64,000 nucleotides of DNA from positions 22,237,744 through 22,301,743 of the forward strand of contig OX637393.1 of NCBI GenBank assembly GCA_951799425.1, given 5' to 3'. A model generated the notes under the pieces. That model searched no databases. It was not told the DNA's origin and saw only the letters and a program-made list of their open reading frames with translations. Of the stretch, positions 1 through 64,000 are shown piece after piece. The position numbers and the translations under genes were made by a program. Each line of letters opens with the position of its first letter. Position 1 is the first letter of the stretch. Source of the stretch: Ilex aquifolium. Its lineage: Eukaryota; Streptophyta; Magnoliopsida; Aquifoliales; Aquifoliaceae.

Positions 1-1277
1 GAGATATTCTACATCTACTCAAATAAGAATCTTCGATTCAACGGTAAATTTTCTTTGAATAATCTCATTAGATTTGTTTTGATTAGCACTCATTGAATTG
101 TATTGTTAGCATTTTCCTTGAAATTTTTACTTAGGTATTATACAGATATATGATTTCTGGAAAATGATCTTAGACCATTTTTGTTTAATTTTGAGCATTG
201 ACAATTTCTTTTACAAAATTATATCCTTAGTCAGCCATGATTGAGCCTAAAGGAATATAAATTCTTTTCATGAAAACCAAGAAATACCCGAGCCACATAA
301 GAATATATATTAAACCTACCTTTGCTATCTAATTTTCTTGCACCCTCTTCTTAATCAACATGATATAGAAAAGCACAAGAGGAAGAAAAGGCAGAAGAGA
401 GTAAAGAAAAGAAAAGGATGATTATTGTTCAAAGTAAAAGAAATCTGTGAAGGAAATTTAAAGAGAAAAAGAAAGAAAGAAAAGAGCCAAGAAAGTGAAA
501 AAATGAAAAGGATGAACGTGCAAGTCTTAGAAAGCTAGGAAGAGGTGTGCTACAATAATCAGGAAGGATAGCTTTTGAATCCCATTGACGTTGTTTCTTA
601 AAACCTAAACCAATGGCCACATTACAACCCTAAGAAAGTCCTTTTTTATTCCAGAAGTCATGCATGTGTATTAATCCTATCAATCAAAAAAAGGAGAATG
701 TTGATAATATGTTTAATGTAGTGTTAATATCCTTTCATGAGATTATGTCAAATTCCAGTTCTATTCAAATAATCGCTCTTATGATTTATTACATGTGAAC
801 TTATTTGCTTTGTTAACAATATTCCAATCATATGTAATTTTTGAGTGAATAGTCACTATAACCTATGTGTATTCTTTACTAAGTTTATTCTAGGGGAGGA
901 TTGACATCAACAAGACTACCATGAAAGATGGTAATATTTTATGAGTGATTTTTTTTTTTAGATAAAGAAATCATTGCACACACACATAAGTTTTTATAAA
1001 AATATATGGACAATATTACAACTAACGTGTGTTACTCTTATAATGATCAGAAAAAGAAAGTATTCTAGTAATGCAGAGAAATATTGATTTAATTTTATCT
1101 GTGAAAAATATGAATTATGAACTCCTAACTATTGAAGTTTGTAGGTAGTTTCGCTGAAAACCTTCACGAGAAAAAACTCATCCACTAGGGATCACCTAGG
1201 GGTTTAACAGCTTGTTGCATATGCTAAATGCAATCGTGAAATCTACAAAAGTGATTTTATTTTGTTTAAATGTTTTA
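1..1277 (+). mobile_element. 3' non-coding end of old Athila-type element I
   Basis: No coding region is visible here. The stretch matches, block by block and by eye, the non-coding DNA that lies between ORF3 and the 3' LTR of elements A (20052-21842) and B (39041-40865, reverse). Shared landmarks are a 'not-quite-repeated' run around 160-240 (a phrase meaning roughly 'cttagaccat ... attgagc'), the 'gctatctaattttcttgca' segment near 327, the 'catgagattatg' segment near 736, and the segment around 1150-1240 that ends in the 'gcttgttgcatatgctaaatg' type sequence. The element is truncated by the window edge on the left. A/T-rich and diverged, so an old copy. Confidence 0.75.
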
Positions 1278-1313
1278 TTTACTAGGGACTAGTAAAGTTT
1301 AGGTTGGGGAGTG
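1278..1313 (+). other. Hairpin and polypurine tract of element I
   Basis: 1278-1296 is a perfect inverted repeat (8-bp arms TTTACTAG/CTAGTAAA, loop GGA). It is followed directly by a purine-rich tract (GGTTGGGGAG within 1301-1310) and then by the LTR start TGATTAAC. Polypurine tracts prime plus-strand DNA in LTR retrotransposons and abut the 3' LTR. The same hairpin-plus-tract arrangement is present in A, B and D. Confidence 0.8.
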
Positions 1314-2968
1314 TGATTAACCCCAATTAGTATGTAAATTAAAATAGTTAAATAAGTTAATTATGTAAGTTAAAACAATTAAAAACTGTAAATTAGGGTT
1401 AGTGCGTAAATCAGGGTTTATGTGTGTAATGTCTGAAATTTCAGGGTTTTTGTGCGGAAATTGAGGGGAGCAATCTGCTAAAGATGAAACAAGCAAGGGA
1501 TGTAAGTGTAATATCAACAAGAATCTGCCAGAACAGTGTGGAGAATCACCATCATATTCCAGTACATCAACACCGTCCGGACAGTGGTGATGGCGTCCGA
1601 ACAGTTGCTTAAGGCGGTTCACCCTTATCCTTCTTCCAGCATCTTCATCTTTGGCCTATAAATAAGCCTGGCCATCTTCCTTAACCGAGAGCTTGGGGAG
1701 GAGGAGTTCCGGGATACCTTTGGATAGAAATTCAAGAATACAAAGAAAGATACAAAGATAGATTCAAGAATCCAAGGGGAGATCCTGTCCAACCTATTTT
1801 CTAGCCAGAATTATGTTATTTCTACATTTCTATTATAACTCTCTACTTGGAAGGTTGAACTTCCAACACCTTTGTGTCTTAACTGATATTAAGGGTGGTT
1901 GTATTTTAACTATTCCTTGGGAACGGAGTGTCTGTCGTTTAGATTTATAATGAAACTGTCTCGCACTTCTTGTTTGTTTATAGCAATGGGGTGTGAGTAG
2001 TTTACTTATACCCTTCAGTGAAGGGTGAACATACGTATATTATTGGTTAAGTTATGGAATTGATGATGTTTAATTATGCTTTATTGTTATATATACCTCC
2101 CTTAAATGATGGATGGTTATATTTATAATATGCTTATAGTTATGAACACCGAGTGGTACTGAATATTCTATACCATACTATCTACTATTATGTACTTCAT
2201 GTATGATACAGTGATGTGCGTCATTGGGTGTTACGTAAAATTCGATTGATTGGTTATAGACGGGTTAAGTCTCGGCATAGCCAATGCTTTCAAGTCAATA
2301 TGTGACCCAAAATTATGTCATCAGTGAATCATCAACTTGCCGGTTGAATATCTAAAGTGTTCCATCTGAATGGCTTGACCTTCTGGTTCACTAAGGATGT
2401 TTAACTGTTGCATGGTACAAAGCTGTTAGATAAATAACCTAAGTGATCCTCCTGAATGGCTTGGCCTTCTGGTTCACTAGGGTTGTTTAACAGATATATA
2501 AGACAAAATTGCCAATTGAGTAATTCCAGTATTCCTACTGCATGGCTTGAACTTCTAGTTTACTTGAATTAGTTAATTGTTGCATATACCTACCAGCTAA
2601 CCTAAACAGTTGTTGTGTTATGGTTTAATATACATCAGACCTACCGGTTGACTTTTCAGTGACCTGGAAGTTAATTGTTGTAAGGTAGCATTTCCAGTAC
2701 TTAACAAATATAAAGCATATATGATCCTTGAACTGATCTTTTATATTATTGTCTTTTAACAGTTTACCTACGAATTTCATTTATGCAATTTATTTACTTA
2801 GACTAGTTATTAATCTAAGCTCACCTTACAAGCTATCTCATATTACACTACTTTAACAACAACTTCACTGTTCTTATTTTAAATTCCAATTATTAAAACT
2901 CTTCATGGGATCGATCTTGGACTTAAACCGAGAAAACTACAATTCAAAAAATTATACTTGGGTGTATG
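1314..2968 (+). repeat. 3' LTR of element I, cut short by element F
   Basis: The LTR begins TGATTAAC right after the polypurine tract. Its 3' part carries the segment typical of these LTRs just before the end ('gggatcgatcttggactt' near 2908, then 'acttgggtgta' near 2956), which matches the last ~60 bp of C's LTR. The final bases are missing because F begins at 2969. Palindromic motifs and a TATA box lie at 1574-1664. The ORFs readable inside it are short and not coding. Confidence 0.75.
1574..1664 (+). promoter_or_regulatory. Decayed palindrome pair and TATA box in LTR I
   Basis: Two degenerate copies of the C-family word, CGTCCGGACA (1574-1583) and CGTCCGAACA (1594-1603), lie 20 bp apart. 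TATAAATA follows at 1657-1664. This is the same order (palindromes, then TATA) seen in A, B, E and H. Both copies have lost palindrome symmetry, as expected for an old element. Confidence 0.6.
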
Positions 2969-4646
2969 TGAATAGCACAAAACATTGCATATATTGTATG
3001 TTGTTATGCCCTTTTATACTTGCTTTTGTTGAGAATTTGGGGAGAAATGCGTTGAATCTTCTCTTTAATGAAGTTTTGTGTGAATGTAGGTGAAAAAGTT
3101 GTAAATAGCTTGAGTAAGCTCCCATCATAATGTTTAAAGTCAATGAAGATGTGGGGATAGGTTAAAGGAAGGATTGGAGGGTGAAGAAACCAAGAAAAAT
3201 GCAATTTGGATGAAAACCTTCCGGAAGGTTTACACTTAGTCTGCCTATTCACTGCCAAATCCTTCCGGAAGGTTTTGTCTACTGGAATGAACCTTCTGGA
3301 AGGTTTGCGTCGACCTTCCGCAAGGTTTTGCTGTCTGGACTACTTTTTCAACTGTTTCTGCACAAACCTTCCGAAAGGTTTGCATCGACCTTCCGGAAGG
3401 TTTTGCCCAGAATTCCCAGACAGCCTGCAACTCAAGCTCTGCCATTTGGGGGTCCTACCTTTGCTTCCCCCACTTTTCCCCTAACATCTCTTACACATAT
3501 ACAAGCCTCCCTTCACTTCAAGTTGGACTTGGGAAGCCATTGCATTAATGAGGAGGAGAGAGAAAAGCCAAGCCAAGGGAGTTGCAGGCTAGGCTTGTCC
3601 CCAAGCCATCAAGTCAGCCTCCTATGGATGGGAAGCCTGTCACACACCTAGAGGGAGTTCCATGGAGGAAAATGCAAGCATTCATTGAGTATTATTCAAT
3701 ATTATAGAGATATAGAGAGAGAAAACTTAGATTTTTGCATTCCTTTACCCATTTTCAATTGTAATCTTCTTGAATACCCTTTTAAGATTCATTTATTGTC
3801 TTTAATGTCATTTATTTCAAGTACATTGCAATTTTAAATACACCATTTAGATTCTACTATTGTTGTATTGAGTTCTCTTCATTTCAAGGTTTTAATATGG
3901 ATATTGAATGCACTACTTCATAGTTTAACTTTCTTGCATTAAATTAAGTTTCAATCTTCATTTCTTCACAATGTCTCTCCTCTTCATTTATGTTCTTGCT
4001 TTAAATATGAGTAGCTAAGTTTTAAGTTGGCTAATCCAAGAGAGAATTCCTCTTGGGTATGCTAAATCAACTCTATTTCATTTCTGCTCGTAGTGTATGA
4101 CGGTTTGGTTTGACTAGGTTGAGTGTCGACATGGTTGTGAGTTCTTGATACACCGTAGACTTGTCACGGGGTATGCTTGAATCCTCACCTCCATTTTAGT
4201 CCCGCGCTTCCTATGAATCAATCGAACGTGTAGGCACCATTGGAAGAACGTCTTGATTCGATTTGGCATTCCCATTGGAATGACCTCTTTGGATTAGCCA
4301 ACATTTGTTTTCATTTTATTTTCATCAAAAACACATTTCACCAAAACTCAAACATCAAAGATTTTTACACTTTTCCTTTTTCATCAAAATCACCTTCAAA
4401 ACAATTCACCTTCCTTCCCTGAGGAGACGACATTGGAATACGAATTCCAAGTAAAACACGACACTCGAAAGTCTCTCTGTGCTTGGGAAGCACTTTTGTT
4501 CACACACACACATTTTGTTCATTCACACCCGTTTGCCCATTTCTTGCATTGAACCCGAGTGAGAGTGACACTCACCCACACACATAAGTCATACAGACAT
4601 TGAGGGTTCATGTTCGGAGATTGGGAACGATGGAAGAAATCAAGCA
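2969..4646 (+). repeat. 5' LTR of relic F
   Basis: Starts TGAATAGCAC, matching D's LTR start TGATTAGCAC, and ends CA just before the decayed primer-binding site. It is about 430 bp shorter than D's 2109-bp LTR, mainly because it has fewer palindrome repeats. It sits within I's LTR about 10-30 bp from that LTR's expected end. The ORFs in both strands around 3206-3651 come from the palindromic repeats and are not genes. Confidence 0.75.
3218..3399 (+). promoter_or_regulatory. CTTCCGGAAG palindrome cluster in LTR F
   Basis: Six copies of the D-family 10-bp palindrome begin at 3218, 3262, 3293, 3315, 3368 and 3390. The pairs 3293/3315 and 3368/3390 are exactly 22 bp apart, the same spacing as in D. 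Three copies (3293, 3315, 3368) have one substitution; the others are intact. A weak TATA-like stretch (CATATACAAG) lies further downstream near 3496. Confidence 0.7.
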
Positions 4647-4650
4647 TTTT

Positions 4651-4668
4651 TTACATCGTTGCGGGGGA
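4651..4668 (+). other. Decayed primer-binding site of relic F
   Basis: The 12 right-hand bases match the tRNA-Asp-type site used by the other elements (CGTTGCCGGGGA) with one change; the left six are mostly lost. Position, right after the LTR end and before the leader that matches D, supports the assignment. Confidence 0.6.
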
Positions 4669-4804
4669 AGGCAAAGCGTTGAATTAAGAAGGTAATTTTC
4701 GGACAACGGAAGTAAGTCCGGTGAATTCTCATCACAAGTTGAGGTAAGTTGCTCCTTGTATATACTCTTGTTTGCTTGTTTTTCAATTGTAGATATTGTT
4801 TTGT

Positions 4805-6270
4805 ATGTGGGGATGAGATGACCAAATTAAATTTGGTAGAAGACCTTTAGGCCCCAACATGAATATTAACCAAGACCCACCCGAGGATGTCGTTGATAAT
4901 TTTGAGAATGAGGAAGCTAATGCCTTCTCTTACCAGTCCAAGCTCATGCCTTCCTAGTCAAGTCGGGAATGTTGCAACTACTTTCTCAATTCCACGGAAT
5001 TGAAAGAGAAAATCTTTATTTACACATTAAGGAATTCGATGATATAGTTGCAACCTTCCTCACTAATCATTCTATGGAAGACATAAATTGCTTGAAATTG
5101 TTTCCCTTTTCACTTAAGGACAAATCCAAAACGTGGTTGAATTCCTTGAGGCGTCGATCCATAACCTCTTTGGCACAAATGCTTTTCGAGTTTTTGAACA
5201 AATTTTTTCCAGTGCCTAGAACCACCACTCTTAAAAAGCAAATCCAAAACGTTTCGGAAAAGCCCAATGAGCAATTTTACAACTGTTGGGATCGCTACAA
5301 GGAATTGCTACAATCCATTTCACAGCATAGTTTTGAATCATGGCAATTGGTGAGTTTCTTCTACGAAGGGATTACACCGGGTCATCTACAATTCATTGAC
5401 ATGATGTGCAATGGGGAGTTCTTGAACAAGGATCCCGATGAGGCCCCTGATTACTTTAGTACATTGGGGCAAAATGCACAATCTTAGGATATCACGGATC
5501 CCACTGATGTACCGAGATCTTCTCCGGGTAGTAATCAAGCACAAAGGGGAGGGATGTATGATTTGAGAGGCCGAGAGGATTTGCTTTCTAAAAACACCAA
5601 GTTATCTCGGATGGTGGAAAGTTTAGAAGCCAATAGCAGACATGAGGTGTCCAATATTTCAAAGACCGAGGAGGGTTGCTCAATTTGTGAGAGTGTGGAG
5701 CATTCCATAATAGAATTTCCTAACATTCTGGCACTTAAGGAATTCTATTATGAGCAAGTTAATGCCTTTAACCAAACGAGGAAATCATTCTCCCCTCTCA
5801 AACACTTACAATCTGGGTTGGAGTAATCACCCGAACTTTAGTTGGAAGAATGAGAACCCCACTCCTCACGGTTCTAATGCATATTCACCTCCCATGCCTC
5901 CTAAGCAAAATCAATACCAAGGTCAAGGGCAATCGTCTAGCTCTCAATACCCCCGGTCTAATCCTCAAGGGTATTCACAAAACCCGCCTCCACAAAATTT
6001 TGCACAAGGTCCACCTCCACAAAAATTTGGTCAATAAGGACCGACCAATCCTCCCACCTACCAACCTCCTCATAAGAGGAATTTGGAGGATGTGGTTCAT
6101 TTATTCATCCAAAGCCAAACCGCCATCAACAATCAAAATGCCGCAGCTTTTAATGACATTTGGATTCAACTCACGAAGTTGACCAATTCCATAGGGACAT
6201 CACAACAAGAGAAGGGGAAATTCCCCGCTCAACCCCAAGAAAACCCTAGAGGCCAACATGTCATTGAGTA
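4805..6270 (+). pseudogene. gag pseudogene of relic F
   Basis: The expected start (ATGTGGGGA at 4805) is followed at once by a TGA. The longest intact piece, 4969-5487 (172 codons), is a retrotransposon gag core: FHGIERENLYLHIKEF, then LFPFSLKDKSKTWLNSL, then the [16 protein letters not shown] and FFYEGITPGHLQF segments shared with D. The frame then breaks at TAG 5485-5487. Downstream (5554-5826) is a nucleocapsid region whose zinc knuckle reads CSIC-X4-H-X4-F, so the last cysteine is lost. A proline/glutamine-rich linker follows (about 5850-6035), ended by another stop, and then the conserved IQLTKLTNSIG segment at about 6165. The linker and knuckle matter because element D lacks exactly this part. 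Confidence 0.85.
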
Positions 6271-7338
6271 GTCCAAACCCACCAAAGAGAGTTGTGAGTA
6301 ACTCAAAGCGGTCACCACCCTTCGGAGTGGCAAACTAATAGACAAAACCATTGTGCCAAAAGTCTCACCCAAAGCCACATTGCCAAAAGAGAAAGAGACT
6401 AAGGGTGAATCTGAGGGGGGTGAGGTGAGTGAAAAAGAAAAAAATGTTGATGATTTGAATGTGCGTGCATGTTCCAATCCGTCCCCTTTTCCAAATCGTT
6501 TGAGGCACCCATGAAGGTGGCTAACTATTCTGATATCATTGAGATGTTCAAGCAGGTTAAGATCAATATCCCACTCCTCGATGCCATAAAGCAAATCCCT
6601 TCATGTGCCAAGATCTTGAAGGACTTGTGCACAATGAAGCGGAAACTAAATGTGCACAAGAAGGCATTCCTCACCGAGCAAGTGAGCTCAATCTTGAGGA
6701 CCAACACACCACCAAAGTTCAAAGACCCAAGCTGCCCTACCATTGCCATTAAAATAGGGAATTGTTGGGTGGAGCAAGCACTTCTTGATTTGGGGGCAAG
6801 TGTCAACCTCTTGTCCTACTCGGTGTATCAACAACTCCAACTTGAAGAGTTGAAGCCAACTCCAATCACTCTTCAATTGGCGGACCGAACCATTAGAGCA
6901 CGAAGGAGAGTAGTTGAGGATGTTTTAGTCCAAGTTGATAATTTTTATTTTCCTGTTGATTTTATTGTGCTTGAAACTCACCCGGTTGCTAACCCTGGTT
7001 CACAAATTCCCGTCATATTAGGTAGACCGTTCCTTTCTACTTCTAATGCTGTGATTAATTGCAAGAAAGGAGGAGATTGTTGATATAGAGCAGGTTGATG
7101 ATCAAGGGGAGTCGGAAAGCTTGAAAGGGGTAGAAAAATGGACCCCCTACATTTGAGAAGCTTCCACATCAAGAGAAAAAGATCTTTCCATCAACCGTGA
7201 AAAATCCCACCTTGGAGTTGAAGCTATTACCATCCAATCTCAAGTATGCATACCTCGGGGATGACAAACCTTCCCGGTGGTCATAAGCTCAACTTTGGAG
7301 GTGAAACAAGAAGAGGATCTCTTAAAAGTGTTGAGAAG
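6271..7338 (+). pseudogene. Protease and linker pseudogene of relic F
   Basis: 6469-7083 encodes the aspartic protease region: the [20 protein letters not shown] segment common to all Athila-type copies here, the active-site motif [10 protein letters not shown], and ends with VILGRPF. After 7068 about 70 codons present in D are deleted and the frame breaks; the next recognisable peptide, LKPLPSNLKYAYLGDD (about 7210-7265), precedes RT in D. The copy stops in the following KV-LR segment at 7338, before any RT motif. Confidence 0.85.
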
Positions 7339-7588
7339 TGATGAACACAAAATATTGCATATTTAAAGGCCTCATTACATGCATTTTAACTTAGCTTTGC
7401 ATTTAAGTACTTAGAGTTACCCGAAATTATGAATAATGTTGAAATTTTGATGTTGCAGGTAATTATAGCGTAAATCATGTATTTTGGAACCTTGCAACTA
7501 AGTATGGAGGAGTGGTGAAGATTTGGACACATTCCATGAGGATTTGGAGGCTTAAAAGTGAAAGAAATCATAGAGGTATCGATGCTTG
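7339..7588 (+). repeat. Fragment of an E-like LTR
   Basis: Begins TGATGAACAC, matching the start of E's LTR (TGATGAAAGT at 60371), and shares with it the 'gaggtttaaaagtgaaagaaat' type segment (7545-7570 against 60475-60500). Only about 250 bp are present, with no palindromes, TATA or primer-binding site. It replaces the continuation of relic F and is followed directly by relic G, so both junctions are abrupt. Confidence 0.6.
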
Positions 7589-8759
7589 GTAATCTCAGCA
7601 GTCATGTGGAATCTATGCATTGTTAGGACATCCCATGAGGGAATGTCGCACCATTCCAGTATTCAAAGAAGTCTTGATGGAAAAAACCAATGCCATTTCA
7701 AATTTTAATACGCCTTATTCCAATCCATATTCTGAAACATATAATTCAGGATGGCGAAATCACCCAAATTTCAGTTGAAAAAACACACAGCCTATGAGCC
7801 AGCCACCAGGTCCACTTTCACCACAACCATAGACTCAGCAGCCTTATCAACCCCCACATAAGAGGAATTTAGAGGACACCATGAACAAGTTCATTCAGAG
7901 TCAAATGAGTTTCAATACTTAGATCGCCCATGCATTTATGGTTTCAAAGCTCAAACTTTACAGAATATTGAGGATATCAAGAGTCATTTAGCCAAATTGA
8001 CCCAGTCTTTGAGCACAATAGAGAAGGAGAAGTTCCATCTCAACCTAAACCTCCATAGGGTCAAAACCAGGCTAATATTGTGTCTTCCGAACCTTCTTTG
8101 AGTCAAGTCCAAGAAATTACTTCACTGAGAAGCGGTAAAGTGATTGACAAGACCATTAAAGCTAAAACTCTTGAACCAATAGCTGAGTCGATCCCTATAA
8201 ATGAACCAATTGAGCCTGAACCTGTGATTGAAAAGGAACCAGAATTACCAAATGAAAAAAAAGCGTTCAAGTCTTGTTCCGTTACCTTTTACTGAAAGAG
8301 TCAAGAAGCCTCAATCATTGAACAATCATGCTGAAATCTTTGAGTTGTTTAAGCAAGTACAGATTAACATTCCCCTATTGGATGTAATAAAGAATCCTAT
8401 GCCAAGTTTCTAAAAGGCCTTTGCACAGTAAAAAGAAGGATTAATGTAAAAAAAAGGGCATTTTTGACAGAACAAGCTAGTGCTATTATTCAGCACAAAG
8501 CCCCTCACAAGCACAAAGATCATGGGAGTCCTACAATTTCATGTATAATCAGAAACTTCTGGATGGAGCAAGCCATGCTTGATCTTGGATCAAGTGTTAA
8601 TTTGCACCAATATGTCTATGAGCAATTAGGTTTGGGTGAATTAAAACCCACTAATGTCACATTGCAACTGGCAGACCGTTCTGTAAAATTCCACGTGGAG
8701 TTGTGGAGGATGTACTTTTTCAAACTGATAAGTTTTAGTTTTATTTTCTAGAGGATTTC
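7589..8759 (+). pseudogene. gag-protease relic G (A/B family)
   Basis: Starts mid-gag at the zinc knuckle. The knuckle keeps the spacing C-X2-Y-X4-H-X4-C but has Tyr for the second Cys. Then come NPYSETYN, a proline-rich linker, and the KSHLAKLTQSL segment, all close to A's 12540-12950. The protease motif survives as MLDLGSSVNL (about 8575-8605). Several stops and frameshifts interrupt it. It ends at 8759 in the middle of the protease, where element B's reverse LTR begins. The rest of G should lie beyond B, outside the window. Confidence 0.8.
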
Positions 8760-9507
8760 TGACTTGATCCGAAATGTGTATACCCAAGTGCAGGCGGTCA
8801 AGCTGTAGTAATAATCCAGTTTGAGTCCGGAGTCGAATCCTCAGGGAACTCTTCTTGGTGTTTTGGGGTAAGCAGTGGTGGAGACCTATTGATTGTAACC
8901 CTTGAGATTTGAAGTTGTGTGAGGTGTGAGATTTCCTGGACAGAATATAAGATTCTTTCCAAGAGAATTTTCTAAACAAAGTATGAGATAATCTCTAATG
9001 TAAAAGAGTCACTCTTTAGTTCAAGGATCTGGACATGTAGTTAATTATCCGGTTTATTACACTTGTACTTGATAACTCAATTAACCCTCGTGTCAACAAC
9101 AGGTTAATCGGAAGATCAAGGTGGATTAAGGGAATTAAGAACATGATTCCGATGTCATTTTAGAAGTTTACAAGAATTGTCTGTGCCGAGACTTAAACCG
9201 TCTACAAACAAGCAAGTGTTTCTACAAGACATCCAATCATGACATTAATGTTCCATTTCCATTCTTTAATTGAAGCACAATAATGGTGAAGATTGAAGGG
9301 TAGTCATGAAGATCTAGCCGGGGTACTTGCCTTGAACCAATGAGTCTTTCTATACAAGAGTTATCTATGTTATAGAAAGAACTCCTGGTTATACAAAGTA
9401 CCATAACTTTGCTAGATGCAATCAATCATTCAATAAGCATGGGGAATATAAAGCATTAAGCATAATCGAAATTGCACAAATATAACGTCCGGATAATTTA
9501 TACATGC
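8760..9507 (-). repeat. Element B 3' LTR, distal piece
   Basis: Reverse complement of the 3' end of an A-like LTR. Reads TGACTTGATCC at the left edge (TG...CA terminus seen in reverse) and is aligned base for base with B's other LTR at 49488-50032 up to 9304. It is interrupted at 9507 by element A; the CATGC at 9503-9507 is repeated at 23835-23839. Confidence 0.9.
9503..9507. other. Target-site duplication of element A (CATGC)
   Basis: CATGC precedes A's 5' LTR here and follows its 3' LTR at 23835-23839. A 5-bp direct duplication is the usual product of Ty3/gypsy integrases and fixes A's borders. Confidence 0.95.
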
Positions 9508-9692
9508 TGATTAGTACTTAAAGTTGACATATTATTATGACATTTTAAGACTAATGTTACTTTAACGTAGTTTAAGTGATGTCATTTCAGGTCCTAAACT
9601 GAACAAGGACCCAAGAACAACAAGTACCACACTTGGATGCAGCACCAGTACATTAGAGCCCAAAATTGGAGAAGCTTGGAGCACAGCCAGAA

Positions 9693-10056
9693 CGTTCGAA
9701 CGCCAACTCACGTTCGAACGTACACATTGCACTGTAGCAGACTCAACTGCTGAAGAGAAGGCGTGTTGCAATTAGGAAAAAAGACTGGAGCTCTGAAGTA
9801 CTTGAGTGTCACGTTCGAACGCCAACTCACGTTCGAACGTGCACTTGAGTTGATGGAAGACCAGACCACTGCAGAGAGTTGGAACTGAACTTCACAGAAG
9901 ACCACAGATCACTCGAGTGAAAGGGGTCAGAGCAAATCTGGCGTTCGAACGCCCTCAGTGCAAAAATAGAAGAAAACGTTCGAACGACAGTCAACGTTTG
10001 AATGCCCTCAGTGCAAAAACAGAAAGAACGTTCGAACGCCAACTCACGTTCGAACG
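9693..10056 (+). promoter_or_regulatory. CGTTCGAACG palindrome cluster in LTR A
   Basis: Copies of the 10-bp palindrome begin at 9693, 9711, 9812, 9830, 9942, 9977, 9995 (degenerate, CGTTTGAATG), 10029 and 10047. Four pairs (9693/9711, 9812/9830, 9977/9995, 10029/10047) have an identical 8-bp spacer, 18 bp centre to centre. The cluster ends about 90 bp before the TATA box. Fixed spacing of symmetric sites suggests paired binding of a dimeric protein; the protein is unknown. The matching cluster in the 3' LTR lies at about 22063-22428. Confidence 0.9.
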
Positions 10057-10148
10057 TTATCCACAGACTGGCAGCAGAGTTGTTAACTGTTCACTTGGAC
10101 TTGGGCGGCAAACACTATTCTTTCACCCCCCTGTCTCCTCCTCTTGCC

Positions 10149-10156
10149 TATAAATA
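10149..10156 (+). promoter_or_regulatory. TATA box of LTR A
   Basis: TATAAATA in the context CTCTTGCCTATAAATACTCC. The same context recurs in the 3' LTR (near 22520) and, in reverse, in B's LTR (38358-38365), which supports it as the core promoter of the genomic RNA. Confidence 0.85.
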
Positions 10157-11471
10157 CTCCCCTTGTTGGAGAGCTTGAAGGAGGCATAGTAGGAAGTAGA
10201 ATAGTTGATGGAGGCTTAGACTCCCACTCTCATTGTAGATTTAGCTCATTTTCCTTATGAAGTCTTTATTTTAGAGATTAGTTTGGCTTTAGTCCAACAT
10301 CTCTTGCTTGTTATAACAGTAGTTTTATGCTTATGCTTATGTTTATGCTTTCATTTCTCATGCATAGAAGAGAAATAACTCACATCTTGGTTGAGGAAGC
10401 AACCCTCCAATTCTTGGTTGAGGAAGCCACCCTCCAAATGTGACTAGCTTTCTTCTACTTTTATTGTTCATGCATTTCACTTCCATTGCTTGCGCTTCTT
10501 TCTTTCCTAGAAGAGTGAAACTCCTCCACTTTTCTAGAGCTTTATTAAAGCCGTGAAGGGTGGAACGTGATTCACCCATTCTTTGTGAAAGATTGGCTCC
10601 GCGTTTGTTGTTACTTTATCTTTTAAAGTTCTCCACTTGGAGGGATGAGCATCACTCACTTTTCTAGCTTTACCCAAGCCATGAAGAGTGAGTAGTTTCT
10701 CATTCACTCTTTAGTAAGAGGAGAAGGGCATGTATAATTTATCCGGGAATCATATTTGTGCAATGTTCTTTTATGCTTAACGTTTATTTCTTCTTGTTAT
10801 CGGATGATTGATTGCATCTAGCAAAGCTAAGGTACCTTGTATAACTGTGAGCTCTTTCTATGACACGGATGACTCCTGCATAGAAAGACTCATCAGTTCA
10901 AGGCAAGTACCCCGGCTAGATCCTCATGACTACCCTTCAATCTTCCCCCTTATTGTACTTCATTTAAAGAATGGAATATTAATATCATGATTTAATATCT
11001 TGTAGAAACACTTGCTTGTTTGTACACGGGTTAAGTCTCGGCACAGGCAATTCTTGTAAACTTCTAGAAAGACATCGGAATCATGTTCTTAATTCTCACA
11101 ATCCATCTTTATCTTCCGATTAACTTGCTGTTGACATGAGAGTTAATTGAGTTATCAAGCACAATTATGACAAACCGGATAATTGACTACATGTCCAGAT
11201 CCTTGCACTAAAGAGTGATTCTTTTTAATTAGCATTTATCTCCTATTTAGTTAAGAAAATCCTCTTGGAAAGAATCTTATATTCTGTCCAGCAAAACCCA
11301 TATCTCACAGCAAATCTAAAAGGTTACAATCAAAAGGTCTCTACCACTGCTTGCCTTAGAAATATCAACAAAAGTTCCCTGTGGATTCGACTCCGGACTC
11401 AAACAGGATTATTACTACAACTTGACTGCCTGCACTTGGGTGTACGCATTGGATCAAGCCATCAAGTTTTT

Positions 11472-11489
11472 TGGCGCCGTTGCCGGGGA
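11472..11489 (+). other. Primer-binding site of element A (tRNA-Asp type)
   Basis: TGGCGCCGTTGCCGGGGA, complementary to the 3' end (with CCA) of plant tRNA-Asp. It is 7 nt after the LTR end. tRNA-Asp priming is typical of the Athila lineage. Confidence 0.95.
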
Positions 11490-11582
11490 GCCTTTGAAAG
11501 GTGCTTTAAGGTAAAAGGTAAAAAGACCTTCAACATTGTGTATATTTTGGTTTACTGTAAATAACTTTGTTTTATTTTCTTT

Positions 11583-12488
11583 ATGACTGAGGGCACTCCT
11601 CACTTCCAAAATTTGCCAGCAGAATTGTGTGAGTTAGTGAATCAGCCTGAACCTAATTCACCTAGATCAGTAGCAGACTCTTGTGAGGGTAGTATGGCAA
11701 ATAATGAAAGAAATGGAGAAGTCCCTATGAGAGAGGAGGAGGTCCCTAACATTCGAACTTTGCGGGATTACTTGAATCCCACAAGAAATAGTGTCCCCTC
11801 TTGTTTTATTTTTCCTGAAAATGCTCCCCTCTTTACTGTAAAGCCGGGGACAGTGCAGTTATTGCCCGTGTTTCATGGATTGGATGCAGAAAATCCATAT
11901 CTGCATATAAAAGATTTCGAAGAAGTGTGTGGAACATTTCAAGACAATTCTGAATTGGCCAAAATGAAATTGTTTTCTTTCTCTTTGAGGGATAGAGCCA
12001 AACAATGGTTAAATTCTTTAAAGGCTTTTTCAATACCCAATTGGCAAGCACTGCAAAATGATTTTTTTAGAAAGTTTTTCCCTTTACACCGCACAAATGC
12101 ACTAAAAAGGCAAATCATGAATTTTGCGGTCAAAGAAGGAGAAACTTTTTATCAAAGTTGGGAGAGATTCAAAGATCTGCTCCAATCTTGCCCACATCAT
12201 GCTTTTGAAAATTGGACTTTGGTAGGATTTTTCTATGACTCCTTACCCTCTAGACTACGTCAGTTTGTCGAAATGATGGCCCAAGGAGAATTCATGGGAA
12301 AAAGTCCGGAGGAGGCATTCAATTTTTTCGACACCATATCTGACAGTTCTCAGATGTGGGACTCAGCCTCCCCTACCACTGTAGAAGCCAGACCATCTAA
12401 TTCCCAAGGAGGAAAATATGTCTTGAGAGAGGATGATGACTTGAGAGCAAAAATGTCCACATTGTCTCGAAAGCTCGAAGCTTTATAG
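11583..12488 (+). CDS. gag: gag of element A, ended by a nonsense codon
   Basis: 301 codons from ATG 11583. Structural polyprotein that forms the virus-like particle in the cytoplasm. The N-terminal ~95 residues are acidic/Asn-rich and include the conserved LRDYLNPTRNSVPSC segment. The gag core follows: LLPVFHGLDAENPYLHIKDF, FSFSLRDRAKQWLNSL, FFRKFFPLHRTNALKRQIMNF, and FYDSLPSRLRQFVEMM near residues 215-235. The frame stops at TAG 12486-12488. Pol continues in the same frame from the next codon, and in B the same codon is GAG (Glu), so the stop is most likely a G-to-T mutation in a gag-pol fusion ORF. The zinc knuckle lies beyond the stop, so this product would lack nucleocapsid. Regulated readthrough is a less likely alternative. 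Confidence 0.9.
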   Translation: MTEGTPHFQNLPAELCELVNQPEPNSPRSVADSCEGSMANNERNGEVPMREEEVPNIRTLRDYLNPTRNSVPSCFIFPENAPLFTVKPGTVQLLPVFHGLDAENPYLHIKDFEEVCGTFQDNSELAKMKLFSFSLRDRAKQWLNSLKAFSIPNWQALQNDFFRKFFPLHRTNALKRQIMNFAVKEGETFYQSWERFKDLLQSCPHHAFENWTLVGFFYDSLPSRLRQFVEMMAQGEFMGKSPEEAFNFFDTISDSSQMWDSASPTTVEARPSNSQGGKYVLREDDDLRAKMSTLSRKLEAL

Positions 12489-15400
12489 ATGAAGAAAGTT
12501 CATCAAGTTGATGTTAGCCCTTCCACTGAGCAAGTGTGTGGAATCTGTGCGCTAACAGGACACCCTACTGGGGAGTGTCCCACCATCCCAGCATTCAAAG
12601 AAGTCTTGTTGGAACAAACACATGCCGTTTCCAACTTCAACAAGCCCTACTCCAACCCATATTCTGAAACATACAATCCAGGGTGGCGAAATCACCCTAA
12701 CTTCAGTTGGAAGAACACACAACCAATACCCATGAACCAACAACAAGGACCATACCCACCACCTCAAGGACCTCCTGCATATCAACCATACCAACCACCA
12801 CAAAAGAGGAACCTTGAGGACACATTAAATCAGTTCATGCAAAGCCAAATGAATTATAACAATAATTCCACACAGGCTTTCACTGATTTCAAAACTCAGA
12901 CCACTCAATCTTTTGAGGATCTTAAAAGCCACATCCAAAAGTTAACTCAATCCATGGTCACACACGAAAAGGGAAAGTTTCCTGCTCAACCAAAGCAACC
13001 ACAAGGCCAATTCCATGTAGGGAACCCTTCAACAACAGGAAACACCCAAGACCAAGCCCAAGCTGTCACGACACTAAGAAGTGGCAAAGTGATTGACAAA
13101 ACAATCAGAGACATACTCATTCCCAAGCCAAGACCTGAGTCAAGCCCAGCCAATCCATCATATGAACCTGAACCAATTGAGAAAGACCCTGAGCCTGTGA
13201 TTGAACAAGAGTCAGAACCTTCTGAGAAAAAGGAACCTTCGTATCCCGTTCCGGCTCCATTTCCTCATCAACTCAGAACCAAACAGAAAGTGAAAAATCA
13301 GCCTGAAATTTACGAGCTTTTTAAGCAAGTAAATATCAACATCCCACTTCTGGATGCAATCAAACAAGTCCCGCCTTATGCCAAGTTTCTAAAAGACTTG
13401 TGCACAGTCAAGAGAAGCCAGAAAGTCCAAAAAAGAGTTTTCCTAACGGAACAAGCTAGTGCTCTTCTCCAACAGAAAACCCTTCCAAAATACAAAGACC
13501 CAGGGTGTCCGACTGTCTCATGTATCATTGAAAACTTCAGAATTGAACAAGCCTTGTTAGACCTTGGAGCCAGCGTTAATCTGCTACCCTACTCTGTCTA
13601 TCAACAGTTGGGTTTGGGTGAACTTAAACCCACTTGTGTCACACTCCAGTTGGCTGACAGATCTATCAAAACCCCCAGAGGGATTGTTGAAGATGTGCTT
13701 GTCCAAGTAGATAGTTTTGTCTTCCCTGTTGACTTCATTGTTCTGGATACTCAACCAGCAATAAATTCGGAGAACCAAATTCCCGTCATTCTTGGTCGAC
13801 CATTCCTAGCAATTTCCAATGCTTTAATCAATTGCAGGAATGGAGTCATGAAATTAAATTTTGGGAATATGACTCTCGAAATGAACATTTTCAATATTGC
13901 TAAACATCCAGAAGAGGAAAAGGAAGAAAGGGAAGTAAACTCCATAGAATCTTTGATACAGGAACATCTGGATGATACATTCTGTGAGGATCCCACTGAA
14001 TTATCTCTGTTAGAACTCATCTCATCAGAAATAACAGATGATGACCCAAATCCCCCAAGTGACCCTACTCATACTGTTGAGACCTGGGCACTCAAATTCG
14101 AAGAAATTTCACCAAGTGGCACAAAGCCAGTCTCATCAAGTGTTAGCCCACCAAAGCCTGAATTGAAACCTCTCCCATCCGACCTCAAATATGCATTCAT
14201 AGGAGAGAATGAGTCATACCCAGTGGTAATTTCATCTAAACTCATAGACTTTCAAGAGTCTAAATTGCTTGAAGTTCTTCGAAGTCATAAAAGTACCATT
14301 GCATGGACCATCGCTGACTTGAAAGGTATAAGCCCGTTAATCTGCAATCATGCCATATACCTTGAAGAGGATTCAAAACCCTCTCGTCAAATGCAGCGAC
14401 GACTGAACCCTTACATGAAGGAAGTTGTGAGAATTGAGGTACTCAAACTCTTAGATGCAGGGATAATCTTCCCTATCTCAGATAGTAAATGGGTCAGTCC
14501 AACCCAAGTTGTGCCAAAAAAATCTGGGGTCACAGTGGTCAAAAATGATGCAAATGAACTAGTACCAACTCGAGTCGTCACAGGATGGCGAATGTGCATT
14601 GATTATCGAAAACTCAATTTGGTCACTAGAAAAGATCATTTTCCTCTCCCATTTCTTGACCAAGTCCTAGAGAGAATTGCAGGCCATGCATTTTACTGTT
14701 TCTTGGATGGATATTCAGGGTATAACCAAATTGAGATAGCCCTAGATGATCAGGAGAAAACAACCTTCACATGCCCCTCTGGCCCCAGTGCATTCAAAAG
14801 GATGCCATTTGGACTTTGTAACGCTCCTGCAACATTCCAAAGATGTATGCTAAGCTTGTTCAGTGATATGGTTGAAAAATTTTTGGAAGTATTTATGGAT
14901 GACTTCTCTGTCTATGGTGATTCCTTCGATTTGTGTTTAACCAATCTGGAGAAAGTACTGATCAGATGTAAGGAAGCCAACCTAGTGCTCAATTGGGAAA
15001 AATGCCATTTTATGGTAACACGGGGCATTGTTCTTGGTCACATCGTGTCGTCTGAAGGCATGAAAGTTGACAAGGCAAAAATTGATTTGATTGAAAATTT
15101 GCCTGCCCCTAAGACTGTAAAGGATGTTCGATCATTCCTAGGACATGCAGGGTTCTACAGGAGATTCATAAAAGATTTCAGTACCATAGCAAAACCAATG
15201 TGCCACCTCCTAAGTCAGGATGTAATATTTGATTGGAATGAAGCATGCCAAAAAGCCTTTGATAAGCTAAAAGACATGTTAATTTATGCACCAATAATGC
15301 AACCTCCTGACTGGAATCTTCCTTTTGAACTAATGTGTGATGCAAGTGATTTTGCTGTAGGTACTGTATTGGGACAAAGAAAAGATAAGAAACCCCATGT

Positions 15401-17126
15401 GATTTACTATGCAAGCAAAACTTTGAATGATGCCCAAATGAATTATTCAACAACTGAGAAAGAATTGCTTGCTGTAGTTTTTTCACTAGAAAAATTCCGT
15501 TCTTATCTTGTTGGTTCTTCTGTTACTGTATTCACTGACCATGCAGCTCTAAATTTTTTGCTCACAAAGAAGGACGCCAAACCAAGACTCTTGAGATGGA
15601 TACTTTTGCTCCAAGAGTTTGATCTTGTCATTAAGGACAAGAAAGGTGTCAAGAATGTGGTGGCAGATCATCTGTCCAGACTAACCTTTGAATTTCATGA
15701 GGATGGACTGCCAATCAATGAGAAATTCCCCGATGAACAACTGTTCATGATTGATAATACACCATGGTATGCAGACATTGCTAACTTTCTTGCTACTGGT
15801 ACACTCCCTCCATCTTTTACCATGTTGGACAAAAAGAAATTTCTGAGGGAGGTTCGTAACTTCTTTTGGGAGGATCCTTACGTATTCAAGTACTGTAAAG
15901 ATCAAATCCTAAGACGTTGCATCCCTGCTCATGAAAGTAGCCATGTAATAACATTTTGTCATTCTGAAGCATGCGGTGGCCACTTTTCATCAAGAAAAAC
16001 AGCTGCAAAAATATTACAGTGTGGATTTTACTGGCTCACACTTTTCAAAGATGTCCATGCCTTTTGTTTAACTTGTGATAGGTGTCAAAGGTTGGGAAAC
16101 ATTTCTAAAAGAAATATGATGCCCTTAAACCCCATTCTGGTAATTGAAATTTTTGACTGTTGGGGCATCGATTTTATGGGACCATTTCCCCATTCCTTTG
16201 GCTATCTATACATTTTAGTGGCTGTAGACTATGTATCCAAATGGGTTGAAGCAATTCCATGCCGAAACAATGATCACAAAACAGTGATCAAATTTTTGAA
16301 AGAAAATATTTTGTCCCGGTTTGGAATTCCGAAATCAATCATAAGCGATGGGGGTGCTCATTTTTGCAATTGTCCCTTCTGGAATTTAATGAAAAAATAC
16401 TTGATTTTTCACAAAATTGCAACCCCTTATCACCCACAGACCAGTGGACAAGCTGAGTTAGCTAATCGGGAGATCAAATTAATTTTGGAAAAAACGGTGA
16501 ATCCAGATCGCAAAGATTGGTCGTTAAGACTAACTGATGCGCTCTGGGCATACCGAACTGCTTTTAAAACAATTTTGGGCATGTCTCCTTATCGATTAGT
16601 CTATGGAAAGCCATGTAACTTGCCTGTGGAATTGGAACCTAGGGCATACTGGGCCATTAAAGCAATGAATTTTGACTTAGACAAGGCTGGGCTAACAAGG
16701 AAACTTCAAATAAATGAATTGGAGGAATTGAGAAATGAAGCATATGAAAATGCTAAGATTGCTAAAACCATGATGAAAATCTTTCATGATAAACACATTG
16801 TGCGGAAATCTTTTGAGTCATCTCAAAAAGTCTTGCTATTTAATTCAAGACTCCGCCTCTTCGCTGGTAAGTTAAAATCAAGATGGATTGGGCCTTACAT
16901 TGTGAAAAAGGTGTTTGAACACGGAGCAGTTGAAGTGGAAAACCCAGCAAACGGTAATAATTTTACTATTAATGGTCAGAGGTTAAAACCATTTTTGGAG
17001 GATTTTGTTAGAAATGTGGAAACCACTCTTTTAATGGAACCAGAGTACTCCTCCCAAATTCGCCCCTGCCGACACTCCAGTGGATCGGGTCAGGAAATAT
17101 CTACTCCAACCCGACCCACTGGATAA
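12489..17126 (+). CDS. pol: pol of element A (nucleocapsid knuckle, protease, RT, RNase H, integrase)
   Basis: 1545 codons with no internal stop. In order: zinc knuckle C17-X2-C20-X4-H25-X4-C30; a proline-rich linker with [19 protein letters not shown]; aspartic protease with D358-L-G-A; reverse transcriptase with [14 protein letters not shown] and FMDD at about 802-805; RNase H with CDASDF (D about 951), [11 protein letters not shown] and FTDHAA (D about 1017); integrase with an H-X6-H...C-X2-C zinc site (about 1158-1200), catalytic D in GIDFMGPF, D in ISDGGAHF and, exactly 35 residues on, E in QAELANRE; and a C-terminal GPY/F-type module ([12 protein letters not shown]). It copies genomic RNA into DNA and inserts it. 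Oddity: the RT segment [11 protein letters not shown] differs from [11 protein letters not shown] in C and D at three nearby residues. Starts as read only because of the TAG upstream; native translation would come from gag. Confidence 0.95.
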
Positions 17127-17785
17127 AGGCGCCTACTTTTTCCCCAGCCGCCGCAGTTGGCCCCCCCCCCCCTCACTTCTTCTTCTTCTTTTCTTCTTCT
17201 TCCTTCTGTTAGTCTTCGAGTCTCTGTTACCCGAGAAAACACCCATGACCACACACTCCACAAACACGATATTTTGCTTCATGTTTTGCATTTTAATCCT
17301 ATATTTGCTCACGGGTGTTCTTCTCATGTTCGCACTCACACATAAGGATTTTCAGCCTACCCGAAATCCAGATCTGTGCACAGATGAGTAATTTTTGGTG
17401 TTTTTATTTGTAGGTCCCAGCGGTGAAAAGATCTCTACCATTCAACCTCGTCTCCACACGCCATGAACCGGTAAAATCGAAACATTGCGGACAATGTTCA
17501 GTTTAGGTTGGGGGGGTATGATCAGTTCATCAGTTTCAGTTTATTTTCGTTCATAATTTTCGCAAATTTTTTTTATTTTATTTTTTATTGTCGTTGTTGA
17601 TCATGTTTGAACATTGATTGTATAAATTGATTATGCTTATGAATCAGCTTCAATCGTCTTTGTGACTGGCAGACGTTAAAGAACCAGATAGTGAGTCTTA
17701 AAATTTAGCAATCATGGATGTAAATCTTTTTTGGTTTAGCCTAGGAGTCTTACGTACTTTTCCATCTGATGTACATACTATGATC
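17127..17785 (+). other. Post-pol region of A with pyrimidine tract and internal PPT-like tract
   Basis: No credible gene. 17161-17205 is a C-run followed by CTT repeats; B keeps the same pyrimidine tract at its equivalent place (43725-43765, reverse). At 17484-17516 a GGACAATG box is followed by TTTAGGTTGGGGGGG, which resembles the true polypurine tract next to the LTR. The box-plus-tract recurs after pol in B, C and D. Small ORFs at 17080-17391 are in the pyrimidine tract and are not convincing. Confidence 0.7.
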
Positions 17786-18124
17786 ATGAGAAAAGCAAGA
17801 TTAGTAAGGAAGGCTGAAATCAAAGAAAAATAAGTGAAACCCCTCTGTGGCAGAAGTAGCTTTGCCAAACGCCGTCGTGCAAAAAGGCTTGGTGCCTGTA
17901 AACAGTGTGGCAGATACGTTCACGAAAAAAGGTACAACCAGTGTTCTGAACCAATTTCCGGTCGCGCACTTGATCGATTAGACTGGATAGTGAATGGGCT
18001 GAGTAAGGATTACCCTGATACGACATGCTATTCCGGTACTATGCTTAACCGATTTGTGAGAGAGGAAGTTGGGAGAGTTACTGGTTGTCCATTTTACACA
18101 GACACAGAGGGAGACTCAGATTAG
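17786..18124 (+). CDS. Small Arg/Cys-rich ORF between pol and ORF3 (element A)
   Basis: I do not recognise this product. An ATG at 17786 opens a basic 15-codon peptide (MRKARLVRKAEIKEK) ended by TAA 17831-17833; the same frame then runs open from 17834 to 18124. The open part is basic (KRRRAKRLGA) and holds a C-X2-C-X4-H-X6-C pattern (CKQCGRYVH...C), like a stretched zinc knuckle. It then has a block shared with B, ISGRALDRLDWIVNGLSKDY and LNRFVREE. B has both the block and the TAA at the same codon, so the stop was present in their common ancestor. It may be a short protein started at a non-ATG codon, an exon of a spliced message, or a decayed gene. The conservation across two insertions of one family is weak evidence of function. 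Confidence 0.4.
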
Positions 18125-18393
18125 ATAATTTTCTGTAGGAAATGTGTACTTTTGTTGGGGGAGTGAATGCCAAAGGTCCGAATTTGTTGTAAAAAGTGTA
18201 AAAATATTTTTGTATAAATTTCTTTTTGACTGAAATGAAAATATGGGCCGAGTAAGGAATATCCCAAAATACCAACTTGAAGCGTGGGTAGGGGTTCATC
18301 CTGAGACGCCTTAGTTTTTGAATTAAATTTGTGTGTTTTGTCTTCTTTGATTGTATATAGTGCAATAGAGAAAAATTTTAATTTTTGATTCAA

Positions 18394-18713
18394 CGTTCGA
18401 ACGCCAGGTAACGTTCGAACGTTGACTGCTTACAGTACTCAGCCTCTGATGAAGTTTCTGCAGAAACACAAAAGTACTGGGAGCTCAGTCCATTCGAACG
18501 CCAATAGACCGTTCGAACGAGATTAACGTTCGAACGCCAATAGACCGTTCGAACGAAGAGTACTTACAGTACTTTGGCCTCTGACAGAAACACAAAAGTA
18601 CTGGGAGCTCACCACGTTCGAACGTCAAACCACGTTCGAACGATCTGTTTAAAATCCTTCTACCCACGTTCGAACGTCACAAACGTTTGAACGTTACAAC
18701 TCAGGTTATAAAA
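18394..18713 (+). promoter_or_regulatory. Internal palindrome cluster and TATA box before ORF3 (element A)
   Basis: Ten copies of the family word begin at 18394, 18412, 18491 (CATTCGAACG), 18510, 18527, 18546, 18615, 18633, 18667 and 18684 (CGTTTGAACG). They form pairs with 7-9-bp spacers, the same layout as the LTR. TATAAAA follows at 18707-18713, and one more copy (18920-18929) touches the ORF3 start codon. The region is not a copy of the LTR; only the motif, spacing and TATA are shared. I infer a second promoter that makes a separate ORF3 mRNA. Confidence 0.75.
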
Positions 18714-18931
18714 GTCTGGTTCGTCGTTTTCAGCCAAAATCCCCAATTTTTTTCAAAACCCTAGAATTCATTTTCACTCCACATACCTCAACTTACCCTC
18801 ATTCCCCAAGAATACCCAAATTCAACCTTCCCTAACTCGTCCCCACATCAAAATCATCAGTCCCAGACCTAGAACCCTAAGTTCCAGTACTTTTCAAGAC
18901 CCTCCCAAATCAAAACCCACGTTCGAACGCC

Positions 18932-20051
18932 ATGCCAAGGATGAAACTCCCTGCCAGGCGTGCTCCACCAGTGAATCAAGACCCAAACATTGTAGAAGAA
19001 ATGATTGAAGAAAGAGGAGGAAGGCAAAGGACAAAGACATATGATAGAACCAGATTTCCTAATGCCTTAAAGGCTGAGAGGTATGAGAATTTTTACCATA
19101 AGCATGCAATTGTCTGTGAGAGAGATGTCGTAATCGATGACTTTGCTGGGATTGGTATAAGGCAGGAGATGGAGATGAGGGAGTGGGTCTGGTATTTGAG
19201 AAATGGTGGAGATGCCGTTTTTGACTTAGTGCGGGAGTTTTACTCCAACGCTGAGATCATCAACGGCGCAATCTGGACATATGTTAGGGGTACCCACATT
19301 GACGTGGATGAAGCATGCATTGTAGAAATAAGGGAGGAAATACCCCGAGTGCAAAACCCTACCTACCCACCAAAGAAAGATGTAGCAATGAATGTGGTAG
19401 GAAAGGAATTGACGGGGATAGCTGACTTTTCATGGGCGGGGAGGAGATTTTTGAAGCAAGGGGAGCTCACCGACAAGTATAAAATGATGAATTTGATTGC
19501 GGTGTCCAACTTCGCTCCCGTAGGAAGAAAGAATGAGATTTTACCCGACATGGCCCGACTTCTGTATGCCATTGGCAAGGGACATACCATTGACCTCCCC
19601 TCTCTCATCCTGAGTGAAATGAAGAAGGGGTGTGATGTAAAGAGGAGTGCACTCCCTTTTGGTACTTTGGTGACTGAAATGTGCACGGAGCATGGGGTGA
19701 GGGTGAAGCCTGAGATGGAGATCCAAAAGCCAATGGGGCCACTAAACAAGGCTTCCTTCCGGAGAAGCCAAAGTCATAGTGGCGGCCCAGCGGGCAAGGC
19801 AAGAAGAGCCCCCGGCCCATGGAGTGGATGAGGTACAAGAGGAGCTAGATGAGATGGAGAGAGAGATAGAGAGAGAGATGGAGGAAGAGGAAAATCAGCC
19901 AGCAGGTGAAGGCACTAGCACCAGCACCAGCACCCGACGCTCCTTACGGGACATCATGCTTAGCATTGAAGCTAAGCAGGATGAGATCCTTAGGTATCTG
20001 AGGGGTGGACATGGTGGACATGGCAGAGCTAGTGGACAAGGAGGAGAGTGA
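18932..20051 (+). CDS. ORF3 of element A ('putative plant transposon protein' type), frameshifted near the 3' end
   Basis: ATG 18932 opens 299 codons (to 19831); a second frame (19779-20051) carries the natural C-terminus. Comparison with B, where the same segment is continuous (GGPAARQE...), shows a one-base gain in the G-rich run near 19789-19791. N-terminus is basic (MPRMKLPARRAPP). The central domain has FYHKHAIVCERDVVIDDF, then LVREFYSNAEI...YVRGTHIDVDE (about residues 100-132), then LTDKYKMMNLIAVSNF. This matches the widespread plant domain annotated as putative plant transposon protein; its biochemical role is not established. The C-terminus has an acidic Glu-rich helix and SLRDIMLSIEAKQDEILRYL, likely helical, then Gly/His. 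I see no signal peptide or membrane span, so nothing here supports an envelope role. Confidence 0.8.
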
Positions 20052-21842
20052 GAGAGAGGGATTTCTATTTCTGTTCTTGTTTTTTATGTGTGTTTAAAGT
20101 GCTTCTTTTTTTATGAATTTCTTCCTTGATAGTTGTAAGTTTTTGTGTGGTTGTGAATGAATTGAACCGTTGATGTTAAAAGATGATATTTTGAAATGAA
20201 TGGTTCCATTTATCACTTTTATTTGTTTTAATGCATTTGTAGATTTAGCATAAAAATTAAAAGGTGAATGGAACAAATGTGGATGTAAGAATGTTTGCTA
20301 GAGTAAATATGCACATGATCGGTTTGACACCTCCATTTATCAACCGAGACTTAAAACCACATTTCTTGAAAAGATTGGTATTCTCTCTATACTTAAATTG
20401 TCATATGTACATCGATATTTGTTATTTTAAAGGTACAGGAGGATCTGACTCGAAAATGGAATTGGTATATAACCAATACCCCCTGGAAAACCCGACATAC
20501 ACAGTGGAGATAACAAAGAACACCAGGGTGAGTTTCGAACCTAACAATGGTTTCGAGAGACAATCAATGTTTACTCAAGTAAATTATTTTCAAATCTCAA
20601 TGTTTGAATGATCTCATTAACCTTGCTTTAATTGACGCACTTAAAAGTGATCTATTGACATATCCTACATGGAACCATCGCATACGACACATACATGTGC
20701 ACATGCTTGAGAAATGATCTTAGGCCATCTTTGATATAATATTGAGCCTTAGACCTTTCTTTGAAAAAAAATTTATCCTTCGTTAGCCATGTTTGAGCCA
20801 TCAATGTATAAAGTTTTCTTTGATAAACCTACATGATTACCAATCCACAGGAAAACATACTTGACATACCTTGGCTATCTAATTTTCTTACATCCTCTTT
20901 GTAAGATGATACAGAAAAAGGAAAAGAAAAAGGAGCATTCGAGATTATCATCTAAGAAGAGTTGATTGGAACAATTGAAACAAAACAGATGCAAAAAGGC
21001 AAGAACTTGCCAAGAAAGTGAAAAAATGAGAAAAATGAAAGAAAGAAATGTCATCTCTCGGCAAAATATCAAGAAGTTAGAAAAAGGTGTGCTACAATAC
21101 GCAAACAGCAGATAGCTTTTGAAAATCCCTGACGTCGTTTCGTTAGCCACTGACCTCTGGCCACGCTACAACCCATGAAAAGCCCTAATTGATCTCAAGT
21201 ATGTTACATGCATGTGTTTTTAATCACAATTGGGATATGGTAAATAGCATTCCTTTTAATTGCATTAATATTCTTTCATGAGATTATGCCAAACATAAGT
21301 AGTTGCTTCTTTAAAATTTCACTCCTTTCCCAAATTGTGCATGTGATTTTTCGATTGGCCATCTTCTGATCACATGATCTGTGAGAAACAAGTCACTATA
21401 ATCAGAGTGAACCTTTACTGAGAGTATACTACGTGAGGTTTGTGAAATCGAAATTATCCATGGAAGGTGATAAAAGGGAGTATTTGTTACATAACAATTC
21501 CTGTTGCTTGAATGATCATTCCTACTGCGTTGAGAATTTCAAATACCAATGTAACAAATGATAATTTTTGCATAGAATGAATACCTTAAATAAGGGCGTG
21601 TGAGACATAAGTCAAAAATTGAAAATCTGGTGTCCCAACGACCATGATGCTAATTTACTTTAGTCAGCATTCTCATATGCACATCTGTTCGACTGAGGTT
21701 TGTGGGTAGCCTCTCTGGAAACCCTCACGAGACAACACTCGTCCGCTAGGGTAAACCTAGTGGTTCAACGGCTTGTTGCATAAGCTAAATGCAACCGGAT
21801 GACCTACGAAAATGGCATTAGGAGTAGAATTTTCTTTTTCGT
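20052..21842 (+). other. Conserved non-coding block between ORF3 and 3' LTR (element A)
   Basis: No credible coding region in 1.8 kb. Long segments are alignable by eye with B (39041-40865, reverse), I (1-1277) and D (28376-30222, reverse), although the LTRs of those families are unrelated in sequence. Landmarks: 'gatcttaggcca' at 20715, 'gctatctaattttctta' at 20873, 'ctctggccacgctacaaccc' near 21150, 'catgagattatgcc' near 21277, and 'ggcttgttgcataagctaaa' near 21770. Sequence conservation with no ORF suggests a structural RNA or cis-acting role. Confidence 0.65.
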
Positions 21843-21878
21843 ATTACTAGAGACTAGCAATATTTAGGTTAGGGAGTG
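21843..21878 (+). other. Hairpin and polypurine tract of element A
   Basis: ATTACTAG-AGA-CTAGCAAT (21843-21861) forms a hairpin with one A/C mismatch. Then comes TTTAGGTTAGGGAGTG and the LTR. It primes plus-strand synthesis by analogy with other LTR elements. Confidence 0.8.
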
Positions 21879-23834
21879 TGATTAGTACTTAAAGTTGACA
21901 TATTATTATGACATTTTAAGACTAATGTTACTTTAATGGAGTTTAAGTGATGTCATTTCAGGTCCTAAACTGAACAAGGACCCAAGAACAACAAGTACCA
22001 CACTTGGATGCAGCACCAGTACATCAGAGCCCAAAATTGGAGAAGCTTGGAGCACAGCCAGAACGTTCGAACGCCAACTCACGTTCGAACGTCCACATTG
22101 CACTGTAGCAGACTCAACTGCTGAAGAGAAGGCGTGTTGCAGTTAGGAAAAAAGACTGGAGCTCTGAAGTACTTGAGTGTCACGTTCGAACGCCAACTCA
22201 CGTTCGAACGTGCACTTGAGTTGATGGAAGACCAGACCACTGCAGAGAGTTGGAACTGAACTTCACAGAAGAGCACAGATCACTCGAGTGAAAGGGGTCA
22301 GAGCAAATCTGGCGTTCGAATGCCCTCAGTGCAAAAATAGAAGAAAACGTTCGAACGACAGTCAACGTTCGAATGCCCTCAGTGCAAAAACAGAAAGAAC
22401 GTTCGAACGCCAACTCACGTTCGAACGTTATCCACAGACTGGCAGCAGAGTTGTTAACTGTTCACTTGGACTTGGGCGGCAAACATTATTCTTTCACCCC
22501 CTGTCTCCTTCTCTTGCCTATAAATACTCCCCTTGTTGGAGAGCTTGAAGGAGGCATAGTAGGAAGTAGAATAGTTGATGGAGGCTTAGACTCCCACTCT
22601 CATTGTAGATTTAGCTCATTTTCCTTATGAAGTCTTTATTTTAGAGATTAGTTTGGCTTTAGTCCAACATCTCTTGCTTGTTATAACAGTAGTTTTATGC
22701 TTATGCTTATGTTTATGCTTTCATTTCTCATGCATAGAAGAGAAATAGCTCACATTTTGGTTGAGGAAGCAACCCTCCAATTCTTGGTTGAGGAAGCCAC
22801 CCTCCAAATGTGACTAGCTTTCTTCTACTTTTATTGTTCATGCATTTCACTTCCATTGCTTGCGCTTCTTTCTTTCCTAGAAGAATGAAACTCCTCCACT
22901 TTTCTAGAGCTTTATTAAAGCCGTGAAGGGTGGAACGTGATTCACCCATTCTTTGTGAAAGATTGGCTCCGCGTTTGTTGTTACTTTATCTTTTAAAGTT
23001 CTCCACTTGGAGGGATGAGCATCACTCACTTTTCTAGCTTTACCCAAGCCATGAAGAGTGAGTAGTTTCTCATTCACTCTTTAGTAAGAGGAGAAGGGCA
23101 TGTATAATTTATCCGGGAATCATATTTGTGCAATGTTCTTTTATGCTTAACGTTTATTTCTTCTTGTTATCGGATGATTGATTGCATCTAGCAAAGCTAA
23201 GGTACCTTGTATAACTGTGAGCTCTTTCTATGACACGGATGACTCCTGCATAGAAAGACTCATCAGTTCAAGGCAAGTACCCCGGCTAGATCCTCATGAC
23301 TACCCTTCAATCTTCCCCCTTATTGTACTTCATTTAAAGAATGGAATATTAATATCATGATTGAATATCTTGTAGAAACACTTGCTTGTTTGTAGACGGG
23401 TTAAGTCTCGGCACAGGCAATTCTTGTAAACTTCTAGAAAGACATCGCAATCATGTTCTTAATTCTCACAATCCATCTTTATCTTCCGATTAACTTGCTG
23501 TTGACATGAGAGTTAATTGAGTTATCAAGCACAATTATGACAAACCGGATAATTGACTACATGTCCAGATCCTTGCACTAAAGAGTGACTCTTTTTAATT
23601 AGCATTTATCTCCTATTTAGTTAAGAAAATCCTCTTGGAAAGAATCTTATATTCTGTCCAGCAAAACCCATATCTCACAGCAAATCTAAAAGGTTATAAT
23701 CAAAAGGTCTCTACCACTGCTTGCCTTAGAAATATCAACAAAAGTTCCCTGTGGATTCGACTCCGGACTCAAACCGGATTATTACTACAGCTTGACCGCC
23801 TGCACTTGGGTGTACACATTGGATCAAGCCATCA
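21879..23834 (+). repeat. 3' LTR of element A
   Basis: 1956 bp, TGATTAGT...CCATCA, about 98.9% identical to the 5' LTR by eye. It keeps all palindromes of the 5' copy, though individual CG sites differ in state: the site near 22312 reads CGTTCGAATG where the 5' copy is intact, while 22365 is CGTTCGAATG where the 5' copy is CGTTTGAATG. Followed by CATGC (23835-23839). Confidence 0.95.
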
Positions 23835-23839
23835 CATGC

Positions 23840-24014
23840 CCTTCTCCTCTTACTAAAGAGTGAATGAGAAACTACTCACTCTTCATGGCTTTGGTAAAGC
23901 TAGAAAAGTGAGTGATGCTCATTCCTCCAAGTAGAGAGATCACAAAGCAAAGCACACTAAACAGGGAGCCGATCTTCGACAAAGAATGAGTGAATCACGT
24001 TCCACCCTTCACGG
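23840..24014 (-). repeat. Element B 3' LTR, middle piece
   Basis: Reverse complement of LTR sequence corresponding to about 10550-10731 of A's LTR ('actcactcttcatggctttgg' around 23873-23893). It continues the piece ending at 9507 without a gap. It ends at CACGG (24010-24014), the target duplication of D. Confidence 0.9.
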
Positions 24015-26123
24015 TGATTGATAAAAAACAATGTCTTTCCTAACCCTTTAACTACTATCCTTCAAATGATGCAATGTATGAGCGGAAGGAAGGATTTCTC
24101 CCCCTTTGGGATAGTGTGAAAAGAAAGGGCAATAGGAAAGGGAAATGGGATGATGTAGATATGGAATGTGTATGCACAAAAATGCTCCCCAATCGCAAGG
24201 AGACTTTCGTGAGTTGTGTTTTACTTGGAAAGTATTCCAAGGTCGATTCCATAGGGAAGGAAGTGAGCAAATGTGAAAGTGATTTAGTGCAAAAGAAAGT
24301 GTAAAATTCTTGTTGTTGGAAATTGTTTGGTGAAGTGTGTGTTGGTGAAATTAGAATGAGAAAACAAGTGTTGGCAATTCCAAGAGATCCCTCCAATGGG
24401 TATACTATCTCAACTCAAAACACTCCTCCGATTGAGCAAGAATGAACGGTTGATTCACGGGAAGCCGAGGATGATGATGGTGAGTGCCTAAGCATAAACC
24501 GTGACTAGGCCTACGGGTTATCAAAGACTCACCAAATCATCCACCTTCAATTCGGTCAAACCGAACCATGGGACTCTAAAGGGAGGGTGTAGAAAGAGTT
24601 GAAATGGTATACCCCAATGAGGATTCCCCTTGGTCTTGCCAACAAAAAGTGCTTAGCTACTCATACTTGAACTAGACATGATAATGTAAAGGTAATGCAT
24701 TCTAAGGCTATGGAGTTTTTAAGTAACTAAGTGCAAGAAATCCTAGACTAGAAGTGAATGAAATGAAAAGCTATTTTATATCTATGAACAAGAATAATCT
24801 TGAAAGCATTAATGGTAGAACATAAATGGGAGCATTCAACTAACCAAACATGAAGGGAAAACAACATTTATGGCATTCCATGAACTACTAAGATTCTTAC
24901 TCAAGATTACAAGACAAATGCAGTAAGAGAAATGGTAAAATCGTCACTTTCTCTCTCTAAAAACCACTATTCATCCTCTTCTCTGCCTAGAGCTCCTCTC
25001 TCTAAAACTATATCATACAATACATCATCAATGAATACCCCCCCAAGGAGACTCTTGCTTTCCCCCCAAAACGTGCCTGGAGAGAGAGGGAGGTCTACAG
25101 AGTTGATCTCCATCACTAGGGGTGCAGCAACATGGGCTGGACAGGGGGTGAGGCAGAGCTGTCTGCCCACCCAGCTTCCTTCTTCTTCTCTCTCTTCATT
25201 AATTATCAAGACTCATCCAAATCAATGCAGGGGTGAGGGAGGCTCCAGGATGTGTAAGGGATGTCAGGAAGCATGTAGGAGAAGTGCATGTGGGACCCTC
25301 CAAGCCGCAAAGTTGAGTTACAGGCTGTCTGGAGAAAAGTGCAAAAACCTTCCGGAAGGTCGACATACACCTACCGGAAGGTCGCTGAAAGAACAGTTAA
25401 ATGAAAAGAATCAAATGCAAGAACTTCCGGAAGGTCGACATCAGTAGCAAAAATCTTCCGGAAGGTTCATTCCAGTAGCCAAAACCTTCCGGAAGGTTCA
25501 TTCCAGAAAACAAAACCTTCCGGAAGATTTTGGCAGTCAAAAAGAAACCCAAGACAAAACCTTCCGGAAGGTCCATTCCAGTAGACAAGTCCTTCCGGAA
25601 GGTTTTACTCCAGTAGCTAAAATCTTCCGGAAGGTTCATTCCAGAAAACAAAACCTTCCGGAAGATTTTGGCAGTCAAAAAGAAACCCAAGGCAAAACCT
25701 TCCGGAAGGTCCATTCCAGTAGACAAGTCCTTCCGGAAGGTTTTACTCCAGTAGCTAAAATCTTCCGGAAGGTTCATTCCAGTGGACAAAACCTTCCGGA
25801 AGGTATTAGCTGTGAACAAGGCATCCAGGGTTTTTAGCAAAACCTTCCGGAAGGCCTACATACACCTTCCGGAAGGTTTTCAGACTGTGAGCAAAAATTG
25901 GATTTCTTTCCCCTCCAAACCATCCTTAAAGCTACCCCATACACTCCATTAGCCTCATATAACACCATGGGGGTTTAAATCATGTCATTTACATCATTTT
26001 ACATGCATTCACCCAAAATTCCATCAAGCCACAAACAAAACCAAAACACTCCCATTTATTGACAAAAAAGGTGAAACAAAAGCACATTAGCACACCATAC
26101 ATGTCATTGTTATGTGCTAATCA
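24015..26123 (-). repeat. 3' LTR of element D
   Basis: Reads TGATTAGCAC...ATCAATCA on the reverse strand. It includes the 16-copy palindrome cluster and a 138-bp tandem duplication (25517-25654 and 25655-25792). ORFs here, such as one of 147 codons in 25397-25840, are by-products of the repeated palindromes. Confidence 0.95.
25349..25875 (-). promoter_or_regulatory. CTTCCGGAAG palindrome cluster in 3' LTR of D
   Basis: Sixteen copies begin at 25349, 25371 (CTACCGGAAG), 25424, 25455, 25486, 25517, 25561, 25592, 25624, 25655, 25699, 25730, 25762, 25793, 25844 and 25866. Spacings are mainly 31-32 bp, with 22 bp at both ends; these are near three and two helical turns. Many copies extend to the 14-bp palindrome ACCTTCCGGAAGGT. 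Part of the array grew by a 138-bp tandem duplication. Unlike A, B, E and H, I see no clear TATA box downstream. Confidence 0.9.
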
Positions 26124-26159
26124 CACCCCCCAACTTGCGATTTGCTAGTCCCTAGCAAA
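26124..26159 (-). other. Hairpin and polypurine tract of element D
   Basis: On the reverse strand, TTTGCTAG-GGA-CTAGCAAA (26141-26159, 8-bp perfect arms), then TTGGGGGGTG against the LTR. Compared with I (TTTACTAG/CTAGTAAA) the fourth pair changes from A-T to G-C on both sides, a compensatory change. Confidence 0.85.
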
Positions 26160-26450
26160 TATAATTTCCAATCCCAAACCAATATGCACACATACATTCA
26201 TAAAATCTCAACAAGGTAAAATCAGTAAAATCATATTGCAAATATGGTTTTAACTTTGTACAACAACAATCAACCCATTGTGGTATTTCATAGACAAGTT
26301 CATTACAATGTGGGCATAATCACAACAAAAAAAAAAAAAATGGCCAGAACTTAAGGACACTTCTACAGGCCGACACCAAAAAGAGAGTAACCCTAATTCT
26401 CTTCTCCACCCTTACCAGACACAACAAACAAAAACAACCAAATCCTGCTT
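26160..26450 (-). other. Short region between D ORF3 and hairpin
   Basis: About 290 bp, A/T-rich with an A-run at 26327-26340. No coding potential. Unlike A and B, the conserved non-coding block is not here; in D it lies on the other side of ORF3. Confidence 0.6.
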
Positions 26451-27767
26451 CTACTTCTCACCACCACCATCATCATCATTAGGATCAGGAGGTAGGTCAA
26501 AATCACTCTCCCCCTCAGTCTCCTCCTCAGACTCCTCATCAGTGTCTCCAATCTCAACCATGGTAGAGGCAAAAGGATAGGGGGAGGTTGAGCTACCCTG
26601 GCCCGGAATGGGGTTCCCTGGGAACTTGCGCTGAAAGAGCTGTGTCATCATGGCAGCGATCCCCTGCACCGTCTCTTTCATCCCATGCACCGTCTCTTTC
26701 ATCCCATGCACCTCATTCTTGATTCCTTGAACTTCTCCCTTAATTCCCTGCACTTCACCCACCAGTGCATCGAGGCACTGTGGAATAGCATGATCGGGAG
26801 TTGGTGCAGGGGCTGGTGTCGTAGGAGGTGGTGCTGTAGGAGGGGCTTCAGTAGAAGTTCCAGCATCAGACGGCTGTGGCTATGGCTGGGGTCCTGGATC
26901 CCTGCTCCTCTCACCCTTAGCCCTGACAGCCCTTTTCTGACTGCTGGCCATCCCAATTGCTCCAAACTATGGAGGGAGCAGCTTTTCCTGGCCATAGTGC
27001 TTCACATTCGCCTGATCACACAACTTAGTGACCAGGTTGGGAAAGGGTAGGTTCGCCTTTGGCTTCTCCGTCCAGGCAAACTCCCGCATCTCCAACCAAA
27101 TATAGTAGGCCACATCAAACGCCACCCCTGTCATAAAAGCATGCAGTAGGGACAACTTCTCCACGTTTGGATTTTTCTCCGAACCCCGGGGCATCAAGTT
27201 GTAATGTAGTACTTTGTTCATTACCCCATAAGTGTGCTTGAGGCCCCCGACGAATGTCGTTCCCTTAAACGTGGTCGGGTCCTCATACGTGAGGTTCACA
27301 TACTCCTCAAGTGTTTTGTTCCCATCCACATTGTGTGGGTAGACAGGGGTGGATGCGGGAGGTCTCGCATACCCCATTGCCGTGGCAATTGTATCAGGGG
27401 TGACCTCAAATGATTTCCCCCTCACATTAGTTTTCAACTTACCCCCGTCATCCCCAAAAACAAACAATTTTTTATAAAATTCTCGGCACATTCCCAGGTT
27501 GTACCCCTTCACCTCAACAAACCAAAAATCCAAACCCCGTTCCTCAATAATTTTCACAACCTCATCCGTAACACCAAGGGAGATTTTATCAACATACCTC
27601 TCACACGTCACACCTTTGTCCTCAATCCTCTTCGTTCGTTCATCATGCCTTGCCTTTGTCCTCCGCTCCGCCCTATCCTGAGAGCTAGGACCTTCCCCGG
27701 TCCTTTTCTTAGAAGCTGAGCCAGAGGGGGGTGGAGACTCAGGGCCAGTCCTCTTCGTCTTGGCCAT
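26451..27767 (-). pseudogene. ORF3 of element D, two in-frame stops
   Basis: The likely start is ATG 27767 (MAKTKRTGPESPPPSGSASK), matching the basic Ser/Pro-rich starts of other ORF3s. An in-frame ATG 34 codons upstream (27869) would add a hydrophobic stretch (WWWFIIALGFGVFFSL) and is probably leader sequence. The domain keeps CREFYKKLF...NVRGKSFEV, but is quite diverged from A and B. The frame stops at TAG 26967-26969, reopens, stops again at TAG 26880-26882, and is open to TAG 26451. Both stops sit where CAG would fit (CCA-TAG and QP-TAG-PQ), consistent with C-to-T change at CHG sites. The last open part has a 7-residue repeat (GEVQGIK, GEVQGIK, NEVHGMK, ETVHGMK, ETVQGIA): a probable coiled coil. 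It ends in an acidic tail. Confidence 0.8.
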
Positions 27768-28164
27768 GAGCGAGAAAAACACACCAAACCCCAAAGCGAT
27801 TATGAACCACCACCATATGTTTTGAAGGGCCCCCCATGCGTCCATGGTTGCCTCATTCAATCGAGCCATGGTAGTTGAGTAGGGTGATTTGGAGAGGGGA
27901 TGGAAAAGTGGTGAACTTTGGGGGGGAAATAAACCTTAGGGTTTTGCAAGAAATTCTTGGGATTTCGGCTCAAAAGTTCCAAGATTCACCCTTAATCAAG
28001 GGAAAATAGGAGGCAAAGATGATTGGAGAGGAATTTCGAAGCTCAGGAAGGAGGAGGAGGAGAGGAGAGAGTTTGGGGGAGTCGGATTTGAGAAAGGCAA
28101 TGAAAGGGTTTCCGAAAAAATTAGATTTAAAACCCTTGTTTTTTTTTTGGGTTTCAGACTCGAT

Positions 28165-28375
28165 CTTCCGGAAGGTCGATGTGAACCTTCCGGAAGGTTT
28201 TACTCACTGCCTAATTTAAAACAGTCAGTAGGTAAGATCTTCCGGAAGGTCTATGTGAACCTTCCGGAAGGTTTCACTCACTGGACAATCAAGCACTTCC
28301 AGTAGGTAAAATCTTCCGGAAGGTCGATGTCGACCTTCCGGAAGGTTTTACTTACTGGGCAAAACCTTCCGGAAG
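28165..28375 (-). promoter_or_regulatory. Internal CTTCCGGAAG cluster before ORF3 (element D)
   Basis: Seven copies begin at 28165, 28187, 28239, 28261, 28313, 28335 and 28366. The first six form three pairs, each exactly 22 bp apart. The cluster lies 5' of ORF3 on its own strand, the same placement as in A, B and C. A TATA-like TTTTAAATC lies downstream near 28122-28130; it is not convincing. Between the cluster and ORF3 is about 300 bp of leader-like, non-coding DNA (27870-28164). Confidence 0.8.
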
Positions 28376-30222
28376 ATGTTACCTTTCCAGCAAAACCTAT
28401 CCTTTATTCAACAAAATCACTTCCAAACCATTCTTCCTCCATTCCAACCCCTCAAGCACCTATCTAAGGACATCTAAGCTACCCACAAACTTGGATCACA
28501 TCAATCAACCACAATTGATCATGCCCACAGTCATTTCCAAACTTGCAATATGATTTAAGATTTTTATACATTCAATGTTCAAGGATTTGATTACAACCTT
28601 TATCAATCAAAATGACACCTAAACATGCAAATCAGATAATTAAAAACTCACGCATCCCTACATTACTTCAAATATCTGAAACATGAGAAATATTTCCTCA
28701 TTCTTGCGAGCATGGAGCTTTTTAAACAAATTTCTCAATTGAATGAACTAGATGCACATGAGCAAAACCATAGTCCCCAATGCTAGTCAGAAGTATGCAC
28801 CTACCAATTAATTTTCAACTCGTGTGCATGTGAATTTAAACAAGTAATTTGGGCATTTACGAAACAGAATTCACATTCGACAGGCTAGACAAACTCAGTT
28901 TCAATGCAAAACTCACCAAGGGACACTCTTAAGCAAAAACCGCACTCACGTTATACAGGTATGCACTCCATGTGTACATGTGATATAGAATCTTGTATTC
29001 AAAACAAAGTGCTCACATGTAATCCAAAAATGAAGTTCATATGTGAAAATGAGGCAACCTTGGCATAGTCTCATGAATAGGATGTTAGTGCATTAGGTAG
29101 TAAGACTAAACTTATCATTTTTTTTTTTACAAACATGCTTCTCCCATGCTTCTCTAGATCACTTAGGGCTTTAAAGGTTGTAATGGGGCCCTGGGGTGAT
29201 ATCTAGGTAAAAGAAATGAAGGAAAAAGGACAACAAAGAGGGTTGTTCCGAGTGGGAGACTTTAATGTTGGAAAAACACTTCCTTTTTCATGGGATTTTG
29301 ATTTTCTCACCATCACCACACCCCTTGTTTATTTTCTTTATTTTTCTTAACATCTTCCTTTTCTTTTGATCACTCTTTATTCTTTTCACCCCTTTTTCTC
29401 CTTTTCTTGGATTTTCATTCAACTCCTTGAGTTTCAAATCATTCATCCCTTTTTGTTGGAGTTTCCACACCATACTTCCTTCTCTTTTGCAATCACTCAT
29501 ATTCAGCTCTAGGAACAACCAAGGTGAGGTAGATTTTTTTATCATCTTGCATTGGCTTGGTTAATATGTGTGGCATAGAAACGAATTTTAAAATGGGCTC
29601 AATCACGGCACTAGGGATAAAATTTTCTCAAGAAAAAGGGCTAAGGCTCAAAGTATTCAAAAATGGCCTAAGATCACTTCCAGGTCCACATGGGGAGAGC
29701 ATTACATGATCAAGACAAATCAGTCTACTAACCAAATGCAACTAACCAAAGCAAGCATAATGAGACTATTGAACAAACTTGATATCAAAAATTGTTCTTT
29801 GAGTAAACGTAAGTTCCCTCCAAAAAGGTTTGGCACTAAAACTCTTATGGGTCCTTACTCATCTCCACTACTTATGTCAAGCTTAAAACATGAATCCAAC
29901 CCGTAAATCACTGAAATTACAAGTTCAGAAAACACATACAGATGAGTTCGAAAATCAATCCATATGTGATATTTATGCATAGGATCCATTTCTATAGTAA
30001 GCTCATGTGCACAAGGTTCACAACAACAACCAACATGTCATCCAGTTCATACTCGCTTCATAAGGGAATACAGATCAACTTAAAGGTATTTTTCATCAAA
30101 ATTTTTCAAAAATTTCACCTATTTTTCACAATTGCAAGCAAAAATCAAAAAAAATTCAGACAACCTTGGTGTATAAAAAATTCAGACAACCTTGGTGTAT
30201 CATACAATGGTGCTTGCACCTC
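28376..30222 (-). other. Conserved non-coding block of element D
   Basis: Alignable by eye, same order and orientation, with B's block at 39041-40865: for example 29055-29080 ('cttggcatagtctcatga') with 39594-39612, 29160-29190 with 39695-39725, and 29588-29680 ('ggctcaatcacgg...ggcctaagatc') with 40099-40180. In D it precedes the palindrome cluster and ORF3; in A, B and I it follows ORF3 and borders the LTR. No ORF is convincing. Confidence 0.7.
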
Positions 30223-30250
30223 ACCCCCCAACTAGAACCATGCATTGTCC
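30223..30250 (-). other. PPT-like tract after pol (element D)
   Basis: Reverse strand: GGACAATGCATGG then TTCTAGTTGGGGGGTGA. Same box and tract as after pol in A, B and C. Confidence 0.65.
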
Positions 30251-30464
30251 TCAATGCAACAAAAAGATATAATATGCAATGGAAGACAATAAAAAGATAA
30301 GTAGGGTAAGAGAACACCTCGCAATTTCGCTTTCGACAAAAGCACCAAGATCTGGATTCAAAAGAAAATAAAGCTATACACCAACACACAAGTAAGTGAC
30401 ATGAAATAAAAACATGACATAATTAAAATGAAAGAAACTGTACATGCGAACAAGGGACCAATTG

Positions 30465-33400
30465 TTATTCCTCAATCACTTCCGGATACACCGGGTCGGT
30501 TAACTCCTCTTCCACCACTTGGTTTTCAAAGCCCTCAAAGAATGGCTTAAGTCTTTGGCCATTGACCTTGAATGTTTGGCCATCTTTGAGGTTGGTGATC
30601 TCAACAGCTCCATTGGGGTAGGCCACCTTGACGAGGTAGGGGCCATCCCAACGGGATCTTAGCTTTCCAGGAAAAATGGAGAGGCGGGAATTATACAAGA
30701 GTACCTTTTGCCCGGGCTCAAATGATTTCCTCACTATGGAGTTATCATGAAAGATTTTCGCCCGTTCCTTTGAAATTTTTGAACTCTCGTATGCATCCCG
30801 CCGAATCTCTTCCAGTTCATTCATTTCTAACATCCTATGTGTACCGGCCATTCTCATATTGAAATTTAAAGTCTTGATGGCCCAATAGGCCTTGTGTTCC
30901 ATTTCTACCGGCAGATGGCAAGCCTTTCCATAGACAAGCCGATAGGGAGACATGCCCAAAACTGTCTTGTAGGCCGTACGATATGCCCATAGGGCATCAA
31001 TCAATCTCTCAGACCAATCCTTCCTATTGGGGTTAACTGTTTTTTCGAGGATGGTCTTGATCTCCCTATTGGCTAGCTCGTCTTGGCCATTTGTTTGTGG
31101 GTGATAAGCGGTGGATACTTTATGTGTAACGCCATATTTGAACAATAATGATGCAACTGGCTTGTTACAAAAGTGTAATCCACCATCACTAATCAAAGCA
31201 CGAGGCATCCCGAACCTCGAAAAAATGTTCTCTTTTAAGAACTTGACTACAACCCGGTGGTCGTTAGTCTTGGTTGGGATAGCCTCCACCCATTTGGACA
31301 CGTAGTCCACTGCCAGCAGAATGTATAGATAGCCAAACGACATAGGGAAGGGACCCATGAAGTCAATGCCCCAACAATCGAATATCTCTATGACAAGTAC
31401 AGGGGAGAGGGGCATCATATTCCTCCGGGTCACATTCCCCAAACGTTGGCATCTATCACATTCTTTGCAAAATGAAATACAATCCTTAATTAAAGAAGGC
31501 CAGTAGAAACCTGATTGGAGAATTTTTGAAGAAGTTTTCTTGGCGGAGAAGTGGCCACCGCAGGCTTGGGAGTGACAGAAGGCAAGGACATTCCGCTGCT
31601 CATTTTCAGGCACACATCGCCTCATGATTTGGTCTGGGCAGTACTTGAACAGATACGGATTATCGAAGTAGAAGTACTTAACGTCCGCCATAAACCTCAT
31701 TTTATCTTCAGGGCTCCACTTCGGTGGTATTTGTCCTGTTGCAAGATAATTGCAAATGTCAGCATACCAAGGACAATGAGAATGAATGGACAATAAATGC
31801 TCATCGGGAAAAGAATCAGGAATTGGAATGTGCTCATCAGCCTCTTGCACCACCAATCTAGATAGATGGTCCGCCACCACGTTCTCTACTCCTTTCTTAT
31901 CTTTGATTATCAGATTGAACTCTTGAAGTAGGAGGATCCACCGGATAAGCCTTGGTTTGGCATCCTGCTTAGACAGTAGATACTTTAAAGCAGAATGATC
32001 AGTGAAAACAATTATCGGTGAACCAATGATGTAAGACCGAAATTTATCTAATGCAAATACTACTGCTAGCAACTCCTTTTCTGTGGTGGTATAATTCGTT
32101 TGGGCCTCATTCAGAGTTTTGCTAGCATAGTATATTACATATGGTCTATTATCCTCCCTTTGACCGAGCACTGCACCGACCGCATAATCACTTGCGTCGC
32201 ACATAAGCTCAAAAGGTAAGTCCCACTTAGGTGGTCGCATAATTGGAGGCGTGACAAGCATACTCTTAAGTTTTGAAAAAGATGCCTCACAACTATCCGA
32301 CCAAACAAAAGGGACATCTTTGGATAACAAATTGGTCAACGGGCGGGCCAATGCACTAAAATTTTTTATAAACCGACGGTAAAAACCTGCATGGCCCAGA
32401 AACGACCTGATATCTTTGATGACCTTTGGCGTAGGGAGGTTGGAGATGGCCTCCACCTTTGATTTGTCCACTTCGATTCCCTTTGCCGAGATGATGTGCC
32501 CGAGCACAATTCCTTGTGTCACCATGAAGTGACATTTCTCCCAATTCAGAACTAGATTCTTCTCCTCACACCTTTCTAACACCTTCTTCAAATTCCCCAA
32601 ACACCCCTCGAAAGAATCCCCGAAGACTGAGAAGTCATCCATAAACACCTCGACAATCTTCTCCACCATATCACTAAAAATCCCCATCATGCAACGTTGG
32701 AATGTTCCAGGGGCATTACATAGCCCGAAAGGCATGCGACGATACGCAAAGGTACCGTAGGGGCAAGTGAAAGTGGTTTTCTCTTGGTCTTCAAGGGCAA
32801 TCTCTATCTGATTGTAGCCAGAGTATCCATCTAAGATGCAATAGAAAAGATGCCCCGCTACCCGTTCTAGCACTTGATCGAGGAATGGGATTGGAAAATG
32901 GTATTTCCTTGTGCACAAGTTGAGCTTCCGGTAATCAATACACACTCTCCATCCAGTGATTACCCTTGTTGGAATGAGTTCATTCTCCTCATTTTCTACC
33001 ACAGTCACACCCGACTTCTTGGGTACTACTTGCGTGGGACTAACCCACTTACTGTCGGCAATTGGAAAGATAATGCCCACGTCAAGTAGTTTCAAAACCT
33101 CATCCCGTACCACATCCTTCATGATCGGATTTAATCTCCTTTGTGGCTGGCGAGATGGTTTTGCATCTTCTTCAAGGTAGATCCGGTGTGTGCAAATGGT
33201 AGGATTTATCCCCTTGATATCCGCAATTGTCCACCCAATTGCTCCCTTATGTCTCCGCAGCACCTCCAAGAGATCTCCTTCTTGCTTTGCATCCAATGTC
33301 GAACTAATCACCACCGGGAATGATTCATCTTCCCCAAGATATGCATACTTTAAGTGGGAAGGTAGTGGCTTCAATTCCAAGGTAGGCTTTTGTACATCGG

Positions 33401-34589
33401 ATGGAAATATCTTCTTCTCTTGGTGTGGGAGTCTTTCAAATGTTGGGATCCACTTATCCACCCCTTTCAAACCTTCCACGCTCTCTTCCTCATCTAACTT
33501 TACAAGTTCAACAAAGTCCTCCTCCATGCAGTCCAACATTCCATCTAACTCCACTTGCTCCTCAATCAAAGTGTCGATTCTATTGATCTCGTTCACCTCC
33601 ACATCATCCCCGGGTTGTTTTGCTAGGTTGAATACATTCAGCTCCATGGTCATGTTCCCAAAAGCCAACTTCATTAGACCATTCCTGCAATTAATCACTA
33701 CGTTAGCGGTAGCAAGGAAAGGTCTTCCAAGAATAACGGGGATTTGGGAATTAAGGTTAGCAACCGGGTGTGTATCTAATACAATAAAATCGACTGGAAA
33801 GTAAAAATTGTCAACTTGGACAAGCACATCTTCCACTACTCCCCTTGGTGTGCGTATGCTCCGATCCGCCAGTTGAAGTGTAACTGAGGTGGGCTTCAAC
33901 TCTTCAAGCTTGAGTTGTTGGTACACGGAGTAAGGAAGAAGATTGACGCTCGCCCCCAAGTCAAGCAATGCCTGCTCAACCCGACAATTCCCGATGGTGA
34001 TGGCAATTGTTGGACAACCGGGATCCTTGAATTTTGGAGGAGTGTTGGTCCTCAATATAGAGCTCACTTGTTCGGTGAGAAATGCCCTCTTCTGGACATT
34101 CAATTTTCTTTTCACCGTGCATAGGTCCTTCAATATTTTGGCACATGACGGAATTTGCTTGATGGCATCAAGGAGCGGGATGTTGATCTTTACCTGCTTA
34201 AACAAATCCAAAATGTCAAAATAATTAGCCACCTTGAGAGGTGGCTTCAACCGATGGGGAAAAGGGGCGGACATAGAAGGAAAGCATAAACCATCATCAA
34301 TCACATGTTCTTTATCAACCCCATCTCTCTCACTCTTTTCACTCGACTCGCCCTTGTCGACCACACTTTCTTTGGCCTCACTATCAATTTCTTTTTCTTT
34401 TGGCAATGCGGCCTTTGGTGTCAACTTTGGCACCACCATCTTTTCAATTTGTTTCCCACTCCTAAGTGTGGTGACAGCTTTGAGTTGCTCAAAACCCTCC
34501 TGGGAAGTCTCGGCCAACTCAACCACATTTTGACCTTTGGGATTTTGTTGGGGTTGAGAGGGAAATTTTCCCTTCTCTTGTTGAGACAA
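30465..34589 (-). CDS. pol: pol of element D (protease, RT, RNase H, integrase)
   Basis: 1374 codons, no internal stop. The conserved [10 protein letters not shown] segment is near residue 42. Aspartic protease D210-L-G-A; RT with [17 protein letters not shown] and FMDD at about 649-652; RNase H with [14 protein letters not shown] and [11 protein letters not shown]; integrase zinc site HSQACGGHF...CKECDRC; catalytic D in GIDFMGPF, D in ISDGGLHF and E in QDELANRE at DX35E spacing; and the module [12 protein letters not shown] at the C-terminus. All catalytic residues I can identify are present. It starts after the deleted nucleocapsid region and lies in a different frame from gag, so it could not be made as a gag-pol fusion without a frameshift. 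Confidence 0.95.
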
Positions 34590-35737
34590 CCCAATGGCAT
34601 TGGTGATCTTGGTGAGTTGGGCCGAAATGTCCTAGACAATTTGGAAATTTGGGAAAGTAGATCCTCACGATCTTTTAAGTCATACATCCCTCCCCGTGGT
34701 GGTTGACTACTCACTAGCATTGTCCTAGGTACATCACTTGGATCCCTAACATCCCACGATTGTGCATTTTCGGCCAAGGTACCAAAGTAATCAAGGGCCT
34801 CGTCAGGGTCTTTGTTCAAAAATTCACCATTGCACATCATGTCAATAAATTGCCTATGGTTTGGTGAGATTCCTTCATAGAAGAAACTCACCAATTGCCA
34901 CGATTTAAAACCATGATGTGGTATGGATTGAATCAAATCTCTATATCGCTCCCAACACTGATAGAATTGTTCATTGGGTTTTTCAGAAAAGTTTTGAATG
35001 TCTTTTTTCAATGAAGTGGTTCTATGAACCGGAAAAAACTTTTTCAAAAAGAATGAAACTATATGGTCCCAAGATAGCATGGTCCGAGGTCCCATGGAAT
35101 CAAACCAAATCTTTGCCTTACCCTCCAAGGAAAAAGAGAAAAGTTTCATCCTTGCAATCTCTTCCATGTTGTAATTTGGGATAAAGGTTGCAACTATTTC
35201 CTCATAAGACTTTAAATGACTATAAGGGTTTTCCTTCTCAACCCCATGGAATTTAGGGAGTAGTTGCAACATCCATGGTTTGATTACAAAGAGATGTGCT
35301 TGGACAGGAAGGACAAGGCATGATGGTGTGGAGCTACGGGTCGGCTGAAGGAACTCCCGCATTGTCCTTGGTGGAGGGTCAAGTTGGATGTTCCCTTCAT
35401 TCCTAGGTGGGGGAAATTGCACTCGTGGGTTGGGCATCCTAGGTTGTTGGAATCCCCCACCCATTTGCCTATTCGGGTTAGCATCCTCATTATCAAAAGC
35501 ATCGGGAGGGGGATATTGCATTCTTGGGTTAGGCATCCTATGTTCGGGTAATCCCCCACCCCTTTGAACATTTGGATTTGCACCAACATTTTCAAAATTT
35601 CCACCCCCTTGGATGTTTGGGTTGGCATCCACATTTTCAAAATTGTCACCCGCATCTTCGGGTGGGTCTTGGTCGATGTTCATGTTGGGGTCTAAGGGTT
35701 GTCTAACTAATCGGTGATAGTCGTCCCTTCCCCACAT
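34421..35737 (-). CDS. gag: gag of element D, nucleocapsid deleted
   Basis: 438 codons from ATG 35737. The first ~110 residues are rich in Asn, Gly and Pro with repeated NPN-GGG and RMPNPR blocks. The capsid core follows: [68 protein letters not shown] and [15 protein letters not shown]. After [10 protein letters not shown] (about 34657) the sequence jumps to what in relic F is 560 bp further on (QLTK-TN-IG), so the zinc knuckle and proline-rich linker are missing and the frame is shifted; the last ~70 codons are therefore out of frame with their true meaning. Without the knuckle, RNA packaging should be impaired. Confidence 0.9.
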
Positions 35738-35874
35738 GCAACAAGATATCTATACAAATGAAATTGTAAACAAACAAGAATATATACACGAAACAACGTA
35801 CCTCAGCCCGTGATGAAGATCACGAGACTTACCTCCATTGTTCGGAAATCACTCTCTTGGTTTGACACTTGCCT

Positions 35875-35892
35875 TCCCCGGCAACGGCGCCA
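35875..35892 (-). other. Primer-binding site of element D (tRNA-Asp type)
   Basis: Reverse strand TGGCGCCGTTGCCGGGGA, perfect, 4 nt from the LTR end. Confidence 0.95.
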
Positions 35893-35896
35893 AAAA

Positions 35897-38005
35897 TGAT
35901 TGATAAAAAACAATGTCTTTCCTAACCCTTTAACTACTATCCTTCAAATGATGCAATGTATGAGCGGAAGGAAAGATTTCTCCCCCTTTGGGATAGTGTG
36001 AAAAGAAAGGGCAATAGGAAAGGGAAATGGGATGATGTAGATATGGAATGTGTATGCACAAAAATGCTCCCCAATCGCAAGGAGACTTTCGTGAGTTGTG
36101 TTTTACTTGGAAAGTATTCCAAGGTCGATTCCACAGGGAAGGAAGTGAGCAAATGTGAAAGTGATTTAGTGCAAAAGAAAGTGTAAAATTCTTGTTGTTG
36201 GAAATTGTTTGGTGAAGTGTGTGTTGGTGAAATTAGAATGAGAAAACAAGTGTTGGCAATTCCAAGAGATCCCTCCAATGGGTATACTATCTCAACTCAA
36301 AACACTCCTCCGATTGAGCAAGAATGAACGGTTGATTCACGGGAAGCCGAGGATGATGATGGTGAGTGCCTAAGCATAAACCGTGACTAGGCCTACGGGT
36401 TATCAAAGACTCACCAAATCATCCACCTTCAATCCGGTCAAACCGAACCATGGGACTCTAAAGGGAGGGTGTAGAAAGAGTTGAAATGGTATACCCCAAT
36501 GAGGATTCCCCTTGGTCTTGCCAACAAAAAGTGCTTAGCTACTCATACTTGAACTAGACATGATAATGTAAAGGTAATGCATTCTAAGGCTATGGAGTTT
36601 TTAAGTAACTAAGTGCAAGAAATCCTAGACTAGAAGTGAATGAAATGAAAAGCTATTTTATATCTATGAACAAGAATAATCTTGAAAGCATTAATGGTAG
36701 AACATAAATGGGAGCATTCAACTAACCAAACATGAAGGGAAAACAACATTTATGGCATTCCATGAACTACTAAGATTCTTACTCAAGATTACAAGACAAA
36801 TGCAGTAAGAGAAATGGTAAAATCGTCACTTTCTCTCTCTAAAAACCACTATTCATCCTCTTCTCTGCCTAGAGCTCCTCTCTCTAAAACTATATCATAC
36901 AATACATCATCAATGAATACCCCCCCAAGGAGACTCTTGCTTTCCCCCCAAAACGTGCCTGGAGAGAGAGGGAGGTCTACAGAGTTGATCTCCATCACTA
37001 GGGGTGCAGCAACATAGGCTGGACAGGGGGTGAGGCAGAGCTGTCTGCCCACCCAGCTTCCTTCTTCTTCTCTCTCTTCATTAATTATCAAGACTCATCC
37101 AAATCAATGCAGGGGTGAGGGAGGCTCCAGGATGTGTAAGGGATGTCAGGAAGCATGTAGGAGAAGTGCATGTGGGACCCTCCAAGCCGCAAAGTTGAGT
37201 TACAGGCTGTCTGGAGAAAAGTGCAAAAACCTTCCGGAAGGTCGACATACACCTACCGGAAGGTCGCTGAAAGAACAGTTAAATGAAAAGAATCAAATGC
37301 AAGAACTTCCGGAAGGTCGACATCAGTAGCAAAAATCTTCCGGAAGGTTCATTCCAGTAGCCAAAACCTTCCGGAAGGTTCATTCCAGAAAACAAAACCT
37401 TCCGGAAGATTTTGGCAGTCAAAAAGAAACCCAAGGCAAAACCTTCCGGAAGGTCCATTCCAGTAGACAAGTCCTTCCGGAAGGTTTTACTCCAGTAGCT
37501 AAAATCTTCCGGAAGGTTCATTCCAGAAAACAAAACCTTCCGGAAGATTTTGGCAGTCAAAAAGAAACCCAAGGTAAAACCTTCCGGAAGGTCCATTCCA
37601 GTAGACAAGTCCTTCCGGAAGGTTTTACTCCAGTAGCTAAAATCTTCCGGAAGGTTCATTCCAGTGGACAAAACCTTCCGGAAGGTATTAGCTGTGAACA
37701 AGGCATCCAGGGTTTTTAGCAAAACCTTCCGGAAGGCCTACATACACCTTCCGGAAGGTTTTCAGACTGTGAGCAAAAATTGGATTTCTTTCCCCTCCAA
37801 ACCATCCTTAAAGCTACCCCATACACTCCATTAGCCTCATATAACACCATGGGGGTTTAAATCATGTCATTTACATCATTTTACATGCATTCACCCAAAA
37901 TTCCATCAAGCCACAAACAAAACCAAAACACTCCCATTTATTGACAAAAAAGGTGAAACAAAAGCACATTAGCACACCATACATGTCATTGTTATGTGCT
38001 AATCA
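35897..38005 (-). repeat. 5' LTR of element D
   Basis: 2109 bp, differing from 24015-26123 at six positions (for example 35973 and 36132). The palindrome cluster is at 37231-37757 with the same 16 sites. Flanked by CACGG 38006-38010. Confidence 0.95.
37231..37757 (-). promoter_or_regulatory. CTTCCGGAAG palindrome cluster in 5' LTR of D
   Basis: Sixteen copies at the same offsets as in the 3' LTR (add 11882). This is the copy upstream of the gag-pol message, so it is the one expected to control genomic RNA. Confidence 0.9.
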
Positions 38006-38010
38006 CACGG

Positions 38011-39004
38011 CTTTGGCGAAGCTCTAGAAAAGTGGAAGAGTTTCACTCCTCTAAGGGAAGAACGAAGCTCAAGCAATGGAAGTGAATGATACACAAATTA
38101 ACAGTAGAAGAAAGATAGTCACTTTTGGAGGGTGATCCACAACCAAAGGTAAGCTACCTCCTTCTATGCATGTAAGTGAAAACATAAGCATAAAAATACT
38201 TTTATAACAAGCTAAGAGATATTGGACTAAAGCCAACCTAATCTCTAGAATAACTACTTCATACAAGGAAATGTAAGCTAATTTTACAATATGAGTGGGA
38301 GTCTAAGCCTCCACCAACCTCTCTACTTGGTCCCCCTGAGCTCTCCAACAATGGGAGTATTTATAGGCAAGAGGAGGATAAAAGCGGGGGTGAAGGAATA
38401 GTGTATGCCGCCCAAGTCCAAGTGAAAAACCAACTACTCTGTAGGCAGTCAGTGGAGAACGTTCGAACGTGAGTTGGCATTCAAACGTTGTATCTGTTTT
38501 TGCTTTATGGGCATTCGAACGTTGTCTGGCGTTCGAACGTTGTCTGGCATTCGAACGTTTCTTCTGTCTTTGCTGTATGGGCATTTTGAACGCCATATGT
38601 GGTCTGACCTTCTCACTCAAGTGGTCTATGGTCTTCTGTGAAGTTCATTTCCACACTCTATGCAGTAGTCTGGTCCTCAATCAACTCAGGTGGACGTTCA
38701 AACGTGAGTTGGCGTTCGAACGTGATACTCAAGTGTCTCAGAGCCTCAAAGTCTTCCTTCTTGGCTGCAACATGCCTTCTCTCAGCAGTCAGGTCTGCTC
38801 ACAGTTCAAGTGGACGTTCGAACGTGAGTAGGCGTTCGAACGTTCTTGGTGTGCTCCAAGCTTCTCTAATTTTGTTCCCTAATGTGCTGGTGTTACACTC
38901 AAGTGTCATACTTATTGTTCTTTGAGTCCTTGTTCACTTAAAGACCTAAAATGACATCACTTAAACTCCATCAAAGTACAATTAGTCTTAAAAAGGCATA
39001 ATCA
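38011..39004 (-). repeat. Element B 3' LTR, proximal piece
   Basis: Continues from 24014 after D, and ends at 39004 with reverse-strand TGATTATGCC beside the polypurine tract. Palindromes are at 38460-38842 and a TATA box (TATAAATA, reverse) at 38358-38365. Together the three pieces give a ~1.9-kb LTR, as in A. Confidence 0.9.
38358..38842 (-). promoter_or_regulatory. CGTTCGAACG cluster and TATA box in LTR B
   Basis: Sites begin at 38460, 38478 (CATTCAAACG), 38512 (CATTCGAACG), 38530, 38548 (CATTCGAACG), 38695 (CGTTCAAACG), 38713, 38815 and 38833. Neighbouring sites are 18 bp apart without exception within each group, as in A. Four of nine have lost a CG by C-to-T or G-to-A change, more than in the younger A. 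Confidence 0.85.
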
Positions 39005-39040
39005 CACCCCCCAACCTAAATATTGCTAGTCTCTAGTAAT
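39005..39040 (-). other. Hairpin and polypurine tract of element B
   Basis: Reverse strand ATTACTAG-AGA-CTAGCAAT (39022-39040) then TTTAGGTTGGGGGGTG and the LTR. Same as A, with a cleaner G-run. Confidence 0.8.
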
Positions 39041-40865
39041 ACAATAATTGAAAATATACTCCTAATGCCATTTTCGTAGGTCATCCGGTTGCATTTAGCT
39101 TATGCAACAAGTCGTTGAACCCTTAGGTTTACCCTAGCGGATGAGTATTGTCTCGTAAGGGTTTCCAGTGAAGCTACCCACAAACTTCAGTCGAACAGAT
39201 ATGTATGTGAGACTCCTGGTTAAAGTAAATTAGCATCATGGTCGTTGAGACACCCAAACCTCAATTTCAACTTATATCCCGCATGCTCCTCTTTCATAGG
39301 TATTTATTCTATGCGAAAATTAGCATCAGTCACATTGGTATTTGGAATTCCCTGTGTAGTAGGAATGGCCATTCTAGAAACAAGAATTGTTAAATAACAA
39401 ACATTTCATTTTACTACCTTCCATGGATAGCTTCGATTTCACAAGCCTCTCGTAGAATGCTCTCAGCAAAAGTTCGCTCTGATTATAGTGACTTGTCTCT
39501 CACAGGGCATGTGATCAGAGGATGGCCAATCGAAAAATCACATGTGCAATTAGTATGGGAGTGAAACTTGTAGAAAGTAGACTAATCATGTTCTTGGCAT
39601 AATCTCATGGAAGAATATTGATGCAATTAAGGAAAAACTATTTAACATATCCCAACTTTTGTTTGACAACACACACATGCATCAGACTTGAGATCAATTA
39701 GGGCTTTTCATAGGTTGTAATGTGGCCAGAGGTCAGTGGCTAACGAAATGATGTCTATGGTATTCAAAAGCTATCCTCTGTTCATGTAGTGTAGCACACC
39801 TCTTTCTAGCTTTTCAACATTTTGCCCAGAAATGATATTTCTTTCTTTCATTTTTCTCATTTTTCACTTTCTTGGCAATTTCCTGCATTTTTGCTTCTTT
39901 TCTGTTTCAATTGTTCCCATCGATTTTTCTTGTAATTGAATAGTAGCCTTCATAGCTTTTTCCTTCGTCATTGCATTTCTGTATCATATTGATTTATAAG
40001 AGGGTGCAAGAAAATTAGATAGCAAAGGTATGTCAAGTATATTCTCTTGTGGCTTGGTAATCATACGTGCTATTTGGAAAAATATCGTTCATTAAAGGCT
40101 CAATCACGGTTAACTAGGGATATAATTTTGTAAAAGAAATGGCTTAAGGCTCAAAATTAAGTCAAAGATGGCCTAAGATCCTTTCTCAAGCATGTGCACA
40201 TGTATGTGTCGTATGCGAAGGTTCCCTGTGGGATATGTCAATACATCACTTTTAATTGCGTCAATCAAAGCAAGGTTAATGAGATTGTTCAAAAATTGAG
40301 AGTGAAAGACCTTACTTGAGTAAACTTTGATTGTCTCTCAAAAGTATAGCAAGGTTCAAAACTTACTATGGTATTCTTTGTCACCTCCACTGGTTATGTC
40401 AGGTTTTTTGTGGAATGTCGGTTATGTACCGATTCCATTTTCGAGTCCGATCATCTTGTACCTTAAAAATAACAAATACCGCTGTACATTTGATAATTTA
40501 AGCATAGAGAGAATACCAGTTTTCCAAGAAATGTGGTTTTTAGTCTCGGTTGATAAGTTGAGGTGTCAAACCGATCATGTGCTTAGTCACTTTAACAAAC
40601 ATTCTTAGCATCCACATTCGTTCCATCATATATCAATATTAAGCCAAATCAACCTATGCATTTAAAACAGATAAAAGTGATAAATTGAACTATTCATTTC
40701 ATAGAATATGATTTGTTCACATCAAAGATCAACGATCCAATTCATCCACAAAAAGTAACCAATCACACAAAAACTTACAATATCCTTAACAACTATCAAA
40801 GAAGAAACTCATAAAAAGAAGCAATAAACACACAAAAACCATAATCAAGAACAGGAATCCCTCTC
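39041..40865 (-). other. Conserved non-coding block of element B
   Basis: About 1.8 kb without coding potential between ORF3 and the 3' LTR, alignable with A (20052-21842), I (1-1277) and D (28376-30222). I see no promoter or additional gene in it. Confidence 0.65.
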
Positions 40866-42011
40866 TCAATCCCCTCCATCTCCACCAAGTACATTATCTC
40901 CACTAGATCCACCAGGTACACCATGTCCACCCCTCAGAAGGCCAAGGATCTCCTCCTGCTGTCGGAGAATCTTGTCTTGGTTGGCCTCGATGTCAAGCAT
41001 CATGTCTCTCAGTGATCTCCGACTGCTGGTGTTGGGGCCTGCCTCCTGTGGCTGCTTTCTCTCTTCTTCCATCTCTGTCTCCTCTTGCACATCGAGCTCC
41101 TCTTGCACCTCATCCACTCCATGGGTAGGGGGCATCTCCTGTCTGGCCGCTGGGCCGCCACTATGACCTTGGCTCCTCCGGAAGGAAGCCTTGTTCAGTG
41201 GCCCCATTGGCTTTTGGATCTCCATTTCTGGCCTCACCCTAACCCAATGATCTTTGCATATTTCAGTCACTAAGGTGCCGAAGGGAAGTGAATTCCGCTT
41301 TACATCAAACCCTTTCTTCATATCTGTCAAAACTTGGGAGGGGAGGTCAATGCTTTGCCCTTTTCCAATTGCATACAATAGTCGGGCCATGTCGGGGAGG
41401 ATTTCATTTTTTCTTCCTATCGGAGCAAAGTTGGCAACCGCAATCAAGTTCACCATCTTATATTTATCAATCAACTCTCCTTGTCTAAAGAATTTCTTTC
41501 CAGTCCAAGAAAAATTAGGCACTCCCGTCAGCTCCTTCCCCACCACATTCATCGCCACATTCTTTCTCGGGGGATAGGCGGGACTTGGTACCCGAGGCAC
41601 CTCTTGCCTTATCCCCCAAATGTAATCTTCATCCACATCGATGTGGATGCCCCTCACATAGCTTTTCAACGCCCCATTGACGATCTCGGCGTTGGATTAA
41701 AACTCCCGCACCAAGTCTACTACGGCCTCCCCTCCGTTTTGCAAATACAAGACCCAACCTCTCTTCTCCATCTCCGACATTATACCCAACTCAATAAAAT
41801 CAGTCAAAACCACATCCCCCTCACAAACCACAGCATGCTTTTGGTAGAAATTATCATACCTGTCAACTTTTAGAGCTGTGGGGAATCGGGTCTTGTCGTA
41901 TCTTAGCTTAAGGGGAGGCCTCCCCTCTCTTCCTTCAACCACCTCCTCCACAAAATTAGGTTCCTGGGTTGGTGGAATGCGCCTGGCAGGTAGCTTGAAC
42001 CTTGGAATGGT
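40866..42011 (-). pseudogene. ORF3 pseudogene of element B
   Basis: The start codon is lost: the position equal to A's ATG reads ATT (near 42009). The reading frame FKLPARR continues to a TAA at about 41697-41699, where A has Tyr of REFYSN (TAC to TAA). It then stays open to 40866. Conserved parts: KHAVVCEGDVV, VREF, YVRGIHIDVDE, LIDKYKMVNLIAVANF, LLYAIGKG. The C-terminus is intact: acidic helix, SLRDMMLDIEANQDKILRQQ and a Gly-rich tail. It shows the natural, unshifted reading of the segment that is frameshifted in A. Confidence 0.8.
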
Positions 42012-42216
42012 GTTTTTGGTTTGTGAGGTTTTTGAAAGTTTTGATTTCTTTGAAAAATGGGAGTTTTTGATATAGGAATAGTCTTGGGAGGGTTGATTTT
42101 AGGTAGAAATGGGGAATGAGGGGTGCTTTGTGGTCTGGATAGTGAAAAGGGGTTCTAGGGTTTGGGGGATTTTGAAGATTTTGGGGAGATTTGAAATGGG
42201 GAAGACGATCCAGGTT

Positions 42217-42534
42217 TTTATTGCCTGAGTCGTAACGTTCGAACGCTACTGACGTTCGAACGTGGGTATAAGGATTTTTAAAAGACCGTTCGAACGTGAG
42301 TGTCATTCGAACGTGGCCAGCCCCCAGTACTTTTGAGTTCTGTCAGAGACCAGAGTACTGTAAGGTCTTCTCGTTCGAACGATCTATTAGCGTTCGAACG
42401 TTAACTCTCGTTCGAACGTTCTATTGGCGTTCGAACGGGCTGAGCTCCCAGTACTTTTGTTTTCCATCAGAAGCTTCATCAGAGGTTAAGTACTGCAAGC
42501 AGATGACGTTCGAACGTCACTTGGCGTTCGAACG
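42217..42534 (-). promoter_or_regulatory. Internal CGTTCGAACG cluster and TATA-like box before ORF3 (element B)
   Basis: Sites begin at 42236, 42253, 42287, 42304 (CATTCGAACG), 42372, 42391, 42409, 42428, 42507 and 42525; spacings 17-19 bp within groups. An AATAAAAAC box (reverse, about 42215-42223) stands where A has TATAAAA. All but one site keep both CGs, fewer losses than in B's LTR. Confidence 0.75.
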
Positions 42535-42796
42535 TTGAATCAAAAATCAAAAATTTATGCATTACACTATACACAATCAGAGAGGGCTAAACACACAATT
42601 TTAAATCAAAAACCTATGGCATCTCAGGATAAGTCCCTACCCACGCTTTAGGTTGGCATTCTGGGACATTCATTACTCAGCCCATATTTTCATTTCAGTC
42701 AAAAGAGTTTGTACAAGAAAATTTTTACACTTTTTACAAAAATTTGGACCTTTGGCTTACATCCCAACAAAAGTATAATTTCCTACAGAAAATAAT

Positions 42797-43133
42797 CTAA
42801 TTCGAGTCTCCCTCTGTGTATGTGTAGTTCAGACCACCAGTGACTCTTCCAATTTCCTCCCTCATAAACCGGTTAAGCAAAGTACCAGAATAGCATGGCG
42901 TATCAGGGTAATCCTTACTCAGCCCATTCACTATCCAGTCTAATCGATCGAGTGCGCGACCGGAAATTGGTTCAAAACACTGGTTATATCTTTTCTCATG
43001 AAAGACTGCCACACTATTTACAAGCACCAAGTCTTTTGGCACGACGGCGTTTAGCAAAGGTGTTTCTGCCATAGAGGGGTTTCGCTTAATTTTCTTGGAT
43101 TTCGGCCTTTCTTACCAGTCTTGCTTTTCTCAT
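42797..43133 (-). pseudogene. Small Arg/Cys-rich ORF of element B, broken
   Basis: Counterpart of 17786-18124 in A. ATG 43133 opens MRKARLVRKAEI and ends at the same codon with TAA (43086-43088). The following frame reads KPLYGRNTFAKRRRAKRLGACK, then has a TAG in place of A's Gln, and a frameshift. The block HEKRYNQC, ISGRALDRLDWIVNGLSKDY and LNRFMREEIG is then intact to 42797. Confidence 0.55.
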
Positions 43134-43411
43134 GATCACAATATGCACATCAAATAAAAAAGTGTGTAGAACTCCTAGACTAAACCAAAAAAGTTTAACA
43201 TCCATACTTTCTAAGCTTTAAGACTCACTATCTGGTTCTTTAATGTCTGCCAATCACAAAGACGATTGAAGCTGACTCACAGACATAATCATCAATTTAT
43301 ACAAGGCAAGGTATATAATATGATCAGAACAACAACAACAACAACAAAAACAACAACAAAATTTTTTAAAAATTTACAGGCACATGGTGGCAAATATGAA
43401 CTGTAGTTCTC

Positions 43412-43440
43412 ACCCCCCAACCTAAACATTACATTGTCTC
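43412..43440 (-). other. PPT-like tract after pol (element B)
   Basis: Reverse strand: GAGACAATGTAATG then TTTAGGTTGGGGGGTGA, like A 17484-17516. A CAA-repeat run lies nearby (43328-43360). Confidence 0.65.
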
Positions 43441-43925
43441 CAATGTTTCGAATTTACCAGTTTACGGATCTTGGAGATGAGGTTGAAAGGTAGAGATCTG
43501 TTCATCTGCTGAAACCTACAAATAAGAATACACAAATTACTCATCTTTTCGCAGATTTGGGTTTCGGGTAGGTTGAAAATCCTTGTGTGTGAGTGCGAAC
43601 AAAAGAAGAACACGCGTGAGCAAATATAAGATTAAAACGTAAAACATGAAGCAAAAGATTGTGTTCGTAGAATGTGTGGTCATGGGTTGTTTATCAGATA
43701 ACAGAGGAAATGAAGAAGAAAAGGAAGAAAAAGAAGAAGAAGAAGAAGGAATGGGGGGGCCAACAGCGGTGGCTGGGAAAAAGAGGAAAAAGAATGGGAG
43801 CGTTATAAAGGCTCCCCATCGGGTCCGGTCAGGTTGGATATTTCCTGACCTGATCCAATTGAGTGTCGGCAGGCACGAATCTCGGAGGAGTATTATGGTT
43901 CCATTAAAAGAATGGTTTCCACATT

Positions 43926-46900
43926 TTTAACAAAGTCCTCCAAAAATGGTTTCAACCGCTGACCATTAACAGTAAAGATATTACCGTTTGAGGGGTTTTC
44001 CACTTCAACTGCTCCATGTCCAAACACATTTTGACAATGTAAGGCCCAATCCATCTTGACTTCAATTTACCAGGAAATAGGCAGAGTCTTGAATTAAATA
44101 ACAGGACTTTTTGAGAAGGCTCAAAAGATTTCCGCACAATGTTTTTGTCATGAAAAATTTTCATCCTGGTTTTAGCAATCTTAGCATTCTCATATGTTTT
44201 ATTTCTCAATTCCTCCAATTCATTTATCTGAAGTTTCCTTGCTAGTCCAGCCTTGTCCAGGTTAAAATTCATTGCTTTAATAGCCCAGTATGCCTTATGT
44301 TCCAATTCCACAGGTAGGTGACACGGTTTTCCATAGACTAATCGATAAGGAGACATGCCCAAAATTGTTTTAAAAGCTGTGCGGTATGCCCAGAGTGCAT
44401 CAGTTAGTCTTAACGACCAATCTTTGCGGTCTGGATTCACCGTTTTTTCTAAAATTAATTTGATCTCCTGATTAGCTAGTTCAGCTTGTCCACTGGTCTG
44501 TGGGTGATAAGGGGTTGCAATTTTGTGAAAGACCAAGTATTTTTTCATCAAATTCCAGAAGGGACGATTGCAAAAATGAGCACCCCCATCACTTATGGTT
44601 GATTTCGGAATTCCAAACCGAGACAAAATATTTTCTTTTAAAAACTTGATCATTGTTCGGTGATCATTGTTTCGGCATGGAATTGCCTCAACCCATTTGT
44701 ATACATAATCTACAGCCACTAAAATCTATAGATAGCCAAAGGAAGGGGGAAATGGTCCTATAAAATCGATGCCCCAACAGTCAAAAATTTCAATTACTAG
44801 AATGGGGTTTAAGGGCATCATGTTTCTTTTAGAAATGCTTCCCAACCTTTGGCATCTATCGCAAGTTAAGCAAAAGGCATGGACATCTTTGAAAAGTGTG
44901 GGCCAGTAAAATCCACACTACAATATTTTTGCAGCGGTTTTTCTTGATGAAAAATGGCCACCGCATACTTCAGAATGACAAAAATGTTATTACCTGACTG
45001 CTTTCATGAGCGGGGATGCAACGCCTTATGATTTGACCCTTACAGTACTTGAATACGTAGAGATTCTCCCAAAAGAAGTTACGAACCTCACCTCAGAAAT
45101 TTCTTTTTGTCCATCTTGGTAAATGTTGGAGGGAGTGTACCAGTAGATAGGAAGTTAGCAATATCCGCGTACCATGGTGTCTTATCAATCATGAATAGTT
45201 GTTCATTGGGGAATTTCTCATTGATTGGCAGTCCATCTTAACGAAATTCATATGTTAATCTGGACGGATGATCTACCACCACATTCTCGACACCTTTCTT
45301 GTCATTGATGACAAGATCAAACTTTTGGAGCAAGAGTATCCATCCCAAGAACCTTGGCTTGGCATCCTTCTTTGTGAGCAAGAATTTTAGGGCTGCATGG
45401 TCAGTGAATATAGTAACAGAAGAACCAACAAGATAAGAACGGAATTTTTTTCAGAGCAAAAACTACAGCAAGTAATTCTTTTTCAATCGTTGAATAATTC
45501 ATTTGAGCGTCATTCAAAGTTTTGCTTGCATAGTAAATCACATTGGGTTTCTTATCCTTTCTTTGTCCCAACACAACACCTACATCATAATCACTTGCAT
45601 CACACATTAGTTCAAATGATAGAGTCTAGTCAGGGGGTTGCATTATTGGAGCAGAAATGAACATACCTTTAAGCTTTTCAAAAGCTTTCTGGCATGCTTC
45701 ATTCCACACAAAAATTACGTCCTGACTCAGAAGATGACACATGGGTTTGGCTATGCTACTGAAATCTTTTATGAATCATCTGTAAAAACCTACGTGTCCT
45801 AGGAATGATCGGACATCCTTTACAGTTTTAGGGGCAGGCAAATTTCCAATCAGATCTATTTTTGTCTTGTCAACTTTCATGCCCTCAGACGACACAATGT
45901 GACCAAGGACAATGCCTTTTGTTACCATGAAATGACATTTTTCCCAATTGAGCACTAGATTGGCTTCCTTACATCTGATTAGCACTTTCTCTCGATTGGT
46001 CAGACACAAATCAAATGAATCACCATATACAGAGAAGTCATTCATGAATACTTCCAAAAAAATTTCAACCATGTCACTGAACAAGCTTAGCATACATCTT
46101 TGGAATGTTTCAGGAGCGTTACAAAGTCCAAATGGCATCCTTTTGAATGCAAATGTGTCAAAGGGGCATGTGAAGGTTATTTTCTCATAATCATCTAGTG
46201 CTATCTCAATTTGATTGTACCCAGAATATCCATCTAGGAAACAGTAGAATGCATGGCCTGCAATTCTCACTAGGACTTGGTCAAGAAATGGAAGAGGAAA
46301 ATGATCTTTTCTAGTGACCAAATTGAGTTTTCGATAGTCAATAAACATTCGTCATCCTATGATAACTCGATTTGGTACTAGTTCATTAGCATTATTTCTG
46401 ACCACTGTGACCCCAGACTTTTTCGGCACAACTTGGGTTGGACTAACCCACTTGCTATCAGAGATGGGGAAGATTATCCCTGCATCTAAGAGTTTGAGTA
46501 CCTCAGTTCTCACAACTTCCTTCATGTGAGGGTTTAGTCGTCACTGCCTTTGACGAGAGGTTTTTGAACCTTCTTCAAGGTATATGGCATGATTACAGAT
46601 TAACGGGCTTATACCTTTCAAGTCAGCGATGGTCCACCCAATGGTGCTTTTATGGCTTTGAAGAACTTCAATCAGTTTAGACTCTTGTAAGTCTGTGAGC
46701 TTAGATGAAATTACCACTGGGTATGCCTCGTCCTCTCCTAAGAATGCATATTTGAGGTCAGATGGGAGAGGTTTCAATTCAGGCTTTGGTGTCCTGATGC
46801 TTGATGTGAGTGGCTTTGTCCCACTTGGTGAAATCTCTTTGAATTTGGGGGCCCATGTCTCAACAGCATGAGTAGGGAAACTTTGTGGATTTGGGTTATC

Positions 46901-47863
46901 ATCTGTTGTTTCAGATGAGATGAACTCTAGCAGAGAAGATTCAGTAGGGTTCTCACAGAATGTGTCATTCAGATGTTCCCGTATCAAAGATTCAATGGAG
47001 TTTATTTGCCCTTCTTCCTTGTCTTCTTCTGGATGCTTAGCAATATTGAAAATGTTTAGTTCGAGAGTCATATTCCCAAAAGTTAATTTCATGAATCCAT
47101 TCCTGCAATTGATTAGTGCATTGGAAGTTGCTAGGAAAGGTTGACCAAGAATGACGGGAATTTGGTTCTCCGAATGTATTGCTGGATGAGTATCCAGAAC
47201 AATGAAGTCAACAGGGAAGACAAAGTTGTCCACTTGGACAAGTACATCTTCAACAATGCCTCTAGGGGTTTTGACAAATCTGTCGGCCAACTGGAGTGTG
47301 ACACAAGTGGGTTTGAGTTCACCCAGACCCAACTGCTGGTAGACATAGTAAGGTAGCAAATTAACACTGGCTCCAAGGTCTAACAGTGCTTGTTCAATTC
47401 TGAAGTTTCCAAGGACACACGACACAATTGAACGCCCTGGGTCTTTGTATTTTGGAAGGGTTTTGTGTTGAAGAAGGGCACTGGCTTGTTCTGTTAGGAA
47501 TGCTCTTTTTTGGACATTCTGGCTTCTCTTGACTGTGCACAAGTTTTTTAGAAACTTGGCATAAGACAGAACTTGTTTGATTGCATCCAGAAGTAGGATG
47601 TTGATGTTCACTTGCTTAAAAAGCTCGTAAATTTCAGGCTGATTTTTCAACTTCTGTTTGGTTTTGAGTCTATGAGGAAAAGGAGCATGAATGGAACACG
47701 AAGGCTCTCTTTCCTCAGGAGGTTCTGGCTCTTGTTCAATCTTAGGCTCAGGTTCTTCCTCAAGTTCAGTCTCAATTGGTTCAGGCTCAAATGATGAGTT
47801 GACTGGGATTGACACAGGTTTTGGCTTTGGAATGAGCATGTCTCTGATAGTCTTTTCAATCAC
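43926..47863 (-). pseudogene. pol: pol pseudogene of element B
   Basis: Open pieces in order along the element: 47863-46541 (protease with [16 protein letters not shown], linker), 46348-45776 (RT with [14 protein letters not shown]), 45607-45401 (RNase H, CDASDYDVGVVLGQ), and 44719-43952 (integrase from [12 protein letters not shown] through [16 protein letters not shown] and RWIGPYIVK). Between them are stops and frameshifts. The RT catalytic motif reads FMND (near 46037-46042) rather than FMDD, so a catalytic Asp is lost. It is closely related to A throughout. Confidence 0.9.
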
Positions 47864-48014
47864 CTAGCCACTTCTTAGTGTAGTGACAACTTGGGCTTGG
47901 TCTTGTGGGTTTCCTGTGGTTGAAGGGTTCCCTACATGGAATTGGTCTTGTGGTTGCTTTGGTTGGGCAGGGAACTTGCCATTTTCGTGTGTGGCCATGG
48001 ATTGGGTCAACTTT

Positions 48015-49369
48015 TGGATGTGGCTTTTAAGATCCTCGAAAGATTAAGTGGTCTGGGTTTCAAAATCAGTGAAAGCCTGTGTGGAATTATTGTTATATTT
48101 CATTTGGCTTTGCATGAACTGATTTAGTGTGTTCTCAAGGCTCCTCTTTTGTGGTGGTTGGTATGGTTGATATGCGGGAGGTCCTTGAGGTGGTGGGTAT
48201 GAACCTTGTTGTTGGTTCATGGGCATCGGTTGTGTGTTCCTCCAATTGAAGTTCAGGTGGTTCTGCCACCCTGGATTGTATGTTTCAGAGTATGGGTTGG
48301 AGTAAGGCTTGTTGAAGTTGGAAACTACATTTTTTTGTTCCAACAAGACCTCTTTGAATGCTGAGATGGTGGGACACTCCCCAGTAGGGTGTCCTGTTAG
48401 CGCACAGATTCCACACACTTGTTCTATGGAAGAGCTAACATCAACTTGATGGACCTTCTTCATCTCTAAAGCTTCAAGCTTTCGAGACAACGTAGACATT
48501 TTTTCTCTCAAGTCATCATCGTCTCTCAAGACATACTTACCTCCTTGAGAAGTAGATGGTCTGGCTTCTACAGTGGTAGGACAGGCTGAGTCCCACATCT
48601 GAGAACTGTCAGATATGGTGTCAAAAAAAATGAATGCCTCCTCTGGACTTTTTCCTATGAATTCTACTTGAGCCATCATTTCGACAAACTGACGTAGTCT
48701 AGAGGGTAAGGAGTCATAGAAAAATTCTACCAAGGTCCAATTCTCAAAAGCGTGATGTGGGCAGGATTGGAGCAGATCTTTGAATCTCTCCCAACTTTGG
48801 TAAAAAGTTTCTCCTTCTTTAACCGCAAAATTCATGATTTGCCTTTTTAGTGCATTTATGCGGTGTAGAGGAAAAAACTTTCTGAAAAAATCATTTTGCA
48901 ATGCCTGCCAGTTAGGTATTGAAAGAGCTTATAAAGAATTTAGCCATTGTTTAGCTTTATCCCTTAAAGAGAAAGGAAAAAGTTTCATCTTGGCTAGTTC
49001 AGAATTGTCTTGAAATGTTCCACACACTTCCTCAAAATCTTTTAGATGCAGATACAGATTTTCTGCATCCAATCCATGAAACACGGGTAATAACTGCACT
49101 GTCCCCGGCTTTACAGTAAAGAGGGGCGCATTTTCAGGAAATATAAAACAAGAGGGGACACTATTTCTTGTGGAATTTAAGTAATCCCGCAAAATTCGAA
49201 TGTTAGGCACTTCCTCCTCTCTCATAGGGACTTCTCCGTTTCTCTCATTATTTGCCATATTACTCTCACAAGAGTCTGCTACTAATCTAGGTGAATTTGG
49301 TTCAGGCTGATTCATAGACTCACAAGATTCTGTCAGCAAATTTTGATAGTGAGGAGTGCCCTCAGACAT
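48015..49369 (-). pseudogene. gag: gag pseudogene of element B
   Basis: ATG 49369 opens 146 codons close to A's gag, stopped by TAA at about 48929-48931 where A has Lys (NSL-K). The frame reopens to 48044 (stop before the SFEDLKSH segment). The zinc knuckle CGIC-X4-H-X4-C is intact. The codon that is TAG in A is GAG here (LEALEMKK), which shows gag and pol were one frame in this family. Confidence 0.9.
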
Positions 49370-49463
49370 AAAAAAAATAAAACAACGTTATTCACAGTAA
49401 ACCAAAGAATATATACAAAAATGAAGGTCTTTTTACCTTTTACATTAAAACACCTTTAATGGC

Positions 49464-49481
49464 TCCCCGGCAATGGCGCCA
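49464..49481 (-). other. Primer-binding site of element B
   Basis: Reverse strand TGGCGCCATTGCCGGGGA: the tRNA-Asp type with one mismatch (C to T on the reverse strand's partner), 6 nt from the LTR end. Confidence 0.9.
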
Positions 49482-49487
49482 AAAACT

Positions 49488-50032
49488 TGACTTGGTCCGA
49501 AATGTGTACACCCAAGTGTAGGCGGTCAAGCTGTAGTAATCATCTGGTTTGAGTCCGGAGTCCAATCCTCAGGGAACTCTTCTTGGTGTTTTGGGGTAAG
49601 TAGTGGTGGAGACCTATTGATTGTAACCCTTGAGATTTGAAGTTGTGTGAGGTGTGAGATTTCCTGGACAGAATATAAGATTCTTTCCAAGAGAATTTTC
49701 TGAACAAAGTATGAGATAAGCTCTAATGTAAAAGAGTCACTCTTTAGTTAAAGGATCTGGACATGTAGTTAATTATCTGGTTTATTACACTTGTGCTTGA
49801 TAACTCAATTAACCCCCGTGCCAACAGCAGGTTAATCGGAAGATAAAGGTGGATTAAGGGAATTCAGAACATGATTCCGATGTCTTTTTAGAAGTTTACA
49901 AGAATTGTCTGTGCCAAGACTTAACCTGTCTACAAACAAGCAAGTGTTTCTACAAGACATCCAATCATGACATTAATGTTCCATTTCCATTCTTTAATTG
50001 AAGCACAATAATGGTGAAGATTGAAGGGTAGT
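49488..50032 (-). repeat. 5' LTR of element B, cut by element C
   Basis: Only the distal 545 bp are present, matching 8760-9304. Element C begins at 50033. GTAGT (50028-50032) should be C's target duplication; the partner is off-window. Confidence 0.9.
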
Positions 50033-51103
50033 TGATTAAGGCCGAATAATCACACTTATTATTAGAAAAGATTGATTTTTTAATTGAAAAAGTGTGATAA
50101 ATATAAGAGTTTATCCAAGTTTGGGTGTTATGCTATTAAATGTTGATTTGTGATAATTTGCAGGTCAAAAGCATAATTTTGGGGTCAAATTATGGAAAGA
50201 CCAAGCGTAGCTCAAAGGAAAACACACTGGATAACGCGTCCGGACGGAAGAAGAGTACGCGTCCGGACGCAATTGGCAGAAAATTGATAAACGGAGGAAG
50301 GACCATTCTGAAAGTTGCGTCCGGACGGTTGAGAGAGGTGCGTCCGAACGCGTGTCAAGCTTCTGCTGCCGAATTTAGAATCCTAATGGGATGCAATCTC
50401 TTTCGAATGTACTTTAGAAATACAAACCTAGGACCTTGTAAAAGGGGAGTTCTTTTTCATTAATCTGTTTCGAGATCCTTTTACCATGTCTGGCTAGAAG
50501 GCTAAGCTAGGGCTAAGGGAAAACCTCTCGACGGAGTACGGTATTTTTATTGACTCTTGTACTTAAGGATTTATGTTATTGTGTTAATTTAATCCCTAAT
50601 CTTTTAGCAAAGTGTTTATGCTGTATAAACTCTTGAGTTGTTGTGCCAAGTACATCGATTGCTTGATTTTACCTGCGTGTAAATCACTGGTTATTCCACG
50701 CTGGAAGGATTAACATTATTTCATAAAATAATATGATTGACTGATTATTCAAGTTCCTGGTAGTCTTTTGATTATAACCTTTGGACTTATCACTTGATTT
50801 GTTAATCGGATTAACTGACATTTAATTCCTCTTTCAAGTCAAGCTTTGAGTCTTTAACTATTATTGTATGAAGTTGAGAGGGAGTACCTGATGCTCTAGT
50901 ATTTCTTTTATTACTGTTTTAATTACAAAAATCACTTTTCTCCAATTAACAATTTTCCAAACAAATATTTTTCCTTTCAAATTACTTTTATTGTTCGTGT
51001 GATTGTTTCTTGTTACAATTCCTCGTGGGATCGACCTCGGACTTCCGAGATTATATTACTCTGCTCAACCTGCGCTTGGGTTTACACTTTTAAAGTTGAA
51101 GCA
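50033..51103 (+). repeat. 5' LTR of element C
   Basis: TGATTAAGGC...GAAGCA, 1071 bp, ending 6 nt before the primer-binding site. The four palindromes are at 50237-50350. No strong TATA box follows; the closest is TTTAGAAATAC near 50412. Confidence 0.85.
50237..50350 (+). promoter_or_regulatory. CGTCCGGACG palindrome cluster in LTR C
   Basis: Four copies at 50237, 50260, 50318 and 50341 (CGTCCGAACG, degenerate). Both pairs are exactly 23 bp apart. Several extend to the 12-bp palindrome GCGTCCGGACGC. Confidence 0.85.
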
Positions 51104-51109
51104 AGTTTT

Positions 51110-51127
51110 TGGCGCCGTTGCCGGGGA
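51110..51127 (+). other. Primer-binding site of element C (tRNA-Asp type)
   Basis: Perfect TGGCGCCGTTGCCGGGGA, 6 nt after the LTR. The leader to gag (51128-51280) is A/T-rich and holds no gene. Confidence 0.95.
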
Positions 51128-51280
51128 ACTGAAGGACAAGGAGCCATCACATCATTGAGGTTTGCGGTATTTGCGAGTCTTCGGAAATCCGGTAACTTCG
51201 TTCTAATTTTTAGTTTATTTATTTTAGTTATTTTTCTTATTAGTTAAATTTAGAATTTATTTAGGTTATTTATTTGTTTT

Positions 51281-52387
51281 ATGAGCTTTTGGCATCGTGA
51301 TTTAAGTGGACGTTTAACAAGAGAAGATTTAGATACTCTGTTTGAAAATTTATTTGATTTATCCGTGTCGAATCACTTCTTGCACACAATGGCTGCTAAT
51401 CCTAATGACCATAGGCAGAATGATCTTCCCGAACGGGAGGATCATGTTGATAGATTAAGTAATCATAATGAGAATGAGGTGGATAATGCTAATATGGGTA
51501 GGACTCTGCGTGATTATTTACAGCCTGCACGTCAAACTGCACCATCATGCATTGTTTTTCCATTAAATGCCACCAATTTTGCTTTTAAACCTGGCATGAT
51601 TCAATTGCTTCCAAAATTCCTTGGTCTAGAGGCCGAAAATACATACCTACACATTAGAGAATTTGAGGATGTGTGTGCTACATTCCATGACCAAAATGTT
51701 TCAGTAAACACAATTAGATTAAAGTTGTTTCCTTTCTCGTTAAAGGAAAAGGCTAAGACCTGGTTGTATTCATTGAGATCGAGGACCATAGGCACATGGC
51801 CTGAGATGCAAAAAGAATTCCTGAAAAAGTTTTTTCCCACACATCGCACAAACTCTTTGAAAAGACAAATAATGAATTTTTCTCAAAAAGAGTCTGAAAA
51901 TTTTTATCAAAGTTGGGAAAGATTTAAAGACCTTCTTGCATCTTGTCCACATCATGGTTATGAGAGCTGGCGCGTGATAAGCTTCTTCTATGAGGGTCTA
52001 GGCCCACAGCTGCGTCAATTTGTTGAAATGATGTGTAATGGTGATTTCATGAATAAGGAACCAGATGAAGCATATGATTATCTAGACCAGTTGTCTGAGA
52101 ATGCACAATCATGGGATACTACATCCCACGATCATCCTAAAGGTAGAAATGCACAATCACCATCATCTAGTGGGGGTAAATACCAGTTGAGGGAAGAGGA
52201 TGACCTAGGAGCTAGGGTTGCCACCTTAACAAGACGGGTAGAGGCTATGGAGTACAAAAAGGTTAACCAGGTTGACACAGTTCAGGTTGAGGAGATATAC
52301 GGTGTCTGTGAAATCCCTGGACATCCTGTGACGGAGTGTCCAACATTACCTGCGTTAAAAGAAGTGTATGACCAAGCAATGCTGTAA
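51281..52387 (+). pseudogene. gag: gag of element C, frameshifted before the linker
   Basis: 368 codons from ATG 51281. Conserved parts: LRDYLQPARQTAPSC, LLPKFLGLEAENTYLHIREF, FPFSLKEKAKTWLYSL, KKFFPTHRTNSLKRQIMNF, FFYEGLGPQLRQFVEMM. The zinc knuckle is Y-X2-C-X4-H-X4-C: its first Cys codon (TGC) is TAC, so metal binding should fail. The frame then ends at TAA 52385-52387. The next frame continues [15 protein letters not shown] from 52378, so one base (probably an A in the run near 52377) has been lost, separating gag from pol. Confidence 0.9.
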
Positions 52388-55300
52388 ACACTTTTTCGAA
52401 GCCTTACAATAATCCATACTCGAACACATACAATCCGGGGTGGAAGAATCATCCAAATTTTAGTTGGAGGAATGACAATCATGCGTCACAACCACCTCAA
52501 CAAAACTCTTCAAATGTTGTACCTTACATTCCACGCCCGAAAAGAGACATTGAGGAGGTGTTGTCACAATTCATGCAGAGTCAGCAAATATACAATAGAC
52601 AAACAACTCAGGCTATTGAGGATATGAGGAGTGCAATCACTAAATTGACCATTGACCCTTGCCATCAGGAAAAAGGTAGGCTTCCAGCACAACCACAACC
52701 GAACCCACAGGGTCAATTTGTTGTGAATGAGACTTGCACTTCTGAGACTGTCCACGAGCAAGTAAAGTCTATCACTACACTCCGCAGCGGGAAAGAAATT
52801 AATAAAACCATTCCTTTGGAAACTCAAGATTCTGAAAAGATTTCTCAACCCACGGAGAGTGATGATAAGATTAGCCTGTCTGAAATCAATAAGTCTGAAA
52901 AGTATGTTCCACCTGCACCATTCCCACAGAGATTGCTTACTTCTACCAGGCCTATTGTGCATAATGATATGTTAGAGATTTTTAAGCAGGTGAAAATCAA
53001 TATTCCCTTGTTGGATGCCATTAAACAAATACCTTCTTATGCAAATTTTTTGAAAGAGTTATGCACTGTTAAAAGGAAATTAAATGTGCAAAAGAAGGCA
53101 TTTTTGACTGAGCAAGTATCATCCATTATACAGCACAGAACTCCACCAAAGTATAAAGACCCAGGTTGTCCTACTATTTCTTGTGTTATAGGCAACCACA
53201 AAATTGAACAAGCATTACTGGATTTAGGAGCTAGTGTGAATTTGCTCCCTTATTCAGTATATGAACAATTAGGGTTGGGGGAGTTAAAACCCACTTCGGT
53301 TACACTTCAATTAGCTGACCGATCAGTGAAGATACCGAGGGGTATGGTGGAGGATGTTTTAGTACAGGTTGATAAATTTTATTTTCCCGTGGATTTCATA
53401 ATTTTGGACACTCAACCTGTATTAAATACTAGTGCTCAAATTCCCATCATTTTAGGCAAACCATTCCTAGCAACTTCAAATGCTCTAATTAATTGCAGGA
53501 ATGGTGTGATGAAATTGACCTTTGAGAATATGACATTAGAGCTCAACATTTTTAATGTGTGCAAACAACCTAGGAATGTTGATGAAGATGTGCATGAAGT
53601 TAACATGATTGAATCTATTGTTCCAAGCAGAGTATATGATTCTTCCTTGTTTGATCCACTTGAAGCATGTTTGCTTGAACAATATTCTGAGTTAGAGATA
53701 GAGGAAAAGAATTCTGAAATTTCTGTTTCAACTGATATGTTAAACTCTTTGCAGGTACTTGAAATGAGAGAGTTGAGACAGAAATTTGAGGAGCTCCCAC
53801 CAAGAACTGATCCACCAATACCATCCAAGGATAAAGCACCCAAGCTAGACCTCAAGCAATTACCGGTAGACTTGAAGTATGCATTTTTAGGAGATGATGA
53901 AACTTATCCGGTAATAATTTCTTCTCAATTGAATTCAGCACAGGAAGGTATGTTGTTACACCTTCTTAAGGAACATAAGAATGCAATTGGTTGGACTTTA
54001 GCTGATATAAAAGGAATTAGCCCTTTGGTTTGCACCCACAAGATTTATTTGGAGGATAATGCTAAAACATCTAGGGAGATGCAACGTAGGCTAAATCCAC
54101 ATATGAAAGAAGTTGTGAAAAAAGAGGTGTTGAGACTGTTAGATGTAGGAATTATCTATCATATTGCAGACAGCAAATGGGTAAGCCCCACACAGGTAGT
54201 TCCTAAGAAATCTGGAGTCACTGTAGTTGCTAATGAAAATAATGAACTTGTACCAACTAGGACAATTACTAGTTGGAGAATGTGCATAGACTACAGGAGA
54301 CTTAATGCTGTTACTAGAAAAGATCACTTCCCTTTGCCTTTTATGGATCAAATTTTAGAAAGGGTAGCGTCACACTTGTACTATTGTTTTTTAGATGGTT
54401 ATTCGGGATATAACCAGATTGAAATTGCCCTAGAAGATCAAGAGAAGACCACATTTACTTGCCCTTTTGGCACCTTTGCTTATCGAAGGATGCCTTTTGG
54501 ACTATACAATGCACCTACGACTTTTCAAAGGTGTATGCTTAGCATTTTCAGTGATATGGTTGAACGTTTTCTTGAAGTTTTTATGGATGATTTTACTGTC
54601 TTTGGTGATTCCTATGATGACTGTTTATCTAACCTTGAGAAAGTACTTATAAGATGTGAAGAAAAGAACCTGGTACTTAACTGGGAGAAATGCCACTTCA
54701 TGGTTCGAAAGGGAATTGTTCTTGGTCACATTGTCTCTTCTGAGGGAATTCAGGTAGATAAGGCCAAAATTGAATTAATCGCTAATTTACCTATTCCTAA
54801 AGCCCTTAAGGATGTTAGATCTTTCTTGGGTCATGCTGGTTTTTATAGGAGATTTATAAAGGATTTTAGTTCCATATCTAGACCACTCTGCAATCTCCTA
54901 GGGAAAGACACACCTTTTGAGTGGGATAATGCATGCCAAGAAGCTTTTGATAAGTTGAAGGGCATGCTTGTCACTGCTCCAATCATGCAACCCCCAGATT
55001 GGAGTCGTCCTTTCGAAATCATGTGTGATGCCAGTGACTATGCTGTAGGGGCGGTTTTAGGACAAAGGAATGACAAAAAGCCTCATGTCATCTACTATGC
55101 CAGTAGAACTTTAAATAGTGCACAGATGAACTATTCTACCACAGAAAAAGAATTATTGGCTGTAGTTTTTGCACTAGACAAATTCAGGTCGTACTTAGTA
55201 GGTTTCCCCATTGTTATCTTCACAGACCATGCAGCTCTCAAATACTTATTAACTAAGAAAGATGCAAAACTGAGACTGTTGAGGTGGATCTTACTACTCC

Positions 55301-56502
55301 AAGAATTTGATATCACTATTAAGGATAAAAAAGGAGTACAAAATGTAGTGGCTGACCATTTGTCTAGACTGGTGAGTGATGTGCCCATTGAGACAGTGCC
55401 GATCAAAGATACTTTCCCGGATGAACAGTTATTGGCAGTTTCCTCATTACCATGGTTTGCTGACATTGTGAATTTTCTTGTTACAGGTAACATGCCACCG
55501 ACTTGGACTGCTTTGGATAAGAGGAAATTTTTAGTCGAAGTAAAGAGTTTCTTCTGGGATGACCCATACCTTTTCAAATATTGCCCAGATCAGATTATCC
55601 GGAGATGTGTACCTAATGATGAGGTAAGTAGCATTCTATCATTTTGTCATTCGGGAGCATGTGGAGGCCACTTTTCTATGAAAAAGACCTCTGCAAAGGT
55701 TTTGCAGTGCGGATTTTATTGGCCGACAATTTTTAAAGATGCATATAATTTTTGTAAAGTGTGTGAGCGATGTCAAAAACTGGGGGGATTAACCCGTAGA
55801 AATATGATGCCGTTAAATCCAATTTTGATAATAGAAATTTTTGACTGTTGGGGCATAGATTTCATGGGACATTTTCCCCCATCTTTTGGGTATATGTACA
55901 TTTTAGTGGGAGTAGATTATGTCTCTGAGTGGGTTGAAGCTATACCATGTCGGACAAATGATCATAAAGTTGTTTTGAAATTTTTAAAGGAAAATATTTT
56001 GTCCAGATTTGGTGTACCTCGAGCCATTATCAGTGATGGGGGATTGCATTTTTGTAATAGGCCTTTTGAGAATTTGATGAAAAAATATGGTGTAACACAT
56101 AAAGTTGCAACTCCCTATCACCCACAGACAAGTGGTCAAGTAGAGCTTGCCAATCGGGAAATTTCTTACATTTTGGAAAAAATGGTGAACCCAGATCGTA
56201 AAGATTGGTCGTTACGACTAATCGATGCATTATGGGCATACCGAACTGCATATAAATCCCCGATTGGTATGTCTTCGTATAGATTGATTTATGGAAAAGC
56301 TTGTCACTTGCCTGTGGAATTAGAGCATAAAGCATATTGGGCCATTAAAATGTTCAACTTTAGTTTTGACCAAGCCGTCACCGCAAGAAAATTACAGCTA
56401 AATGAGCTTGATGAGATCCGGAATGAGGCATATGAGAACTCTATAATCAGTAAAAAACGCATGAAGGTGTTTCATGATAAGAATATTATGCGTAAAACCT
56501 TT

Positions 56503-58624
56503 TGTAACACCCCGCATTTTCTTTTATATATGCATATAGATATATAGATATAGCAAATAATGGTTGTAAAGATGTGGATAGGGGTATTGAAGTGTGTTTG
56601 AACTTTGTAAATTTGAAAAGTAAAGATTTAAAATGTTAATGAAAATCATAGTTGAAATTTAGTTTTAGTGAGTGAAAATATAAAATGTTAGGTCCTATAA
56701 CTTGTATTAGATAGGTTTGGTGTATAAATATGTGTTGGAGAGGTTTGTGATGGATGTGGTTAGTTTTGGAATGGATTGGAAATGGAAAACAAAAGAAATA
56801 GGCAAAACTGGGTAAATGATACCGGTACTGGGTACCGGTACTGAATGGTACCGGTACTGAGTACCGGTACCCCGATTCCAGAAGGTTTCTTGTACCGGTA
56901 CTGGGTACCGGTACTGAATGGTACCGGTACTACCGAAACCAGACTGTTTATTTTAAGTCGCGAACAAGCCGATTTTTCCTCCACTATAAATACATTTTGT
57001 CACCTCCTTAGCCTTCATTACACCACTCCAAACCCTAGAAAACATAAGAGAGGAAGAGAGAAAGAGAGAAACACAAGATCAAGAGAAAACAAGAGATTGA
57101 AGAGTTGATTCAAGATCAAAGCCCTAATTTTTCCAAGAACATTAAAGTAGGGGATTTCTTCCTATGTTCTTACATTGAGGCTAGGGCTAAATTATATGTA
57201 TTCTTTTGGTTTAAAATCCTATGTACTTGCTATTAAATACTTGATTTCTTGTCTTCTTGCATTTATTGCCATGTTTTAAACATTTTGGTAGTTGGGTAAC
57301 TATTAAAGCTATCTTTTGCACTCTCAAACCCTAGTTTTAAGAAAAATGAATCTTTCTTCTTTACATTTCCTTTGTTCTCACCATCAAAACCTTAGTGCTT
57401 GATATTGTACAACCAAATGATGTTTATGGTGATCTCTTGCTCTTTTTCTTCAATTATGCTATGGTACAAATAGTGAAATTTGGGGATTTCTTGTGAATTG
57501 AGAAATGTTTGTAATGATCTCTCTTGTATGATTGTTGTGATGGACTTGGATTGCCTTCGAGCATTGTCGTGGAGTGTTAGAGGTTAGTCTATCCCGGTGG
57601 GGGTGAGATGGTTGCCTAACACTTGTAGTGGGTGGTTATTTGGTAATAACCACCACTATTGTTCACTGGAGTTCGAACGAGGGGTGGTATACCTTTCCTG
57701 GGAAGGGACTCGTCACTGCCATTGGGATGGTAGACGCCTCTTCCTAAAGTACTTGTGATTGTGATGGTGATTGGTGAACTAGGTATAAGTCGTTGGGTAG
57801 ATTCATGGGAAGCAATCAATATACATGAGAACATGAGATTATTAGTATGGTTACGGAATGGTTTCCAAGAAGTGCTTGTGGAGGTATGGGAATCCACAAG
57901 GACCTGTTGGAAATGGTTATGGTGATAATTGTGACTGAGCTTTACGGTTCATTTAAATTATTGCGAACATTTAAACTTGAGATCTATTTAAAATATCCTG
58001 TTTTTCCTTCAAAATGGTATATATGCTATTTGTGAAAATGAGACCAACCGTTTTATATGCTTTTCTAAACCTTGTTTGAGTTTGGGAAGATTTTGCTACA
58101 GAGCTTCTTGCTCATCCCCTACAATTAATATTTTTCAGATTTGGCTTTAGAGGAGGAGCTCGGTGTGAATGAGCCGGGCCTTGGGGAAGCTTCCTTGGAG
58201 GGGTACCTAGATCCCGAATGGGACATCTAGAGATATAGCTTATTTTGTTCTAGACTAGGAGATTTATTTCTGAACAATGTAAAGTCTAGATTCTTTTGAA
58301 ACTCCGCTGCGATATATTCATGTAATTCTTTTGGGGAATGTAATTGCCATATCTGGCCTATTCTTTTGTGATAATGTTAAGGATATTATAGATGGTAAAT
58401 AGAAATTCTATTGTTATTGGATGGTTAAATGGACCCTGTGTGGTCAAGTTAATAGAATTGCACAGGTGGTGATTTTTGGGTGGAGCTTCCTGTACAAAGG
58501 AGACTCTGCCCAAATTTTGTTAAAATTAAGAAGGTCTCTTATTTGATGGATATATATTTAGTGCTCTCATGATGTGAATGTTTTAGAATGTAATGTCGTC
58601 CAGGGTGGTATTTGGGGTGTTACA
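56503..58624. repeat. Solo LTR H (2.1 kb, TGTAACACCCC...GGGGTGTTACA)
   Basis: Bounded by CCTTT duplications (56498-56502 and 58625-58629). It begins TG and ends CA with 11-bp inverted ends. It contains palindromes and a TATA box and has no gene, primer-binding site or polypurine tract. The 5-bp duplication and TG...CA ends favour a solo LTR left by recombination. Ends of this kind are frequent in other Ty3/gypsy groups such as chromoviruses, so it is probably from a different lineage. The TATA box orientation suggests the LTR reads on the + strand. Confidence 0.8.
56820..56992 (+). promoter_or_regulatory. TACCGGTA palindrome cluster and TATA box in solo LTR H
   Basis: TACCGGTA begins at 56820, 56833, 56849, 56862, 56893, 56906 and 56922; spacing alternates 13/16/13, then 13/16. 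Most copies extend to GTACCGGTAC. TATAAATA follows at 56985-56992. Same order as in the Athila-type LTRs, with another word and spacing. Confidence 0.8.
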
Positions 58625-58869
58625 CCTTTACACCTGCACAGAAAGTTCTTCTTTATAATTCTAGGCTTCACATCTTTAAGGGAAAGCTTCGGACTAGATG
58701 GAGTGGTCCGTACGTTGTCAAGGAAGTATTCCCATATGGAACAGTGGAGATTGAAAACCCAAGTAATGGGAACATTTTTAAGGTTAATGGGCAAAGATTG
58801 AAACCATTCTTGGAGGAGGGTATCGTGGAAGTGGAATCCATCGAATTGGTGGATCCCCACTATGAATGA

Positions 58870-59212
58870 TCCATCTCTAACCATTTTCTGTACATTTATG
58901 TATATTAGTGTTGTTCTTTTGTTTTTGTTTATTTTTTCACAGATACATGAGCACATTATCCGAGCATCCGGTATGTCTTCGTAACCCTTATTTAATATTA
59001 CATTGCGTGTTGTTACATGGAGGACAATGCAAACTCTTGAGTGGGGGGGTGAAGCATACATGTTTGATTATTTGATTGACCAATTCAGTGTGCCTGTATG
59101 TGCATGTATCTGTCTTCAGTGTGCCTGTATGTGCATGTATCAGTCTTTTTTTAAAAAAAAAAAATGTGTGAAAATTTTTCTAAGTATGGAAGAAGAACCA
59201 CACTGGACTCCG
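58870..59212 (+). other. Post-pol region of element C with PPT-like tract
   Basis: No gene. GGACAATG and GAGTGGGGGGGTGA at 59022-59053 repeat the post-pol pattern of A, B and D. A 31-bp tandem duplication (59084-59110 and 59115-59141) and a T/A homopolymer stretch follow. Confidence 0.65.
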
Positions 59213-59485
59213 CGTCCGGACGCATGAATTATAGTATAAAATCTTCTGGAGTTTGCGTCCGGACGGGAAAGAATAGGCTGAACTTACTGGAACACGCGTC
59301 CGGACGGTGATTTGTCATGCGTCCGGACGGGAAAGCTAACCGTTTCAAATTCAGAGTACGCGTCCGGACAGAAACACCCCATGCGTCCGGACGCGTGTCA
59401 TTCAAAGCTTATTAATGCCGGTAGTTGAGCCGCGTCCGGACGGAAACACCCCATGCGTCCGGACGCGTGTGCGAATCTATAAATA
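59213..59485 (+). promoter_or_regulatory. Internal CGTCCGGACG cluster and TATA box before ORF3 (element C)
   Basis: Eight copies begin at 59213, 59256, 59297, 59320, 59361 (CGTCCGGACA), 59384, 59433 and 59456. Three pairs (59297/59320, 59361/59384, 59433/59456) are exactly 23 bp apart, the same as in C's LTR. TATAAATA is at 59478-59485, about 95 bp before the ORF3 ATG. This is the clearest promoter-like layout of an internal cluster in the window. Confidence 0.85.
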
Positions 59486-59579
59486 GAGGCCTTGTCAGTT
59501 AACTTGTTTTGCGCGTTTCTAAACCGAATTTCAAAGAACTCCCACCCATTCCACTTCTCTCTTCTCTATTCTAACAACC

Positions 59580-60370
59580 ATGGCACCACCTAGAGCTTCC
59601 ACCACAAAGAGAGCCCGATCGAGCACCCAAGAAGAGGAGGACACCACATTTGACCCGATACGTTTCCAAATACTAGAGGAGCGGGTAAGATTCGAGAAAT
59701 ACTACGCTTCCAAACCCTTTGTCTGTGAGAGGAAGATTGAACTCAAGGATTTCTCTCGATTAGGAATCCAAGAGATCATCACATCTAGAGGGTGGGCCGA
59801 GTTTATGGGTAGAGATTGGCCTTGCATTCCCATCCTGGCAAGGGAGTTCTATAGCAACGCTGATGACCTCGGGAATGGTCAGCTAACCACCTATGTCCGA
59901 GGTAAGCACATCAGTGTAGATGCCACAGCCATTGCCCAATTGACTGGAATGACTCAAGCCCGGGTGGCTATCCCTGAATACCCCCAGAATTTTGGTGGTG
60001 ATGAGGTGGGTAGAGAGTTAATGGGTGATCAAGATTTTGTGTGGACGGACGGAGTGAAATTCCTTCAGTAGGGAGACTTGACCAATAAGTACAAGATTCT
60101 CAATCTGATTTCAGTCTCCAACATTTTTCCTTTGCTGAGGAATAATCACATATACCCTGACCGAGCCCGACTTCTGTATGCCATAGGCACTGGCAAGACC
60201 ATAGACCTCCCCTCCCTTATTTTCTCATAAATGCGTAGGGTCATTGGTGACCCTAAAAAGCCATCTTTCCCATTTCCCGGTTTGGCTACCGCATTCTGTG
60301 AAAAGGCGGGGGTGGTGATTGACGCCACTGATGAGTGGGTTTTATACCTACGAATTGAGTATTTTCGGCT
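59580..60370 (+). pseudogene. ORF3 of element C, two stops, cut by element E
   Basis: ATG 59580; N-terminus basic and Ser/Thr-rich (MAPPRASTTKRARSS). Domain parts: KYYASKPFVCERKIELKDF, LAREFYSNADD...YVRGKHISVDA, LLYAIGTGKTIDLPS. TAG 60069-60071 follows FLQ where A has a KQG segment, and a TAA at about 60228-60230 follows LIFS where A has Glu. The frame is lost around 60370, where E's LTR is inferred to begin. Same family as A's and B's ORF3 but clearly diverged. Confidence 0.85.
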
Positions 60371-61838
60371 TGATGAAAGTGCAAGTTTTCAATTATTTTA
60401 TGTTTACTTTTTATTATTTTGTGTGTTTTGATGTTATTTTGTAGGAATCATCATTTGGAAGGAAATAAGGATGTGGAGGTTTAAAAGTGAAAGAAATCAA
60501 AGAGGTATTGGTGTTTGTTTTCAAAGGCACCTCGGTTTTCCTCCATTTTGACCATGATCGACTCAGAATCTGGAAAAGTGAAAAACATGAAAGTTGTAGA
60601 TCTGGATGTCTTCTATATTGTGTCAAAATTTTAGCTCAATCCAACGGTTGGATCAAAATTTATGGTGATTTTACGAAAACTGTCCAGAGCTGAAGAAAAA
60701 GGGAGGCGCGCCTAGGCGCCCAAAACCAGCGCCCAGGCGCCAACATGCTGCCTTACCAGCGCCTAGGCGCCCAATACCAGCGCCCCAGCGCGCCCCTACT
60801 GAAATGGACGCGAATTATGACTCCTTTTTGACCCGAAATTGGATTATAATGACTCCTATGTGCCTAGGGTTTGATGGGGATATAAATATGATGACTTTGG
60901 GGGCTGAAAATAAAATATAGATACATATAGAGAAGAAGACCAAAGGATTGATAGAAAATTGAAGGCAAGAATTGGAGAAATCCACACGAAGAAAATCGGG
61001 ATTGAAGGCTAGAGAGGGATTGAAGCTTGCAACTAAGTTTTCATTCTTTTTCCTTACTTTTATTTCTTAATTTTCTAAGATGTTTATTACTTTGAGAAGG
61101 ATGTTTTTCAATTACATTATGAACTAAGTTTTTATTAAGATTGCAACGGAACCTAATGTCTAGTTAAATTTACCTACTCTCGTTTCTAGTTCTTGTTGAT
61201 CATATATGAGTTGTTTGTCATATTTTGTGTTTAATATATAATTGTTTGGCCATCAATTAATTTGATAACCTAGATGAAATTGGGAGATGAATTCTAGGTT
61301 CAGATCTGAATATGATGACATGCGTCTGGTTAATTCTTCTTCGGATTGAATTGCTGGGTTTGTGTATAGGATAGGAATATACATATATGCCGTGTGTAAC
61401 TTGTATGAGAATTTGAACTTAATGAATCTATTCCAACTTATTTTGCATAGGAATATAGCAATTTAATTGGGATAGATATGCTTATCTTACTATCGGAAGA
61501 GGTTTGATAAATACTTTTGAAGTCTCAGTTAACAACTTATTTTGATCAATTAACTGGGAAGAGAGTGGGGAGATTTATACGAAGCATTAGGGGAAGTTGT
61601 AATCTTAACTTCTTCTATCTGTTAAATTCAATCTTTGATTATTAAGTTTAGATTTAGTTTAATTTATTCATTTCATAGTTCAATTCCAATTGTTTAAATA
61701 AAATTGAATTGATATAAAGTTAGTACTTGAAATTTATTATTAATAATTCTCCGTGGGAACGATACTTTACTTATCACTTTATTACTTGTTGATCGTGTAT
61801 ACTTGCACGTAAATTGTCAATACCAAACTCGGACAACA
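60371..61838 (+). repeat. 5' LTR of element E
   Basis: TGATGAAAGT...GGACAACA, about 1468 bp. Includes GC-rich palindromes at 60704-60795 and TATAAATA at 60881-60888. 'tccgtgggaacga' near 61750 is the counterpart of the segment preceding the LTR end in the other families. The rest is A/T-rich without genes. Confidence 0.8.
60704..60888 (+). promoter_or_regulatory. GCGCCTAGGCGC palindromes and TATA box in LTR E
   Basis: Four sites centred near 60713, 60734, 60764 and 60786: GCGCCTAGGCGCC twice (first and third) and the degenerate forms GCGCCCAGGCGCC and GCGCCCCAGCGCG. Centre spacings are about 21, 30 and 22 bp. TATAAATA is at 60881-60888. The order and pairing match the other LTRs; the word is different. 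Confidence 0.75.
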
Positions 61839-61844
61839 AGTTTT

Positions 61845-61862
61845 TGGCGCCGTTGCCGGGGA
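61845..61862 (+). other. Primer-binding site of element E (tRNA-Asp type)
   Basis: Perfect TGGCGCCGTTGCCGGGGA, 6 nt after the inferred LTR end. The leader 61863-61968 is A/T-rich. Confidence 0.95.
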
Positions 61863-61968
61863 ATTATTCTAGTAATTATTTCAATATTAATTTCAATCAG
61901 TTTGATCTTAGTTTAAACTTATTTAATTTTCTGTTTTAATTATTTTCGCAAGTACTGTTGAATTTTGT

Positions 61969-64000
61969 ATGCAAACACGATCTACAGGTCAGGAGCTAGT
62001 GCCGTACGACCCAGAAATCGAAAGAAGGCTCCGAAACTTGCGAAAACAGTGTCAAGGAGAAAACAACCAAGAAGCTATGGCTGAAGAAGAACAGAAATCG
62101 TTAAGGGATTATGCTATGCCTCTTGTTACAGAAATACAATCGAGCATTCGAAGGCCCGCAATTCAAGCAAATAATTTCGAGATCAAACCGGGTACCATTC
62201 AGATGATTCAGAATTCAGTGCAGTTTGGGGGTTTGCCTACCGATGACCCAAATGATCATTTGATGAATTTTCTGGAGATATGCGACACATTCAGATATAA
62301 TGGGGTTTCTGAAGATGCGATTAGACTCCGACTTTTCCCTTTCTCACTTCGTGATAAGGCGAAGAGTTGGTTGCATTCATTGCCGTCGGGTTCTATTACT
62401 ACGTGGTCAGATTTAGCTCAAAAATTTTTAGCTAAATTCTTTCCACCAGCTAAAACTGCAAGGTTGAGGAACGACATTACATCATTCGCACAGCATGATT
62501 CTGAGACTCTCTATGAAGCTTGGGAGCGATTCAAAGACTTACTCCGAAAATGCCCTCACCATGGTATTCCTAATTGGTTGCAAGTTCAAACATTCTACAA
62601 TGGGTTGTTTAGTGCTACCCGAACTAGTATCGATGCAGCTGCAGGAGGGGCATTGATGGGGAAGAATTTCGATGAAGCCTACGAGTTATTGGAGACGATG
62701 GCTGCCAACAATTATCAGTGGCCCTCTACAAGGATCAATCAACCAAAGGTAGCCGGAATTTATGAAGTTGATGCAGTTACTGCATTGGCTGCACAAGTTG
62801 CTACATTATCAAAGAAAATTGATGCTCTAGGGGTACAGCCTATTCAGAGTGTGGCAGTTGTCTGTGAATTATGTGCAGGGAACCATCCAAGTGATCAATG
62901 TGCAATTAATCCAGAGTCGGTACAATACATTGGTAACCACAACAGGCAGCAATATAGTAACAATTCCAACAATTATAACCCTGGTTGGAGGAATCATCTG
63001 GGCTTTTCATGGCATAATAATCAAGCCCAAACTTCTGCTCCAACACAATTATACCCACCAGGCTTTCAGAATCAAGCTCCACCACAGCAGGAAAAGAAGT
63101 CAAATTTGGAGGAGCTACTTTCCAGGTATATATCACAAAGTGAGACAAGGATGAATAGTATGGAAGTATCAGTCCGAAACCTGGAAAATCAAATGGGTCA
63201 ACTTGCTACTGCCATTAACAACCGACCTCAAGGCACTCTACCTAGTGATACAGAGATCAATCCTAGGAGAGAAGGTAAGGAGCACTGCAATGCTATTACA
63301 TTACGTAGTGGAAAAGAGTTACCTGAGGTTGTTGGTAGAACTCCAAGACAATCACATGGAGATGATAGTGGGGGTAAAGAAATAAAAGATAGCAGGAATG
63401 TGGACCATGAAAAGAAGGAATGTGATCCAGTGGTAAATTCAGATGAAGGCAAACAGAGTCCTATTGTGCCTCCCGTGCCGTTTCCACAACGTTTGCAGAA
63501 ACAGAAGTGGGATAAGCAGTTCTCTAAATTCATGGAAGTGTTTAAGAAGCTCCAAATAAATATCCCTTTCGCAGAAGCAGTGGAGAATATGCCTAACTAT
63601 GTGAAATTTTTGAAGGAAATTTTGTCAAAAAAGGGAAAACTAGGCGATTTTGAGACAGTGGCACTTACAGAGGAGTGCAGTGCTATTCTTCAGAAGAAGC
63701 TACCACCAAAGCTCAAAGATCCGGGTAGCTTTACAATTCCATGCACAATAGGCAGTCAATTTTTTGAGAGAGCATTATGTGATTTGGGAGCTAGTATTAA
63801 CTTGATGCCACTCTCAATTTATCAGCAATTGGGTTTGAAGGAAGCGAAGCCTACTAACATCACATTGCAGCTGGCGGATAGATCACTCACTTATCCAAGG
63901 GGAATAGTTGAGGACGTTCTAGTGAAAGTGAATAAATTCATTTTTCCAGCTGATTTCATAGTCTTAGATTGTGAGGAGGATAGAGAAATACCTATTATTC
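61969..64000 (+). CDS. gag-pol: gag-protease (start of gag-pol) of element E, open at window edge
   Basis: 677 codons from ATG 61969 with no stop; it continues beyond the window. N-terminus MQTRSTGQELVPYDPEIERR, then LRDYAMP. The capsid core has FGGLPTDDPNDHLMNFLEIC, FPFSLRDKAKSWLHSLPSGS, KFFPPAKTARLRNDITSF and FYNGLFSATRTSIDAAAGG. The zinc knuckle is C299-X2-C-X3-H-X4-C311, one residue shorter than in A. A Gln/Pro-rich linker contains [11 protein letters not shown]; then come AITLRSGKELPE, the FKKLQINIPFAEAVENMPNY segment, and the aspartic protease with D605-L-G-A (LCDLGASINLMPLSIYQQLG). RT should follow. It is the only gag-pol here with no visible defect, so E may be the most intact element, if the unseen part is sound. 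It differs from A-D enough to be its own family. Confidence 0.95.
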   Translation, partial: MQTRSTGQELVPYDPEIERRLRNLRKQCQGENNQEAMAEEEQKSLRDYAMPLVTEIQSSIRRPAIQANNFEIKPGTIQMIQNSVQFGGLPTDDPNDHLMNFLEICDTFRYNGVSEDAIRLRLFPFSLRDKAKSWLHSLPSGSITTWSDLAQKFLAKFFPPAKTARLRNDITSFAQHDSETLYEAWERFKDLLRKCPHHGIPNWLQVQTFYNGLFSATRTSIDAAAGGALMGKNFDEAYELLETMAANNYQWPSTRINQPKVAGIYEVDAVTALAAQVATLSKKIDALGVQPIQSVAVVCELCAGNHPSDQCAINPESVQYIGNHNRQQYSNNSNNYNPGWRNHLGFSWHNNQAQTSAPTQLYPPGFQNQAPPQQEKKSNLEELLSRYISQSETRMNSMEVSVRNLENQMGQLATAINNRPQGTLPSDTEINPRREGKEHCNAITLRSGKELPEVVGRTPRQSHGDDSGGKEIKDSRNVDHEKKECDPVVNSDEGKQSPIVPPVPFPQRLQKQKWDKQFSKFMEVFKKLQINIPFAEAVENMPNYVKFLKEILSKKGKLGDFETVALTEECSAILQKKLPPKLKDPGSFTIPCTIGSQFFERALCDLGASINLMPLSIYQQLGLKEAKPTNITLQLADRSLTYPRGIVEDVLVKVNKFIFPADFIVLDCEEDREIPII

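Follow-up and report, generated by a model that had tools for sequence, protein, structure and literature searches.

Single-word palindrome arrays at the LTR and ORF3 promoters of Ty3/gypsy elements in Ilex aquifolium

Introduction

Several retrotransposons in one stretch of the Ilex aquifolium genome carry clusters of short palindromic words, and the question raised by this locus is what these clusters are for. The window analysed comprises 64,000 nt (OX637393.1, 22,237,744–22,301,743), and element positions follow its numbering. The original prediction assigned each family a word of its own, at a fixed spacing in its LTRs, and read these words as paired dimer sites for a family-matched factor.

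Results

Elements and arrays in the window

Elements A and D have a TG...CA LTR pair with a 5-bp target site duplication (CATGC at both sides of A, CACGG in D). Their pol domains, assigned with Pfam, follow the Ty3 order (protease, RT, RNase H, integrase), and an extra ORF of the PF20167 type, ORF3, lies between pol and the 3′ LTR. Athila is presumably the appropriate name for these elements. The following features were located:

3218–3399, + strand: LTR remnant F, 3 exact CTTCCGGAAG (shuffle maximum 1)
9508–11464, + strand: element A 5′ LTR, 98.8% identical to 21879–23834
9693–10056, + strand: U3 array of the A 5′ LTR, 8 CGTTCGAACG, TATA 93 bp downstream
18394–18676, + strand: A ORF3-promoter array, 8 CGTTCGAACG, TATAAA 31 bp after (shuffle maximum 1)
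18881–19831, + strand: A ORF3, stop to stop, PF20167 Transposase_32 (Pfam 75.3 bits, cut-off 45)
21879–23834, + strand: A 3′ LTR, 7 CGTTCGAACG at 22064–22427
24015–26123, − strand: element D 3′ LTR, 99.7% identical to 35897–38005
25349–25875, − strand: U3 array of the D 3′ LTR, 15 CTTCCGGAAG
26967–27935, − strand: D ORF3, stop to stop, PF20167 (Pfam 87.3 bits)
28165–28375, − strand: D ORF3-promoter array, 7 CTTCCGGAAG
35897–38005, − strand: D 5′ LTR, 15 CTTCCGGAAG at 37231–37757
38006–39010, − strand: part of the element B LTR, cut by D, 78% identical to the A LTR
38460–38842, − strand: B LTR array, 5 exact CGTTCGAACG
40869–42020, − strand: B ORF3 in two reading-frame pieces, PF20167
42236–42534, − strand: B ORF3-promoter array, 9 CGTTCGAACG
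50033–51103, + strand: element C 5′ LTR, 3 CGTCCGGACG at 50237–50327
56503–58624, + strand: solo LTR inside C pol, target site duplication CCTTT
56832–56930, + strand: solo LTR array, 6 GTACCGGTAC, TATAAA 55 bp after
59213–59465, + strand: C ORF3-promoter array, 7 CGTCCGGACG, TATAAA 13 bp after
59523–60328, + strand: start of C ORF3, cut by the E LTR, PF20167 38.8 bits (a fragment, under the cut-off of 45)
60329–61838, + strand: element E 5′ LTR, GCGCCTAGGCGC at 60708 and 60759 plus two degenerate copies

The palindromes had been predicted to lie in LTRs throughout; four arrays (18394–18676, 28165–28375, 42236–42534 and 59213–59465) are internal, just upstream of ORF3. This second array had been missed at first reading, and one of the four had been taken for an LTR (“I”); it is the ORF3 promoter of C, whose 3′ LTR lies beyond the window at 69477–70547 (L005), is 99.0% identical to the 5′ LTR and also has three CGTCCGGACG copies. 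The LTR called “H” does carry an array, but it is the solo LTR inside C pol, with relatives at L006, L008, L010 and L027. The 3′ LTR of E is likewise outside the window (65802–67310; LTR pair 99.3% identical). A ninth CGTTCGAACG copy of element A is found at 18920, in the ORF3 start, and the layout of the C array recurs upstream of a 377-aa ORF3 in L034.

Word counts, spacing and conservation

The five predicted words are all present, with 38 exact copies of CGTTCGAACG, 40 of CTTCCGGAAG, 10 of CGTCCGGACG, 6 of GTACCGGTAC and 2 of GCGCCTAGGCGC; a further word, CTACCGGTAG, is absent from the window. Dinucleotide-preserving shuffles (300 per region, 16 regions) gave at most 2 copies of the top palindrome per region, compared with 3–15 in the 12 named arrays and LTRs, E excluded, and no repeated word was found in the controls (two pol regions and one flank). 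The two exact copies in E are inside the shuffle range; when up to three mismatches are allowed in its 12-mer, 4 sites are found, and none of 100 shuffles reached more than 2. Genome-wide (800 Mb), short-spaced pairs numbered 10,515 for CGTTCGAACG, 12,333 for CTTCCGGAAG and 10,893 for CTACCGGTAG, and the backward-pattern controls 0, 1 and 0, respectively. Shuffles and backward controls together rule out a chance origin of the palindromes.

The words have a common frame, with a central CG and mostly CCGG. Preferred spacings are 17–19 for CGTTCGAACG, 21–22 and 30–32 for CTTCCGGAAG, 23 for CGTCCGGACG, 12–13 and 16 for GTACCGGTAC and 42–43 for CTACCGGTAG. These are ranges rather than the fixed distances predicted, and part of the regularity is due to tandem duplication (a 138-bp unit in the D array). 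One word per element family, clustered beside promoters, was borne out: neighbouring words at most 100 bp apart were the same in 75 cases and mixed in none within the window, and the same in 165/165 in 304 kb not selected for the words (exclusiveness is based on 304–335 kb of sequence in all). TATAAA or TATATA is found no more than 150 bp downstream of 6 of the 12 arrays checked (A U3, A ORF3 promoter, B U3, C ORF3 promoter, solo LTR and E), and was not found within that distance after the B ORF3 promoter, C U3, D U3, D ORF3 promoter or the two arrays of element H, described below.

Across four A-type elements, the words of the ORF3-promoter array were better conserved than its spacers in 12/12 directed comparisons, despite the CpG richness of the words; from A to B, 79/80 of the word and 172/209 of the spacer positions are conserved (Fisher p 5e-5). 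In the U3 arrays of one pair (B and L005), words were conserved no better than spacers. Single-word arrays, preferred spacing and word conservation are consistent with putative dimer sites that a word-specific factor would occupy in pairs.

The same word in U3 and the ORF3 promoter

The U3 word was identical to the ORF3-promoter word in all 11 elements with both places readable, representing 6/6 word families: CGTTCGAACG in A, B, L005, L003/L004 and L025/L026; CTTCCGGAAG in D; CGTCCGGACG in C; GTACCGGTAC in H; CTACCGGTAG in L029 and L030; and GCGCCTAGG(C/T)GC in L038/L040. In ten of them, LTR status follows from an LTR pair, or from homology with an LTR that is paired; for L029 it follows from an identical array at a distance of 12 kb. 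A, C and L030 each have one word in both arrays, yet no homology could be detected between the spacers of the two (p 0.23, 0.16 and 0.38, respectively); in H and L029 the array block has been copied between U3 and the ORF3 promoter. The case for a trans-acting factor common to both places rests most heavily on this second array, the one upstream of ORF3.

Array coordinates alone led to an ORF3 at two of three places tried; no ORF3 was present at L031, chosen by spacing as a likely ORF3 promoter. The GTACCGGTAC array upstream of the L014 ORF3 was rejected as its promoter array because it belongs to an inserted LTR, the U3 word of L014 itself being CTACCGGTAG. L007, with ORF3 and an LTR pair, has no array in U3 or the ORF3 promoter.

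Exchange and sharing of arrays

Comparison of D with the related element H (L017/L018) delimits an exchanged block:

25026–28540, − strand: U3, ORF3 and ORF3 promoter, exchanged between D and H (edge at 25203 when the other LTR of H is compared)

Identity in the flanks is 88.6% in R-U5 and 90% on the pol side. Amino acid identity is 96.8% for gag, 95.8–98.5% for pol and 49% for ORF3, and the word differs in both arrays, U3 and ORF3 promoter alike. As the block is contiguous, word and ORF3 may have changed together through linkage alone. In other LTRs, the array alone is replaced at the same site inside a homologous frame.

The predicted restriction of each word to one family did not hold. The LTRs of gag-pol elements with no ORF3 match contain GTACCGGTAC (L012/L013) or CTTCCGGAAG (L016/L017), and words also occur in the LTR family of L006/L008, L010, L027 and the window solo LTR. 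Nor is each LTR a family with its own word, GTACCGGTAC being common to L009/L010/L014, the solo LTR and H. Palindromic repeats placed in the LTR and in front of the env-like gene, published before as Sirevirus-specific, occur in these Ty3/gypsy elements as exchangeable cassettes.

The ORF3 protein

Eight PF20167 loci, one per type out of 150 scored matches, were surveyed. At least three exact words were present at only one of them (L034). L038 has a degenerate E-word array, L036 one exact and one near CGTCCGGACG, L035 and L039 two exact TGATCGATCA and L033 a single degenerate site; no word sites were found at L032 and L037. Since several of these loci are without arrays, arrays are not required by ORF3. 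The ORF3s of the CTACCGGTAG users L029 and L030 are 47–55% identical to each other and 50–55% to that of D, which has another word, so sharing CTACCGGTAG brings no closer kinship. Permutations of ORF3 distance against word distance gave 4/120, 14/120 and 8/720, a correlation that depends on the method; the first figure was calculated with the C ORF3 query in a wrong frame and a C–H identity assumed to be 0.2.

In H and L029 the N-terminus of ORF3 is basic and long hydrophobic stretches are missing (KD19 maximum 1.44 and 1.29); the final 60 residues are acidic, with charges of −12 and −16. As a gauge of a membrane-spanning segment of the retroviral env kind, KD19 peaks at 0.93–1.44 in the ORF3s of A, H and L029 and the partial one of C (C read in a wrong frame) and at 1.98 in D, whose frame has a hydrophobic stretch also upstream of the Met used. 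Pfam assigned only PF20167 to the ORF3s, with no DNA-binding domain and no VANC domain (DUF1985/DUF287), so that the VANC parallel drawn earlier stands in its logic and not in the domains. No PDB relative of ORF3 was found, and an AlphaFold2 model from 10 sequences (pLDDT 45.9) was too poor for use. A small Cys/Arg ORF was rejected as the factor: it occurs in A, B and the array-less L007/L008 and was not found in D, C and H.

Discussion

Proposed mechanism and its alternatives

We give about even weight to the reading that the arrays are sites for a dimeric, word-specific activator of both promoters, most likely the ORF3 product of the same family. Binding and activation are what we infer from the matched arrays, and ORF3 is the leading candidate binder. 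The arrays would be promoter-proximal operator clusters, in which a symmetric protein dimer recognises the 10-bp word and adjacent dimers sit at preferred distances. The U3 promoter would produce genomic RNA, and a separate internal promoter ORF3. The word is replaceable as a cassette while U3 and ORF3 promoter stay matched; on this reading, one trans-acting factor must therefore serve both. The ORF3 product would transactivate its own promoter and the U3 of the same family, a self-amplifying switch able to outrun silencing, and word-carrying elements without ORF3 would borrow the factor. The full version, in which PF20167 ORF3 is such a transactivator and not an envelope, word and ORF3 form an exchangeable lock-and-key cassette and ORF3-less elements copy the lock, is less likely than not. 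ORF3 types that lack arrays, the D/H exchange as one linked block, words in elements with no ORF3 and the lack of a known DNA-binding domain count against ORF3 as the activator.

Somewhat less probable is a host origin of the factor. Host transcription factors, which may all belong to a single diversified plant family, would bind the words, and different elements would acquire different sites; the U3/ORF3-promoter match would then come from copying and the need for the same cue, and ORF3 would be something else (env-like, chaperone, anti-silencing). The words in gag-pol elements without an ORF3 match and in the solo LTR family, the copying directly seen in H and L029 and the common frame of the words all favour this. 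The TCCGGA core of two words resembles LBD/LOB sites; a literature search found no paper on this resemblance. Host factors alone do not predict exclusive single-word arrays, or an ORF3 changing along with the word in D and H.

Action of the arrays in the transcript, through hairpins, dimerisation and packaging or as a small-RNA source, is improbable. Any two palindrome copies are inverted repeats too, and small RNAs are described as targeting palindrome-rich LTR regions of Sireviruses (Bousios 2016, via the available part of PMC10760457). However, the arrays lie upstream of the TATA box where one is visible, an internal copy stands in front of ORF3, and a single word is probably too short for a stable hairpin. 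Least probable are neutral words spread by tandem duplication and copying between repeats, as the D tandem unit and the copied blocks of H and L029 might suggest, since the same word stands amid unrelated spacers in A, C and L030, words outlast spacers in the ORF3 promoters, and arrays are replaced at the same site in homologous frames.

Comparison with known systems

The function of env-like ORFs in plant LTR elements is described as unproven and controversial (available text of PMC2829016 and PMC7264820). With six words that each go with an ORF3 type, predictions on this role are ready to hand. Should ORF3 bind, it would join VANC as a second kind of family-specific regulator encoded by transposons, sitting in elements that fill much of the Ilex genome, and lock exchange between lineages would be a readable arms race. 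Should a host factor bind, it would be a common entry point for several Ty3/gypsy lineages.

The foamy virus protein Tas binds both promoters of the virus, and its sites are not known to be family-wide palindrome arrays. The likeness to foamy viruses would be one of layout: they have an LTR promoter and, inside the element, another from which an accessory gene close to the 3′ end is expressed (PMC7828637, in part). Arabidopsis VANDAL elements also have tandem arrays of short motifs in noncoding parts, for which co-evolution with a protein encoded by the element has been proposed (PMC5735166 and PMC10398659, as far as available). VANDALs, however, are DNA transposons, VANC has DUF1985 and DUF287 whereas ORF3 has only PF20167, and the Ilex motifs are palindromes at promoters. 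In Arabidopsis Athila families, LTR, gag, pol and env modules are exchanged between distant families; the text of that report (PMC2410132) nowhere mentions palindromes, whereas the exchanged Ilex unit carries the promoter word.

The closest parallel is provided by the RM boxes of Sireviruses, palindromic repeats in the LTR and upstream of ENV that were termed Sirevirus-specific (Bousios et al. 2010, PMC2829016, in the portion available). They too are element-specific palindromes in many copies, upstream of the TATA box in the LTR and upstream of the ENV-like gene, most with a CGG-CCG core, and according to the same portion ENV-less Sireviruses have no internal RM copies. Sireviruses are Ty1/copia, whereas the Ilex elements are Ty3/gypsy by pol domain order and have a PF20167 ORF3; unlike RM boxes as described there, the Ilex array is swapped as a cassette within homologous frames (in D/H along with ORF3), and its words also occur in non-Athila elements of this genome. 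The Ilex system works like that of the Sirevirus RM boxes and is not a member of it.

Elements of the Window

Elements A and D feature a pol with the order protease, reverse transcriptase (RT), RNase H and integrase, preceded by gag and followed by a PF20167 ("env-like") ORF, here called ORF3, which lies between pol and the 3′ LTR. Element B is related to A but older, and element C is broken by two insertions, a solo LTR and element E. The name Athila is given to these elements by their layout, not by a tree. C and E run past the end of the window, which is C3:22237744–22301743 of an 800-Mb plant genome.

LTR elements and insertions (window numbering)
9508–23834: element A, LTR pair 98.8% identical, target duplication CATGC
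24015–38005, minus strand: element D, LTR pair 99.7% identical, target duplication CACGG
50033–51103 and 69477–70547: LTRs of element C, 99.0% identical
56503–58624: solo LTR inserted in C
60329–67310: element E inserted in C, continuing into locus L005

Element E contains gag and a partial protease, with about 5.5 kb between LTR starts; RT and ORF3 are absent from it. In appearance it is related to the type found at loci L038 and L040, with an internal deletion but the word retained.

Palindromic Words

The clustered palindromes (words) of the original prediction are present in the window beyond chance, as judged by exact counts and dinucleotide shuffles. Exact copies number 38 for CGTTCGAACG, 40 for CTTCCGGAAG, 10 for CGTCCGGACG, 6 for GTACCGGTAC and 2 for GCGCCTAGGCGC. 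When the most frequent palindrome per region was scored, 3–15 copies were observed versus at most 2 in shuffles keeping dinucleotide composition, the exception being E, with 2 copies. Genome-wide (800 Mb), short-spaced pairs amounted to 10,515 for CGTTCGAACG, 12,333 for CTTCCGGAAG and 10,893 for CTACCGGTAG, against 0, 1 and 0, respectively, for backward-read control patterns. Neighboring words no more than 100 bp apart were the same in 75 cases in the window, 165 in 304 kb picked independently of the word and 192 in the whole 335 kb used, with no mixed pair in any set. At locus L010 (9694–9897), five CCTTATAAGG palindromes are spaced by 45–56 bp.

Matched Arrays in U3 and Upstream of ORF3

Arrays had been predicted in LTRs, which holds for those in U3, the promoter part of the LTR; four others are internal, just upstream of ORF3, and each bears the word of its own LTR.

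Internal ORF3-promoter arrays (window numbering)
18394–18676: element A
28165–28375: element D
42236–42534: element B
59213–59465: element C

In the window, 200 kb adjoining it and elements from other chromosomes, the U3 word equals the ORF3-promoter word in all 11 elements where both places are readable, representing six word families. E's word is covered by L038/L040, where a PF20167 ORF is preceded by four degenerate GCGCCTAGGCGC sites, and an LTR with GCGCCTAGGTGC sites, 90% identical to that of E, lies 1.5–2 kb farther along. L007, which has ORF3 and an LTR pair, carries no array in the LTR or upstream of ORF3; L008 has none upstream of ORF3, the one of the two places read there. At C1:12987470–12995796, known by coordinates only, a series of CGTTCGAACG arrays extends over about 8.3 kb; their spacers give the order LTR, ORF3 promoter, LTR, and they may mark an element with ORF3 and without pol.

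With words masked, the two arrays are near-identical copies in L029 and in H, an element at L017/L018 related to D. Similarity is weak in B (p 0.03) and in D, where it comprises a 27-column stretch (p 0.002); none is detectable in A (p 0.23), C (0.16) and L030 (0.38). Hence, copying between arrays occurs, yet the word match outlasts spacer divergence. Words are better conserved than spacers in 12/12 directed comparisons of four A-type ORF3-promoter arrays; among U3 arrays this is so in A–B and A–L005, but not in B–L005.

Exchange of Words between Elements

The proteins of D and H are highly similar (gag 96.8% identical over 373 aa; pol 95.8% over 1261 aa and 98.5% over 130 aa). Their DNA is 90% identical up to window position 28540 and again 88.6% identical from 25025 down to 24015. 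The dissimilar block between (25026–28540) holds the ORF3 promoter, ORF3 and U3, with residual similarity only in the PPT region and one ORF3 stretch; ORF3 identity is 49% over 272 aa. The word of both arrays is CTTCCGGAAG in D and has changed to GTACCGGTAC in H.

Three further settings show a swap without ORF3. In two gag-pol elements, the LTR flanks are homologous (77%, 70%, 85%), but the array consists of six GTACCGGTAC in one and ten CTTCCGGAAG in the other. One LTR family, its array framed by an upstream flank and a TATA region that are both homologous, has CGTTCGAACG in L006 and L008, GTACCGGTAC in L010 and the solo LTR, and CTACCGGTAG in L027, whose downstream part is interrupted by another LTR and was compared via a second copy. 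Behind a common 170-bp frame, E has GCGCCTAGGCGC; L009, L010 and L014 have GTACCGGTAC; L031 and L015 have CTTCCGGAAG, which L018 has in degenerate form. A shared downstream stretch comes after the array in 5/7. Of the proposed family-specific code, one word per array is supported; a word exclusive to each family is not.

Candidate Reader of the Words

The symmetry of the palindromes implies a dimeric reader, and a dimeric word-specific factor likely reads the promoter words. A good guess is that ORF3 would be this factor. ORF3 of H (387 aa) and L029 (411 aa) starts basic and ends acidic, with an amphipathic-looking segment, recognized by eye, between. ORF3 distance correlates with word distance over six families (r 0.63, 8/720 permutations); for five families, alignment gave r 0.54 (14/120), and a cruder method, with one value assumed and the C query misread, r 0.71 (4/120).

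Against ORF3 as the factor, an array of at least three exact words was found in 1/8 PF20167 types, a non-random sample drawn one per score/length class from 150 scored matches (6661 candidates); one further type has its array in degenerate form, and nothing was seen in L032 or L037. Moreover, ORF3s using CTACCGGTAG are no nearer to one another than to that of D, and words also occur in elements without ORF3.

Divergent PF20167 ORFs at L035 and L039 have two exact TGATCGATCA upstream, 200 bp apart, possibly a further word. The L034-type ORF3 (CGTCCGGACG) is present in at least about a dozen 377-aa copies on several contigs among 150 matches listed, each scoring 111.5 bits, which suggests a recently active family. 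A small Cys/Arg-rich ORF (about 108–110 aa) lies between pol and the ORF3 promoter in A, where it has an in-frame stop, in B and in array-less relatives; it was not found in D, C or H.

Small Cys/Arg-rich ORF (also in L025)
17786–18109: window
6053–6382: L007
8952–9281: L008

Comparison with Known Systems

In literature thinly covered for subscription journals, no report was found of palindromes in Athila or Tekay elements or of a plant element-encoded transactivator. For Sireviruses, element-specific palindromic repeats are described in 13 elements, upstream of TATA in LTRs and again upstream of ENV; they are presented as Sirevirus-specific, with no common binding factor found (Bousios 2010, PMC2829016). 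The promoter palindromes described here are kindred to these repeats, but they reside in Ty3/gypsy elements, where they form a code that is real, strongly patterned and exchangeable.
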